Origin: Polytrichum commune
Taxonomy: Eukaryota > Streptophyta > Polytrichopsida > Polytrichales > Polytrichaceae
Reading direction: 5' to 3'
DNA length: 64,000 nt
NCBI GenBank assembly: GCA_950295325.1
Contig: OX485805.1
Coordinates: forward strand, 34,027,501 to 34,091,500
A program made the translations under genes and the position numbers. Below, one piece after another: positions 1 through 64,000 of the stretch (positions are counted from its first letter, which is position 1; each line of letters opens with the position of its first letter). The notes under the pieces are model-generated. The model did not search any database. It saw only the letters and a list, made by a program, of their open reading frames with translations, and had not been told where the DNA came from.

Positions 1-43
1 GACGCAACATTCATCAGCACTCAGAAATCTCCGACATTCTTAC

Positions 44-809
44 CATCAAGACCGTTGTTGTTGGAAAGCCAGAGCACCTGCAACCGACGTAGCTCCCCGA
101 GCTCACTGGGGATGCCTCCTTCAAGCCGATTGTTGCTCAGGTCCAACACCACCAACTGCTTCAGGCTCCCGAAAACGGGTGAAATCGTGCCCCCTAAATC
201 CTCAGCGGTCAGATTAATCCCGACCACCTGCTGCAAGGAGTTGCATGTCACTCCCACCCACGTGCGGCAATGGCTGAAACTTGACTTTTTATTTTTGTTT
301 CCCGAATTACTTGTCCAGCTGGCTAGGATACCGTAGTCGTCAACAAAGCTCTTCTTGATGGCGAGGAGTGCATTGAGCTCATCAGGTCCACTAGTAGATG
401 CTGCTGCTGCTGCTGACGCCCCGGTGAATGTATAACCGCGATCCATGTTTGTCATCATCAAGAGCCTCGATGGTGATCTTCTGCGACTTATAAGATCATC
501 ACGTTTCCCAGGTGACGTGGACTCTTGGGAGTGCGTAATTTCATCAAATAATGAGACGTCCTCCTCCTTACCCCGACTTAAAATCCCTGGTCGACTTCCA
601 CTGCTCGACTGGACTCTCGGAGTTTGATCATCTCCAGTAGGGATATCAACACCATCGGAAATTTGCACAGACAAGACTGAGGAAGTGCGAAGGAAGATGA
701 TGAAGAGCAACGAAATTAACGCGTTCGGCGCTATAAACTGCTGACGAACGGGTCTCTGAGTCGTTCCAGAAAGCAACAGCCGGCTGCTGGTAGGCTTTAT
801 GCCGATCAT
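44..809 (-). CDS. LRR receptor-like protein, exon 1 of a paralogous copy (rest outside window)
   Basis: First coding exon of a plant extracellular LRR receptor. I place the start at the Met at 809 (MIGIKPTSS) because the paralogue at 48572-49343 is alike only from about there; the upstream in-frame codons belong to a dispersed repeat. In order: a hydrophobic segment near residues 25-48 that could be a signal peptide or anchor, a long Ser/Arg-rich linker, an Ala run, then an LRRNT domain (DELNALLAIKKSF, with C-x2-W-x-G-V-x-C) and the first LRRs. The exon ends at a GATG|GTAAGAATG donor (43/44), phase 1, just as in the paralogue; the ORF otherwise stops 7 codons later. The remaining exons would lie left of base 1. 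Compared with the paralogue it has a short indel in the second LRR (AEDLGG for AGMQGTLGG). Whether this copy is complete cannot be judged. Confidence 0.75.
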
Positions 810-840
810 CTTGGTCACTTGAAGCGATGCGGGCAGCAAA

Positions 841-1130
841 ATGTATGAGCGAGACTGCCTACTCTCCGCCAGTGTCCGGGTAGGATTTTGGTTACAATCG
901 GTGAAAATCCTAGTGTTTCCAAGTCCAACTGGCTCCGTGGTGTGATCTTTCAGGTTTTCCTCTATGTATTTGAGGTATGCCTCCAAAATGATATGTGAAT
1001 TTCCCTGAAGTCTTGAACTTCAACCGGTTGTTTCTCAAACTCAGCCTGCTCATCTGAAACTAGCGGTCGGTTCTTCCCATTCATTGCTCTCTGCTTAATT
1101 ATATATAAGCAACTAGAATGAAGATGCAGG
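841..1130 (-). repeat. Dispersed coding-like repeat, copy 1
   Basis: This stretch read on the minus strand matches 49556-49840 read on the plus strand, and a diverged copy at 1268-1495 (+) and another at 9171-9355 (-). On the matching strand it gives a fairly open frame (for example NGKNRP, NQNPTRTLAESRQS) shared between copies, so it may be a remnant of a mobile or duplicated gene. I do not recognise the protein. Confidence 0.6.
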
Positions 1131-1137
1131 CCTGGCA

Positions 1138-1640
1138 CATACCATTGGTACCATTGGCCTATGGAAGTTGCGGGCACGTTCCAGGACTGCCACAGACCAA
1201 TGGTACAGACCACCATGCAGGACCAGTGGTACCCATGGCTACAGACCTATGATCGGGGAGAAGTGGCAGTTAGTTAGTTCCAGATGAACCGGTTGAGGTT
1301 GAGACATAACCGGTTGAAGTTGAAGACTGCAGGAGAATTATAATTAATTACCGATCTTCTTAGAGGAATCTATAGAATATACTCCAATTTAATAAAGGAA
1401 AACCGAAGGATGTCAACATGCAACCGGTTGGACTTGTAAACACTAGGATCTCAACGGATTATGCCCAAAATTCTTCCCGATCACTGGTGCAGACCACGTT
1501 GCAGGACCAATGGTACCGACATTGCAGGCCTAGTTGTGCCAATGGTACAAACAACGTCACCGGACCACTTGGAACCAACCAAGACTGCCACAGACCACGT
1601 TGCAGCCTTGCAGGTCTGCAACTTCGGAGGCAAGTACAGT
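1138..1640. repeat. Short GGTACCA-type repeats around dispersed repeat copy 2
   Basis: Several degenerate copies of ACCA(A/T)TGGTAC and CAGACCA..TGCAGGACC occur at 1138-1250 and 1490-1625, flanking a plus-strand copy of the dispersed repeat at 1268-1495. No gene is supported here. Confidence 0.45.
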
Positions 1641-2530
1641 CATGACGCTATAAATGTTACAGGTCGGAAGTAGCAAGAAAAATAACATATATAGAATTAT
1701 AACAAGTAACACTTATAGGATTCATACCGATCATTAATAACAACTATAGAGATAACACTTGATTTTTTCAAAAATGAAGAAAATTATGTTTTCTAATTTT
1801 TTTTTTAGAAGTACAAATGATAATATTACATAATTCAACTAAACTAATTGAAAGAAATAATCTATATAGTAGTAACTTGACGAGATTCTTCCAACTAAAC
1901 TAACCGAAAGAAAGAGTCTATAGTCGTCTGACGAGAAGCTTCCAAATGATGAGATGAAACTTCCTTTTGGAGCCCTTGAATGCTCCTGATGTGTGATATG
2001 GCATCATTTGATCTTTGTTCAAAGTATTTCTCCCAAGTCTCTAGAGAACGCTCAGCAACACTCAATCCTACAACTTCTTCTACCACATCAATCATAACCT
2101 CATCAACATCAATTTCTTGATGTTATGAGGAATACATTATATCCAAAACCTCCTCATCGGTAGGTTCATAGGGGTTGTTTAAATCAAACTCCATCTCATA
2201 ATTGAGGTATTCATGAGCATTCATCACATCACCCACCTCATTAGTAGATGACAAGAAGCGAGGATCTCTAAATAAGAAAGAATATTTGACTTGTTCGCAA
2301 AGAATATGGGATAAATGTGATTACATGTTTAAAATGTATGCTCTCATATATTATTACCTGGATTTTCTCAACATTAACACTTATAGAAGTGCAATTAACA
2401 AAGACGGAAGTAGAGCATGTTATAACACTTATAAGAATAACACTTATAAGAATAACACTTATAGAGTCCTGACTGTACCAGGACTGCCTACTCCTCTACA
2501 AACGAGTCTCGTGCATACAGGTGTTCTGTG
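1641..2530. other. No gene seen
   Basis: AT-rich DNA. Three copies of an AATAACACTTATAAG-like 15-mer lie at about 2425-2465. The short ORFs show no recognisable domain. Confidence 0.4.
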
Positions 2531-2845
2531 GGTGCATCGCCGGGGGGCCTGGTGCGGAGCTCATTCAAAGTCAAGGCGGGCTGCAAAATTCAAACCCCCA
2601 AGCACAGCATGCCACAAATTCAAACCTGCATCACTCACATCACTCACAAATTCAAACTTAATCACTTACATCCTGTGAATTGGGAGCACCATTCACTCAC
2701 CAGATTTAGAATGGTTATGACAGGAGTACCATGTACTGAACTGTGAATAAGCGCTGAGCATAGTTTCTATAATATGTCTAATGTAAACTATAAACGAGGT
2801 TGACAAATGATAAGTTTAACTCCTCCCTTGACTTTGGTGGCTTCA
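2531..2845. repeat. Duplicated segment shared with 49905-50205
   Basis: The first part (2531-2645, starting GCATCGCCGGGGGGCC) recurs at 4690-4800 and 49905-50010. The second part (2650-2845) continues the match to 50010-50205 in the same orientation. This is part of the LRR-locus duplication. Confidence 0.7.
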
Positions 2846-3339
2846 GGTCAGTGTTCAAGATTGAAGTCTTCAATGCCCTTCAAACGCGATTTGGCCCTTC
2901 AAAATATACCTCTCTCAAAATAGCCCTTCAACATGCAACCCCAACTTGAAAATGAAGACATCACTTGAAGTCCTCAATATAATCTGCCCGCCACAAGAAC
3001 CAACAAGTGTAGGGCATTGTCACTACAAGAAGTGGAGTTTGATGGTTGATTCTTAATTCTCCACATTGTACTAGAAACATGTATCATATAATTCATGCAC
3101 AAGTTTAATATGAGTTTTATACTTCATTTCTATATTCTTGGATTGACGTCTCAGATTTGAACCAGCCCTTCAACTGAAGGGCTGAAATTTGAGAGCCCTT
3201 CAAAATGAAACTCATATGAGGGCTTCAATCTTGAACACTGCTTCAGGTGATTAGATTTGTCCTCAGTGCCGGAGATATCCTCGAGACATGCTACGTCTTC
3301 GAATAGGTGTTGATGGTTTCTAAGGGCTAAGTTCCATGT

Positions 3340-4600
3340 GCCAGTCCCGGTCCATTTTTTAAATGGGTGAGAAATGGGTGACATCATCCAAAAATTGAGT
3401 GATGTCACCCATTTTATGGAGGGGTACTTCTATGTGGGGTGCCGGTTTATTTCGATTTCCTACTTTCTAACTAAATTTGGTGAGTGATAAGACAAGACAC
3501 TTTATGAAGGTCACCGGCAATGAAGGTCATCATCATTTTAACTTTTCATATTTGATTTGCTCATCAATTTCCATACATTTAATGAATGAATTCCAAATTA
3601 TGTGTTGTTGATATGCGTAGGTTGGTACTACTATCATCTACATAAATATGTAAATATTTATATATACTATTATTTTAGTTGAAATCATCATTGTACGTTG
3701 TTTATAAGTGATTTTTGATACATCTTTTTTATTAAACCCGACACGTAACATGGGCCATCATTAGTACATATTGACTAGAGTTAAGATAACGGTAGTCTAG
3801 AATGAATTTAAAGTAAATGCACATGGTTCATTGTTTTTGCGTTAATAAATTTGCAAAAATAACATGCGTTTACATGGTTTAGGGTTTGTTACATGGTTTG
3901 TTACATGGTTTAGGGTTTGCCTCATAGAAGAATTGAATTATTACAGAGGAGAGATTCCTCACGTGATTGTCAATATGTGGTTTAGCTTATTGACACAATC
4001 CATGAATATTTTGATTACTTTGGCCAAGATTGGGTAAAAGGCTATAGCATGACAACCTAATTTAAAATCATAATTAATCTAAAACTGTCAAGAATCTTTT
4101 TATTAATGTTGACTACATTGTAAATTTCAAGTTACACTAATTTAAAAAAATTAAATGCAAGAGTATGGACTATACTCAAGTGCCCCTGGTGTTGGTAAAT
4201 AAATGGCCTACTCATTGCCGGATTGTTGTTCGGGTAATTAGAGTGAGGCGAGTGGTTGTCAACATTGCATGAACTAATACATAGACAATTTTAAAGTTTA
4301 TACCCCTAATTGATAATCTAATTGTCAATGTAACCACTACATAAAGTGAAATAATCATGTGTTTGTTTTAATAAAACCTAACTATGACACCTGAATGATA
4401 CCAAAATGAGTGTTTGCTTTGGTTTGTTTGCCTTGTATATATATTGTTAAGATTTAGATTCTAAAAACATCATAAAATACACGTTCCCTAGGAGTACTCC
4501 TCAAAAGAAAGGACTTGAAGAATAAAGTGGCCTTTAGTATCCAAGGGTGTACCCTAGGTGACCGGCTGATCCGGTCAATACTTAAGACTTAAGTATTCTT
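3340..4600. repeat. Segment with inverted copies at 50540-51260
   Basis: Blocks at 3340-3530, 3640-3740 and 4480-4600 match 51080-51260, 50880-50980 and 50540-50650 in reverse-complement order. In the second copy of the duplicated locus this piece was therefore inverted. Between the blocks I see only AT-rich non-coding DNA. Confidence 0.6.
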
Positions 4601-4631
4601 TATTGTAATTTGATCTCCAAAGTTTTCAACT

Positions 4632-4803
4632 TAGGTCATACATTTGGTCCTGCTGCTGCCCGGAGAAGATGGCTCTTAAGTGATGGCGATATGGGTGTGA
4701 TATATCGCCGGGGGGCTTGGTGCGGAGCTAGTTCAAAGTTACGGTGGGCTGCAAAATTCAAACCCCCAAGTGCAGCATGCCACAAATTCAAAGCTGCACA
4801 CTT
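4632..4803. repeat. Duplicated segment matching 49838-50010
   Basis: Starts CATACATTTGGTCCTGCTGC and runs into the third copy of the GCATCGCCGGG-type repeat. It is collinear with 49838-50010. Confidence 0.65.
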
Positions 4804-6112
4804 CACACACGAGACTGGGAGCCCGTGACCATTACACTTCAAGCACTCTCATTGGTGGAAAAGGCGGAGCCGGTCCAAGTTCGCTTCACACACGGCTTCA
4901 CACTACGCTTGAGGGACCCAATGGAGTGTGTGAATGCAAGATGGATACAAAGTCTACATGGCATTAAATGGATCATGTTCCATGGGCACGACATGTGTAT
5001 CATGGATTTTGGGATCATGTACGGGGAGTACCGAGGTTTACTTACGAGCTAGTTAAATTTTATGGAGATTTTCGAATGTGTTTGCAATGATTCGGATGAT
5101 GTACCGATGTAGACTTGTCGAGCTTGAAAATCGACCGGTTCAAGGGAGAATAGATCGACAATATGGCTGGTAGAAGCATCATAGTTTGGGATATTTATCG
5201 AGAGTAAATTTTTATTTTAGGCAAGTAGCCGAAGGGACTAGGTATAGGGTGGAAAATTTTACTAGGGTAATACTAGAGTCATACGGTCAAAAATCATGGA
5301 GGCTAAATTATGGTTGGTTCCGTTGTCACTAGGCCGATTAGGGTTTTGAGGCTCTAAGCAGCCAAAGACCCTCTCTCACGGGTACATGAAGTGTTTGAGC
5401 CCCTTGGGCAAGTACTTCACTCCTTCATTGGGGTTTTTCTCTCTACCACATTCACTCCATCAATTGGTGTTTTCAAGCTTGGCGGTGTTTTTAACCTCCA
5501 TGTTGGACTTCAAGCTCAGTGGGTGAATTCTTGTTGGTGTCAAGGTTTAGGATTGTGACTTTTTGTTGTTGGCTATTAGTGTTTCTTGAGCCTTGGTAGT
5601 TGGTGATTGAAACTTCCAAGAAAAATGAATTCTTAAGCTCATTGGTGGCTTGGGTACACAACTCCCATATTAGATGGCCCTGATTATAATCACTTATAAT
5701 GCATTTTTATCCACTCTCGAGTGATGAAAACTTTTTTTGATATGGGAAACTCTTGTAGCTCTTCTAACAAGGAATTCAAAAAATCTATTATATATAACAA
5801 TTGAATATTCATCGAAGCATATAATTGTATTAAAAACCTAATCACAAGAGTTTTTAAATATAGGTAAAAAAATCCGAACTACCCAAATTTTTGGGCTTTT
5901 CAATAAAAAAATTATGATTTTTTAAATTATAAAAATATTTCCAATGACTTGAGGGCATCATTAGAAAAAATTGTAGACTATTATCAACTCAATGTGGTTT
6001 TATCATTTTTTAAACAAATTTTAGACACTTACGTGTTCAATACATCTATTGGCACACTACTTGAACAAATATGTATAACTTTCTTGGAAATTTATTTCTC
6101 AACATAAATTAT
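4804..6112. other. No gene seen
   Basis: AT-rich intergenic DNA. The short ORFs on both strands lack any recognisable domain. Confidence 0.4.
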
Positions 6113-6240
6113 TTGACTTTGTAGATCATCATGTTTTTGAAATGTTTATGATATTTTCCTTCACAAAAATCAAAGTTAATATGTAGTTTTGAATAACTTT
6201 CACTTATACCTATGTAGGGTAATGGAGTTGTGTACTTGAC
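6113..6240 (-). repeat. Diverged inverted copy of a coding-like repeat
   Basis: The reverse complement resembles 7495-7630 and 58985-59120, where the plus strand can be read as SDSKLYINFGFCEE and then KPRHFKN. Probably the remnant of one mobile or duplicated gene; function unknown. Confidence 0.5.
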
Positions 6241-7003
6241 CGTGCTTGTGCATGTTGGGTATTTGCAAATCATATGCAGAAGAGGTTGTTGAGGAGGATG
6301 AATGTTGCAATGCAACAACCATTACTTTTTTACAATGTGTGATTTCAGGGGGGAATATACGAATACGAGTTGTTGTCCGAAGTGTAACACACCTTGATTC
6401 TGTTGTAGGGGCATGACATAAAACTTGTGACGGTTTTGCGACATTTTCTCATTATTTTGCAAGTAAGATAGAGATATATTGAGCCAAATACTTGCTGAAT
6501 ATGACGATGTGGTACCCTTCATTTGGGGAAGAAGATTGTAATCTTTGATTATTGATAAGTGCAGACAGAGTGAACCCGTTCTCCTTCAAGAGTGTAAACT
6601 GGAGTATAGGGTTAGTTCTTGTGCTTGTTTTAAATGTACCGTCGCGGGCAATGTCCAAGAAATTTTGTCATGTGTAGTGTTTGGTCGTGAGATTAGTAGG
6701 TGATGATTCCAGTCTACAAAGATATAGGTTAAGGTGTATTATTCTTATGTTATTCTATTAAAGCTTGTGAAATACTGTATCAAAACATTGTTGACTACAA
6801 GAAACGCCATGTGATGTTTGTATTGGAGGGCCCGGCAACTTTTCCTTAAGTGCAAAATTCGTAGAATACTTTTGCATTTTGAAAGTTGATAGTTTGTGAA
6901 GGTTTAGGAAATGTGCTCACAAACAATGCACATCCAATCATTGTAAGAGAACTCTTCCTCATTTGATGAAGTCACTAGAAAATAAATATGTGTAAGGGTC
7001 TAG

Positions 7004-7865
7004 GTATGATATGTTTGCAATGAGACATTGTCATGGATGTTTGAAATTTGGATGAAAAATTACTTCTAGCAGGTGACAGTAAATGAAATATTGTAATTTT
7101 TTGATGCCAAACGTTTTTATGAGGAATGACAGATAATGTTGGTTTTACATTTAATGTTGATGGCACTAAATACAATATTTAGTGTACTTGGAAATTATGA
7201 AAACATCATCCACTTGACATATGATATCCATCATTTTTGAGTGGTTGGTGAAGGCAAGTGGGCCTAACTCAAATACTTATCTTGATTGAGCACCTATATT
7301 TGAGTGGTGTGTGGTTAGGTGTGGATATAAAAACGGACAACTAAAAGACACGTGTCATAAAAAAATGGACCATGTGCTCAACTTTTATTATTATTTACAT
7401 GTTGAATAGTCAACAAAATTGAATGGAGTTATTGGAGCGGCAAGGGCTAGATACCCATCTCTTTGAGTTGGGCCTCACCACTAAAGGGTGCAAGCACAGT
7501 AAAGTGGACAACTCAAGATCCATGCCTAATGTTTAGTGAAAGTGATTCAAAACTATACATTAACTTTGGATTTTGTGAAGAAAAAAAGCCTAGACATTTT
7601 AGAAAATACTAATCTACAAAGCCAAGCAAATTATGATGACAAAAAAAATTCCAAGAAGAGTCTACTTATTTTAGAAGACAGTGCAAGTGGTGTGCAAGTA
7701 GGTGATATTCAACAAGTGATTGTCTAAAATTTGTTTAAAGTACAATGAAATTACATTACATTGATAGTTTTCCACAAAGTTTTGTGTTGATGCCCTCAAG
7801 TAGATAATGAATTCAAGGAAGATGCAAGAAAGCTCCAACTTCAAAATAGTTAAGGTCATGAAATC
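7004..7865. repeat. Segment duplicated at 58166-59362 (empty-site copy)
   Basis: About 860 bp collinear with 58166-59362. The second copy differs by a 334-bp insertion plus its 8-bp duplication. The unoccupied target ATTATTTA lies here at 7390-7397. Homology ends at 7865, where the second copy carries a retrotransposon LTR. Confidence 0.85.
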
Positions 7866-8560
7866 TATATGCAAAATCAAACTCAACCATTTGCTTTTGA
7901 GCATCCTTATTAATGATAAGTATTGAAGATCTCAACTTAATTTTCTACATTCAAGTATTCAACACAACAACAAAAGTCATCATGAAAAGAAATCCAATTT
8001 AAAAAATGCTTTCTTACTACTTGTAGGCCTTTGACCAAAAATATTATGGTTTTAGTATACCGGACCACTTTTTTGGTCCACTTTACCATGCACCCTACTA
8101 TCCAAAGTGAAAATACAGTCAATTACATTAAAGCCAAATTTTCTTTCTTTTTTGAACTAAGGAACCCCATAATTGGCATCAAAGACCCCGATTAGTCTAC
8201 AGAGATCTAGTTGAGATGAATTAACCATAAGTTACTGGTTTCATGTTTTTGCTATCTAGTACGGCCAATTATACACTAAGAAGTGTTGATTCTATATATT
8301 GAGCTACTGAATTGGAGTGGACACTTTCAAATGATTTTGAGAAGAATCATTACAATACAACCTTGAAAGCTTAACTTATGTATGTTAATATTTGTCTTTA
8401 AATGATATGCGGCTCGCGTGTGTGAATGGGTCCAAAGAAAGACTCATTGAGTGTGTAGTTATGACAACATGGTAATCCCTAATAAATGCCAAACAAGCTA
8501 AAAAGCTCATGCAAGCTTTTTTTTTTCAAAAATATTTCTCCCTACGAAACACTACAAAAC
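7866..8560. other. No gene seen
   Basis: AT-rich DNA with short random ORFs only. Confidence 0.4.
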
Positions 8561-8564
8561 TCTT

Positions 8565-8728
8565 AACACCATATTCGGAATTTTGGGAGATTTCCAGTCT
8601 CCCAATTTGATGACAGTTTAGGTGGAGTCGACCTAAAATGTACCCAGTGGGTACATTTTAGGTCGACTCAACCTAAACTGTATTTTCCCAAAATCATGGA
8701 ATTTTCCCAAAATTTTGAATATGGTGTT
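8565..8728. mobile_element. 164-bp foldback MITE related to the giant transposon
   Basis: The 24-bp terminal inverted repeats start AACACCATATTCGG and differ at two positions. They are flanked by a TCTT duplication (8561-8564 and 8729-8732). The middle is a near-perfect hairpin: 34-bp arms 8613-8646 and 8648-8681 with one mismatch. The arms contain GTTTAGGT and GTCGACCTAAA, resembling the 22-bp palindrome of the element at 21338-48150, whose TIR starts AACACTATATTCG and whose TSD is also 4 bp. No coding capacity. Confidence 0.85.
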
Positions 8729-10224
8729 TCTTACCTTACTATGTTTGAAAACCAATCATGTTCTCAAACATACATATTTTTTTGCACTTGGAACTTACAA
8801 GTGAAGATAATGGATATTGTTTAAAATTGATTGTCTACAGCTCTCTTTTCGAAGCCCGCTCCAAATGAGGTCTTTAGAGCAAGGCCATTGATCATGCATT
8901 GGATTTGCATCCTAGGAATGGGAAAATAACTTCCATCTAGGATGTAGATGCAAATGCAAGCATAGCCTCAACTCATATTGCATCGCATGTACAGTAATTA
9001 TGTCACATCATTACCCTAAAGGAAAATAATGATGCATAGTATAGCTAGCCTCCATCATTAAGTGGACATGTGTTGGGATGTGACAAATACTACAAACTGT
9101 ACTCAGGTAAATTGAGAGTATCAGTGTCTAGCAAGATTGTTGGGCATGCATAATCAGTCGAGATTGTAGTGGTGTTTTCAAGTCCAACTGGTTACATGTT
9201 GCGGTCTTTCGATTTTCCGTTTATTAATTTCAGGTATGTTTTGTAGATTTCCTCTAAAACGATGGGTAATTTTCATGAATCTCTTGAACTTCAACCAGTT
9301 ATTTCTCAAACTCTCCCAGTTTTGTCTGTAACTAGTGATCAGTTCTTCCTATTCATCGACCTAGTGTTACGAGGGCACACTTCCTGGCATGCTTTGGGGG
9401 TGATATCTTGTTTTTTGGGGCCGTAAGTTATTTCTTCATTTTTAAAAGAAAGTAAGAAGGGTGGAGACGTATTTTCCTCTTTCCAAGAACTTGTGAAACT
9501 CACAATACTAGGCCATCCAACAAACTTTGAAGTGGTTTTAGTATATCTTGGGATTTCAGTCATTTTTTGAAGAAATATATTTCTAAAATAATTTGGGGAA
9601 GTATGATGTTTTCTTCGCACTATATGATTATTCCATTGCAATATTTTCTTGTATGTCAACTCCAAAATGCAACTATTTTGATTGAGTCTAAGCCTCAGCA
9701 ATCCTCCTCATCATCAACCTCATTCTAAAAGTGCAATTTTTGAAAAATTATCTTGATTGCGATGAAAGTGACAAATACCTCCAATTTTTTTGTCAATTGC
9801 TTTGACAACGCATTTGTTTTGAAAGTCCATTCCAATCAGAGTAGGTTGACATGTTAAGATGCTCACCGCAAAAGAAGATGGTGGCAAGATTATTTGGAAG
9901 GATTGGTGGTCAAAATATAAATGAGACTAAAAGTATCATTTAGATTCAATTACTGAACTGAGAGAGGGCTCAACAATGTCTCAATGTATCAACAACAATT
10001 CTCTAAAAGATGTTCAACAAAATCTTGAAGTTGACCAAATCAAAAAACTTACTTTCACAATCATGTTAGGTACTTACAAATGGATGAAAGTCATGTGATT
10101 GCTTCATGATTGTAATAACACCAGATCATGAGGCAACAAACATACTAGATGAAGAAATATAATTGGTACAACACACCAATCAATTCTTAATGTTTAGAAA
10201 AAAGGTATAGAATGCAAATTTCCA
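8729..10224. other. Intergenic, with one dispersed repeat copy at 9171-9355
   Basis: Downstream flank of the LRR receptor gene. 9171-9355 is a diverged copy of the repeat at 841-1130, in the same orientation. An open frame at 9339-9701 (minus) has no recognisable domain and I do not call it a gene. Confidence 0.5.
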
Positions 10225-11867
10225 TCAACGAGGGTGTTTAAAGGCTCCATATCGTTGGTTGAGAGGCCTGTTGTACCTTGCGTTGCTTAAATATAGACCA
10301 TGACCATGCTGCCAATACAATAAGGAAAATACCACTGAAAAGAATCCAACTCCAACACCAATTAGAAAGCCCGGCAAGGAGATGATGTCGTCATAAGAAA
10401 CCGCCTCCTTCAAGACATGTGGCTCCAGAGCTTGTGATGTCGAGTTGCACAATCGATGGATCACCTCTCCACAAAGCCCATCGTTTCCCAGAAGGTAGGA
10501 AGTGTTCGGAAACCCCGAGAATTGGCCACCTGTAGGTATCGGTCCGCTTAGATTGTTGAAAGACACATTGAAGATTTGAAGATACGATAGACTTCTCAAA
10601 TTGGAAGGAATCTCCCCAGTGAGATTGTTGCAAGAGAAATCTAATCTTTCGAGTTGTGACATGTTTCCTAAGCTTGTAGGAATATTGCCGGTGAGTTTGT
10701 TGTTGGACAAATATAAGTACAACAATCCGCTCAATTCCATGATGCTTGGAGGAATGTCGCCAGTGAGAGCATTGGAGGATAAATCCATGTATGTGGTAGT
10801 TAAAAGAATATAGGTATATTTTAGTGTTGTAAGGTTGAGAGTTTGAACCAAGGTGAAGTCATTCAAGCCACCTAGATTAGAGGATCTAACTTTATAACCC
10901 AACAAAGAATGAAGGTCCGAAGGGATTGAACTTGTGAGGGAATTGAATGACAAGTCTAGCACTTGAAGGCTTTTGAGCCTCGTAATCCATAGAGGAATTG
11001 GGCCTTTCAACTTGTTATGTGCAAGGGTCAAAACACGTAGAGCACTAAGAGTGTTAGTTGCAACTTGCGGCTCTAATCCTAAACAAATGTCCCCAGTAAG
11101 TTGGTTATGACTAAGATCAATTAGGACAATACTAGAATTTTTGGTTCCAAAATCTAGGGGAATAGGTCCTGTGATTTGGTTGCCTGTTGCTGAAAAATAC
11201 TTTAAAGACGTAAATAGGCTAAAATCTAGTTGAAGTGGCCCATAAAAAAGGTTCCCCCCAATCCGAAGTGTTTGTACTCCCTTGCCCCAAGGTGTGCTAT
11301 ATAGATTGGATAGAAACAATGAGACACTATTGTTGAGGTAGTTATCTGATATATCCAAGTAAGACACAGAGTATGAGTTGTAGTATCCAGGTGATGCCAA
11401 GGGAAATTTGCCCGTGAACATGTTATTTGATAGGTCTAGAAGATCTAACTGTCGCCATAGAAAAAGGAAATCTGGTATTGTTCCCGATAGACGATTTCCA
11501 CTTAGATCCAAGTGGCTAATAAAGAGGAGTCTGTCAAATTCGTTGGGGATAGGGCCGGTAAGGCGATTGTTTGATAGGATTACCACTTGGTAGGGATGGT
11601 TTGGTAGGATTAATCCTGGAGGATTTGATAAAGGAGGAATGGGACCGGTTAAGTTGTTGAAGGAAAGATCTAAGGTAGTAAACGAAAACTTTCCAAGGCA
11701 GGTAGGGATGCTCCCACTCAAGTAAGTTCTGCTCAAGTTTAATCTGGTAAGACTAGCGAGGTTGCAAAATGATGAAGGGATTGTATTCTTATCAATACTG
11801 AAGTCGTTGTTGCTCAAGTCCATATATGTTAGTTGGTTGAATGATCCAAGTGTTTTTGGAATAACAC
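10225..11867 (-). CDS. LRR receptor-like protein, last exon (LRRs, transmembrane segment, short tail)
   Basis: C-terminal exon of a receptor-like protein: roughly 17 LRRs of the plant extracellular type (L-x-x-L-x-L-x-x-N-x-L-x-G-x-I-P), a Cys pair after the repeats (NDGLCGEVIHRLC), an acidic/charged spacer, one membrane segment (about GFLIGVGVGFFSVVFSLLYW) and a basic tail ending KHPR. There is no kinase domain, so this is an RLP and not an RLK; such proteins sit in the plasma membrane and signal through partner kinases. The exon begins after a TTTCTACAG acceptor at 11868-11869 in phase 1, reading GVIPKTLGSF, which joins in frame to the upstream LRR exons. With exon 1 and the ten small exons the coding length is 3423 nt, about 1140 residues. 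The ligand is unknown. Confidence 0.88.
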
Positions 11868-14362
11868 CTGTAGAAAAAGCACATAATCAATTATCAAACC
11901 TGAGTGTCAAATTATTGTGAAGAAAGTAAATGATAGACATGTCATGAGGTGCTAAAATGACTCTTCCCCCAATGAACTGATATAGAATGTTTTCGGTTCA
12001 AACCTCTACACCAACTCCAAGCTTGCACTATAGAGTTACGGAACATGAAGAGTTTTATATGCAAAAGAACCAACTCCTAACGAAAACTCCAGTTTAAGTA
12101 AAGAATATTTCTATTGGCTTAAATGAGGGTTATCAATGAGTAAAATGTATGAAAAGATTTTCTATTTGTTCGTAAGCCAAATGCATTTCAATTGGGGAGC
12201 CTAAAAGAAATGTAGATGTCATCAAGAATTTGTTGCATATTTTTCCCTAGTAAATAGAACTTATGGGTAAACTTTCTACCCCTTCCGGAGCTTGAAATAT
12301 CAATTTCACAAAGCTTACAAAATGAAGGTTTCTTTACGACCCTCCTAAAATACACTAGGTCTACTTGGAGAAGGCCACACAACTTGGTGACATCAACGTT
12401 CTATTTCTGCTTCTTAATGGAAACACCTTTGGTCCCATTTCCTTAACATTAGCATCACACCCAAATTAAACAATAAAATCCACAAAAGTCTATGGATTTC
12501 ATAGCAATAAATGTGATTTTAATGACATAATGTCATAAAATGAGAATCAAACAAATTCCCATGGCCCATCGTATTTTATGTGTGAATTGAAAATTAGGAT
12601 GGCTTCTTAATCAATGAAATGATTATTCAAATCTAAAATGCTAAAACTTTCTACAAATATTAGTATTTTGGATAATATTGATATTGTATTCCAATCGACA
12701 ATAATTCATGTTCATGTAGAATATTTTCTCTTCATATTTCATAGATTTGATTAGACAATATTATGGACTCAAAAATGATATGTGTTAGGATAAGAGGCAT
12801 TGACCATAATTATCATGGTATGTCAATATTGTAGTGGTCCCTAGTAATACGTGTGAAAGGTGCATCTATAGGCTTCAATACATCAAGCTTCACAGTTCAT
12901 TTTCCTCATTGGATTTCAAATCAAATATTGAGTAAGTTTGAGTTAATTATGGGTTCTCCTTGAAACTTTGTTTAAATATTTAAGGGAAGTTTGTGCCCAA
13001 TTCTATCCCTTATCCTAATCAACAACTAGATTTGAGGCATGTACCTCATCAAATGTTTTAGAAAAAAACTTCATGATTTATTCATTTTCAATTTATCTTA
13101 TAGATTTTTTTTGAGAATGGCATTGCTAAACCTCATGTTTCCTCACCTTGGGTAGGACACTAATATGGTCAAGGCTTAAAAATACACATGTGATTCTTAA
13201 AGCACAATGGCCTAGGTTTTCATGTCGCGGCAAGATCCCCATGGAACACAAAATCTCCTCTATTTATAAAGCTTGAGGGAGCATGTCATTTAGCAATATT
13301 ATGAATTACAATCATAGCTCTTAATTACATGAAATGTATACAACTTACAAGGCTTTGACAAATCACATACATATCCTATTTTTTCACCATTTACCCTCAA
13401 GACCCTCTACATAGTAGACACCCCCCACCCCCTTTCTTTCTTTCTTTCTTTTAAAGAAATAATTTCAATACATTTTAATTCAAGAAGAAACTATGATTGA
13501 AGAAAATATGGGTAAATCAATTGTACAAAAATAATAGTGCCTGTAAGAGCATTTCGCGAGTTCATTTGAGACATGTACGTGGTAATAAAAATAATTTGAA
13601 GAAGAAAGTAAAAGAGTATGATGAGCTTCTTAATTATACATGCTCTGAATTCATGCATAATATTAGATGTTCACTTAAAACCAAGTTCAACCTAAAAAAC
13701 ATGACAAGAGCTAGAGCTAAGCTAGTGGTATCCATGTTGGTAGGAAAATGTGAACAAGTGGCGGGATTGAGGTTATGTGAGGAGAATAGTGTGTATGTGC
13801 GCGTTTTGTTCTTCCCTCCAATCCTTAAAATATTTTCATTTGCCATCACATGCTTACAAATTGTGCTCATTGAAACTTCAATAAGGCCAAGGATATTTTT
13901 TTCTTTCTTTCTTTATGAAGAATTTTTTCACTTGAACATTGAACAATTGCTAAAATTATATTTCACAAATGCTTTGTAGGACAAGTATTATGGGTGCCCC
14001 TAGAGAGTGACATGATTCTTAATTTAATCAAGATAGAATATGTTGGCACAAAACAATTTCAAGAGGCTCTTTATAACTTTCTAGTTAAACTCCAAAACAA
14101 CGGTTTTTCATAACAATAGTATTTGAACTGCACTTATTTCATGATTTACTCTATTGGGTGGGAACATTTCCAAAATGAGGGAACAATGCATAGTGTGACA
14201 ACTAATAATATTCTTCATCTATTAATTAACATCAATGATGCTCCAAGCACTTGAATACAATATTTTAGCACCTTTATAACCTTCTTTATTACTTGCTTCC
14301 ATTTGAAAATCAATATGTTACAAACATCATGACATAATATAATTTAGTGATAGATGGGGTAC
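11868..14362 (-). other. Last intron of the LRR receptor gene
   Basis: AT-rich, about 2.5 kb. Contains a CTTT microsatellite near 13431-13452. An open frame at 13497-13979 (plus) has no recognisable domain. I saw no further LRR exon. Confidence 0.55.
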
Positions 14363-14434
14363 CTGATAGGAAATTCGAGGAAAGATCGATCGACGTTAGT
14401 TGAGAACAATCTCCCAATGTAGAAGGAATAATAC
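14363..14434 (-). CDS. LRR receptor exon, one repeat (72 nt)
   Basis: Reads GIIPSTLGDCSQLTSIDLSS and one further repeat end. Bounded by AG and a GT donor (TACCCCATC side), phase 1 at both ends, exactly one 24-residue LRR. Confidence 0.75.
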
Positions 14435-14713
14435 CTATTTGCAAATTCAATGTCTCTTAGTATACATACCTTTGCAACTTTGGTTTTCTCAAACTAATTA
14501 TAAAGTCTCATTCTAGTGTGCTATTGAATAGTGAAAACTATATCACATAGAAGAAAGACTGATTCACAACCTTTGCATCATATAAAAATAATATTATAAC
14601 AATTTTTGAATTTGCCAACTCAAAAGTGGTTAACAATTATTCAATTGTTATGTTTCACAAGGGATTTCTTCTTAGTATATATACATGTCAAGGTCTTAAA
14701 ATGTCAATATTAC

Positions 14714-14785
14714 CTGAGATGTTGTTCCCCGCAATAAAAAAATGTTGCAATTGAGAACAATTTCCGATGGTTGCAGGAATTGTAC
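14714..14785 (-). CDS. LRR receptor exon, one repeat (72 nt)
   Basis: Encodes GTIPATIGNCSQLQHF and the rest of one LRR. Phase 1 at both ends, donor GTAATATTG. It lies in a 481-bp unit that is duplicated with the exon at 15195-15266. Confidence 0.75.
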
Positions 14786-15660
14786 CTAGATCCACCCTCA
14801 ATGTTGGTTAAAGTGATTAGGTCTAATCATTCTTGCAAGGAAATGTTGAATTATATTAATGTACTTTCTTACTACCAGGATGGTTATTGACTTCTTAAAT
14901 TACAACTTTCTAGCAAGCTCATCAAATGATTGTTACCAATGCATTAAGATTCAAGCAAGAAATTTGTTTCATGACATTCAATTATTTATTGTTTATCAAT
15001 GTAGACAATGAATACAATATGATGTTAATTTGGTCTAGAGTACTAGATCTTAAACATCTTCTTTTTTATTCATAATTATTTTTATAAACATCAAATTTTC
15101 AATTATATATCTTGATTTGTTTAGCATAAACAACTTATCTTGTCATGATAATAGTATAGTAAGTTCTATGTACAAATTAAAATGTCAATATTACCTGAGA
15201 TGTTGTTCCATGAAATAGAAAATTGTCGCAATTGAGAACAATTTCCAATGGTTGCACGAATTGTACCTAGATCCACCCTCAATGTTGGTTAAAGTGGTTA
15301 GGTCTAATCATTCTTGCAAGCAAATGTTGAATTATATTAGTGTACTTTCTCACTACCAGGATGGTTATTGACTTCTTAAATTACAACTTTCTAGCAAGCT
15401 CATCAAATGATTGTTGCCAATGCATTAAGATTCAAGCAAGAAATTTCTTTCATGACGTTCAATTATTTATTGTTTATCAATGTAGACAATGAATACAATA
15501 TGATGTTAATTTGGTCTAGAGTACTAGATCTTAAACATCTTCTTTTTTATTCATAATTATTTTTATAAACATTAAATTTTCAATTGTATATCATGATTCG
15601 TTTAGCATAAATAACTTTTCTTGTCATGATAATAGTATAGTAAGTTCTATGAACAAATTA
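14786..15660. repeat. Two 481-bp tandem units carrying LRR exons
   Basis: Intron and exon sequence at about 14700-15180 repeats at about 15180-15660 with few changes (for example GTACTTTCTTACTACCAGG at 14863 and its near-copy one unit later). The duplication added one 24-residue LRR to the receptor. Confidence 0.8.
15195..15266 (-). CDS. LRR receptor exon, one repeat (72 nt)
   Basis: Encodes GTIRATIGNCSQLRQFSISW and the end of one LRR; paralogue of the exon at 14714-14785. Phase 1 at both ends with GT/AG borders. Confidence 0.75.
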
Positions 15661-15675
15661 AATTCAACACACCAT

Positions 15676-16334
15676 CTATGTTCGGGGAAAACCGATGGCT
15701 AGTTCATTATTAGCCGATGGATTTCCCCTCATGGCCAGTCCAAATTTCCAACCATCGGATGGCAATCGGATTGTAATTTCAATCCTCCGGGAATTAGCCG
15801 ATGAACCAAAAAATGTCCTGGAAATGTAGCCGATTCTTCTTGTGAGTTACTGGATTTTAGCTGGAAGCATCCAGAGCGCTATTTGTCTGGGGCATCTGAT
15901 GATGCACTTGAGGAAGTACCCTAAACCTTAAACTTTTTGAATTATGCAACCTTTCCATGACCAAATCCAATTGCTTCCATGAAGAATTGCGGGATTCTTG
16001 GCCTTCAAGCGGTGAAGGCATTGCTAGGTTCAATTCCTGCCAAGGATATAAACTCTTCAAATTTAAAGTTTTGAACATGCCTTTCTTTGCATTTATTCAA
16101 GATTTTGTACTAAGAAATGATTTCTAATAACTTTTCATACATTTTTTAAACAATTAGTGCCGATATGAATTCCATTTAATCGGATATTGGCCAATGAAAA
16201 TATGAAAATATAGGCAATTGGCCAATTGATTTTACAAAAGACCGGCTCTTGCCGATGTAAATTGGAAAAAATCCGACCCTTCGTAGCAACTACCGGCAAT
16301 TAGCCAATAAGGCTTCAAAAACTTCCCAAACTCT
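15676..16334. mobile_element. 659-bp non-autonomous insertion with 9-bp target duplication
   Basis: Flanked by ACACACCAT at 15667-15675 and 16335-16343. The paralogous intron near 18945-18955 reads straight through, so this is the filled site. The ends (CTATGTTCGGGG and the complement of CCCAAACTCT) are only weakly inverted. A 9-bp duplication suits Mutator-like elements, but the TIR is too poor to be sure. It contains a tRNA-like B box, GGTTCAATTCC (16027-16037). No coding capacity. Confidence 0.65.
15998..16075 (+). repeat. tRNA-derived (SINE-like) fragment, copy 1
   Basis: GGCCTTCAAGCGGTGAAGGC followed by a B box GGTTCAATTCC and CTGCCAAGGAT. A near-identical string lies inverted at 40690-40790. 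A pol III promoter origin is inferred from the B box; no convincing A box. Confidence 0.4.
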
Positions 16335-16577
16335 ACACACCATATAGTCAATTTTTATTTAGATCTAATTTTTTTCATTTAAGCCAACTTCAATTTTCAA
16401 TTTTCAAGTTGTTAAATTAAATTCAGTGTTTTATATATGCACGTGTCTTAATTGGTGTACTCTTACATAGCAATTATCGGGTGCACATCAACATCAAAAA
16501 AATTCAAGTAATTGCAACTTGGTTGTGTATTGGTAAAGTTTGATTTGACAATTGGGTTTGCGTATCACATGGCTTAC

Positions 16578-16721
16578 CTGTGAGTTGGTTGCCATGAAGT
16601 GCAAGGGTTTGGAGTTGCTTCAAATCACCAATGTTTGAAGGAATACTACCCATTAGATTATTCCAACTAACATCTAAGTATGTGAGATTTTGGCACCATC
16701 CAAGATTAAGAGGAATATTCC
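16578..16721 (-). CDS. LRR receptor exon, two repeats, splice acceptor lost
   Basis: Encodes NIPLNLGWCQNLTYLDVSWN and the next repeat through QLTG, with a normal donor (ACAG|GTAAGCC). The paralogous exons at 19149, 18477 and 17535 are preceded by AG; here the corresponding dinucleotide (16722-16723) is AA on the sense strand. The nearest AG is one base further on and would shift the frame. Skipping this 144-nt phase-1 exon would keep the protein in frame but two repeats shorter. Confidence 0.65.
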
Positions 16722-17276
16722 TTGTGACCAAATTCAATGATGTTCAAATTAGATTTTGCCTTATTTGTAAGAGTATAGGTAGGCAAAATATTCTATCAAC
16801 ATGCATCATCAAAACGTTTCCTACAAAGCGTTCTTTTGGTTCCATTGAATGCTAACTTATAAAATCTTGGATAAAAGATGAATTTTGAAGTCATGAAGTC
16901 CTTAAACCCTAATCCAAAATTTCTCTTATACTATTTATACAAATTTTAAAAGAATTTATATGCTTATCAATAAGATGATCCCATATTCAAGAAATCAAGA
17001 TGCAATGATATTTTCTAGCAATTTAGCCACTTTCACCAAGTGGGGTTGAAACTTTGTTTATTTTAATATTTTAAGAGCCCATTTATATTTTAAGTCAACT
17101 TATTTTATAACATTAACGAAGAATGATTCACGACCTTAGCATCTAGAACAAATAATAAGATTGTAGCAATTTTTGAATTTGCCAAACTTCTAGTAGTGAT
17201 TTCAAATATTTGCAATTAATATATTCAATAAAAAATGTATAAATATATTTCAAGATCTAAAAATGTTAGTATTTAC

Positions 17277-17348
17277 CTGAGATGTTGTTATTCGTAATCG
17301 AAAGATATTGCAATTGAGAATAATTTTCGATGCTTGCAGGAATTGTAC
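17277..17348 (-). CDS. LRR receptor exon, one repeat (72 nt)
   Basis: Encodes GTIPASIENYSQLQYL and the end of one LRR. GT/AG borders, phase 1 at both ends; paralogue of the exon at 18218-18289. Confidence 0.75.
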
Positions 17349-17534
17349 CTAGATCACCCCTCAACATTGGGTAAAGTGGTAAAGTTTAATCATTCTTCCA
17401 AAAGATTGTTGAATTATACTGACATAATAATCATTTGTTGAACATCAATATCACAATAACTCAAGTATTTGCAACTTAATTGTGTGTTGGTAAAATTTGA
17501 TTTGACAATTTGGTTTGCGTATCACATGGCTCAC

Positions 17535-17678
17535 CCGTGAGTTGGTTTTGATCAAGAATAAGGGTTTGGAGTTGCTTCAAATCACCAATACTGGAAGGAA
17601 TGCTACCAATTAGATTGTTCCCACGAACATTCAAGTATGTGAGATTTTGGCACCATCCAAGATTAGGAGGAATATAAC
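17535..17678 (-). CDS. LRR receptor exon, two repeats (144 nt)
   Basis: Encodes GYIPPNLGWCQNLTYLNVRG and a second repeat ending QLTG. Acceptor GGTCATAG, donor ACGG|GTGAGCC, phase 1 at both ends. Confidence 0.78.
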
Positions 17679-18217
17679 CTATGACCAAATTCAATGATGT
17701 TCAAATTAGATTTTGCCTTATTTGTAAGAGTATAGGTAGGCAAAATATTCTATCAACATGCATCATCAAAACGTTTCATACAAAGCGTTCTTTTGGTTCC
17801 ATTGAATGCTTAGTTATAAAATCTTGGATAAAAGATGAATTCTTAACTCATTAAGTCCTTAAACCCTAATCCAAAATTTCTCTTATACTATTATTAATAC
17901 AAAATTTTAAAGAATTTATATGCTTATCTATAAGATGACCCCAAATTCAAGAAATCAAGATGCAATGATATTTTCTAGCAATTTAGCCACTTTCACCAAG
18001 TGGGGTTGAAACTTTGTTGCCCATTTATATTTTAAGTCAACTTATTTTACAACATCAATGAAGAATGATTCACGGCCTTAGCATCTAAAACAAATAATAA
18101 GATTGTAGCAATTTTTGAATTTGCCAAACTTCTAGTAGTGATTTCAAATATTTGCAATTAATATATTCAATAAAAATTTGTAAATATATTTCAAGATCTA
18201 AAAATGTCAATATTTAC

Positions 18218-18289
18218 CTGAGATGTTGTTATCCGTAATCGAAAGATATTGCAATTGAGCACAATTTTCGATGGTTGCAGGAATTGTAC
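18218..18289 (-). CDS. LRR receptor exon, one repeat (72 nt)
   Basis: Encodes GTIPATIENCAQLQYLSITD and the rest of one LRR. Phase 1 at both ends with GT/AG borders. Confidence 0.75.
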
Positions 18290-18476
18290 CTAGATCACTC
18301 CTCAATATTGGTTAAAGTGGTAAAGTCTAATCATTCTTCCAAAAAAATTGTTGAATTATACTAACATAACAAACATTTGTTGAACATCAATATAAAAAAA
18401 AATCAAATATTTGCAACTTAATTGTGTGTTGGTAAAATTTGATTTGACAATTTGGTTTGCGTATCACATGGCTTAC

Positions 18477-18620
18477 CCGTGAGTTGGTTGACATCAAAAA
18501 TAAGGGTTTGGAGTCGCTTCAAATCACCAATACTGGAAGGAATGCTACCAATTAGATTGTTCCCACTAACATCCAAGTATGTGAGATTTTGGCACCACCC
18601 AAGATTAGGAGGAATATAAC
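18477..18620 (-). CDS. LRR receptor exon, two repeats (144 nt)
   Basis: Encodes GYIPPNLGWCQNLTYLDVSG and a second repeat ending QLTG. Acceptor GCCACAG, donor ACGG|GTAAGCC, phase 1 at both ends. Confidence 0.78.
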
Positions 18621-19148
18621 CTGTGGCCAAATTCAATGATGTGCAAATTAGATTTTGTCTGATTTCTAAGAGTATCAATTGTTAAAAATAGCTTAGAGAA
18701 AAACTATACTTTGAGATTCTAGTAAGAATTTTTTCCCATGACGTTCAATTATTCATTATTTATCAATATAGACAATGAATACATTATGATGGTAATTTGG
18801 TGTAGAGTTAGAGACATTTAACATTTTTGTTTTGATTATTCATTGTTTTTATAAATATAAAATGTTTAATTTAATATTATTTTCTGTAGCATAACGAAAT
18901 TTTAATTCAAGATAATAGTATAGTAAGTTCTATGAGCAAATCAAATTCAAAACATCATATAGTCAATTGTTACTTAGATCTAAATTGTTTTATGTAAGCC
19001 AACTTGAAATTTTAATTTTCAAGTTTTAGTTGAATTTAGTTTCTTTATATAAGCATGTATTTAAATTGGTGCACACTGACATAATAATCATCCTTTGCAC
19101 ATTAATGTCAAAAAAATTCAGATGTTTGCAACTTAATTGTGCTTGTAC

Positions 19149-19292
19149 CTGTGAGTTGGTTTGACCCAAAATTGAGGGTTTGAAGTTGCTCCAAATCACC
19201 AATACTCGAATGAATACCACCAATTAGATAGTTCAGACTAACATCCAAGTACGTGAGATTTTGGCACCACCCAATATTGGAAGGAATATTCC
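19149..19292 (-). CDS. LRR receptor exon, two repeats (144 nt)
   Basis: Encodes GNIPSNIGWCQNLTYLDVSL and a second repeat ending QLTG. Acceptor GTCAGAG, donor ACAG|GTACAAGC, phase 1 at both ends. Confidence 0.78.
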
Positions 19293-20591
19293 CTCTGACC
19301 AAATTCAATGAACTTCAAGTTCAATTTTGCCTCATTTGTAAGAATATCAAGTGCTAATAATAACCTAGGTGAAAAGTACACATTGAGGATCTCTCTCTCT
19401 CTTTCTCTTTTAATAAGCAAGTAAGTAAAGGAGAGGTAGAAACACTTGAATTGGAGAAAAAATCACATGAACTTGGTGTCCAACCTGATGTGCAAAGAAT
19501 CAACAATGTTAGCGTCTTCCAATATGTGATCTAAGGTATCACTATTGGACTCTCATAGTTTTGTAATATTTTTGCTACTTCAAGATTCATTTTTTACAAC
19601 TATACATGACTCAAATAAATATGAAATCTATTCTATGAAAGAAATCCTATACAATAATGGTAGAGTTCTTATTCTTTTGTAAGAACCTGTAGTAGTCAGG
19701 TTTACTACTTCCAAATTGTGATGCATATAAATTGAAATCAACAGCCGGCATAAATTTTTTTTTTTAAATTCCATGAATCCATTTCAATATTAAATTGATA
19801 TCGATAAGCTTGAAAGGCCACAATCTTTCATTTTAGTAGTACACTAATGCGCTTTGACTGTGTTAATGTCAACTAATTGAGGATAATAATGTCACAAATA
19901 TGACATTTTCTCAGTGGAAACTTAGAACATCACAAAGTTAACAAAACCTGTGACATTAAATCCATTGGATTCCAATACATCATTTATGCTACTTAGTGTT
20001 ACATGCATAATAATGTCACTCACTCTATTTTGAGTTGTATGCTAGGTTACAATGATGATCAACAACTTCATCATAAGTGTCAACTCATGAAACTTGGCGT
20101 TCAAGTGTGCTTACTATATATCTTGGCATGAGTATGTTCAATAGTGTTATGAGATGGATGCTTATGTTACACAATGGTCTTCAAGTTGACTAAAGTGTAC
20201 ACAAATGACACTTTGCCATTAGTTTGTTTCACATTATCCTTCTCTTGCATACCAAAATGTAAACACATGACACTTGCCATTAGTACACTCAAAATATCTC
20301 CCCCTTCCATACTAAAACACAAAACTATCCATCCAAAGTATCCCGATGTGCTACTGTAACGTCATAATGTAGTTTTTTTTAATGTAAAGAAGTTATTTAT
20401 GTTGACAAATGAAATCATATTGGCAATTAGTGGGCATGACATTTTGAGATCTCTAGGCATCTAGTTTAGGCCCTTCGCAAATAATGTACGTGACACTAAA
20501 TACCATAAACGGTGTACTAGAAATTGCTTGTATTCTAAGTTGATCATCTACACATGGGTCTTTGACGAATTGGGTTAGATAAAATACTCAC
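19293..20591 (-). other. LRR receptor intron 2
   Basis: AT-rich, with a CT-rich microsatellite near 19392-19412. No other structure seen. Confidence 0.5.
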
Positions 20592-20663
20592 CTGAAAACC
20601 CATTATTGTGGAAGTCGAGTGAGTGGAGAGATGTACAATTTCCTAGTGAAGCTGGAATTGAAC
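20592..20663 (-). CDS. LRR receptor exon 2, one repeat (72 nt)
   Basis: Encodes GSIPASLGNCTSLHSLDFHN and the end of one LRR. Acceptor TTTCATTAG (20664-20665), donor TCAG|GTGAGT. Its phase-1 start completes the Gly codon left open at the donor of exon 1 (48572), so the two exons join in frame across 27.9 kb. Confidence 0.78.
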
Positions 20664-21333
20664 CTAATGAAATACATGGAGCATCTTGTGTCAATATCTT
20701 ACTTTGCAAGCTTATGATCAAAATATAACTTATGGGAAGGTGAAATTTAATAGGATATTATGTTAATGTACTCACCTTATGATAGTAATAATTGTATGTG
20801 TATTAGATCAATGGCCTAGTATACATATGCTTGTGGGCTTTGAAAATAACTTTGCCTCTTGGCCATGATTACTTTTAACTATAATTATGGGTATTACTTG
20901 TGTTGATTAGTAGTAGCATGTGTTTTATATTCATTTGATATTTCTTCGGTTTTTGCATGCTTCTACCTTTTCTTAGAACATAGTCAAATCTTTCAAAGTT
21001 CCTACAAAGGTTCAATGAACATTATTTAGGTTTATTAGACCATATGTCGCTATCCTTCAAATGATGTGGGCAGTAGCACTCGTCTAGAGTTTTTGTTTCA
21101 AATACATTTGTAGGATATAATGAAGGTTGGTGCATTGCTGGAATTAAAGGTGAATATGGTACGATCTATGTAGAGAAGTGTTACCTTGCCCTACTTACCA
21201 ATTCAAAGATTTACCAACAATTAACACATCACATATGACTTGTGATGCATGTGTGGGTCCTATATGGTCACTCTTCTTAGTTGGTCACCTTTGTTACGAG
21301 TGGTATATATGGCAAGGATGGACACCAACAAGA
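20664..21333 (-). other. Left part of LRR receptor intron 1
   Basis: Ordinary intron DNA between exon 2 and the left end of the giant transposon. No gene seen. Confidence 0.5.
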
Positions 21334-21337
21334 CAAT

Positions 21338-21365
21338 AACACTATATTCGTTAAATTGAGACTTT
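21338..21365 (+). repeat. Left terminal inverted repeat of the giant transposon
   Basis: Starts AACACTATATTCG; 28 bp, identical to the reverse complement of 48123-48150. Preceded by CAAT. Confidence 0.85.
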
Positions 21366-21498
21366 TTGGGCATTTTGAGACATTCACAGAAATAAGAACA
21401 AGGATAAATGGAACACATATTGGAGAAAGTTGTAAGATGCGAACACTTTGAAGCGGGTGTTTAGAACAAGAACCCCGTTAATAACTCAATATTTGGGA

Positions 21499-21760
21499 TT
21501 GTTTAGGGTGGGCAATCCAAACCTTAGGCCAAGTTGAAGGGGAAATCTTAAAACATTCATATTATAGCACAAAAACTTGTATGAATATGGTTTAGGTAGG
21601 GCAATCCAAACCATAGATCATATTGAAGGGGAAATATGTGAACCAATATAATATAACATACAAAATATTCCAAACTCATATTTGTGATGGTTTAGGTAGG
21701 GCAATCCAAACCTTAGACCATATGGAAGGGGAAATCATGTGACACTTATATTATTGCAAA
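21499..21760. repeat. Left subterminal repeats, three units of about 90-100 bp
   Basis: Each unit has GGTTTAGGTAGGGC followed by AATCCAAACC, then an AGTTGAAGGGGAAAT-like tail; cores at 21499-21523, 21589-21612 and 21689-21712. The core is an imperfect inverted repeat (GGTTT-GG against CC-AAACC) of the same design as the internal 22-bp palindromes. Probable transposase binding sites (inference). Confidence 0.75.
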
Positions 21761-21944
21761 AAAAAAACATACAAAGTGTGGCATGTAAAATGCATAGCAT
21801 GCTAACACAACACATCCATTGGATAGTGCGACCCAAAATGTTCTTGCCTATGGCCCAAAACCCTACGCCTACTATGGCCTATCTAGCCTCGGAGACTACC
21901 TCTTTTTCTTTTGCCTCTTTTTCTTTTGCTGCAGCTTCTTTTGC

Positions 21945-22166
21945 TCACATTGCTTCAACATTCCTGAAAATCTCCGCCCCGCGACTATAGCCATTCTTGG
22001 GGTGACCGCCATCAATAACACATTTTGGATTCCGTCGGCCGCCCAAATTATACGACGAAGAATTCGAATACGATGAAGTGGACTGTCTTGCATTTCTGGT
22101 CATGGAGTAGAAACGCTCCAACTCGACGGACGCACTAGCCCGCATAGGTCTACGGGTGGGAGCAAC
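21945..22166 (-). CDS. Possible downstream exon F (Ser/Arg-rich, disordered)
   Basis: Opens in phase 0 after a GTTGCAG acceptor (VAPTRRPMRASASVELERFY) and runs to a TGA after NVEAM. Rich in Ser, Asn and Arg with no recognisable domain. Together with exon E it may form an alternative C-terminus of the fusion gene upstream. How it joins is unclear, because exon D has its own stop. Downstream, at 21896-21945, a KKKRQKKKR-coding stretch lies in another frame. Confidence 0.4.
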   Translation of the reverse strand, partial: VAPTRRPMRASASVELERFYSMTRNARQSTSSYSNSSSYNLGGRRNPKCVIDGGHPKNGYSRGAEIFRNVEAM

Positions 22167-22280
22167 CTGCAACGCGTGAATGCAAGAACACACGTGTTAG
22201 TTTAGGGAGGAAGACCCAAACGTGTCACACGTTCATTTTTTAAGTGCCGGATGATTGTAATGCGCGGTTAACCATGTTTT

Positions 22281-22296
22281 GGGGGGGGGGGGGGGG
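22281..22296 (+). repeat. 16-base G run
   Basis: Uninterrupted G tract in the intron between exons E and F. A similar 19-base G run lies at 23803-23821, in the intron before exon D. Confidence 0.9.
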
Positions 22297-22301
22297 TTCA
22301 C

Positions 22302-22655
22302 CTTGTCACCGGGGGCGTTCCCGTCGGAGTCGGCGAGGAGGGGCAATGCGTCCCGCAAAGGAATAGGAAGGGTGCCACTCTTCGTAGGCCGAGCGTCCAT
22401 CCGCAGCCGCCGTTGAGGTGTACAAATGCCGCCGGGCCGAGAGGGGGACGTCCGGACGCATTTGCGATTTATGCCCTTGAGCGGCGACGGGGACGGAGAT
22501 CGCCGGAAGATTTGCTTGGGTGGGGGGCTATCGACGACGCCGGCGTCAAGAGGCTCCTTGGAGTAGTCGATGGTGGACGCGGCATCGTAGACGGTCTCGT
22601 AGAAGAAGCTCCCCAAGTTTGATTCGCTGACGATCTCAATCAAGGGCTCCAAACG
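22302..22655 (-). CDS. Possible downstream exon E (Pro/Ser/Arg-rich)
   Basis: 118 codons between a CCATCAG acceptor and a GACAAG|GTGAAC donor, phase 0 at both ends (RLEPLIEIVSESNLGSFF...). Contains acidic, then Ser-Pro/Arg-rich sequence; no domain recognised. It follows exon D on the same strand 121 bp beyond D's stop codon, so it is either used by alternative splicing or is left over from an older gene structure. Confidence 0.42.
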
Positions 22656-22776
22656 CTGATGGCAAAATTAAAACAAACAAAACCCAAGGGGAGGGGGGCA
22701 GGGGGGGGGAGCATGAGAAAATTGATATACAATTGAGGCATACTATATCACACACAATGGCACACCATGTAGTATC

Positions 22777-23589
22777 TCAAATGAGTTTATTATATTTCGC
22801 GTGAGCGTACAACTCTCTGTACATATAGTCCTTCGGATCCATGTATCTTTCGCCTATCGGATTACAACTAAGGAACCGGGGCACGGGTAGTCCGCTCCCC
22901 ACGAGCGTTTGAATGTACTTAAGTAGGTCTAACAAAAAGCGGTCTCGGACCTTCTCGACCGTCCACGTGGGGCAAATGATGAAGTTGGAGGTCGGGTTCA
23001 AAATGTTTTTGGAAGCGTTGTCGTCCACCATCAACGTGTTGTCACGGGTGGGGCGAACGTCGTAGGGACAGCCGACCATGGTCGGACGCTGGTCCCATAC
23101 GACTGGCTTCAAGACCTTAAGAAATTGGTTTACGGCGGGGTTGTTGGGCTTCTTCACAACCCTGCCCTCGGGGGTGTACAATGTTTTACAAGAATCCTGT
23201 CCTAGGACCAAGCACGGGGGTTGGAGTCCCTTGAAGATGAACTCCACGACGGCCTGGGTATTCTCGGACTTCATGGAGCTCCAAATGATCACCCACCATT
23301 TGGATAGGGCGACCTGTAGGAAGCGCCGAAGCCACGGGCGGAGGTACACTAGCTTGCTTTTGATGTACGCGGGGGGTCCATCGTAGTTGGCGTCCTCGGG
23401 CTTGCAGAAAGGCACCGTTGGGACCCTCGGACAATGCACGCACTGGACAAGGACCCCGTTGAGGTCTAGCACCAGGAACCGGGTCTTGGGAGGCGAAGGT
23501 GGCGAGGGCAAAATCGGGGGGACCACCGCGCTGTCCTCCACACTCCTCGGAGAGGATCGGTGGGGAGCCGCGACGCTATGCTCCGAACC
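22777..23589 (-). CDS. Exon D: FCP1/NLI-type HAD phosphatase domain, C-terminus of the fusion gene
   Basis: 271 codons including the stop. I place the acceptor at CGTCGCCGCAG|GGTTCG because it gives phase 0, matching the donor of exon C, and because no ATG precedes the domain in this frame. Domain features: a hydrophobic strand with LVLDLNGVLV (HAD motif I), VIIWSSM (motif II Ser), a later Lys, and TLMVDDNASKN (acidic motif). This is the order seen in FCP1/SCP phosphatases, which dephosphorylate Ser/Thr on nuclear proteins. The second Asp of the usual DxDxT is Asn here; the nucleophile Asp is kept, the general acid is not, so activity is doubtful. It lies 495 bp downstream of exon C on the same strand. 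Ends YNKLI and stop. Confidence 0.68.
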   Translation of the reverse strand, partial: GSEHSVAAPHRSSPRSVEDSAVVPPILPSPPSPPKTRFLVLDLNGVLVQCVHCPRVPTVPFCKPEDANYDGPPAYIKSKLVYLRPWLRRFLQVALSKWWVIIWSSMKSENTQAVVEFIFKGLQPPCLVLGQDSCKTLYTPEGRVVKKPNNPAVNQFLKVLKPVVWDQRPTMVGCPYDVRPTRDNTLMVDDNASKNILNPTSNFIICPTWTVEKVRDRFLLDLLKYIQTLVGSGLPVPRFLSCNPIGERYMDPKDYMYRELYAHAKYNKLI

Positions 23590-24041
23590 CTGCGGCGACG
23601 AGCGAGAGAAGGCGGCGAGGACTATGTTATGCTATGTCCATCTCAAGCAGAACGGAAATTTTGTGCAAACACAAGAAGAATTGGACCATTGGTGGCAACA
23701 AAAACATACAAGGGAACAACATACATTGGGACACGGATGCAAACATATGGGCGCCAAAAATAATAATTTTATTTTTACAAATCTCTATGTACAATTTGAT
23801 TCGGGGGGGGGGGGGGGGGGGCGCGGTGAACGAGGGCATTCACACTATCCTAATTCTACATCTACAAAATTGGTTGCGCGCCGCCAAGGTCAAGCGTAGT
23901 CGAATGCAGGTGAGACGAAGGGGATCGCGGGGGGGCACGTTGGGGGGAGGGGGAGCAAGTGTAGACCAGGGGGGGCAGGGGGTGTGCATTTCCTCCTAGC
24001 AAGGGGGACACGACCACGCCAACAAGACAGTGACCCAGGAA

Positions 24042-24063
24042 GTTTAGGTCGGTCGACCCAAAC
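24042..24063. repeat. 22-bp palindrome, intron C-D
   Basis: Arms GTTTAGGTCG and CGACCCAAAC around GT; one arm mismatch from the family consensus. Confidence 0.85.
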
Positions 24064-24084
24064 TGGGAGGGCTCAGTGTATTAC

Positions 24085-24787
24085 CTCGCCCTGGTCATGT
24101 CTCGACGATATGGAAGCCTCCACCGTCCCCGCTGCCCCGCCTCTCTCGCCACCGCCTTCTCCGACGACGTCAGGAACCTTCTCCTGCAAACGATCGGCAT
24201 CAGACCCTTGTCCTAAACCAATCTCCGCATGTGCATCATGCATGGGTTCATCGATTTGGTTAGGAGTAGAGGTATCACCAGGCCCTTGCAGGCCTTCAAC
24301 ATCTAGGATGGCCGTGTCTAGTTGACACCCATGTTGGTCAAGGGAGGACTGCGCTGCAACGGGGTTTGGGTCGCCCGACCCAAACTGTCCTGCATCTGGA
24401 GAGGGCCCTTCGGACACTACAGTGGATGGTGGGTTTGGGTCGGTCGACCCAAACATCCTGGGGTCGTCCGATTGGTGGGGTGGCGCCATGACTATGGGGG
24501 CCCGAAGTGGTGGAGGGCCCAAAGGGGAGGAGGCTCCAGAGACGCGCCAGATGTTGGGGTCATCCACTTGCTGGACCGGCGCGTACGGAACTTGGTGGGG
24601 CCGCATCAAGTGCTGGAAGCTGAAAGACGATTGCGGCACAGGCTGCTGAGGGATGCTCTGCGGAGGGAAGCCGGGGGGCAAGTGCGGGAAGGAGCTGGAG
24701 GGAGCCACCACCAAACGTTGCGCCCACATTCCTTGTATCACTTGTGATATCAAGTCGGCGTGGGACGGAGGTTGGGCCATCGCCCTT
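24085..24787 (-). CDS. Exon C, 3' part (split by a retrotransposon)
   Basis: Continuation of exon C left of the gypsy insertion. With one copy of the CCCTT duplication counted, 35057-35841 plus this part is 1488 nt, exactly 496 codons, and the frame runs straight through from QERQR into AMAQPPSHADL. Composition is Pro/Ser/Gly-rich and disordered, with a helical start. The donor GGCGAG|GTAATA at 24084 is phase 0. Two copies of the 22-bp palindrome are inside the coding sequence (24364-24385 and 24433-24454), where they encode FGSGDPNP and FGSTDPNP. The insertion separates this part from its promoter, so the present allele should be disrupted. Confidence 0.65.
24364..24454. repeat. Two 22-bp palindromes within coding sequence
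   Basis: 24364-24385 (centre CC) and 24433-24454 (centre GT), both with perfect 10-bp arms GTTTGGGTCG/CGACCCAAAC. Confidence 0.88.
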
Positions 24788-27629
24788 TGTGGTACTTTTG
24801 GGCCACCCCCTTTCGAGGGAGCCTAAAAGTATCACACAAGCCCTTCGGTGAAGGTGGCCTGCATTTGCAGGCGCCCAAGCCGAACCCGGATGATAGGTGT
24901 ATAACGTGAGTAGTTAGATTTTTAAGGGAGATTAAATATGCGTCGTAGTACCTCCGGAGGTTAGGCCTTAGTTTTTTACTAGTGTGGCTTTAAACTCCAC
25001 TAACCAATTTCATATCTAGTTCTAACCTTAACCTACAACCCATTCTACGCGCAGACGCACCAGCCTTGAAACCAAGGCAATCATAATTTGTGAATTGGGA
25101 TGGTTCTGATACACCCAACCGGGTGTGACTCATACCACCCTAACTCAACGAACGGAATAACGACAATTTGATGGACCATTCAATTCTTCCTATTTCTTTA
25201 TTTAGTTCTATTTAGTTTTCTAAGCGGGGGAACTTGGCCTAAGTCCCACCCTTCACACAAATTCCTTCTTAATTACTTACTTTTGTTTGCACGTCCTAAC
25301 TTACTACATTAACATATTAGGCATCACCCCTTACCTCGGGTCTCTTGCCAACAAGGGTTTACGATTTATTTTGTATGTTTTGATTGTTAAATGTGTTTAC
25401 ACTGGATAGACCACGAAATGCAACTCAATGGGACCAGGGTGACGGGCGACCTGTAGGTTTAACTTGTTGCGCAATCTTCATAAATTGGGGCCATTACTCC
25501 CAATCTATGGGGCCAACAACATAATAGTGGATTCGCGGGTCATTAACCCCACCTTTCCACCAACAACATTCAGAGTGGTCGTGTCGGTGATTAATCCGAC
25601 TTACCACACACGAAACTTGCTAATAAATGAAGCTACTACCACAAAACATACCAAGGGCCCCGAAAAACAATGGAATTGGGTACTCCCTTGGCGGTCAAGT
25701 GGTCAAGCCACTTGACCTTACGAGATAGGTGAGTGGGTTTAGAGATGCGTACCTTAGCCGTGCTCCCTCCAATCCTAAATGGAAGGCTTAAGGTTAGTTA
25801 ATTTACCTCAATTTTCCTCGGTTGATTTGGGCTTGATGTAGGCCGAGCCGCTACCTCCTTCCTTGCTCCACTTTCCGAGCGTCGACCTTGCCTCCTTCTT
25901 TGTAACTAGTTTGGTAGTAAGCGTACCTTAGTTAACAATTAAAATATAAAGTGTTATTCTGCCCTGTAATTTAATCCTAAGCATAATATTTATACTTAGT
26001 GCACCAAATTATCTTTCCAATGATCTAAAAATCACTCTAATCGGATAAGAAATGCAAAAGTTATGAGGGTTGGAAGTGTGAGGTCGATTCAACCGACCCT
26101 TCCAACCCACCTATCTACCTTCTAACTTCAAAAATTCATAACACATTCCTTACTACTTGGATCTAGGCTTTCCTTATACCATTGGAAAGCTATGAACAAG
26201 CTCTAACTAGAAAAATTATGACATCAGCAGGTTAAGCTAATAGAAATTCAGCGGACTCCTTGTAACACAGCAGTCAATCAAGAAGGCTTAAACTATGTAT
26301 CTCGCCTTCAACAATTCATATCTAATTCAAATCTTAGTCAAATCAAACGTTCTATATGACCCTGGAGAGATATTAAAAAGATGTATTTGATAAAAATATG
26401 TGATTAGAAAGGTAAGCCGAAGTGAACCCAGCAGGTCCTCTGTAATGCAGCAGTCAACCAAAAGTTCTCAAACTATGTGTCCCATCTTGCACAATTCATA
26501 TCTAATTCAAATCATGCTCAAATCAAATGTTCTAAGCCATTTTGGAAAGCTACACAAAAGTTCTACTTGGGAAAAATATAATTTCTTGGAATTAAAATTC
26601 CTATTGGGCTCGCAGGTCTGATCCAGCAGCCGCTACCCACAAGACCACCCAGTTTTTCTACTCCATCTTTGAAAATCCATAACTAATTGTCATCTCAACC
26701 AAATCACAAATGGGAAACGGCTATGGATGGCTATATGAAATCTCTCTAAGAGAAAAATGATAAGTATCTTGTTCTAGCTTTTGAACTAAGCCTTCAGGGC
26801 ATTGGCAGATGAGGTCTATAATGCCTCTACTCAAAACTCTACCATCCAACCTACCTCTACAAAAGAAGGAATAATTTTGTTGGTGTGTTAATAAACACAC
26901 AACCTAACTAGGAGAGAGAGAGTAGAGGAGGTTCTCAAGCCTTTCTTTTAGACCATTGAGAATACATGCTAAAGGAATTTTTTCCTAACTACATTGAAGC
27001 AGGGCTTCGCCCAAAAACTAGAGAAAGAAAGAGAGCTACAAGGTGGAAGGAGGGGTTTTTAAACCCTCTCACAAAAGGGTTGGACCCCTCCTCCACCGGA
27101 TCCATTTTTCAAACCCTTTCCCGAAATTTTGGCTCGGGGGTTTTCCCGGTTGAGGTTGCCACCCTCTCGCCGAGGTGGCTCCGACAAAAAACCTTTAGAA
27201 ATCTTTCTAATTTTTCCGCCATCGAGTTGGCAAGGGGGCAAGTGGGCAAGTATCCCCCTTGCTCTCTTTCTTTTTTGTCTTCAAAATTCTTCACGCCGAT
27301 TTTATCTTCTTACGTAAAACACCTCCAATAGTCTTGTGTGCCTCACACTAACTAATAAACTAACACTTGCTTAGCTAGCATTTACTAACATTTGCTTAAT
27401 AGCTAGCATCTACTAATATTTGCTTAGCTAGTTGTTTTTACTAGCTAGCATATTTTTTTCTACTTTGCTATCTTCTAGCACTACTTAGTTTCATTTTGAC
27501 CTTCCTTCTTCTAGGCTAAATGCTAAATGAACTAATTTTCCCTAAATTCCCTATCAATTCTAACTTTTAATGCTAACATTCTAACTAAAAGTGATCCCGC
27601 AGAGTGGTGGACCACTCAAAGGGTTCACA
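24788..27629 (-). repeat. 3' LTR of the gypsy element
   Basis: 2842 bp, direct repeat of 32210-35051; TG..CA ends in element orientation. Small ORFs inside are identical in both LTRs and have no recognised domain. Confidence 0.93.
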
Positions 27630-28165
27630 TATGTCGGCCATCAGGGGAGCTGCTCGTTCGAGCGCTACGAACACCAGCTCTTGCTCGCACGCCAATCCTG
27701 GGTACACGGTCACCTGCATGCACACCACCACTTACACATATATTTTTTGTTTTATTTTTGTTTTTTCTTATCATTACTTGCATCTTATCCTTTCAAAGAT
27801 GTGAAGAGGAGAGAGAAAAGAAGAAGATAGTACTATACTAAAGCCAAAAAACACTTCAAAGCCGCCACACTCCCCCACCGGACTGGGTTTGTGTCTATCT
27901 AGGACACCCCCTCCGCCTTGCGGGAGCAACTTGGAGCTATAGAAGAAAAAACATTCAACCCGCTTCCTTCCTCTTCGGAGAGAGTTCGGACTACAAGAGC
28001 AATTCCCAGGCGCTGAAGAAAGAAGGTCCCCCTACTGGTTTCCTTCAAACAATGACCACGGAGGGCCGACCTCTAACCTAGCACCTATTGCAGGAATTTG
28101 AAACCCTCCGCCTTTGCTTTGGGTCTAAAGGTATCACATCGCATTTAATCCGCTAGTTGCACCTG
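27630..28165 (-). other. Element 3' untranslated region
   Basis: Between the ORF stop and the 3' LTR. The bases next to the LTR (CTGATGGCCGACATA in element orientation) are not the polypurine tract expected there. A pyrimidine/purine-rich stretch at 27800-27830 is purine-rich on the opposite strand only. Confidence 0.55.
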
Positions 28166-31100
28166 TCACACATTATACAACTTACACCGACCCCCGTTAG
28201 TTCGCGTAGGGAAATATGTGCCATCAAGTGTAGCCAATTGAACCGAATTATTGTCATACACGTTCGTGACCCAAAAAGGGCCCAACCACAAGGCGTGAGA
28301 CTTACCTGGGAACTCCAGTTTCCTCGCATCTTGGAGCATTACCGACGTCCCGGGTTGCAAAGTTCTTACCTTGTGTCGTTTGTTGAAGACGGCCTTGCGC
28401 CTCCGTTTCATCGCCTCGAGATGTTGCACACTAGCTCGTCGTCGCTCGCTAAGACTCTCTAACATTAGCAACCTATCTGCTAGTGACTCGGCTACCGTAA
28501 GTCGTGAATCAACTGCAATTCGCAAAGAGGGGATCTCCAACTCGATTGGGAGCACTGCTTCAATCCCGTATACAAGGGCAAACGGCATTTGGTTGGTTGG
28601 ACCTTTATACCAATCGTTTGGCACCGAAGGATATGACGCGAAATCATGGCCTACCTGAATTCCGGTAGAGGTGTTCTTGAAATGCAAGGATGGAACAATA
28701 TCTTCTTCGAGCACGAGGTCCTCTAGGCCTATAGGTTGCGTGCCATCAATCTCAAAGGAATAAATTGACTCAAGCGGTAGGTCATCGGCTATGAGCGCGA
28801 ATCCGGTGTGTCCACGTGACGTGTCCTCGGTGGCGGTGATCGCATATACCTGGGTGTGGTTGGGAATTTCTTCCGGGTTGAGTTCCATCCATGCTGTGAA
28901 CTCACCTGTGTCCTCCCAGCCATAGAGGCCAGGACCCATGTCCTTTACTGGGCCTAGATGGGTCTTAGTGCCCAATGTTTGGTTGGCTAAGTCTACCGAA
29001 ACTATGTTGGGTTCTGGCTTCGACTTGGGTAGGTCGGATTCCGTGAATTCTGTCGAAGGCTTACGGAGTGCAATTCTTGTCGTTGTTCTGTTGTGAGGGG
29101 GCCCAAATGTTATTTGGGAGGTACCCGTAGACCACTCGGTTGTGGCATTTGCTCTCCGAAGCCAGTCTCTACCTAAAAGTATCGGATAACTTTTGGATGT
29201 TACAGGGAGCCTCAAAACTTGAAACGTGATCGTATAGACTTCTCCCCCGACTTTCATCAAGCAATCCTTTACCTGTCCAAGGGGGGTGACTTGTCTTTGG
29301 TCCGCGACATTGATAACAAAGGGTGAAGGGCCAGTGAGCTCGAGGCCAAGTTTTTCCAACGTTGAGAGTGGCATAATATTGATCCCACTACCCCCATCAA
29401 CCAGGGTGTGCGGGATTATTTTGTCCATAATCTCAACCTCCACCTCGATTGGTCCTTCGTCCCCTAGGGGGGTTCTTCGGACCTCAACTGCCATCGTTGG
29501 GATTTTAGCCTTCCTAACCTGGGTGGCTCCTTCCTTGAATTCCTTTCTTAAGGCGGGAGCTACTTGAATTAGTTGTGCCAAAGAAATGTTGGCTCGTAGG
29601 CTACAAAGGTCTGACCAAAGGTCGTAGTCCTCGGCCGGGTTAAAGGCGCGACTAGGCCGGGGTTTCGGTGGGAAGTTAGCGGACAAGCCATTGCCCCATG
29701 TGTCTCTTGTATCCACAAATCGGAAGAGGTCTTCCTCTTCCTCCAGTAATGGTTCTTCTACCGGTTCGTCATCAGGGTTAGGCTCTAGGGAAGTTGTGGG
29801 AACCTTAGCCTTAAGGGCTGCGTTCTGCAAGAACTCTGGAAGTTCTGCGAATTTTGGTGACTTTTCAGACTCATTCGACTTCTCGGAACCTTCACCCATC
29901 ACGGTTTGTGCCCTCTTCTGAGCCCTAGTGACCACTGCCACGTCTATTTTCTGCTTTAGTTTTCTAGGGGGAACCAGGATAGCCCGTAAAGAAGAATCGG
30001 CTAGCTCGTGAGAGATGAAGTTGCTATGACTATCATTTGGGATAGGAAGGAATGGAGCTGAACAACTTGTGCTCGCCCTATTGTTATCAATGAACCTCGC
30101 GTCTTGGGTTTGTGCATGACCAAGGTTAAGGGGACCTTGGGATGTTGGAGGCCCATTCATGTTTTGCGCCCATTGTTGGTTAGTATCCTGTCCACTCCCC
30201 ATAAGATGTTGGGGAGGGTTGTCGGTATACTGACCGTTAAGACCATAAGCCTGACCTTGGTTCATTTGGTACCCATAGAATGGGTTGCCTTCATTAGGGG
30301 AGTTATTGAAGGTATTACCTTGTTGTGCAACTTGGGGTCCATTGTTGAACCTATTCGGTTGGTTCCAGCCCATCTGAGGGACATACTGTTGGCTTACCAT
30401 TCCTACCAAGTTCGAGTCGGCTTGCCTACCACCGGCTGGGGGGTTTTGAGGGTACAAATTTTGTGGACCTTGATAGTTGTTCCCCCTATTACCTTGGTTT
30501 TGGTGGTTGGGTGGACCGTAGTTTTGTTGGCCATTGCTTTGTGGGTTACCTTGGTGATAATTAACCGACATTCCTCCTTGGTTCTGTTGATTCCTATCAT
30601 AGAAGAATGCCGGAAGTTGTTGATTCAGCTGAGAGTAATGGGAGGGTCGCTCCGCGAGAATCCTACGACAATTATCAACCGGGTGATTACCCCCACAATG
30701 GTTGCAGACCACCCCCGTCTCGATCCAACACTTACCTGGCCCCAAAATGTGAACCTTGCCGCAAGTGGGACAAACTCCTTTACCGTTGTTCCGGGCTTGA
30801 GTCTGGGAGTGGCCTTGTTGTGGACGGGGGGGTGGGGCTACTAGATTACCTGTGAACCTAGGCTCCGTGCAAAATTGATTACTGTGGCCAGGTTTGTTGC
30901 AATTACGACACCAAATGTTGGTGCCATAATTACCTGCCTCCGAGGCCGGCGGAACTGGTTGTGCTAAGGGCCTAGACGTGATTGCCATTGTTAGCTGCTC
31001 TGTGAGGGTCTTGAGCGACTGCATGACATCGCTCCTCAACTCGTCGTTGGCCTTCTTAACTCTAAGTTCTAGCTCCTCGATCGTGGTGTGGCTCGGAGGG

Positions 31101-32206
31101 CTAGGGAGTGCTAAGAGCTCAGGGGGTGGCCTCGTAGCCAAAGGAACCGGGGCCGCTCGGTGGACTGCGTATGCATCCGGTCGGGATGGCTCCAGCTGAG
31201 GAGGCTTACTCTGCTCGGGAGGAATGTAGGTTGTGGGTAGGAAGGCTGGCACAGGTGCAATAGTGCAATTCCACATCCGCTCATTTTGTTTGTCTACACC
31301 TTCGATCCTCCTAGCCTCGGCTTTAGCTTCTTCCAAATCCTGAGGGTTGGAGTTAAGAATTTCTCGGATTGTACCTTGTTTGTTGAACCCTTGTATGAAG
31401 TAGAATTTAATCGTGTCATTTGTGAGAAGGGTTCCTACATAACGAGTTACCACCGTCTCGAACCGTCGGATGTATGATGTAATACCCTCGGATGGGCCTT
31501 GCCGCATGTTCGTTAACGCCACGAGTGCGCTTTGTTGCCCCATTTCCGGTCTAAATTGTCTAAGGAATGCCGTCTGCAATGCTCGCCAGTCCCTAAATGT
31601 CCCCTCATCGTGGGATCGGTACCACTCATACGCTATACCCTCTAGCGTAGTAGAAAACCAAACGAGTTTGTACGTGTCTTCGGCTATCACGTAGGCCAAC
31701 ATTACCTCAATATATCGTTCAATGTGGGTTGAAGGATCCTCATGCGGGAGGCCACCGAACTTCGGAAAATAACTCGGCATCGCCCTTGGCGCTAATGCTT
31801 GTGGCATTACAATGGGAGGCCCTCTAGGAGCCATCATTGCATCCAAAGGATTCGCCATGAATTGGGGTCGTGCCACCCTAACCGGACTTTGTGGGGTGGG
31901 GGATTTCTCCCTCTCGCGCTCGGACTCTGGACCTAGACCTTGATATTTATTTTCCTTAGTCTTTCCGGGTTTTGGTGGTTCGTTCTTCGACCTCTTACCT
32001 GGTGTTGCCTCCGATGCAAATGCGGTTGTTGTTGTTGGGGTGTCGTACGATCGTCCCCTAGTACTAACCATAGCACAAGTGGCCCATGACGTATGACTAA
32101 TTTCTATTGGACTAAACTCTTCTTCTCTTAGTCTAAACGTATAAGTACTCAAAGAAATATCATTCGAGCATGGCAGGGGCATCCACCCTCCCGGCAGACG
32201 CACCAA
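28166..32206 (-). CDS. Gag-protease-integrase C-terminus fused polyprotein, internally deleted
   Basis: 1346 residues without a stop. In order: a basic N-terminal region; a retrotransposon gag domain (about residues 150-300, with EWYRSHDEGTFRDWRALQTAF); a CCHC knuckle CRNCNKPGHSNQFC; a second Cys/His cluster; a long Asn/Gln/Gly/Pro-rich stretch; an aspartic protease (LVDGGSGINIM, then LLGRDWL), with DGG where DSG/DTG is usual; then without a break the integrase C-terminal part (QMPFALVYGIEAVLPIELEI, and the LGPFWVTNVYDN region). Everything from reverse transcriptase to the integrase catalytic core is absent, so the element is non-autonomous but can still make gag. An intact frame in a deleted element suggests the deletion form itself has been propagated. 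Confidence 0.88.
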   Translation of the reverse strand: MVRLPGGWMPLPCSNDISLSTYTFRLREEEFSPIEISHTSWATCAMVSTRGRSYDTPTTTTAFASEATPGKRSKNEPPKPGKTKENKYQGLGPESEREREKSPTPQSPVRVARPQFMANPLDAMMAPRGPPIVMPQALAPRAMPSYFPKFGGLPHEDPSTHIERYIEVMLAYVIAEDTYKLVWFSTTLEGIAYEWYRSHDEGTFRDWRALQTAFLRQFRPEMGQQSALVALTNMRQGPSEGITSYIRRFETVVTRYVGTLLTNDTIKFYFIQGFNKQGTIREILNSNPQDLEEAKAEARRIEGVDKQNERMWNCTIAPVPAFLPTTYIPPEQSKPPQLEPSRPDAYAVHRAAPVPLATRPPPELLALPSPPSHTTIEELELRVKKANDELRSDVMQSLKTLTEQLTMAITSRPLAQPVPPASEAGNYGTNIWCRNCNKPGHSNQFCTEPRFTGNLVAPPPRPQQGHSQTQARNNGKGVCPTCGKVHILGPGKCWIETGVVCNHCGGNHPVDNCRRILAERPSHYSQLNQQLPAFFYDRNQQNQGGMSVNYHQGNPQSNGQQNYGPPNHQNQGNRGNNYQGPQNLYPQNPPAGGRQADSNLVGMVSQQYVPQMGWNQPNRFNNGPQVAQQGNTFNNSPNEGNPFYGYQMNQGQAYGLNGQYTDNPPQHLMGSGQDTNQQWAQNMNGPPTSQGPLNLGHAQTQDARFIDNNRASTSCSAPFLPIPNDSHSNFISHELADSSLRAILVPPRKLKQKIDVAVVTRAQKRAQTVMGEGSEKSNESEKSPKFAELPEFLQNAALKAKVPTTSLEPNPDDEPVEEPLLEEEEDLFRFVDTRDTWGNGLSANFPPKPRPSRAFNPAEDYDLWSDLCSLRANISLAQLIQVAPALRKEFKEGATQVRKAKIPTMAVEVRRTPLGDEGPIEVEVEIMDKIIPHTLVDGGSGINIMPLSTLEKLGLELTGPSPFVINVADQRQVTPLGQVKDCLMKVGGEVYTITFQVLRLPVTSKSYPILLGRDWLRRANATTEWSTGTSQITFGPPHNRTTTRIALRKPSTEFTESDLPKSKPEPNIVSVDLANQTLGTKTHLGPVKDMGPGLYGWEDTGEFTAWMELNPEEIPNHTQVYAITATEDTSRGHTGFALIADDLPLESIYSFEIDGTQPIGLEDLVLEEDIVPSLHFKNTSTGIQVGHDFASYPSVPNDWYKGPTNQMPFALVYGIEAVLPIELEIPSLRIAVDSRLTVAESLADRLLMLESLSERRRASVQHLEAMKRRRKAVFNKRHKVRTLQPGTSVMLQDARKLEFPGKSHALWLGPFWVTNVYDNNSVQLATLDGTYFPTRTNGGRCKLYNV

Positions 32207-32209
32207 TTA
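32192..32209 (-). promoter_or_regulatory. Primer binding site
   Basis: Immediately inside the 5' LTR in element orientation, after a few bases: TGGTGCGTCTGCCGGGAG. Its complement ends in CCA, as a tRNA 3' end does. I do not assign the tRNA with certainty. Confidence 0.6.
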
Positions 32210-35051
32210 TGTGGTACTTTTGGGCCACCCCCTTTCGAGGGAGCCTAAAAGTATCACACAAGCCCTTCGGTGAAGGTGGCCTGCATTTGCAGGCGCCCAA
32301 GCCGAACCCGGATGATAGGTGTATAACGTGAGTAGTTAGATTTTTAAGGGAGATTAAATATGCGTCGTAGTACCTCCGGAGGTTAGGCCTTAGTTTTTTA
32401 CTAGTGTGGCTTTAAACTCCACTAACCAATTTCATATCTAGTTCTAACCTTAACCTACAACCCATTCTACGCGCAGACGCACCAGCCTTGAAACCAAGGC
32501 AATCATAATTTGTGAATTGGGATGGTTCTGATACACCCAACCGGGTGTGACTCATACCACCCTAACTCAACGAACGGAATAACGACAATTTGATGGACCA
32601 TTCAATTCTTCCTATTTCTTTATTTAGTTCTATTTAGTTTTCTAAGCGGGGGAACTTGGCCTAAGTCCCACCCTTCACACAAATTCCTTCTTAATTACTT
32701 ACTTTTGTTTGCACGTCCTAACTTACTACATTAACATATTAGGCATCACCCCTTACCTCGGGTCTCTTGCCAACAAGGGTTTACGATTTATTTTGTATGT
32801 TTTGATTGTTAAATGTGTTTACACTGGATAGACCACGAAATGCAACTCAATGGGACCAGGGTGACGGGCGACCTGTAGGTTTAACTTGTTGCGCAATCTT
32901 CATAAATTGGGGCCATTACTCCCAATCTATGGGGCCAACAACATAATAGTGGATTCGCGGGTCATTAACCCCACCTTTCCACCAACAACATTCAGAGTGG
33001 TCGTGTCGGTGATTAATCCGACTTACCACACACGAAACTTGCTAATAAATGAAGCTACTACCACAAAACATACCAAGGGCCCCGAAAAACAATGGAATTG
33101 GGTACTCCCTTGGCGGTCAAGTGGTCAAGCCACTTGACCTTACGAGATAGGTGAGTGGGTTTAGAGATGCGTACCTTAGCCGTGCTCCCTCCAATCCTAA
33201 ATGGAAGGCTTAAGGTTAGTTAATTTACCTCAATTTTCCTCGGTTGATTTGGGCTTGATGTAGGCCGAGCCGCTACCTCCTTCCTTGCTCCACTTTCCGA
33301 GCGTCGACCTTGCCTCCTTCTTTGTAACTAGTTTGGTAGTAAGCGTACCTTAGTTAACAATTAAAATATAAAGTGTTATTCTGCCCTGTAATTTAATCCT
33401 AAGCATAATATTTATACTTAGTGCACCAAATTATCTTTCCAATGATCTAAAAATCACTCTAATCGGATAAGAAATGCAAAAGTTATGAGGGTTGGAAGTG
33501 TGAGGTCGATTCAACCGACCCTTCCAACCCACCTATCTACCTTCTAACTTCAAAAATTCATAACACATTCCTTACTACTTGGATCTAGGCTTTCCTTATA
33601 CCATTGGAAAGCTATGAACAAGCTCTAACTAGAAAAATTATGACATCAGCAGGTTAAGCTAATAGAAATTCAGCGGACTCCTTGTAACACAGCAGTCAAT
33701 CAAGAAGGCTTAAACTATGTATCTCGCCTTCAACAATTCATATCTAATTCAAATCTTAGTCAAATCAAACGTTCTATATGACCCTGGAGAGATATTAAAA
33801 AGATGTATTTGATAAAAATATGTGATTAGAAAGGTAAGCCGAAGTGAACCCAGCAGGTCCTCTGTAATGCAGCAGTCAACCAAAAGTTCTCAAACTATGT
33901 GTCCCATCTTGCACAATTCATATCTAATTCAAATCATGCTCAAATCAAATGTTCTAAGCCATTTTGGAAAGCTACACAAAAGTTCTACTTGGGAAAAATA
34001 TAATTTCTTGGAATTAAAATTCCTATTGGGCTCGCAGGTCTGATCCAGCAGCCGCTACCCACAAGACCACCCAGTTTTTCTACTCCATCTTTGAAAATCC
34101 ATAACTAATTGTCATCTCAACCAAATCACAAATGGGAAACGGCTATGGATGGCTATATGAAATCTCTCTAAGAGAAAAATGATAAGTATCTTGTTCTAGC
34201 TTTTGAACTAAGCCTTCAGGGCATTGGCAGATGAGGTCTATAATGCCTCTACTCAAAACTCTACCATCCAACCTACCTCTACAAAAGAAGGAATAATTTT
34301 GTTGGTGTGTTAATAAACACACAACCTAACTAGGAGAGAGAGAGTAGAGGAGGTTCTCAAGCCTTTCTTTTAGACCATTGAGAATACATGCTAAAGGAAT
34401 TTTTTCCTAACTACATTGAAGCAGGGCTTCGCCCAAAAACTAGAGAAAGAAAGAGAGCTACAAGGTGGAAGGAGGGGTTTTTAAACCCTCTCACAAAAGG
34501 GTTGGACCCCTCCTCCACCGGATCCATTTTTCAAACCCTTTCCCGAAATTTTGGCTCGGGGGTTTTCCCGGTTGAGGTTGCCACCCTCTCGCCGAGGTGG
34601 CTCCGACAAAAAACCTTTAGAAATCTTTCTAATTTTTCCGCCATCGAGTTGGCAAGGGGGCAAGTGGGCAAGTATCCCCCTTGCTCTCTTTCTTTTTTGT
34701 CTTCAAAATTCTTCACGCCGATTTTATCTTCTTACGTAAAACACCTCCAATAGTCTTGTGTGCCTCACACTAACTAATAAACTAACACTTGCTTAGCTAG
34801 CATTTACTAACATTTGCTTAATAGCTAGCATCTACTAATATTTGCTTAGCTAGTTGTTTTTACTAGCTAGCATATTTTTTTCTACTTTGCTATCTTCTAG
34901 CACTACTTAGTTTCATTTTGACCTTCCTTCTTCTAGGCTAAATGCTAAATGAACTAATTTTCCCTAAATTCCCTATCAATTCTAACTTTTAATGCTAACA
35001 TTCTAACTAAAAGTGATCCCGCAGAGTGGTGGACCACTCAAAGGGTTCACA
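32210..35051 (-). repeat. 5' LTR of the gypsy element
   Basis: 2842 bp direct repeat of 24788-27629, followed by the CCCTT duplication at 35052-35056. Confidence 0.93.
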
Positions 35052-35841
35052 CCCTTTGACGCTCCTGCTCCAACAGGAGAGCCCTCAGCTCTGCGACCTC
35101 GTTCCGCATTGAGGGTTCTTCCGCGGCAGCCTTCTGCAGGCGGACTCGCTGCTCCTCGTCCCTCCTCATCTTCTCGTTCGCCTCCTCCACAGTCAGGACC
35201 TCGGGCTTCACCCTAACCATGCCAGCGAACGCTGTCGGGGACGGGGGATCTGATCTTAGCCGTTTGGCGAGCTCAATGTCATCGTCGTCCTCGCTACTTA
35301 TGGCAATGGTCTCCTCCACGGAGTAGTCGCCATAGAGCTTCTTCCCCTTTAACTTCCTCCTCTCCCTGAACGTCGCGGTGGCGTCCCTGGAGTACATGTC
35401 CCGTGCATCGTCCACAGTCAGGACGGGCACGAGCTTACTCTGCGGGGTTGCCGCCCGCATCGCCTTCTTCCGTTGAGGGGCTTCGGATTGTTGCGTGAAG
35501 CCCGTTGCCCCTTCCTCGACGTCGCCTTCCTTCTCCGCCTCCTCGTGTTCCTCTTCTTCCTCCTCCTCCTCCTCAACCTCGCCACCTTCTGTGCGGGACG
35601 GATTGCCCGGATGCAACCCGACCAGAGGTTCGGGAACTTGGGTCGTGGCCCTCATGGCCATTTCCTCCGGGTTGATGCGCCTCACCCTATCAAGAGGGTT
35701 TTCGCCACCCTGAACAACCTCGTCGACGTAGCTACCCGGGATCCAATCGAGGATGTCCATCTTCTTCGCCAGCGATTTCTGCACCCTGTAAAATGGCAGA
35801 TCGCCATCCTCTATGTAGGAGTATATATTCAGCCCCGACAT
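35052..35841 (-). CDS. Exon C, 5' part: end of methyltransferase-like fold and acidic region
   Basis: Opens after a TTGTGTAG acceptor (35842-35843) in phase 0 with MSGLNIYSYIEDGDLPFYR. This continues the end of exon B (VYAAM) just as the strand and acidic turn after motif I continue in beta-class DNA methyltransferases, which supports splicing B to C. Then follow a poly-Glu run (about nine Glu), a basic patch with KLKGKKL, an acidic EDDDDIE, and a coiled-coil-like ending (EVAELRALLLEQERQR) where the gypsy element is inserted. The first 5 bases belong to its target duplication. Confidence 0.68.
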
Positions 35842-35915
35842 CTACACAATCCAAGTTATAGGGAAATTAGAATTTGTCGAGGCAATCACATAAACAAGAC
35901 TAAGTACAATGTGTA

Positions 35916-35973
35916 GTTTGGGTCGGTCGACCCAAACCTGCAAAGAGCCTAGTTTGGGTCGATCGACCCAAAC
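35916..35973. repeat. Two 22-bp palindromes in intron B-C
   Basis: 35916-35937 (centre GT) and 35952-35973 (centre AT), both with perfect 10-bp arms. Confidence 0.9.
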
Positions 35974-36001
35974 TGCTTACGAGCTATAGAAAGTCACTTA
36001 C

Positions 36002-37333
36002 CATAGCAGCATAGACAGGTTTTGAGCCTCCGAAGACGTTGAAGATGCAGTCCCCTCTCCTTGTCAGCGTCCTCATCATTCTCATGTAAAATTCCATCCG
36101 CAGCTCATCTGCAGGATAGTTCGCGTATTTAGCTTTGTCGTAGAGGCACTTGTTCGCACCCAACCCTTCTGGAACTTGGAAGAGTTTGTCCATCCGGGAT
36201 ATAGGGTGGTTTGGCACCTTCAGCAACTCCGCTTTGTACACGAAGTACAAACACAAGACGTTGACGAACTTGGTCTTCTTGTCCTTCAACGTCGTGTAAG
36301 CCCCCTCCGCCGGTGCGGCGATGTAGTGAGACTTGGACACTGCATACTCCGGCTGCAGTTTCCGGACAAGCTCGTACACCTGCTCCGCCCTTCTATCCTC
36401 GACTATCCAAAGCCAGATATCTACCTCCCTGAACTTAGGGCTTGCATAATCGACGAACTTAGTTAAGAAGGGGTCGTAGAAGAGGGTGCTCATCGTGCCC
36501 TCAAATGAGCTTCCAGGAATATTTCTAAAATCAATCATCCCAAAAGGAAAGCGGTCCCTTGCTTTCGTCCTTATCGCCATTCTGGCGTCTTGACCTGGCC
36601 AGCCCTGAATTTTCAAAGGCTCGAAGGTGACAAGGTTGAAGTAAGCGTCCCCTTCAAACTGGACAATCTTCTTCTCCTTGATGAAGTTCGAGAACGCACG
36701 CGCTGTGTGATCTGGAAGCGCCCGGTTCTTCCCACCTTTCACCATCTTGGCCCGCAAGAAGTCGTCCCCCGCTTCCCTTATTAGAGCCGCCATGGAGGCA
36801 CTGGTGAACTTATATTCATCTTTGAATGCTCTCCAGTTAGCCCCATGAACCTCGCCGTCCACGACAATATTCCTCTCTGGCACCAATTTATGCAGCTCCT
36901 GTACGATAGTCGTCTTCTTTTTCCTGTTCTCCGTCCATTCCTTCATGGTGTAGCATGAAGGAACGAAGAATTTGGGCTTTACGAAGACAATCTTCGGGTG
37001 CACCCAGCACCTCTTGGCCGTGGGTGCCACGTGCAGGATGTGCGATGCCGCCTTCTCCACCTCCGTCTCTGACAGCCCTTGAAGAGTTCTAAAGAACTCT
37101 CTCACGAGAGGCTTCATCTGCTTGAAGCGCGAGGCCAGGCTGAAGAAAGCGCCAGTATCAGGGTCGATCAAATCCCCCGTCTCGTGCTTTTCAAACACGG
37201 TTTTCCACTTCCTCCAAACTGAGTCCGATGCTGTAATCAAGTAAATCTCCCCCTTCAGGTCGCTGTATTTCTTCTGCTTGTGGCTCGAATTATCAATGGA
37301 GGAGAATTTGTTGATCATTTGGTATTTGAAATC
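36002..37333 (-). CDS. Exon B: beta-class DNA-methyltransferase-like domain, degenerate
   Basis: 444 codons, phase 0 at both ends (acceptor GTGCAG, donor GCTATG|GTAAGT). The C-terminal part resembles the end of N4-cytosine/N6-adenine methyltransferases of the beta class: a helix (YPADELRMEFYMRMMRTL), then TRRGDCIFNVFGGSKPVYAAM, which corresponds to the AdoMet-binding motif I (GD-x-V-L-D-x-F-G-G-S-G-T). A central strand-helix region (FPFGMIDFRNIPG; DIWLWIVEDRRAEQVYEL) sits where motif IV (DPPY) should be, but no DPPY is present, and motif I has FGGSK for FGGSG. It therefore looks like an inactive or far-diverged methyltransferase fold. The N-terminal half is not recognised. Family assignment rests on motif order and is not secure. 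Confidence 0.6.
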
Positions 37334-37433
37334 CTGCACGTGAACAAAACATAACATTTGAATGCGTGTTAGTTAAGTACATGTGATTTCTAAACCATAT
37401 CATGACCAACATCTACAACAAGAGTTTGGGTCG

Positions 37434-37592
37434 GTCGACCCAAACTGAAAAAAAACACAAGACTGCAACAGTTGTTTGGGTCGATCGATCCAAACTAAAA
37501 AAACACAAGACTGCAACAGTTGTTTGGGTCGATCGACCCAAACTAAAAAAAACACAAGACTGCACCAGGAGTTTGGGTCGGTCGACCCAAAC
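37434..37592. repeat. Four 22-bp palindromes in intron A-B
   Basis: At 37434-37455 (GT), 37474-37495 (AT, one arm base changed), 37522-37543 (AT) and 37571-37592 (GT). They are separated by A-rich spacers containing ACACAAGACTGCA. The intron is only 268 bp, so palindromes make up a third of it. Confidence 0.9.
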
Positions 37593-37601
37593 AATACTCA
37601 C

Positions 37602-38927
37602 CTCCCACTTGGGATTCTTGTCCTTCGCATTCTCCCTCTCCTTGGGAGGCCTACCATAGAACTCCCACACCTCCCGCGAGGCCATGATATTCCTTATCCA
37701 GGACGCTTGGTAGGCCCTCTTCTTGTTTCCCATATTGAAGTACCGGGAGATGTCGCTGAGCTTGGTCTCGTCGTCAGACCACACCACCAGTGCCTTCCAA
37801 ACCTTCAGCTTTTCCTTCTGATTGTTGGGATCGTCCCACTCATTCATGAGTTGGATTTTCTTGGATGCCTCCACGCTGTGTTGGCCGTCTATCAGCCAAA
37901 AATCGCCCTTCTGAATTGTTGGCCACATTTCAGGTGTAGGCATTTTCTTGAGACCCTGTGGCATCACTACAATCGTTTGCCTGTCGTTTTTAAACTGCTC
38001 GCAAACGATCTGCGCGATTATCCAGTCAACGTAGGCGTCCTCCTTTGCCCGGACACACTTCTCCGGTGGCGCTAGATGGCACTGGCTGATGTTTACGTCG
38101 AACTTGAAATCCCTGCCCATGAAAAAACAGTGGGAGCATTTCGTCGTGAAATTGTTCACAATTTTCTGCAGCTCCCCTGCATCCACCTCTTCGCCAGGCT
38201 TCGGCATGCGCAACTCCGGTGAGACTGGCTCGTCAATCATCACAGATGACTCTCTCGCCCTCTTGGATGGAGTTGTTTGACGGCTCCCAGAAGGTGTAGG
38301 GGTCTCACTATTCGTAGGTGTTTGGGAGGGAGTGGTCCTACGCGAGTCAGCCGGTACTGGTAGCGGCATCCTCACCGATTGAGGTCTTGACGACCCTGCT
38401 CCTTCCTCTGTGGGAGGTTTCCGCCTCACAGGTTGCTGTGATTTGGTTTTGCTTTGCAGGCCCCTGTTCAGCACGGTTATTGCATGTTTTAGTTTTGTGA
38501 ACCGGCTTGAGACCTTGGTATTCAATGTACTCCCATCGATAAATATTGTCTCCGGCTTGATAACTTCCGGTTCGACACAGGACTCTTTTGCATAGAGTGC
38601 GTCGAAAGGCTCGGAGAACTGGTGCATGAACATATGCGCGTTCTGCACAGCCGAGTTCTCGAGGATGACGTCGGTATAGTCTCCAAGAGACTGTACCGAT
38701 GCGACCTCCCATCCCGTAAGAGTCGCCCAGGTGTGTTTCTCCACGGTTCCCACCTTGACAACAAAAATCATTTTGTATGTTGAGGCTTTGACTACTTGAA
38801 TAGACCAAGCGAGGACAAGCCCGTCCTTAGGGGAATAGGAGTCATCCTGCGGGGTTTCGTGCTCCTGCCACAACATGTCCGGCGCAGGCATGAACCACCT
38901 TTCGCCGGGTCTTTTCTTTGGAGCCAT
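37602..38927 (-). CDS. Exon A: ParB/DGQH-like domain, N-terminus of the fusion gene
   Basis: 442 codons, starting at ATG (MAPKKRPGERWF) directly after a TTCTTACAG acceptor, so a 5' non-coding exon is expected upstream. Residues 1-130 form an unrecognised domain. Residues 160-250 are a Ser/Thr/Pro-rich linker. Residues about 275-415 resemble a ParB/RepB-type fold: a helix-strand region (AYVDWIIAQIVCEQFKNDRQ, then TIVVMPQG) leads to the signature FWLIDGQHSVEASKKI (345-358), equivalent to G-x-H/R-R-x-x-A in ParB and DGQHR proteins. In bacteria and phages such domains occur fused to DNA methyltransferases, and here exon B continues with a methyltransferase-like fold. The donor GAG|GTGAGT is phase 0. 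Likely role: sequence-specific DNA binding or cutting linked to the element's palindromes (inference). Confidence 0.62.
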
Positions 38928-38953
38928 CTGTAAGAAAATAATGCGCAAAGTTA

Positions 38954-38975
38954 GTTTCGGTCGTTCGACCCAAAC
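38954..38975. repeat. 22-bp palindrome upstream of exon A
   Basis: Arms GTTTCGGTCG and CGACCCAAAC, centre TT; 26 bp upstream of the start codon, within the 5' intron. Confidence 0.85.
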
Positions 38976-39213
38976 ATCTACGACATGAATAGGTTTAGGT
39001 GGATTGTGTATTTATATATTTCAGCATCATTTGTAATGATAATAAGAATGTTGTGATTATTGGGTGGATTTGCATTTTATATTGTTTGTGACATGCATGA
39101 TTCCTTGATACTTTTCCTTGATGCATTCCTTGATTATTATTTTGGGTTGATGTGAATTTTATATTGATGCAAAAATCATGGATTTCTTTATGAGTTTATA
39201 ATTAGAAGACTTA

Positions 39214-39451
39214 GTTTGGGTCGTTCGACCCAAACATGATGCTTTGTGTTATATTTTGGTCGTTCGGCCCAAACATGATGCTTTGTTTTGTGTTTGGGTC
39301 GAGCGACCCAAACAAGGGGCTGTGTTTGGGGCTGTGTTTGGGTCGGTCGACCCAAACAAGAGGTTGTGTTTGGGTCGGTCGACCCATACAAGAGGCTGTG
39401 TTTGGGTCGGTCGACCCAAACAAGAGGCTGTGTTTGGGTCGTTCCCCAAAC
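39214..39451. repeat. Cluster of seven 22-bp palindromes
   Basis: Copies at 39214 (TT), 39253 (diverged), 39292 (AG), 39336 (GT), 39368 (GT), 39400 (GT) and 39432 (truncated arm). Spacing is 32-44 bp and spacers are of the CAAGAGGCTGT type. Lies in the presumed 5' intron of the leftward gene. Confidence 0.9.
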
Positions 39452-39660
39452 AATATTATTTTAATGTATTTTTTAATCTTGGCATCTAGCATATACAATG
39501 CTTATGCATTGTGTATGCTACAAAACCGTGAATATACAAACACATATTGGTTAAAATAAAACACAATACCTTTCAAAGATGTTGTGCAAACAATTTGGAG
39601 TAGAGCAGGTTGTTCTTCCAATAATTCTCAATATCAAACAAACTGTGAGAAAGTTCAATG

Positions 39661-40000
39661 AGAAACTTTCAAACAAGTATCAACTCTCTCAAATAGCTCT
39701 TGGATCTCTCAACCAACTCCTGAATCTCACACAGAACTACTGAATCTCTCAAAAGACTTCGAAATGTCTAAACCAACTCATGAATCTCACACACAACTAC
39801 TAAACCTCTCAAATGCCTTCGAAATGTCCAAACCAACTCCTGAATCTCACACACAACTACTAAACCTCTCAAAAGACTTCGAAATGTCTAAACCCACTCC
39901 TGAATCCCTCACAAAACTACTGAATCTCTCAAACGACTTCGAAAACTCTCAAACAACTCTTGATACTCTTAAAAAACTCTTGAATTTCACAAGCACTCCT
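39661..40000. repeat. 20-bp tandem repeat array
   Basis: About 17 degenerate copies of a 20-mer close to TGAATCTCTCAAACAACTCC, with a higher-order 60-bp period clear at 39721, 39781, 39841 and 39901. Strongly strand-asymmetric (few G). Located between the palindrome cluster and the presumed first exon of the leftward gene, so it sits in its 5' intron. The open frame over it on the plus strand is a by-product of the period. Confidence 0.85.
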
Positions 40001-40408
40001 AAAACTTCCAGTACAAACACCTGGACCTCCCAAACCGAAGCTTTATCTACTACCGAATGTTCTACTAACTTCCTTCAGCACTTTCCAATACTCTTCAACA
40101 CTCTTTTGCTAACTTCCTTCACTCTCACGCTCTAAAACCTTCCTCCGTATGTTTCTGTTTCTTTCAAAACTCTTCCTAACTTCTAAGATTGCACAAGGGC
40201 TATTCTATTGAAGAGCAAAAGAAAGGAGGGAAAAGAAGATGCAGAAGAAAGCAATGAACGCGGGAGAATGAAGGGTTAACCTACACCAAGCCTGATTCGC
40301 CGCGGCGCTTTGCGAAAGCAGCGCTTCAGGAGAGGCGGCGCTTCCAAGCGAGGCGCGGAGAGAGAGAGAGAAAGAAATGAGAAATGCGACGGTTGGGGTT
40401 TTGTTTAC

Positions 40409-40530
40409 CTCGGGCATTGGCCCCCAACCGCATGAATAGGGTGCCCACAGGATTAGGGCACCCACGGAAACAGGGTTACAGGGAACCCTAAAACCTAAAT
40501 CATAACGCTTGACTCTAAACCCTTAGCGGG
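40409..40530 (-). other. Presumed 5' non-coding exon of the leftward gene
   Basis: GC-rich DNA ending in a good donor, CCCGAG|GTAAAC (40408/40409 on minus). Exon A begins right after an acceptor, so an upstream exon is required; this is the best candidate. Upper end not determined. Confidence 0.35.
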
Positions 40531-40689
40531 CCTACCTCTTTAAGAGTACATAGGCTATTTGCCTCATAGCATAGGTTGCATTCTACAATATCAACTTTTT
40601 GTAAGTTGAAAACCTTTTGAGTTTGTAAGTTCCTCGCCAATTGCCTCAAAACTAAATTTTAGTAGGCTAAAATCCTTCATATCTTTTAA

Positions 40690-40790
40690 TGTTGTAGGTT
40701 TTAAAATCAAAATTTGAGTACTAAGTGGGATCCTTGGCAGGAATTGAACCAGGCTAAGCCTTTCACCACGTTTGAAGGCCAAGGATTAAC
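40690..40790 (-). repeat. tRNA-derived (SINE-like) fragment, copy 2
   Basis: The reverse complement matches 15998-16075, including GGCCTTCAAACG, a B box GGTTCAATTCC (40740-40750) and CTGCCAAGGAT. Confidence 0.4.
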
Positions 40791-41125
40791 CAAGTCTTTT
40801 TTAAAGAGTTGATTATAAGTTTTGAAAGGTTGCTAAAATTCAAATGAGTTTAAGGGTGAAAGTTCTCACCATGTTCTCATTCAACCTCTACTCTTCCTGC
40901 AAGATATAGCCTAAAGATATGTACTTAGGCCAACTAATTTCCCAATTTGAAGAAGGATGAATGGCTAAAATCCTTTCTTTTAAAAAAAAATTAGGCAAAA
41001 TTTCCTAAATGTTTTTATCACATAGGTTGATATCCTATGTTTTTAAATTGTCCATAGGCTCTTTGTCCTACACTTTCAAAATTTTATAGGCTAAGTCACT
41101 AATTTTGTAGGCCGCATTTGTTTTA

Positions 41126-41381
41126 ATCGGTATATTCGTTAATTTGGGATTTTTTCGGCATTTTGAGAAAGTTACAAATATAAGAACATGGATAAAATCG
41201 CACGTACATTGGAGAATGTTGTAAGATGCAAATACTTTGAAGCAGGTGTTCATATCAAGAACGCAATTAAGATCTCATATGAAGATGGTTTAGGTAGGAT
41301 GACCCAAACATTACACTATGTTGTTGTGGTCCATATATTAATTTGAGAGAAGAGAAAATCTCAAATTAGCGAATTTTAGGG
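41126..41381. mobile_element. 256-bp deletion derivative of the giant transposon's family
   Basis: Its left 200 bp align with 21341-21540 (TATATTCGTTAATTTGGGAT, then GGCATTTTGAG, AGAACATGGATAAA and so on), including one GGTTTAGGTAGG..GACCCAAAC core. Its right 60 bp align with 48090-48145 (TCCATATATTAATTTGAGAG, AATCTCAAATTAGCGAA). Possible TTTA duplication at 41122-41125 and 41382-41385. The outermost bases have decayed. It lies in the spacer between the two divergent genes. Confidence 0.72.
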
Positions 41382-43282
41382 TTTAGGTTCTTTTGGACTC
41401 TGCTCTAAACCCTTATTAGTTTTTTCAAAAGAACTATGGAGTACCCTAAGGTGCTACATAAAATGTGTTATTCTACAAAACTAACCATTTATATAGCCAG
41501 CGCATTCTTACAACAAAACTTTATGCTAAACTAATACTTATCCCCTACTTACAGGACACCATACCCTAAATTTTCCAAAATCATTGAAGGCATTGGTTTC
41601 TCTTTTGTTTGAGCATGTTAGAAAATTTAAACCATATAATTGCGTTATATTTAACGATGTAACCATTCACATTTAGTCCTTACCAATGATGCCAACAATT
41701 CACACGATATTGAATGAAAAAAAGAAGATTACCCACACCCCCCAACATGTGGAACAATTTAGAATAATTGAGTGCGGAGCCTAATAAATGAATACCTTCC
41801 CCAACTGCATTTTGCAAGGGTTTTGAAATGCACGATCCTTATTTGAAAATGCGAACATGCTCAAGTTTTAAGTACATCCCTTAGATCGTGACTTTCACGA
41901 ATCACATAGTCGCCAATAAATCATGGTTCATGATTTATTTAATATATAGATTATGATATAAGAGTAAATGGGATAAGCACAACATCAAATGAAGCCATTC
42001 AAGCAATCATGTTGTTATTCCCTGTTCCTTCCATGTATATTAGATGATGGCGCAAGATAAAATAGATGTTGTTTGTATATGGGGGCATCAGTGAACCACA
42101 ACTACATTTGGTGTTTAGGGTTTAGGAGATAGGAGATAGGAGATAGGAGATAGGGTTATAACATATTAATCTATCCAATGTCAATGTATAACATTGTCTT
42201 ACTCGTGAGAAGAGTCTTATAGGAAGGTTATAGTGAAGACGATGTTGATTATGTTAATTTGTTATTCGAGACGTTTAAACGCGATATATTGATTGGTCGT
42301 GTGTTTATTCAAATAACATGAAATATTGTGGATGTTAATAGGGGCTAGGGGTCCAACTTTGGATGTTTCGCTCACTTTAGGGAATCACATATTAGTCGCT
42401 AATAAACCATCGTTCATGATGTATTTAATATATGGAATGTCATGTAAAAGTAAATCGGAGAAGCACAACATCATGTTGTTATTCATTGTTCTCTCCACGT
42501 GTATTAGATAATGGAGGAAGATATAACAAATATTGTTTGCATAATATGAAGAAGAGTCTAATCGGAAGGTCATAGTAAATACAATCTTGATCATGTTAAT
42601 ATGTTATATGGGACGTTTAAACATGATATCCTAATTGGTTTTGTATTTAGTCAATGCGTATTTCATGTTGTGGATGTTATAAGGGTTTAGGGTCCAATCT
42701 TGGATGTTTTGCTCTCACACATTAGTAAACTTGAAGTGAACTTGAGGATGGATTCAAGTAACATTAAAAGATTGAACTAGAAAGGGACATTGGTAGTTAG
42801 CATCCCCTTAACAACGTCCACATACGTTCGTCATTGCCACTCTTGCATGCGAGATAATAGAGCAAGGTTCTAGGGTTTAGGGTTTAGGGGGGACAAATAA
42901 ATAATTCTATTCATCATGACAATGGCCTCAAGCCTTGGAAACTCTCTCATAATTGCAGCCTCCAAATGGCCCAAACCCCACCTAAATAGGTTTACACTTG
43001 AAAGCATTGAATGGAGTTGTGTTTGGGTCTACATATTGGTTAAAATATACCTTGATGATACTTGAAAAAATTAATGTGGCCGCCACCCTTCCTCCCAATG
43101 GCGTATGTCATATCCACACAAAACAAAACAAATAGATTAAATAACATAGACTAAGTCATATGACGGCTGGGGTATCAGAGGGGCATTGATAGATGCGCAT
43201 TTTTCTACTATAAACAGAAAACGGGGAATTCTGTCAGGAGGTTTGAAATAACCTCTGCAAGAGAAGAAGGCGGGGAAGGCAT
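41382..43282. other. Spacer between divergent genes, with internal duplication
   Basis: 41880-42360 and 42375-42720 are diverged direct copies (AATCACATA..AGTCGC, GTTTAAACGCGATAT, TCCAA.TTTGGATGTTT). Four AGGAGAT units lie at 42126-42155 and a GGGTTTAGGG tract near 42873. No gene seen. Confidence 0.55.
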
Positions 43283-43324
43283 CCAATGACTAAGTCTGGG
43301 AAGCGGAGGTGGATAGTATAAAGG
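43283..43324 (+). promoter_or_regulatory. Core promoter of the transposase gene
   Basis: CCAAT at 43283 and TATAAAGG at 43317-43324, 34 bp apart, in the correct orientation and upstream of the palindrome array and the ORF. Transcription would start near 43350. Inferred from motif and position. Confidence 0.5.
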
Positions 43325-43627
43325 GGCGCATCCCCCAAAAGTCAGTCATTTTTTTCTCTTCTCCCGCTGTCGAATTCGTAGAGAGAACTCTTAGTAGGAG
43401 CTGTACTTCAAGGTTCGTGCATGCTGCCGTTCATGAGCACTTATCCATAGCATGCAAGTTCATGAACACCTATCCACACCATGCAAGCCCACCGTGAACT
43501 TTGCAATGAGCTCAAATTCAACACACCACGCAATATCCGCCGCATTATAAGCCGGATTTTGTGGTGTACTTGGGCGAACCTTCACCTTTACACTAGTGTT
43601 GGCGGGTTTTGAGTCTGACCCTATGAG

Positions 43628-44389
43628 GTTTGGGTCGACCGACCCAAACCTGTCCACTAGTGTGTTAGGGTTTATGTCTGACCCTTAACATGTTTGGGTC
43701 GGTCGACCCAAACCCCAACCCCAGTGTGTTAGGGTTTTTGTCTGACCCTTATCAGGTTTGGGTCGACCGACCCAAACCTGTCCACTAGTGTGTTAGGGTT
43801 TATGTCTGACCCTTGTAAGGTTTGGATCGGTCGACCCAAACCCCTACCCCAGTGTCTTAGGGTTTTTTTCCTGACCCTTATCAGGTTTGGGTCGACCGAC
43901 CCAAACCACTACATGGTGTGGGTGGATGTACTCTTGTGAGGTTTGGGTCGGTCGACCCAAACCCCTACCCCCAGTGTGTTAGGGTTTTTTCCTGACCCTT
44001 ATCAGGTTTGGGTCGATTGACCCAAACCCCTACGTGGTGTGGGTGGATGTACCCTTGTGAGGTTTGGGTCGGTCGACCCAAACCCCTACCCGAGTGTGTT
44101 AGGGTTTTTTCCTGACCCTTATCAAGTTTGGGTCGACCGACCCAAACCCCTACCTGGTGTGGGTGGATGTACCCTTGTGAGGTTTGGGTCGGTCGACCCA
44201 AACCCCTACCCCAGTGTGTTAGGGTTTTTTTTTCTGACCCTTGTCAGGTTTGGGTCGACCGACCCAAACCCCTACCTGGTGTGGGTGGATGCACCCTTGT
44301 GAGGTTTGGGTCGGTCGACCCAAACCCCTACCCCAGTGTGTTAGGGGTTCAGTCCGACCTTTATGAGGTTTGGGCCGGTCGACCCAAAC
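43628..44389. repeat. 13-copy array of 22-bp palindromes with alternating centres
   Basis: Copies start at 43628, 43692, 43756, 43820, 43885, 43941, 44006, 44062, 44126, 44182, 44248, 44304 and 44368, spaced 56-66 bp. Centres alternate AC, GT, AC, GT and so on, with one AT variant and two GT at the end, so the motifs face alternately. Spacers alternate between GTGTTAGGGTTTTTTCCTGA and GTGGGTGGATGTACCCTTGT types. Lies between the transposase promoter and its first clear exon, probably in a 5' intron. Confidence 0.93.
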
Positions 44390-44565
44390 CCGCACCAAAA
44401 TAATTTCTGGAACTTGTTTTGGACTTGCACACAGTGTTGGGAGTTCACATTGTAGTTGTGTTGGAAATGTCTTCATCCTCGGTGTCCCCATTGATCATGG
44501 TGTCTTGCATTTTCCGATATTTGATTCTTTTGGACCCTTACATTCTTTCCATGTGTGTAGGCGCA

Positions 44566-45995
44566 ATGGAGGGAGTTGGTGGAAGAGGGGATTCCTTCTC
44601 TGACGACATGGGCAACACCCAATCTACGTCTGGGGATGAGCTAGACATTGTCGGGGAGGATAGTTTTGATGACAGTGCAGATGAAGGTGACTTGGGGAGT
44701 CCTTCGCCATCTGCCCCTTCTTGCCCCACTGTGGAATGTGCTGGGCTTTCACGAGCTTCATGGGTGAATTTGGATGTAGTACTTGTTAATGACAATGGAG
44801 TTGCTGTGGCGGAGGGTATTTGTCGTAACACACATCCAGAAGATTGCATTGATGAAAACCCCCTTGGCACCGAGGACGTTGGAGTTGTTATATTGGAATC
44901 ACTCGTACATTCTGAAGTGAATCCAACTCATAGGTTCTCGTTGCGAAGGTGGCCATTGAGGAATGTGACAATTGATGGGGTTAATTTGCATGAGCACGAG
45001 CGACGACACATCCAAATCCAAGAAGAGCTCCAAGCAAACATTCGGCCACGCAAAGGCCTACGGAAGTACGATACATTGGCACGTCCTACTCCGTCTGCAA
45101 ATGAGTGTAAACGTCAAAGGTTGCTTTGTGAGGAGTCCATTAGAGAAGTTGCCACAAAGGATTGTTGTGTACATCGTTGTTGCCAATTGTTCCCAAGGGA
45201 TAAATTGAAGGCCATCCGCGAGGAAATGTGGCTTGGAGATTTCCGTCTAAGATCCACCAAAAAGCTTGATGTCCATAGGGCGATACATGTGAACGGAGCG
45301 GGTCGCAAGGTCATCACCCTTGAGAGCATAGACGTGTGTTGTACCGCATGGTACATCATTCACGGTGTGTCGAAAGCGGAATTTTATAGACAAGCCGCGT
45401 ATGCCAAGGAAGGCCGCCGGTCCCGTCACCATGGGAATACGGGCTTAAAGAAACCAAGGGAAGCAACAGCCACTCTGGCAACCATCATTGTCCCCCTTGC
45501 CGATGCAATGCCGCACAAAACACGCACACTCGCAACCGGTGAAAAGGTTGTGGAGAAGGTTCTTCCTACAGGCACGAAATGGAAAGACATATTGTTGGAC
45601 GTAAACGCAGTTGGCGAGAAGGCTGGGTGGACCCTATTTCGTTGTCGAAACTGAGTGCAATAAAAAATCTCACTTTAGCGAATACATCACAAAAAGACGA
45701 GGCGACAAATTTGCCCGTTGTTCCAAATGCCAGAAGTTAAAACGCCTTCGAGATGCACACACGATGGGGACAGAGTCCTATGCCGCACATCAAATGAACT
45801 ATTTCAAGCATGTGAACATGCAAGAGGCACACCGTAATGATTACTACACAAATAGAGCTTTGTCCATCTCTAGGCCTTTGGAGGTCCTTACAATCATCCA
45901 TGACAAAATGGACCATGCCAAAACAGCCTCACCATGTTTTGCAAATCGAATCAAAGCCACGGACGGCCTTTTTAAGCTTTCTGTATCGGTTACAA
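44566..45995 (+). CDS. DUF7869-like transposase, first coding part (one frameshift)
   Basis: I place the start at ATG 44566 (MEGVGGRGDSFSDD), just after a pyrimidine-rich TGTGTAG acceptor. An acidic Ser/Asp-rich N-terminus leads to a Cys cluster (KDCCVHRCCQLF), a helical region typical of the family (SIDVCCTAWYIIHGVSKAEFY) and basic stretches. The frame stops at 45654, but the +1 frame from about 45611 carries on with the expected YFVVETECNKKSHFSEY and a zinc-like FARCSKCQKL. So one small indel near 45605-45650 splits the gene. The exon then reads to a donor at 45995/45996. Function by family: RNase H-fold proteins with transposase-like motifs, often in transposons. Confidence 0.68.
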
Positions 45996-46132
45996 GTGAT
46001 TTCGATAACAATTGCATTGCATTACCTAAACACAAATTTGTGCTTTAGGTTTGTACTTGGGGCCATAGATGTACACCATGTGAATTTTTTGGTGTTATAG
46101 TTGAATATTAAACCATTGGGTTGGCTTTACAG
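45996..46132 (+). other. Intron of the transposase gene
   Basis: 137 bp, GTGATTTC..GGCTTTACAG. Removing it joins LSVSVT to MVAHGHGDVKYAHY in frame; both flanking frames otherwise stop. Confidence 0.6.
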
Positions 46133-47619
46133 GGATGGTTGCACATGGACATGGTGATGTCAAGTATGCTCATTATGCTCTTGATTTGTATCCGGCGGAT
46201 TCAAACCATACGATAGGGTCATTTGCAAAGCTTTTACGTGATTTGGAGAAACCGCCGTCCTATTCATCAAGATTGTTATTTGAAAACTCGGGATCAACAC
46301 CTCTATATGAAGCGGTCTTGGATGGAAGAGATGTATGCGTGCATTCATTGCCGGAGCCACCAAGTGAAGATGTGATTGCCAAGAATTTGCCCCCAACTCT
46401 GCGTGTCCAATTGGACAATTGTGCGAAGGACAATAAAAGTAGATATGTTTTTGCATATTGGTCGTTGTTGGTTGCGAAAGGCATTTTCAAGGAGGTTTTT
46501 GTGTCCTTTCTATTGGTAGGCCACACGCACGAGGATATCGATGCATCTTTTGGGCGGTGGAGCATGAAGTTGCGCGAGGAGGATTTTCCAACAATCCCAT
46601 TGTTGATGAAGTCGTACATGGATTTGGAGAACATTCCCGTCATCCCCCATATGATCGAGAAGGTTCCCGACTTCAAGGCATTTATAGAACCGTATATTCG
46701 AAGCGGAGCTCACCGATTGATCGGGCATACGAAGGCACAACAATTTCGGTTCTACGTGCGTGACGATGGTGTCCCCGCCATGCAATACAAGTTGTTGTGC
46801 ACATCACAAGACTGGAGCCCGCCGGAAGGTCTCCTTGTATGGCGTGTTGATGGGGAAGGAAGGACGATGTTGCCTGACAGAGAGCCTAAGCCTTGCAAAC
46901 CAATACCCATGAAGAATTTGGAGGACATTTGTAAAGGCATATCAGGCTTCATACAATATTGGGAGAGTTTGAGGGTAGCGGATGTTGGTGGATCGTGTTG
47001 GCTTCGTTACGGAAGTTGGATACAATATTGGACACGTGTTCGTGGCGCTTTGGCAAACCTTCATCAAGATACACCCCTTACTTTAAGGCATGGGTTTTGG
47101 CCACAAACACGTGTCAATGTACAACCTTCGGAGGCTAGTCTTTTGGGAAATGGAGAGGTTCGAGAGGAGTTTGATGTGGACGACCATTACATGGGGCCTG
47201 CTAGTAGTCGTCCCCCACCATCTTTCCGCATTGCAGTGGATTGTCATGAAGGTTATATGCTCATTTTGCGTCCTGGAGATGAGACATATGCAAAGCCAGT
47301 GTGGGTGGCAAGAGCTTTGTCGAAACCAAATTTTGTAACTTCCAGCCTTCATTTTCGACAAATACAAGTAGAGTACTACCGACCGACAACACGGAATGAA
47401 GATGTTGTTCGGCATTATACAGGCTGGGATACAAACCCTAACTTTCGGTGGAAGGTGGATTCTGAGCACGGTCCATCTTGGGTAGATATAGATTCCATAT
47501 TCATAGCATGGAAACCACGGAAAAATCATAGTGGATTAGTGTCCATCCCTCAAAAGTACATAACTTTTACAAAAGACAACCTTGCTCGGATCGCAGAAGA
47601 AGCAACCCACGTTGAATGA
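46133..47619 (+). CDS. DUF7869-like transposase, catalytic part
   Basis: 495 codons to a TGA. Hallmarks are LRVQLDNCAKDNKSRYVFAY followed about 25 residues later by FLLVGHTHEDIDASFGRW. These D/N and H/D motifs are the core of the DUF7869 family and are placed as the second and third acidic sites of an RNase H-type nuclease would be. A further conserved-looking region ends with PVWVARALSKPNF, reminiscent of a small BAH/Tudor-like or C-terminal domain, which I cannot confirm. There is no internal stop. It is the only recombinase-like gene in the element and so the likely mover of it. The frameshift in the first part suggests this copy is inactive unless rescued by splicing. Confidence 0.72.
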
Positions 47620-48122
47620 GAAGTTGGTAGGATTGTGTTAGCATGATTATAGTGTAATATGTAATTCGACGAATATATATTACTCATATGTGTGCTCCTC
47701 AAACTTGGGGCAAAGTTTGGGTAGAACTTGCGAATGCTATATTGTTTGGGGTTGGATGAATATCCATTTACTATATTTCAATACAGTTGTGAAGTTCATT
47801 TTTTTATTAAGTTTGGGACTAAATTTTCCATTGAAAAAAAATGCATTTATTGCATGTACTTTGTATGTTGCAATGTCTATATTTTATTGACCATGCTAAT
47901 AATAGAAATCATTTTATATGTTTCTTGGGTGAAACTAGTTTGGAGTGCTCTACCCAAAGTGTTTTTGTTGATGAAGTTGGTGTTGAGTGCTCTACCATAT
48001 GTGCTTTTGTCCACACCCCATAGATTTGGGATATTAGAACATATAATATATTTGAGATTGTTCGCAATATAGTTTCGGAACACGGAATGTTGTTTGATCC
48101 ATATATTAATTTGAGACTAGAG
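47620..48122. other. Right subterminal region of the giant transposon
   Basis: Contains two direct copies of a GAGTGCTCTACC-type motif (about 47943 and 47987). At 48111-48132 it has a hairpin (TTGAGACT, loop AGAGAA, AGTCTCAA) directly inside the right TIR. No further coding sequence. Confidence 0.55.
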
Positions 48123-48150
48123 AAAGTCTCAATTTAACGAATATAGTGTT
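48123..48150 (-). repeat. Right terminal inverted repeat of the giant transposon
   Basis: Identical over 28 bp to the reverse complement of 21338-21365; followed by CAAT at 48151-48154. Confidence 0.85.
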
Positions 48151-48154
48151 CAAT

Positions 48155-48571
48155 GTGTTACGTGACTTTTTAAAGGAAACAAAGAATCTCCACTTTGGAC
48201 TCCTACAACTTTTGCATCTCTAACTTCAATGTAAACACTTGACATGACAACCGACTCCATGATTTGCCGACACTAATTGAATGAAACAGTTCATGATTTA
48301 GTCCAACGGTCAACATTGGCGTTGGAGTTGGAAATGCCCGCAATGAAATGAAAGTGATTCCATAAAGTTTACAAGACCAAGAATACATGAAACTGATGTC
48401 AAACATGCTAATTCCCTACAGTAACGGAGTGCATTAGGCTCTGCGAAATAGAGGCTTGATCATCAACTTGACGGTCCAGTTGAAAGAGACACAGAGCTGG
48501 GCATAGAAGAGACCGACACACAAACAGGGACTCAACATTCATCAGCACTCAGAAAGCTCCGACATTCTTAC
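48155..48571 (-). other. Right part of LRR receptor intron 1
   Basis: 417 bp between exon 1 and the transposon. Without the transposon, intron 1 would be about 1.1 kb. Confidence 0.5.
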
Positions 48572-49343
48572 CATTAAGACCACCGTTGCCGAAAAGCCAG
48601 AGCACCTGCAACCGAGATAGCTCCCCAAGCTCGCTGGGGATGCCTCCTTCAAGGAGATTGTTGCTCAGGTCCAACACCACCAACTGCTTCAGGCTCCCGA
48701 AAACGGGTGAAATCGTGCCCCCTAAAGTACCCTGCATCCCAGCGGTGAGATTAATCCCGACCACCTGCTGCAAGGAGTTGCATGTCACTCCCACCCACGT
48801 GTGGCAATGGCTCAAACTTGAGATTTTTTTTTTGTTTCCCGAATTACTTGTCCAGCTGGCTAGGATACCGTAGTCGTCAACAAAGCTTCTCTTGATGGCG
48901 AGGAGTGCATTGAGCTCATCAGGTCCACTATTAGATGCTGCTGCTGCTGCTGACGCGGTGAATGTATAACCGCGAGCCATGTTTGTCATCATCAAGAGCC
49001 TCGATGGTGATCTTCTGCGACTTATAAGATCATCACGTTTGCCAGGTGACGTGGACTCTTGGGAGTGCGTGATTTCATCAAATAATGAGACGTCCTCCTC
49101 CTTACCCCGACTTAAAATCCTTGGTCGACTTCCACTGCTCGACTGGACTCTCGGAGTTTGATTATCTCCGGGAGTAATATCAACACCATCGGAAATTTGC
49201 ACGGACAGGACTGAGGAAGTGCGAAGGAGGATGATGAAGAGCAACGAAATTAACGCGTTCGGCGCTATAAACTGCTGATGAACGGGTTTCTGAGTCGTTC
49301 CTGAAAGCAACAGCCGGCTGCTGGTAGGCTTTATGCCGATCAT
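48572..49343 (-). CDS. LRR receptor-like protein, exon 1
   Basis: 257 codons plus one base, starting at the Met at 49343 (MIGIKPTSS). Residues 25-48 are hydrophobic (IAPNALISLLFIILL) and may be a signal peptide or anchor. Residues 50-140 are a Ser/Arg/Asp-rich linker, unusual before an LRR domain. There is an Ala run near 132-136, then LRRNT_2 at about 142-190 (DELNALLAIKRSF; C180, W183, C188 in C-x2-W-x-G-V-x-C) and two LRRs. Donor AATG|GTAAGAATG is phase 1 and completes with GT|TCAATTCC of exon 2 at 20663. This is the N-terminus of the receptor whose other exons lie at 10225-20663; the giant transposon separates them. The paralogue is at 44-809. Confidence 0.8.
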
Positions 49344-49555
49344 CTTGGTCAATTGAAGCGATTTGCGACGTCTATTGCACACCTCCTCATCACACAACAG
49401 CAGAGACTTGACACCCATGATAATTTGTACAATGTTTGGGCCCGTCAGATATCCGGATTACCTGGCTGGTAACGAAAACCGTGAAATCTTCTCTGTCGAT
49501 GCCCGAATGTTATTAAGAGAAAAGACGATAGCAGAGCAACACTAGTACGTGCCCG

Positions 49556-49840
49556 GCCTGCAACTTCGTTCTAGTTGCTCACATTTAATTAACCAGAGAG
49601 CAATGAACGGGAAGAACCGACCGCCAGTTACAGATGAGCCGGTTGAGTTTGCGAAACAACCGATTGAAGTTCAAGACATCAGGAAAAATTACAGAATCGT
49701 CTTTGAGGAATATCTCAAATTCATAGAGTAAAAACTGAAAGATCACAACACGCAGACAGTGCGACTTGGCGACACTAGGATTTTGACCGATTCTAACCAA
49801 AATCCTACCCGGACACTGGCGGAGAGCAGGCAGTCTCGTC
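49556..49840 (+). repeat. Dispersed coding-like repeat, inverted copy
   Basis: Reverse-complement match of 841-1130, now upstream of the second LRR exon 1. Relative to the first locus this piece has been inverted. Confidence 0.65.
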
Positions 49841-50205
49841 CATACATTTGGTCCTGCTGCTGTCCGCAGAAGATGGCTCTTAAGTGATGGCGATATGGGT
49901 GGCGATATGGGTGCATCGCCGGGAGGCCTGGTGCGGAACTAGTTCAAAGTTACGGCGGGCTGCAAAATTCAAACCCCCAAGCGCAGCATGCCACAAATAC
50001 AATGCTGCACAGTTAATTACTTACATCCTGTGAATTGGAAGCACGATTCACTCACCATATTTAGAATGGTTGTGACAGGAGAAGTACCATGTACTGAACT
50101 GGGTATAACCGCTGAGCATCGTTTCTATAATATGTATAATGTAAACTATAAACGAGGTTGACATATGATATGTTTAACTCCTCCCTTGACTTTGATGGCT
50201 TCAGG
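49841..50205. repeat. Duplicated segment matching 4632-4803 and 2531-2845
   Basis: A mosaic of the two left-hand segments: 49838-50010 resembles 4632-4803, and 50010-50205 resembles 2650-2845. Confidence 0.65.
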
Positions 50206-50539
50206 CCATTAGATTTGTCCTCAGTGCCGGAGATCTCAAGATATGCTACGTCTTCGGATAGGTGTTGATGGTTTCTTAGAGGCAAACTATTCTTATTATG
50301 AGGACAACAATTCCATAGGACCCAGGAAGGGCGAGGTTCCATGTATCGGTTCCGGTCATTTTTTGAAAACAAAAATGGGTGGGTGGGTGGGAAAGGGTGG
50401 TTCCATGTGCCCAACCCCCCTCACCCAGGGACCGGTACCCTCCATGGATGGGTGCCCCACATTATATGTTGTGCAAGGACCGGTGCCAAAGGACCGGCGG
50501 TCCTAACGGTCAAAAGAAGGGCATGTGCTAGTTAGAGAA

Positions 50540-51260
50540 CTCTGGTGACTGGATCGGCCGGTCACTTTGGGTACCCTTGGGTACTAAAGGCCACATTGTT
50601 CTTCAAGTCCTTTCATTTGAGGTACTCCTAGGGCTCCTTGCTCTTGCATCATGCGCTATGTGTACACTCAAAGCCTAGTTGTGAGAAGAAATGAAAAGGA
50701 AAGAAGAGATAGAAAATGATTATATGTTATATTGTTGGAGTTCTCATCATGAACTTATGGGAATGTGTATCTCATGATGTTTTGATCTTTATAACAAAAA
50801 TAACATACTAAGAATGCAATGTGATAGGAAGTGTTGGGTTTAATAAATAGAAGTAAAAATAAAAGACTATCCAAGTGTATAAAACATCACTTATAAACAA
50901 TGTATTATCACGATTTTAACTAAATGTAAAATATAAAATATATTTATGTATTCCCATAGATGACATCCGTACCAACCCAAGGACACCAAGAACACGTCAT
51001 TTTAAATTCATTCAATAAGTGTACTGGAATTCTTATACAAGTCAAATATCAAAAGTTAAATGATGATGACCCTCACTACCGGTCACCTTCACTAAGTACG
51101 ACATCTTACTATTCACCAAATTTGGTAAGAAAGTAGGAAATCGAAATAAACCAGCACCCCACATAGAAGTACCCCTTCATTAAATAGGTGACATCACACA
51201 TTTTTTGGATGATGTCACCCGTTTCTCACCCAATAAAAAAATGGACTAGCAGGCACATGG
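50540..51260. repeat. Inverted copies of 3340-4600
   Basis: Blocks 50540-50650, 50880-50980 and 51080-51260 are reverse complements of 4480-4600, 3640-3740 and 3340-3530. Confidence 0.6.
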
Positions 51261-51782
51261 AACTTGGCCCTAAGGTTTGGACTTCGAGGAGTCAAAGAAG
51301 GTTCCTGCCTACTTTCATAGGACCCATTAAGGATGTGGATTTGCAGGGGTCAAGACACGGTGGCTCCCTCGGCTTGGCATTCTTGCCAAGCTGAGTCTTG
51401 TAGTTAATTATGAGAGGGACAAAATTATGGTGTAAGGTTGCTTCAATGTGGATTGCCATTAAATGAATCCTATGGGTTGTTTTCCATCTTTTTTCTACAT
51501 TTTTGGATTCCCCCTGTGTGGAGTGAGAGATAGTTCGTCTTGTGACAAGTGATTTTTGAGAGATATTGTGTATCCAGAGAGTATGTAATATATCCTTTAC
51601 TATTTACTTTGTAGATATTCATTCTATTCGTTGAGAGTGTATTATTAACATATTTGTTGTTATTTTTATTGCATATTTTATGGTTATGGTTTTCATATGA
51701 TGTGATATGTGTAGCGATGTGTATTTAAATAACACATCAACGATGAGAAGAATATATTTGAGCAATATTTCAGGACCGAGTT
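51261..51782. other. No gene seen
   Basis: AT-rich intergenic DNA. Confidence 0.4.
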
Positions 51783-52963
51783 TTATTTAATTTGGTGGAC
51801 AGATGTTTGCCGGTAGCTGAGGGCAACCTGCAATGAAGGACCATGTTCTACTGGGACAATGGCGAAGGATTTATTACTAACAGGTTGTGCATCTAGGTCT
51901 AGAGGTGGTGGAAGGATGGTAAGGGATGAAGTTGTGAGCGACACAACCTTTCCAAATTTAGCAACAATCCTCGCTTTCTCTCCATGATTGCTAGGCTCCC
52001 AAATAGAATACATCTTGAGTGGCTCCTCTCCCTTATAGACCTTGCAAATGTTACATCATGTGGTAAAAAACTATGTTCTTATCCTTATGTGATTCTTTAC
52101 AATGAATACAAGTAAATCAAAATTTGTTATTTGCCATCTAAGTTTTGGCCAATATGCTTCTAGTACGAGTTTTTCGTACTCGTCCTCGCAATAACTAGTT
52201 GGACAATGCTTCCAATTTTGTTTCATAATACGGCGGAATACCTTAGATTTCCCATTTGCATTAAAGACCACAAAACAAGGGGGGAAAATACATGAGAACT
52301 TTCAAATGCACATCTAAAACAATTGCCAATTGAAGAGAAGGCCGTAGGACATAAACATCTTTGAAGAACATCACCATGTGAGTAGTGGATCTACAACGTA
52401 CTTGGCAACAACTAGGACATACTTATGGAGAGTGGGCAAGCTATCTTCATACATGCTGCCAAAACTTGTAGCTCATAGGACATTGACATGTGTGTTGAAT
52501 AAGGAATGAATAAAAGAGACCCTAAACAGACAAAGAGCTATGAAGTAAGACCATGTTGGAACTTGAAAGGGAATGTAGTGTGCATCATATTTATTGAAAA
52601 ATACATTAATTAATCTACTGTCGAGGTGTCTACAAGCGACTGCGGCCAAGAATTGAGTAAGAACCTTTTTTTAAATAGAAAAAATCCAAATTTGAGGAAA
52701 CAATAGGGAAAACTCCACATTTGGTATCAAGAATATGCACTTACCCGAGGTTGCCAACCAAGCGTACTAGGGATGCTTAATTGGACAAACTTATCCTTGC
52801 CCAACCACCTTATCATCTCACCATCCTCCATGACGTGCAAGTCCATTGCAAGTGCCTCTAGAAGGAGATTTGCCATCATCCAATGCTTAACAACTTTGGA
52901 TGTTGATTTCATTTTTGGAATCACAATGGATAGCTCTTGTGATGTTGCCATTAAGGTGTGCAT
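51783..52963 (-). CDS. Possible small multi-exon gene, unknown product
   Basis: Three coding-like stretches on one strand. 52743-52963 contains MATSQELSIVIPKMKSTSKV and ends at a good donor (CCTCGG|GTAAGTGC). 52071-52290 reads VFNANGKSKVFRRIMKQNWK, then CPTSYCEDEYEKLVLEAYWP. 51783-52040 follows a TTGCAAG acceptor and reads KMYSIWEPSNHGEKARIV to a stop after SVHQIK. I recognise no domain. Composition is protein-like and charged, but exon joins are uncertain and the middle (52300-52740) has stops in every frame. It may be a decayed transposon gene. Confidence 0.33.
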
Positions 52964-52996
52964 GTAATGGCATTAGAGTGTACATGAAAACACTTA

Positions 52997-54218
52997 GGGG
53001 CGGTTTACACAATGGACCATGAAGTTGGACCAGGGCTCTGCAAGGCAGCTGATTGGTTCTTGAAGTTGTCCCGGGACAACTTCGGTTTACACTAAGGAAA
53101 AAATGGCAGAGGGACCACGGAGGTTGAGGTCCCCAAAATATAAATTTTAAGGCCTAATAAATGCACTGACATGGTCCAACGGGTTTTTCGTTGAGAGAAG
53201 CAAGAGAGGTGGTCTGGTAGGAAAAGGCAAGGGCCCATGTCAGAGAAATGCCATTTCACGAATGTTTTAATGAATCTACCTTTTATGTGCCTTAATTATA
53301 TTATAGCCCATGAGACACACCAGCACTACCTTGCCCTACCCTTTAAACCCGCTTACATGTGTTTCATCAAACAACGCGGGACATCTAGAACTCAAGAATT
53401 CAAGTGCAGATTTGTTTTTTTGGTCTACCAGCTGCAATGTTTGGAATTTGGAGGCGTGTAATATACCATTGGAAAGGTCTTGAAAATACCTTTCCAACGG
53501 TATATTACACGCTCCAAAATGTTTAAAACATACAGTTGAAAAAGAAATAAGAAAATACATAGTCGTTTAGTGACTGTAGATCAGGGTGGTCAAAAGAAGC
53601 GCAATGGGAAATCTTCTAACATTAATTATCAAAGAATTGAAATTTAGTGTTGAGGAAGGTTGGGTGGTAACAACATCAAATATAATCAAACACTAAATAT
53701 CCTATTTAGTGTAGTGAAACACAAGGTACATGTCACATGTAAATTACATGTCACATGTACAATTGCATCGCTCATTTTTTTTTTGTAAAAATTGTTGTGA
53801 GAAGATTTGCAAGCCACATCTTCGACACATTTAACAAAAAGTGAAGACAGTTGAAGCCCAAGAGATGACAAGAGAATGATCAAACTTTAAGGTGAAAAGA
53901 AGAAAAAACTAATTGACAAGATAAGTGAAGGCATGTGTAGGCAAGTGAAGGCAAATTGAAGTCAACAAAATGCTCGAACTTCATTTTCCCCCAAAACTGC
54001 CCTTTTTGGGCTTATATTAAAAAAATCAGCACATCCACTTCTTGCCGCATGGTCATTCTTCATGGTCCACATTCGATTTACACCTAGTGAAGGGCCCATG
54101 AACCATGAAAACTAATATTTTAGTAACTCGGACCAGGGAAGTCGTCCCATGAAGTCGTCCCACGCAAAATAGACCTCTTACGTGGGACGACTTCATGGTC
54201 CATAGTGTAAACCGCCCC
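52997..54218. mobile_element. 1222-bp Harbinger-type non-autonomous transposon
   Basis: 29-bp TIRs with one mismatch (GGGGCGGTTTACAC, then ATGGACCATGAAGT) and a TTA target duplication (52994-52996, 54219-54221). G-rich TIR starts and a 3-bp TWA duplication are characteristic of PIF/Harbinger. It has no transposase; the short ORFs inside are not recognisable. Confidence 0.85.
53454..53512. repeat. Internal hairpin of the Harbinger-type element
   Basis: 25-bp arms 53454-53478 and 53488-53512 (GCGTGTAATATACC, then TTGGAAAGGT) with one mismatch and a 9-nt loop. Confidence 0.88.
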
Positions 54219-54221
54219 TTA

Positions 54222-55064
54222 CACCTAAACACTAAGAAAAGAATACTAAACCCTAAGCCAATAATACTTGTACTCACTCAGCGATAACATTCATTTGCAC
54301 ATACACTCGTGTGCATGCATTGTTTGCACGACGCAACCTCCCAACTCACAACAACAACAAACATCAGCTTAGTGACTTTGATAATGCTAGCAATAACACT
54401 AAGAAAAGCACACGATTCAGTGAACATCGGCATTTACTCCAGGTACATCACAAACCCTAAATTCAAAGTTTTTTTCTGCACACCTAACATATCGACTCGT
54501 GTGCATTCATCATTGTCAAACCTAAACCTGCCAACTCAAAAGCATGTCATTGGGTATAGACTGAGAATGCTCGCAATGACATTGCACAAAACACACAAGC
54601 TAGAAATTTGTGCACATGCACTCAAAACCCTCCACGGAAATGTTGTGGAGCACTTGATATAGTTTGAGAATGTTTGAGAAACACAAGTATCCAATGTGTG
54701 CACTCTATCCTTCATCAACAAAAATCATCAAATGCAGATTCACCAAATGACTCACTTCCCCAATCTATCAAACTATGCAGTAAATCTTGTGGGCCTAAAC
54801 CGCATTCCCTTGAACACTTATCAAACCCGACTTGCACACATCATGAAAGTGAATGATGGGACCCATTAAAACCCCAAGACGTCTCCTCAAACCTCAACAT
54901 CGTCTTGTGCAACCTAAACTACATATCAATCAACACAAAGTTGCCACAATCGTGATTGACAAGATGCATAGGACAATACGTACAGGATGGATCATGACAT
55001 CATTTGAGAGAGAGCAGAACCTGGAGAATGAGCACTCTTTGCTTTGACCATGGGATGGCACCTA
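54222..55064. other. No gene seen
   Basis: Intergenic DNA with short random ORFs. Two CTCGTGTGCAT-containing blocks (near 54306 and 54493) are weak direct repeats. Confidence 0.4.
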
Positions 55065-55300
55065 AAACACATCAACTCTCAAGGAACAACCTCTCCCACC
55101 CTCCTAAACCTTAAACCAACTAACGAGGAACAACCTCCCTCACCCTCCACCACCTCACACCAACTCTCATGGAACAACTCGCCTCACCATCCTACAAACC
55201 TCATCTCCCAACGAACATAAACCTTCGCTGTCCTACAAACCCAACTCTCAAGGAACAACCTCCTCCCTTTTTGATGTCCAACTAAAATCTCAAAGAACAC
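55065..55300. repeat. Degenerate tandem repeats, about 50-60 bp
   Basis: Recurring CAACTCTCAAGGAACAACCTC-like units at about 55070, 55122, 55156, 55209 and 55240, C-rich between. Not coding. Confidence 0.55.
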
Positions 55301-58165
55301 GACTTCCCTCCATGCCTTGGGGGGTGCGCCCTGCCGACCACCGACTTCTATTCATGACCGGTTGGGTAGGTCAGTTCTTCCGAAAGGGTAGTTTTGAAAT
55401 TTTCATCCAAGAGCCCCCTGAAAGTACGTGGCGGGAGGGGGGAACTTAGCGTCTGTTGATCTTGCTTAAGCCAATACGAGTATGTTTGTTATTTTGTTTT
55501 GTTTTAGTAGGGACAGAAGGCCCCACAAAGAGCCAATGCCGAAAACGAGCCAGGAAAATGCGCCCAATACTCGTCACTACCTTCACACTTCCGAGTTTGC
55601 TTTTTTTTAACCTTATGTCTAAAAAATTAAAATTAAAATTAAAGTAAATATTACTTGAAGTAGACGTGCCTAACATGCCTAATTCAAATATGTAATAACA
55701 TAATGGGACACCTATAATTGAGTGGTATGTGGTTTTGTGTGGTTTCAAGAATGGAGATACTGAAAATACTTGTTTAAAAGAGCTTGGACAGGTAGGTGCT
55801 CAAAATAGAATAACCTTCTAGGCTCAATAGTCAACATAATTTGGGTGGGAACATGCATGACCAATTGATGAGCAAGAGTCTAATCTTCAATTTGGCAATG
55901 AATAAGATATTTGACATATTATGTAGAATTTCTTAGATTTGCATCATTGTGTACTACATCATTCAATTCGGTCTCTAAACAGTGTGACTCTGTACGTTTA
56001 TTTCATCATGGTAGACTTCCAACGGTATGTAAGAGGTTTGAATTTCACGGCCGGGGATTCGTGGCACTCATGTATTCTCATTAGTGAGAGTTCATTCATC
56101 TTTGCGGATGAGACGAACCACTTTAGATACTTCCATACGTCGTCGGTTCCTTGTCTCAAGGGTTTCAAAAATACCAAGTTTTAGTAGTTTTAAAAATCCT
56201 AGTCTAATCTAATACTTAAGGCACCAATATAAAGGGGTATAGACATAAAAAATAAATAATGCCTCATATAGAAGCAAGTGGGGGCATCTTGTGTTGCCAA
56301 CCTATCACTACTAATCCGGTTATTTTAAAGAAAAATTAACATGGGCGGACGTTAAATACTCCCTCACGAACTTTCGGAGGTATCAAATCTGGGTTGGGGC
56401 AACCTTCTAGAGAAATTTTCTAAACCCGACCGAAAATTGTTGTCCGCCTTGCCCAACTTTGAAAAGAACATTGCCCTTGCATTCTTGAAGGCCGCTTGAC
56501 TACAAATCCCACATTGAGTGCACTTCACCTTGAAGGTCTAAAATCCAATATATATGTGCACTTCTAATTAGTAAATAAGCAATTGATTGGGATTTCATTC
56601 TGGAAATGAAACCATCAATGAAGCACGTAATTAACTTGGAGGTCAAAAAAATTACAAACTCCTCATTAACATTGAAGTTATAATTTTGTGACTTACCATT
56701 TAAAATTATATTTGTCATTCTAATGATAGATTAGTGCAAGTGTTCATAAGATGACCAAAATGAAACAATGAAGATAGAATATAAAACATATAACAAAAAA
56801 AATTATAAATATAATTTTTAAAGATAATATAACATAAGGTATAAATAAATGATATGTTATTTGGAATTAGACTTGTGGGACAATGTTATGGATGGGGTAT
56901 ACTCAGAAAATCATAAGTTTCTGACTATAGCCTATATGATTTATTGTAATAATTTATCCTCATCACGTATTGTATTATCTTTAAAATCACATGGTATATA
57001 TTCTTTATTTTATAATAATATAATAATATTGAATTGATTTTTTTAGTTCACCAATTTATCATAAGGTGATGTATATTATTTTTGACATATTATAAACGTT
57101 TGGGCAATCACACCCGTGCAAAATAAATGAATTATGAACAAAAAAAAATGTCTATGACAACACGTCATAATTATGTATTGCACATGTTGATATCTTGCGA
57201 TATTTATCAACATAACCATGTGGAATTCAAAGCCACATCATGGCCTTGGAAACAACTCATGGGAGGTTAGAAAATAGGCTTAGAGCATCCAAGGCCACAT
57301 CATTGCCCCTTGCCAACTAATTAATATTTATAAAATAACCATGATCGAGAAAATAGGTCTTACATGCCAACTCAGAGGTGTTTCACTAAAATAAGCTCCA
57401 TCCGAGCTTCTTGATGGACTCATTCGATTTTCATTACCGGATGACTTTACTTGAGTGCCAGAATCCCCGGCCGAATTTCACCCTCATGTATGGTATTTAG
57501 TATTTCGTCAAAATTCCAAAAGTCCGAATGCTCTTCTCCATGGTCATGGATGAGCCATGATGCAAAACATGACAAGCACTCGGGTTCCATACTGGACATC
57601 ATACTTTGGTTTAAGAAATTTGATTGAATTCTATGTGCTGATTTAGCTTGCAATTAGTTCCAAATTTTGATTCAACTGAAGCAGATTTGAAGGGTTGAAT
57701 GATTTCCTCCTGTAAAGCTCCTACTCTCCTTCTTAATCAGAATGTAATTTGTGATAGCTCACCTTCTAATTTTTGCTCAGTCTAGAAACGGAGCACATAT
57801 CGCAGCGGAGGTGCTGAGGGTGCAAGAGATTGAAAGGGAGTTTATAACCTCTGAATGAACAATGAATTACCTTGGTATGTATGTGGCTTCACGCACCTAA
57901 TAACTAGAATGACCAATATAATTGTAATTCCCTCGGACTGTGTTGTTTGAAGGTGTACTTTAAGGAAAGATCTAATACTGTATCAGTTGTTCTATAAGAG
58001 ATACAAATGAACTACAAAATGTTGTGTTTTAGTGCCAAATGGTGTTTCATGTCACTGTGGTAACTTTTCTAAATTCAATTCCATGAACAAGTTTACAAGT
58101 ATCGTCATCCCAACTTCATTCGAATGCCAACTATTGAAGCAAAGATTGATATATTTTGCATCCTG
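55301..58165. other. No gene seen
   Basis: AT-rich intergenic DNA. Open frames on either strand are short and without recognisable domains. Confidence 0.4.
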
Positions 58166-59362
58166 ATATGTTTGCAATGAGACATTGTCATGGATGTTTG
58201 AAATTTGGATGAAATATCACTTCTAGCAGGTGACAATAAATGAAATATTGTAATTTGTTGATGCCAAATGTTTTTACGAGGAATGACAGATAATGTTAGT
58301 TTTACATTTAGTGTTGGTGGCACTAAATACAATATTTAGTGTACTTGGAAATTATCAAAACATCATGCACTTGACATATGATATCCATCATTTTTGAGTG
58401 GTTGGAGAAGGCAAGTGCGCCTAACTCAAATACATATCTTGATTGAGCACCTATATTTGAGTGGTGTGTGGTTAGGTGTGGATATAAAAACGGACAACTA
58501 AAAGACACGTGTCTTAAAATAATGGACCATGTGCTCAACTTTTATTATTATTTACTCGGGGGGGCAATGTGTTAAAAAATTAAGGATATAGGTGCGAACA
58601 ACCACTATTTTATAGGGGGGTATTACTTTCAATTCTCTTCTTTTTTTCACATGCTATCATTATGCAAATTTCTACTTTGGGTTAATAGAAAAATGGCTTG
58701 CATTACTTATAATTCCAAATTACCTATTATTCCATACCTTATAGTACTTTAAAGATGTCCAATGTCATTTTTGATACCCTATGTTACTTTGAAGTCCGAT
58801 TATAAATTTTTGCCCCCATGTTTTTAAAATACCCTATCATTTGTTCGCACGTATATTGCTACTCCAACCAATGACTACCCCCCCCGAGATTATTTACATG
58901 TTGCATAGTCAACAAAATTGAATGAAGTTATTGGAGCGACAAGGGCTAGATACCTACCTCTTTGAGTTGGGCCTCACCACTAAAGGGTGCAAGCACAGTA
59001 AAGTGGACAACTCAGGATCCATGCCTAATGTTCAGTGAAAGTGATTCAAAACTATACATTAACTTTGGATTTTGTGAAGAAAAAAAGCCTAGACATTTTA
59101 AAAACATACTAATCTACAAAGCCAAGCAAATTATGATGACCAAAAAATTTCCAAGAAGAGTCTACATATTTTAGAAGACAGTGCAAGTGGTGTGTAAGTA
59201 GGTGATATTGAACGAGTGACTGTCTAAATTTTGTTTAAAGTACAATAAAATTACATTACATTGATAGTTTTCCACAAGGTTTTGTGTTGATGCCCTCAAG
59301 TAGAAAATAAATTCGAGGAAGATGCAAGAAAGTTCCAACTTCAAAATAGTTAAGGTCATGAA
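58166..59362. repeat. Second copy of segment 7004-7865, with insertion
   Basis: Collinear with the left copy except for the 334-bp MITE at 58555-58888. It ends abruptly at the LTR starting 59366, whereas the left copy continues with unrelated DNA. Confidence 0.85.
58555..58888. mobile_element. 334-bp MITE with 8-bp target duplication
   Basis: TIRs CTCGGGGGGG and CCCCCCCCGAG, flanked by ATTATTTA (58547-58554, 58889-58896). The empty target is preserved at 7390-7397. A second inverted match (GTGCGAACAA near 58592; complement near 58841) lies inside. The 8-bp duplication fits hAT-type mobilisation; the poly-G TIR is unusual for it. Confidence 0.88.
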
Positions 59363-59365
59363 ATT

Positions 59366-61455
59366 TGTTAAGAGTGAGGAAACCAAGTGCATAATGAAAC
59401 AGAATAACAGTGCTAATTCAAACTCTTGAACTATCTTGATCAAGGGGGGAAATGCCCTTATATACAATCTGGCTCAACACTTAGACTAGGTCCAAGTGTT
59501 GGCACCTGGTTACACCGTGGACTAGCTACCTCGGTGGGAATATTCTAGCTCGGACTCGGTCTCCTACACCAAGACCGAGGCCCTTAACTAATTGTTTGAT
59601 CATAAGTTGAGATACCTTGGACTTGTGTGCACGGCCTTCTACCGGCGGCCGTCATTTTACTTAAGGTGACTAATGCCAATGTTGTCGCAACCCTTGCTAG
59701 CCCCCCTTGACAATCTTGCCAATTTTCATTTCTACCAAAGGTTACGAGCGCTAACCATTCGCATTCCGCCATGCTAATGGATAGCTCCTCTTACCCCGGA
59801 CCAATAGTTCATAGGAGGGAACCAACCCTCCTACTTTGCTTTCGGGACTCACCCCTTAATCGCTAACCAACCCCTTTAATCGGTAACCAATCCTTAGATG
59901 TGGACTTCCATCCATGGAAGTCCAATCTTATGTTGATCATCGCGTTGCCGGAGCAACACTACAACAACCCGAACCATACTAGGCAACTATGGCCTCACAT
60001 TAGGCCAATGCCAATGGAGGCCGTGCCGTTCGGCCTCGGGTGGGTGAGGCCACACCACCTCACCCATATAAGCCTCTAGGACTCTACGCGGGGCCCCTAC
60101 CCCACCGTCAACCAACCTCTTGTCTCCCTACCAAGAGTTGGGGCCAAGTGGACAATTTCCTTTAGCTGCTGGGCCTAGAACCCCCCAGGAGCTTCAGACC
60201 ATCATAACTTTCTTGTATGATGTCTGATCATAACAACCAACCACTCCATCCTCATCTACGCTTCACGTAGATGCCGATGGACTCCTCACTTGCTCCATTC
60301 GAGCAAGTCTTGGGGAAGTTATGCCTGTTTGAACCTTGGCAGTCCCGGGAATCCCTCCCAGGCACTGCTGTACCAGGGCGCTGTCCCGGGACAGCGCCCC
60401 ACTCAAATGGCCATAACTCCTAGCTCACACCTCCGATTGAGGTGTTCTTGAGCATTCTAGAATCACCACGCCATGAGCTACGCATAGCTCATGGCCTTAC
60501 CCTTGTGCCTCCTAGTCTTCGTGGGTGGGAGGCGTTCCCAACGCCCGGGGCCCTCACCCACACTAGGATCACTTGGGCCCTCTCACCAACGGCGCCACAA
60601 GTCCCGGGTGTCACTCCGGGGTCCCCCTTGTGCCCATGGTGTTTCGGCCACTCCTCATGGAGAGGTGCGCGACACTCACCCCCACCAAACGGAGTCGATG
60701 CCCTCATCGACTATACTCGTAGTCGGCACACCAATTCTCAAGTTGCCATCCTCTATGGTGCGGCATTGTGTTTACCTTAGGGCGCGACCCCCACAATGCA
60801 TCTTCTAATTTGGCATAGTCCCAAAGGTGTCGTTACTAGGTGGTCCGTTAGCGACCTTGGAACTCCTCCAAGGACCTAACCTATACTAGACCCACCTACT
60901 TTGGGACTCACTTGGGTTGCCCCTCCTTTGGGGCCTCCCCCGTTAGGCTCCACTAGCCTAACGTGACACATCTAGGCGAGACCTCAACGCTTCCACTAAG
61001 TTGTCTCGGTTGCAACTCCGAGATGGCTTTCCATTGTTAAGCCACGCCTCGATCGCACGGGGGTGATGCCAAGTCCCGCCCGACTCGGTTCCCACTTTGC
61101 TCTTTCGAGACATGGGTTCATGACTCCCATGCGCCAACTTTCGTTAGCTCGCGGGTAGCACTTTTATGAGCACGCGCCATCACCTTGTCCCCGCCCGGAC
61201 AAGCCCACAACTAAGAAGTTTCTTGGTTTTATCCAAGGCCCCTCCAAGCCATGGCCCCCAATTACTCGGCTTACCCAACCTAGTTTGGCATGTCTATTCC
61301 CCCTCTTCCATTAACCAAGCACAAGTACAAGACTAGGACCTCATCTCATACTTTTCTCTTTGCACCACTAAAGTTTGGACTTTATTCCCTCAAGCCAAAG
61401 AACAAGTTCATGTTGTGGAGTAATTAACCTCGAAGCTAAGTGTGCTACTAGCGTC
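59366..61455 (-). repeat. Probable 3' LTR of a chromovirus
   Basis: In minus orientation it ends CTCACTCTTAACA at 59366 and has a TATA box (TATATAAGG near 59460) before it, as expected for an LTR. Inside edge inferred from a GTGGGGGAGAGA polypurine-like tract at about 61453-61470. GC-rich and without ORFs of interest. The matching 5' LTR would lie beyond the window, so the inner boundary is approximate. Confidence 0.55.
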
Positions 61456-61503
61456 TCTCCCCCACTAAAGGAGATTGATGTCCTCATCAATGCCTACGCT
61501 TCA

Positions 61504-61800
61504 TTTTATTGGAATCCTTAGCCTTAGTTTCTTCAAAGTGCTTCACCAATTCATTGGTGTTCACCATGTCTCTTGCCGCCACCCAAGCGGTTTCTTTCTC
61601 ATGGTATCCTCACCATTTCACCAAGTATTCCTTTGTACATTTTCTTTCATTTTCACTTGGGCTTCCTACACTTGAGGATGCCCTCCTACCTCATGTTCCA
61701 AGTGACCTCCACAAGGTCGGGACGTGGCCTAATCACTTGCTTGTGATCGGGCCACAAGGTGTCGTCCTAAAATGACTTTCGTAATCAGACATGAAATGTC
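61504..61800 (-). pseudogene. Integrase C-terminus and chromodomain remnant
   Basis: Reads LPPEIKVHPTFHV, then a one-base shift into DYESHF, and further on a chromodomain-like EYLVKW, stop, GYHEKETAWVAARDMV. The stop replaces one codon of the usual EYLVKW-x-GY motif. The chromodomain marks the element as a chromovirus; such domains direct integration to marked chromatin. Confidence 0.7.
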
Positions 61801-61948
61801 GGATGCACTTTGATCTCCGGCGGTAATTCCAACTTATACATGTCCTTGAACACTTGTTCCACAATGGAAAACGAAGTTCCAATTTTGGACATGAACTTTT
61901 GGAGTAAGGCCTTTGGGCAAGGTGAAGTTGTCCACATTCAACAACACC

Positions 61949-62905
61949 TTATTGGCCCACCTCATTCTCCACTTCGCGTCTTCCGGCATTGATTTGCACT
62001 CCGTAGCACCTTCGGGCTTTCTCCACCAACAACTTGGTCATCTCCAAGACTTGTTCACGCTTCTTGGCCAAGTCCTCACCATCTTGGTTGAACTCTAGTG
62101 TTGAATGTGCCCCCTCGAGAGCTAGATTAATAGGTTGGAGCGCATCAACTCCATAAGCCACCACCAAAGACCACCCCTTGGTAGCCAAGTGCGTGGCTAC
62201 ATTGCCATTACACTCCGCTCGACCCACATAGTCCGCCCAATCTCCTTGGTCCGCCCCCACCAAGTTCCTCAAGTATTGCTTCAAGACTCCATTCACACGC
62301 TCCGTTTTCCCATCCATTTGGGGATGCAAGGCCGTGCTAAACCTTAGTTTCATTCCGACCTCCTTAGAGAAATGCATTGAAAATGCACTTGTGAACTTTG
62401 GATCTTGATCCCACACAATCACTCTTGGCAACCCGTGGTGCCTCAACCATCCTTTGAGAAAAGGCTATGCGGTCTCCAACGCGGTGGCGGTTCCCACAAT
62501 CGGCACCATGTGTGCCAACTTGGCAAACCGCTCTACCATCAACAAGATGGCATCATACCCATGTGACTCCGGCAAACTTGTGATCAAGTCCATGCACATA
62601 CTATGCCATGACGCCGACGGGATAGGCAACGGTTGCAAGAAACCGCCTTGCTTTTGGTAAGAGGCTCGGTTCGCTTGGCACTTTATTCACGCCTTCACAA
62701 AGTGGGTTATATCCTCCTTTATGCACCCCCAATGGTACCTCTTTGACACCATTCTATGGCGGTTGTTTCTTTCTCCTTTATGGCCGGCAATAGGACTATC
62801 ATATTCCTCCTTCAAAACCGATAGCCTCAACTTGCCTTGTGGCACATACACCCAACTTTGCTTGCACTTGAACAATCCGTCCACCAACTTAACCTCTTTG
62901 AGCAC
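61949..62905 (-). pseudogene. Integrase remnant (zinc-binding part and catalytic core)
   Basis: 62687-62905 matches the H2C2 region (SPIAGHKGERNNRHR). 61949-62690 carries the D-D-E core: CMDLITSLPES, IVWDQDPKFTS and KTERVNGVLKQYLR. An in-frame stop lies near 62464, between the first and second catalytic regions. Confidence 0.78.
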
Positions 62906-62972
62906 CTTGCTCTTGCGAAGCTCACCTAAAAGCTTTTGTGCTTTGGGGTAGTTAATTTACCCCTCCCATATC

Positions 62973-63314
62973 TTGCATTACAAGTTTCCTTCGCCGGCAC
63001 ACATTAGCCACAAGGTTTGGATGGTTCTCATTGCTTGGAACTCTTCCGGTCTACTTCGCGCATCCGGCACCACATTTCCACGGTCCGGTTTGTGGATCAA
63101 ATCCACGTTCATAAGCGCCAAACTATCATGCCACCGCAATGACTTGGCGCTCACTTGCGCTTGAATGTCAAAATTCTTTTAGGACACATTGTCCATATAG
63201 ACCTTTGCTTTGTGCGACCCCAAATAGTGTCGCCACATCTTCAAGTAATGCACTACGGCAAAGAAGTTGTTTGGCATGAGTTGGTTGTCTTCTTTGACAA
63301 CCATCGAGCTTCAT
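62973..63314 (-). pseudogene. RNase H remnant
   Basis: Reads FFAVVHYLKMWRHYLGSHKA and DLIHKPDRGNVVPDARSRPE, the end of a gypsy RNase H domain and linker. Stops and frameshifts are present. Confidence 0.7.
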
Positions 63315-64000
63315 GCTCCCATATGCAATGGCCATCCATCTTAAATCAACAATCCGCCATTGGCAAAGTCATTCACCCCCGTATGCACCTAAAAAGGTTT
63401 GTCAAGCTCCGCGAACTTGAGCACGGGCGTCTAAGAGAACTTGCTCTCAAGCTCCCCAAAGACTTGGTGGCAAGGCTCCTCCCACTCTTGGGATAGCCAA
63501 TTCTTCCACAAGTCGGATAAGGTCGGATAACCATCAAGCTTAACGCTCTCATATGCAATGGCCATCCATCTTACGTTAACCATCCGCCAATGGCAAAGTC
63601 ACTCGCCCCCCCCGTATGCACCTCAAAAGGTTTGTCAAGCTCCGCGAACTTGAACACGGGTGGCAAAGACAACTTTCTATTAAGCTCCCCAAAAACTTGG
63701 GGACGAGGCTCATCCCACTCTTGGGATAGCCCTTTCTTTCACAAATCGCACTAGGTTTGACAACTATTAAGCTTAATGCTCCCATATGCAATGGGCATCC
63801 ATCTCGGATCAACATCCGCCAATGGTAAAATTACTCGCCCCCATATGCACCTCAAAAGGTTTGTTAAAGTCCGCGGACTTAAGCACGGGCGGCGAAGAGA
63901 ACTTGTTTTTGAGCCCCCCAAAGGCTTGGTGACAAGGCTCATCCCACTCTTGGGATAGCCATTTTCCTCAATAAGTTGAATAAGGTCCTAGCAACCTTAG
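63315..64000 (-). repeat. Three about-231-bp tandem units within the RNase H region
   Basis: Units begin at 63315, 63545 and 63778 (GCTCCCATATGCAATGG or close variant); the third runs off the window. Each encodes, on minus, the same RNase H start (VLKFAELDKPFEVHTG-like, in broken frames). So part of the pol gene is triplicated. Confidence 0.8.

Follow-up and report, generated by a model that had tools for sequence, protein, structure and literature searches.

The locus raises the question of what kind of mobile DNA is held between two matching ends set 26.8 kb apart in a 64-kb window of moss DNA (the whole stretch analysed), and of what the second gene of this element does there.

Ends and size of the element

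The terminal inverted repeats of 28 bp (21338-21365, plus strand; 48123-48150, minus strand) match at 28/28 bases and the target-site duplication CAAT lies in the flank sequence outside both (21334-21337 and 48151-48154), as the earlier note had described. The right repeat overlaps a hairpin at 48106-48137 (arms 48106-48118 and 48125-48137) and the left end is followed by subterminal repeats (21489-21764, plus strand); both had been reported and were found on checking.

That these ends and the CAAT are coincidental and delimit no single mobile unit is extremely improbable. Loosely matching ends flanked by the same 4 bp do pair up by chance: a scan of the 64-kb window for AACACYATATTCG-type ends with at most 3 mismatches and identical 4-bp flanks gave 2 pairs, and 100 first-order shuffles gave on average 0.45 per shuffled window and never more than 2. 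Since shuffles also reach 2, the pair count by itself is not decisive. The four real ends of the window nevertheless have 0, 0, 0 and 1 mismatches to AACACYATATTCG, while matches with 0-1 mismatches occur at a mean of only 0.19 per shuffle. A perfect 28-bp inverted pair is expected in 64 kb with a chance of about 1e-7 by a simple estimate, so that coincidence is not expected. In addition, ends of the same kind, again bordered by a duplication, delimit a second element in the window. This mini-element of 164 bp (8565-8728, plus strand) has AACACCATATTC ends, of which 22/24 bases match, is bordered by TCTT (8561-8564 and 8729-8732) and contains two palindromes, TTTAGGTSGASTCRACCTAAA, a variant of the palindrome of the big element. 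A degenerate copy of both ends, with one weak palindrome, is found inside the big element (41126-41376, plus strand; about 78-81% identical to the left end and 88% to the right end); no flanking duplication was seen around it.

The size of 26.8 kb, taken as native in the earlier note, is ruled out by a nested LTR retrotransposon of 10,264 bp with gag and a weak protease match (24788-35051, minus strand), which splits exon C of the payload gene. Its LTRs (24788-27629 and 32210-35051) are identical over 2,842 bp each and its target duplication CCCTT lies at 24783-24787 and 35052-35056. The DNA transposon is therefore 16,544 bp long. Nested insertions have been reported for most of the giant transposon families treated in PMC12477816 (available text). 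As to the insertion site, proposed to be an intron of an LRR gene, minus-strand LRR motifs on both sides are consistent with the proposal, but several of them run into stops.

Transposase and payload genes

The gene called recombinase-like in the earlier note (44467-47619, plus strand) matches the DUF7869 transposase domain (E 2.1e-42), the core of which is DDE/integrase-like. Acidic residues lie at 45899-45913, 46408-46419 and 46519-46542, an intron probably at 45998-46133, and the frame is disturbed within 45628-45661. Relatives of the transposase numbered 113, and those bearing an organism name were mosses and one liverwort; the relatives on contigs L002 and L003, at 24-25% identity, come from records named Bacteroidetes. 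A PDB sequence search with the transposase profile returned no relative, the literature searched gave no match for DUF7869, and no relative was confirmed in viral contigs, which were scanned for transposase and payload relatives as well as for the palindrome and the terminus.

The payload is encoded on the minus strand. Of the divergent gene claimed earlier, with DNA-binding, methyltransferase-like and phosphatase-like parts, a domain of the ParB/sulfiredoxin superfamily fold and a NIF domain were found, while the methyltransferase part is a motif only, and the payload may comprise two genes. Exon A (37602-38927) carries the ParB/sulfiredoxin-fold domain at about 37707-38108. Exon B (36002-37333) ends in the methyltransferase-like motif (36002-36055) that runs on into exon C, the motif-I-like GDxxFNVFGGSKP, recognised by eye, spanning the junction. 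Exon C is divided into a 5' part (35052-35841) and a 3' part beyond the retrotransposon (24073-24787), the latter with in-frame palindromes at 24364 and 24433. The NIF/HAD-domain frame, possibly a gene of its own, follows at 22777-23631 (PF03031, E 6.8e-14; 32 relatives), and a further open frame at 22236-22667 is conserved in position in the relative P0148.

Canonical ParB proteins have an arginine in the GxxR-type nucleotide-binding box. Here the box reads DGQHS, with no arginine, in 4/4 sequences that cover it, which speaks against a canonical ParB CTPase. The likeness to bacterial ParB, Noc and KorB, proteins that have palindromic sites, is in the fold of one domain; the payload differs from them by DGQHS, by belonging to a eukaryotic transposon and in that no DNA-reading helix-turn-helix domain was identified in it. 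The methyltransferase part matched no profile and no DPPY was seen; an active methyltransferase is not supported.

The catalytic motif of NIF/FCP1-type HAD phosphatases is DxDx(T/V). In the NIF frame it reads DLNGV, which departs from this pattern, and among the 32 relatives DLNGV/I is found in 16, a loose-pattern DYDGL, probably at another place, in 2, and no match in 14. An in-frame acceptor before 23631 is compatible with a NIF part fused to the ParB gene. A separate NIF gene is favoured by the payload frame, which ends in GEVIH-stop in the window and in GEVMH at the same spot in P0125, and by P0129, whose NIF frame begins with a methionine. Structure prediction gave a payload model of low overall quality (pLDDT 36); Foldseek found no match for the transposase model or the payload model at an E of 0.001 or below, and PDB sequence searches with the payload tail and with NIF gave no relative.

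Family placement

The element is most likely a land-plant transposon of the Sola-1 type, as judged from features and published descriptions rather than from sequence comparison. The closest architecture is that of Sola1-1_Ec32 from the brown alga Ectocarpus, 21.5 kb long, in which a ParB-methyltransferase gene lies opposite the transposase (PMC12477816, available text). The moss element shares with Sola the 4-bp duplication (CAAT; TCTT in the mini-element) and the DDD-type transposase, and has an opposed gene with a ParB fold that may correspond to the one of Sola1-1_Ec32, the methyltransferase part being a motif only; Sola as a whole is not defined by such a gene. The results support the earlier reading in so far as the element is a TIR transposon duplicating 4 bp of target, its transposase is of the DUF7869 type and its payload is divergent, and they also support the lead towards Sola. 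Its view that Sola elements are far smaller does not hold, as some exceed 15 kb (PMC10741241, available text), nor is the cargo without precedent, given the algal example. This parallel also makes the methyltransferase resemblance of the payload more credible, by analogy.

Compared with Sola1-1_Ec32, also a giant element, the moss transposon stands out by its land-plant host, its extra NIF/HAD frame and its element-specific palindrome arrays, and its methyltransferase part, which fits no profile, is likened by description only. In the text of PMC12477816 the term 'palindrom' is absent. Physcomitrella Sola1 and the Sola superfamily share the DDD-type transposase, the 4-bp duplications, a moss host and a possible size above 15 kb; this likeness is again by description, and the available passages of PMC10741241 and PMC9033089 mention neither an accessory gene nor palindromes. 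En/Spm and the 20.5-kb CACTA element Tgmt* resemble the moss element in their transposase and repeat-recognising protein, large size and intron insertion, but have CACTA ends, a 3-bp duplication and subterminal repeats (PMC2613891, available text). Membership in CACTA (En/Spm) was ruled out: the duplication is of 4 bp and lies outside AACACTA, whereas CACTA stands two bases inside the ends and flanks read from it do not match.

Palindrome arrays and their proposed role

The earlier note had seen the left subterminal repeats, two of which (21590 and 21690) fit the palindrome family with 5 mismatches, but had missed the element-wide palindromes and the 164-bp element. A palindrome near GTTTGGGTCGRYCGACCCAAAC occurs in 30 copies in the element, 28 of them non-coding, and in the 64-kb window none was found in the nested retrotransposon or in the flanks. 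The sites lie upstream of both genes, with an array of 13 directly upstream of the transposase gene (43613-44391) and seven upstream of the payload start codon (38954-39453), and within payload introns, with four in tandem in intron 1 (37424-37592) and two in intron 2 (35915-35975). Near relatives of the payload retain the palindrome within introns, as translated palindromes are carried at intron 1 by P0123 and P0124 and at intron 2 by P0123 and P0125; in the relative P0126 (39%) the palindrome peptide is absent. As tandem arrays multiply single events, the 30 copies amount to 8 clusters, in which the same core is set in different surroundings. The right flank holds 14 assorted palindromes (shuffle mean 5.7, maximum 10), none of them with the GTTTGGGTCGRYCGACCCAAAC motif.

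In the relative contig L001 (4.3 kb, payload not seen) a palindrome variant surrounds the transposase gene, its consensus having been picked after the repeats had been viewed. Consensus-free counts of odd-centred palindromes (at most 3 mismatches) were not above shuffles in L001 (22 against a mean of 15 and a maximum of 26), L002 or L003, and even-centred ones were near chance (L002, 6, shuffle maximum 5; L003, 3, maximum 7; L001, 0). L002 also contains a tandem repeat of 89 bp, in which the palindromes are of another kind.

The palindromes are good candidates for the DNA target of the accessory protein. The reading judged probable is a cut-and-paste transposon of the Sola-1 kind whose ParB-fold accessory protein would dock at them. 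It is unlikely, but not negligibly so, that the transposase itself recognises the palindromes and the ParB-type protein has another role. The mini-element retains them, they flank the transposase gene of L001 on a contig showing no payload, and the left subterminal repeats belong to the family, if weakly, all of which would suit the transposase; most copies, however, are distant from the ends and either precede genes or occupy introns of the payload. Cargo capture is common among large plant transposons and many of the palindromes are tandem duplicates, as would be seen if the payload were passive, host-derived cargo and the palindromes a functionless tandem amplification. This is very unlikely, because the core recurs across the clusters, in the introns of relatives and in the mini-element, and because algal transposons repeatedly carry ParB-methyltransferase genes (PMC12477816, available text).

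A composite, formed by a payload element that joined or invaded a small transposase-only one and moved as a whole by the outer ends in the window's copy alone, is highly improbable. The internal copy of both ends and the rarity of payload relatives (4 among 3,873 candidates, against 113 for the transposase) speak for it. Yet in that copy a left-type end adjoins a right-type end, the arrangement of a mini-element, the palindromes are common to both halves, and the opposed two-gene layout is already published for Sola1-1_Ec32 (PMC12477816, available text).

In the preferred reading, with a docking accessory protein, the DDE/D-type DUF7869 transposase would act at the AACACYATATTCG termini and generate the 4-bp duplication. 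The opposite strand encodes a ParB-fold, methyltransferase-like protein of a type also described from transposons of algae, Sola-1 among them, with a NIF/HAD protein beside it. Docked on the palindromes, the accessory protein could mark or protect the DNA of the element, control both promoters and help with transposition. The window's copy is probably defective now, since the retrotransposon breaks the payload gene and the reading frame of the transposase is disturbed. A more specific proposal, decidedly unlikely at present, is that the palindromes form an address code: the ParB-type protein would load at the arrays over promoters and introns and write or guard a private DNA mark there, be it methylation (N6-adenine or N4-cytosine) or a ParB-like clamp, leaving the element unsilenced and its ends brought together. 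VANDAL elements of Arabidopsis offer a parallel, with an element-encoded factor, VANC, and short motifs that are tandemly amplified in introns and upstream regions and diverge between families, comparably to the moss palindromes; they differ in being Mutator-type with an unrelated protein, and VANC binding and demethylation are experimental whereas binding in the moss is inferred (PMC5735166, available text).

ParB-methyltransferase cargo is already known from algae, and no description of such palindrome arrays was found in the literature searched, as far as its available text goes. For transposon-borne accessory proteins of this type it has been suggested that they bind the element carrying them and modify it, and the available text of the literature named no target sequence for them. 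The moss element supplies a concrete candidate, a palindrome that is restricted to the element, has multiplied at promoters and introns and is kept in a mini-element. If the address-code proposal were true, the diverged palindromes of the mini-element and L001 would be a specificity code separating families. As gene targeting is possible in mosses such as Physcomitrium, binding, DNA marking and mobilisation are directly testable.

Termini, target duplications and host site

The transposon at 21338-48150 carries a DUF7869 transposase gene on the plus strand and, opposed to it, a minus-strand payload gene that combines ParB/sulfiredoxin-fold and methyltransferase-like parts. In agreement with the earlier note, its inverted termini were found to match at 28 of 28 bases and CAAT is directly repeated outside both of them. 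Scanning the whole window for AACACYATATTCG-type ends bordered on the outside by the same 4 bp recovered two pairs, namely those of the large element and those of a 164-bp mini-element at 8565-8728 that is bordered by a TCTT duplication and whose arms match at 22 of 24 bases. In shuffled sequences used as a control, loose end pairs occurred at a mean of 0.45 per shuffle (maximum 2, against 2 in the window), and ends as good as the real ones, with 0-1 mismatches, gave 0.19 hits per shuffle on average. The ends of the mini-element and its TCTT provide independent support for the terminal consensus and for the duplication length.

An intron of a leucine-rich repeat (LRR) gene had also been proposed as the host site. 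Minus-strand LRR motifs were observed on both sides of the element, to its right at 48683 and to its left between 20628 and 10581, which is consistent with insertion into such an intron; the gene itself may be only a remnant. Locally repeated LRR-coding segments are also present on the minus strand at 14500-19400, and stop codons come after several of them. Further out, the flanks 1-7900 and 48529-59400 have long stretches in common at about 80-96% identity, for instance 1-828 with 48529-49362 and 7007-7864 with 58164-59364. This similarity is a tandem duplication of LRR-gene regions.

A nested retrotransposon and the native size

Exon C of the payload gene is interrupted by an insert at 24788-35051. 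It is delimited by two 2,842-bp stretches (24788-27629 and 32210-35051) that are 100% identical and run TGTG...CACA, with CCCTT outside the pair: it is an LTR retrotransposon that was recently inserted. The frame between the two stretches matches gag families (PF03732, E 3.1e-13; PF19259, E 4.5e-7), its protease matches are weak and under their cut-offs, and no further minus-strand frame of at least 120 aa was listed between them. Given the identical 2.8-kb LTRs and a single frame of gag/protease type, the insert is probably a recent non-autonomous (gag-only) element. Once it is removed, the payload frame runs on across the junction, and the transposon without the retrotransposon and one duplication copy measures 16,544 bp. 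The 26.8 kb given previously is therefore not the native size. DNA transposons of comparable size have been described elsewhere, such as the 20.5-kb Tgmt* and the 17-kb Tam1 (PMC2613891). In the same way, giant Sola-1, EnSpm and KDZ elements are reported from Ectocarpus, with nested insertions in most giant families (PMC12477816).

A palindrome confined to the element

A 22-bp near-palindrome occurs in 30 copies in the window when up to 4 mismatches are allowed. All 30 lie inside the element, with none in the nested retrotransposon and none in the 37 kb of flanks. They form 8 clusters; 28 copies are non-coding and the other 2 lie in frame within exon C. The largest cluster (13 copies) is found directly upstream of the transposase gene, while 7 copies precede the payload gene and its introns 1 and 2 contain 4 and 2, respectively. 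A two-consensus version allowing up to 5 mismatches retrieved 33 palindromes, including two left subterminal repeats, against 0 in three first-order random sequences. Adjoining the palindromes that precede the payload gene, a 20/60-bp tandem repeat with an open plus-strand frame was observed at 39685-40000.

Translated palindromes were searched for in 126 proteins, including 113 transposase relatives. They were present within read-through introns of all three near relatives of the payload (P0123, P0124 and P0125) and absent from the 39% relative P0126 and from 113 of 113 transposase relatives. The mini-element contains two copies of a palindrome variant. With a consensus chosen post hoc and up to 5 mismatches, 7 copies of this variant were found on L001, 3 before the frame and 4 after it; shuffling gave a mean of 0.1 and a maximum of 1. 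When odd-centred palindromes were sought there independently of any consensus (up to 3 mismatches), the 22 found did not exceed shuffled sequences (mean 15, maximum 26). This 4.3-kb contig is filed under a cyanobacterium (Synechococcales MAG), and its encoded protein is 59% identical to the relative P0011. A moss-like DUF7869 transposase in such a bin probably reflects eukaryotic contamination, and a moss is its probable source. On L002, the contig of a distant DUF7869 relative, an 89-bp perfect tandem repeat at 4927-5149 is built of other palindromes.

Possible role of the palindromes and likeness to Sola

Ends, duplication, a transposase-type gene, a ParB-fold gene and element-confined palindromes are established for the element, and such palindromes are common to the mini-element and relatives. 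The accessory protein encoded by the payload gene would bind them, and we lean towards a ParB-type protein acting at these sites. The transposase could act there instead, which appears rather unlikely. The palindrome layout matches that of VANC21 motifs, which are repeated in tandem within the introns and upstream regions of their own element (PMC5735166). It also matches the repeats recognised by TNPA, which are required in cis (PMC2613891).

A precedent for a ParB-type accessory gene comes from Ectocarpus, in which the 21.5-kb Sola1-1_Ec32 carries, opposite its transposase, a gene with a ParB-like DNA-binding domain and a DNA methyltransferase domain (PMC12477816, which has Petroll et al. 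2025 among its references). Sola elements are described in a review as having 4-bp duplications and a DDD transposase, with sizes mostly of 2-9 kb and some above 15 kb (PMC10741241), and they are present in Physcomitrella (PMC10741241; table in PMC9033089). Set beside these published descriptions, the present element fits the Sola kind closely and is probably a member of it.
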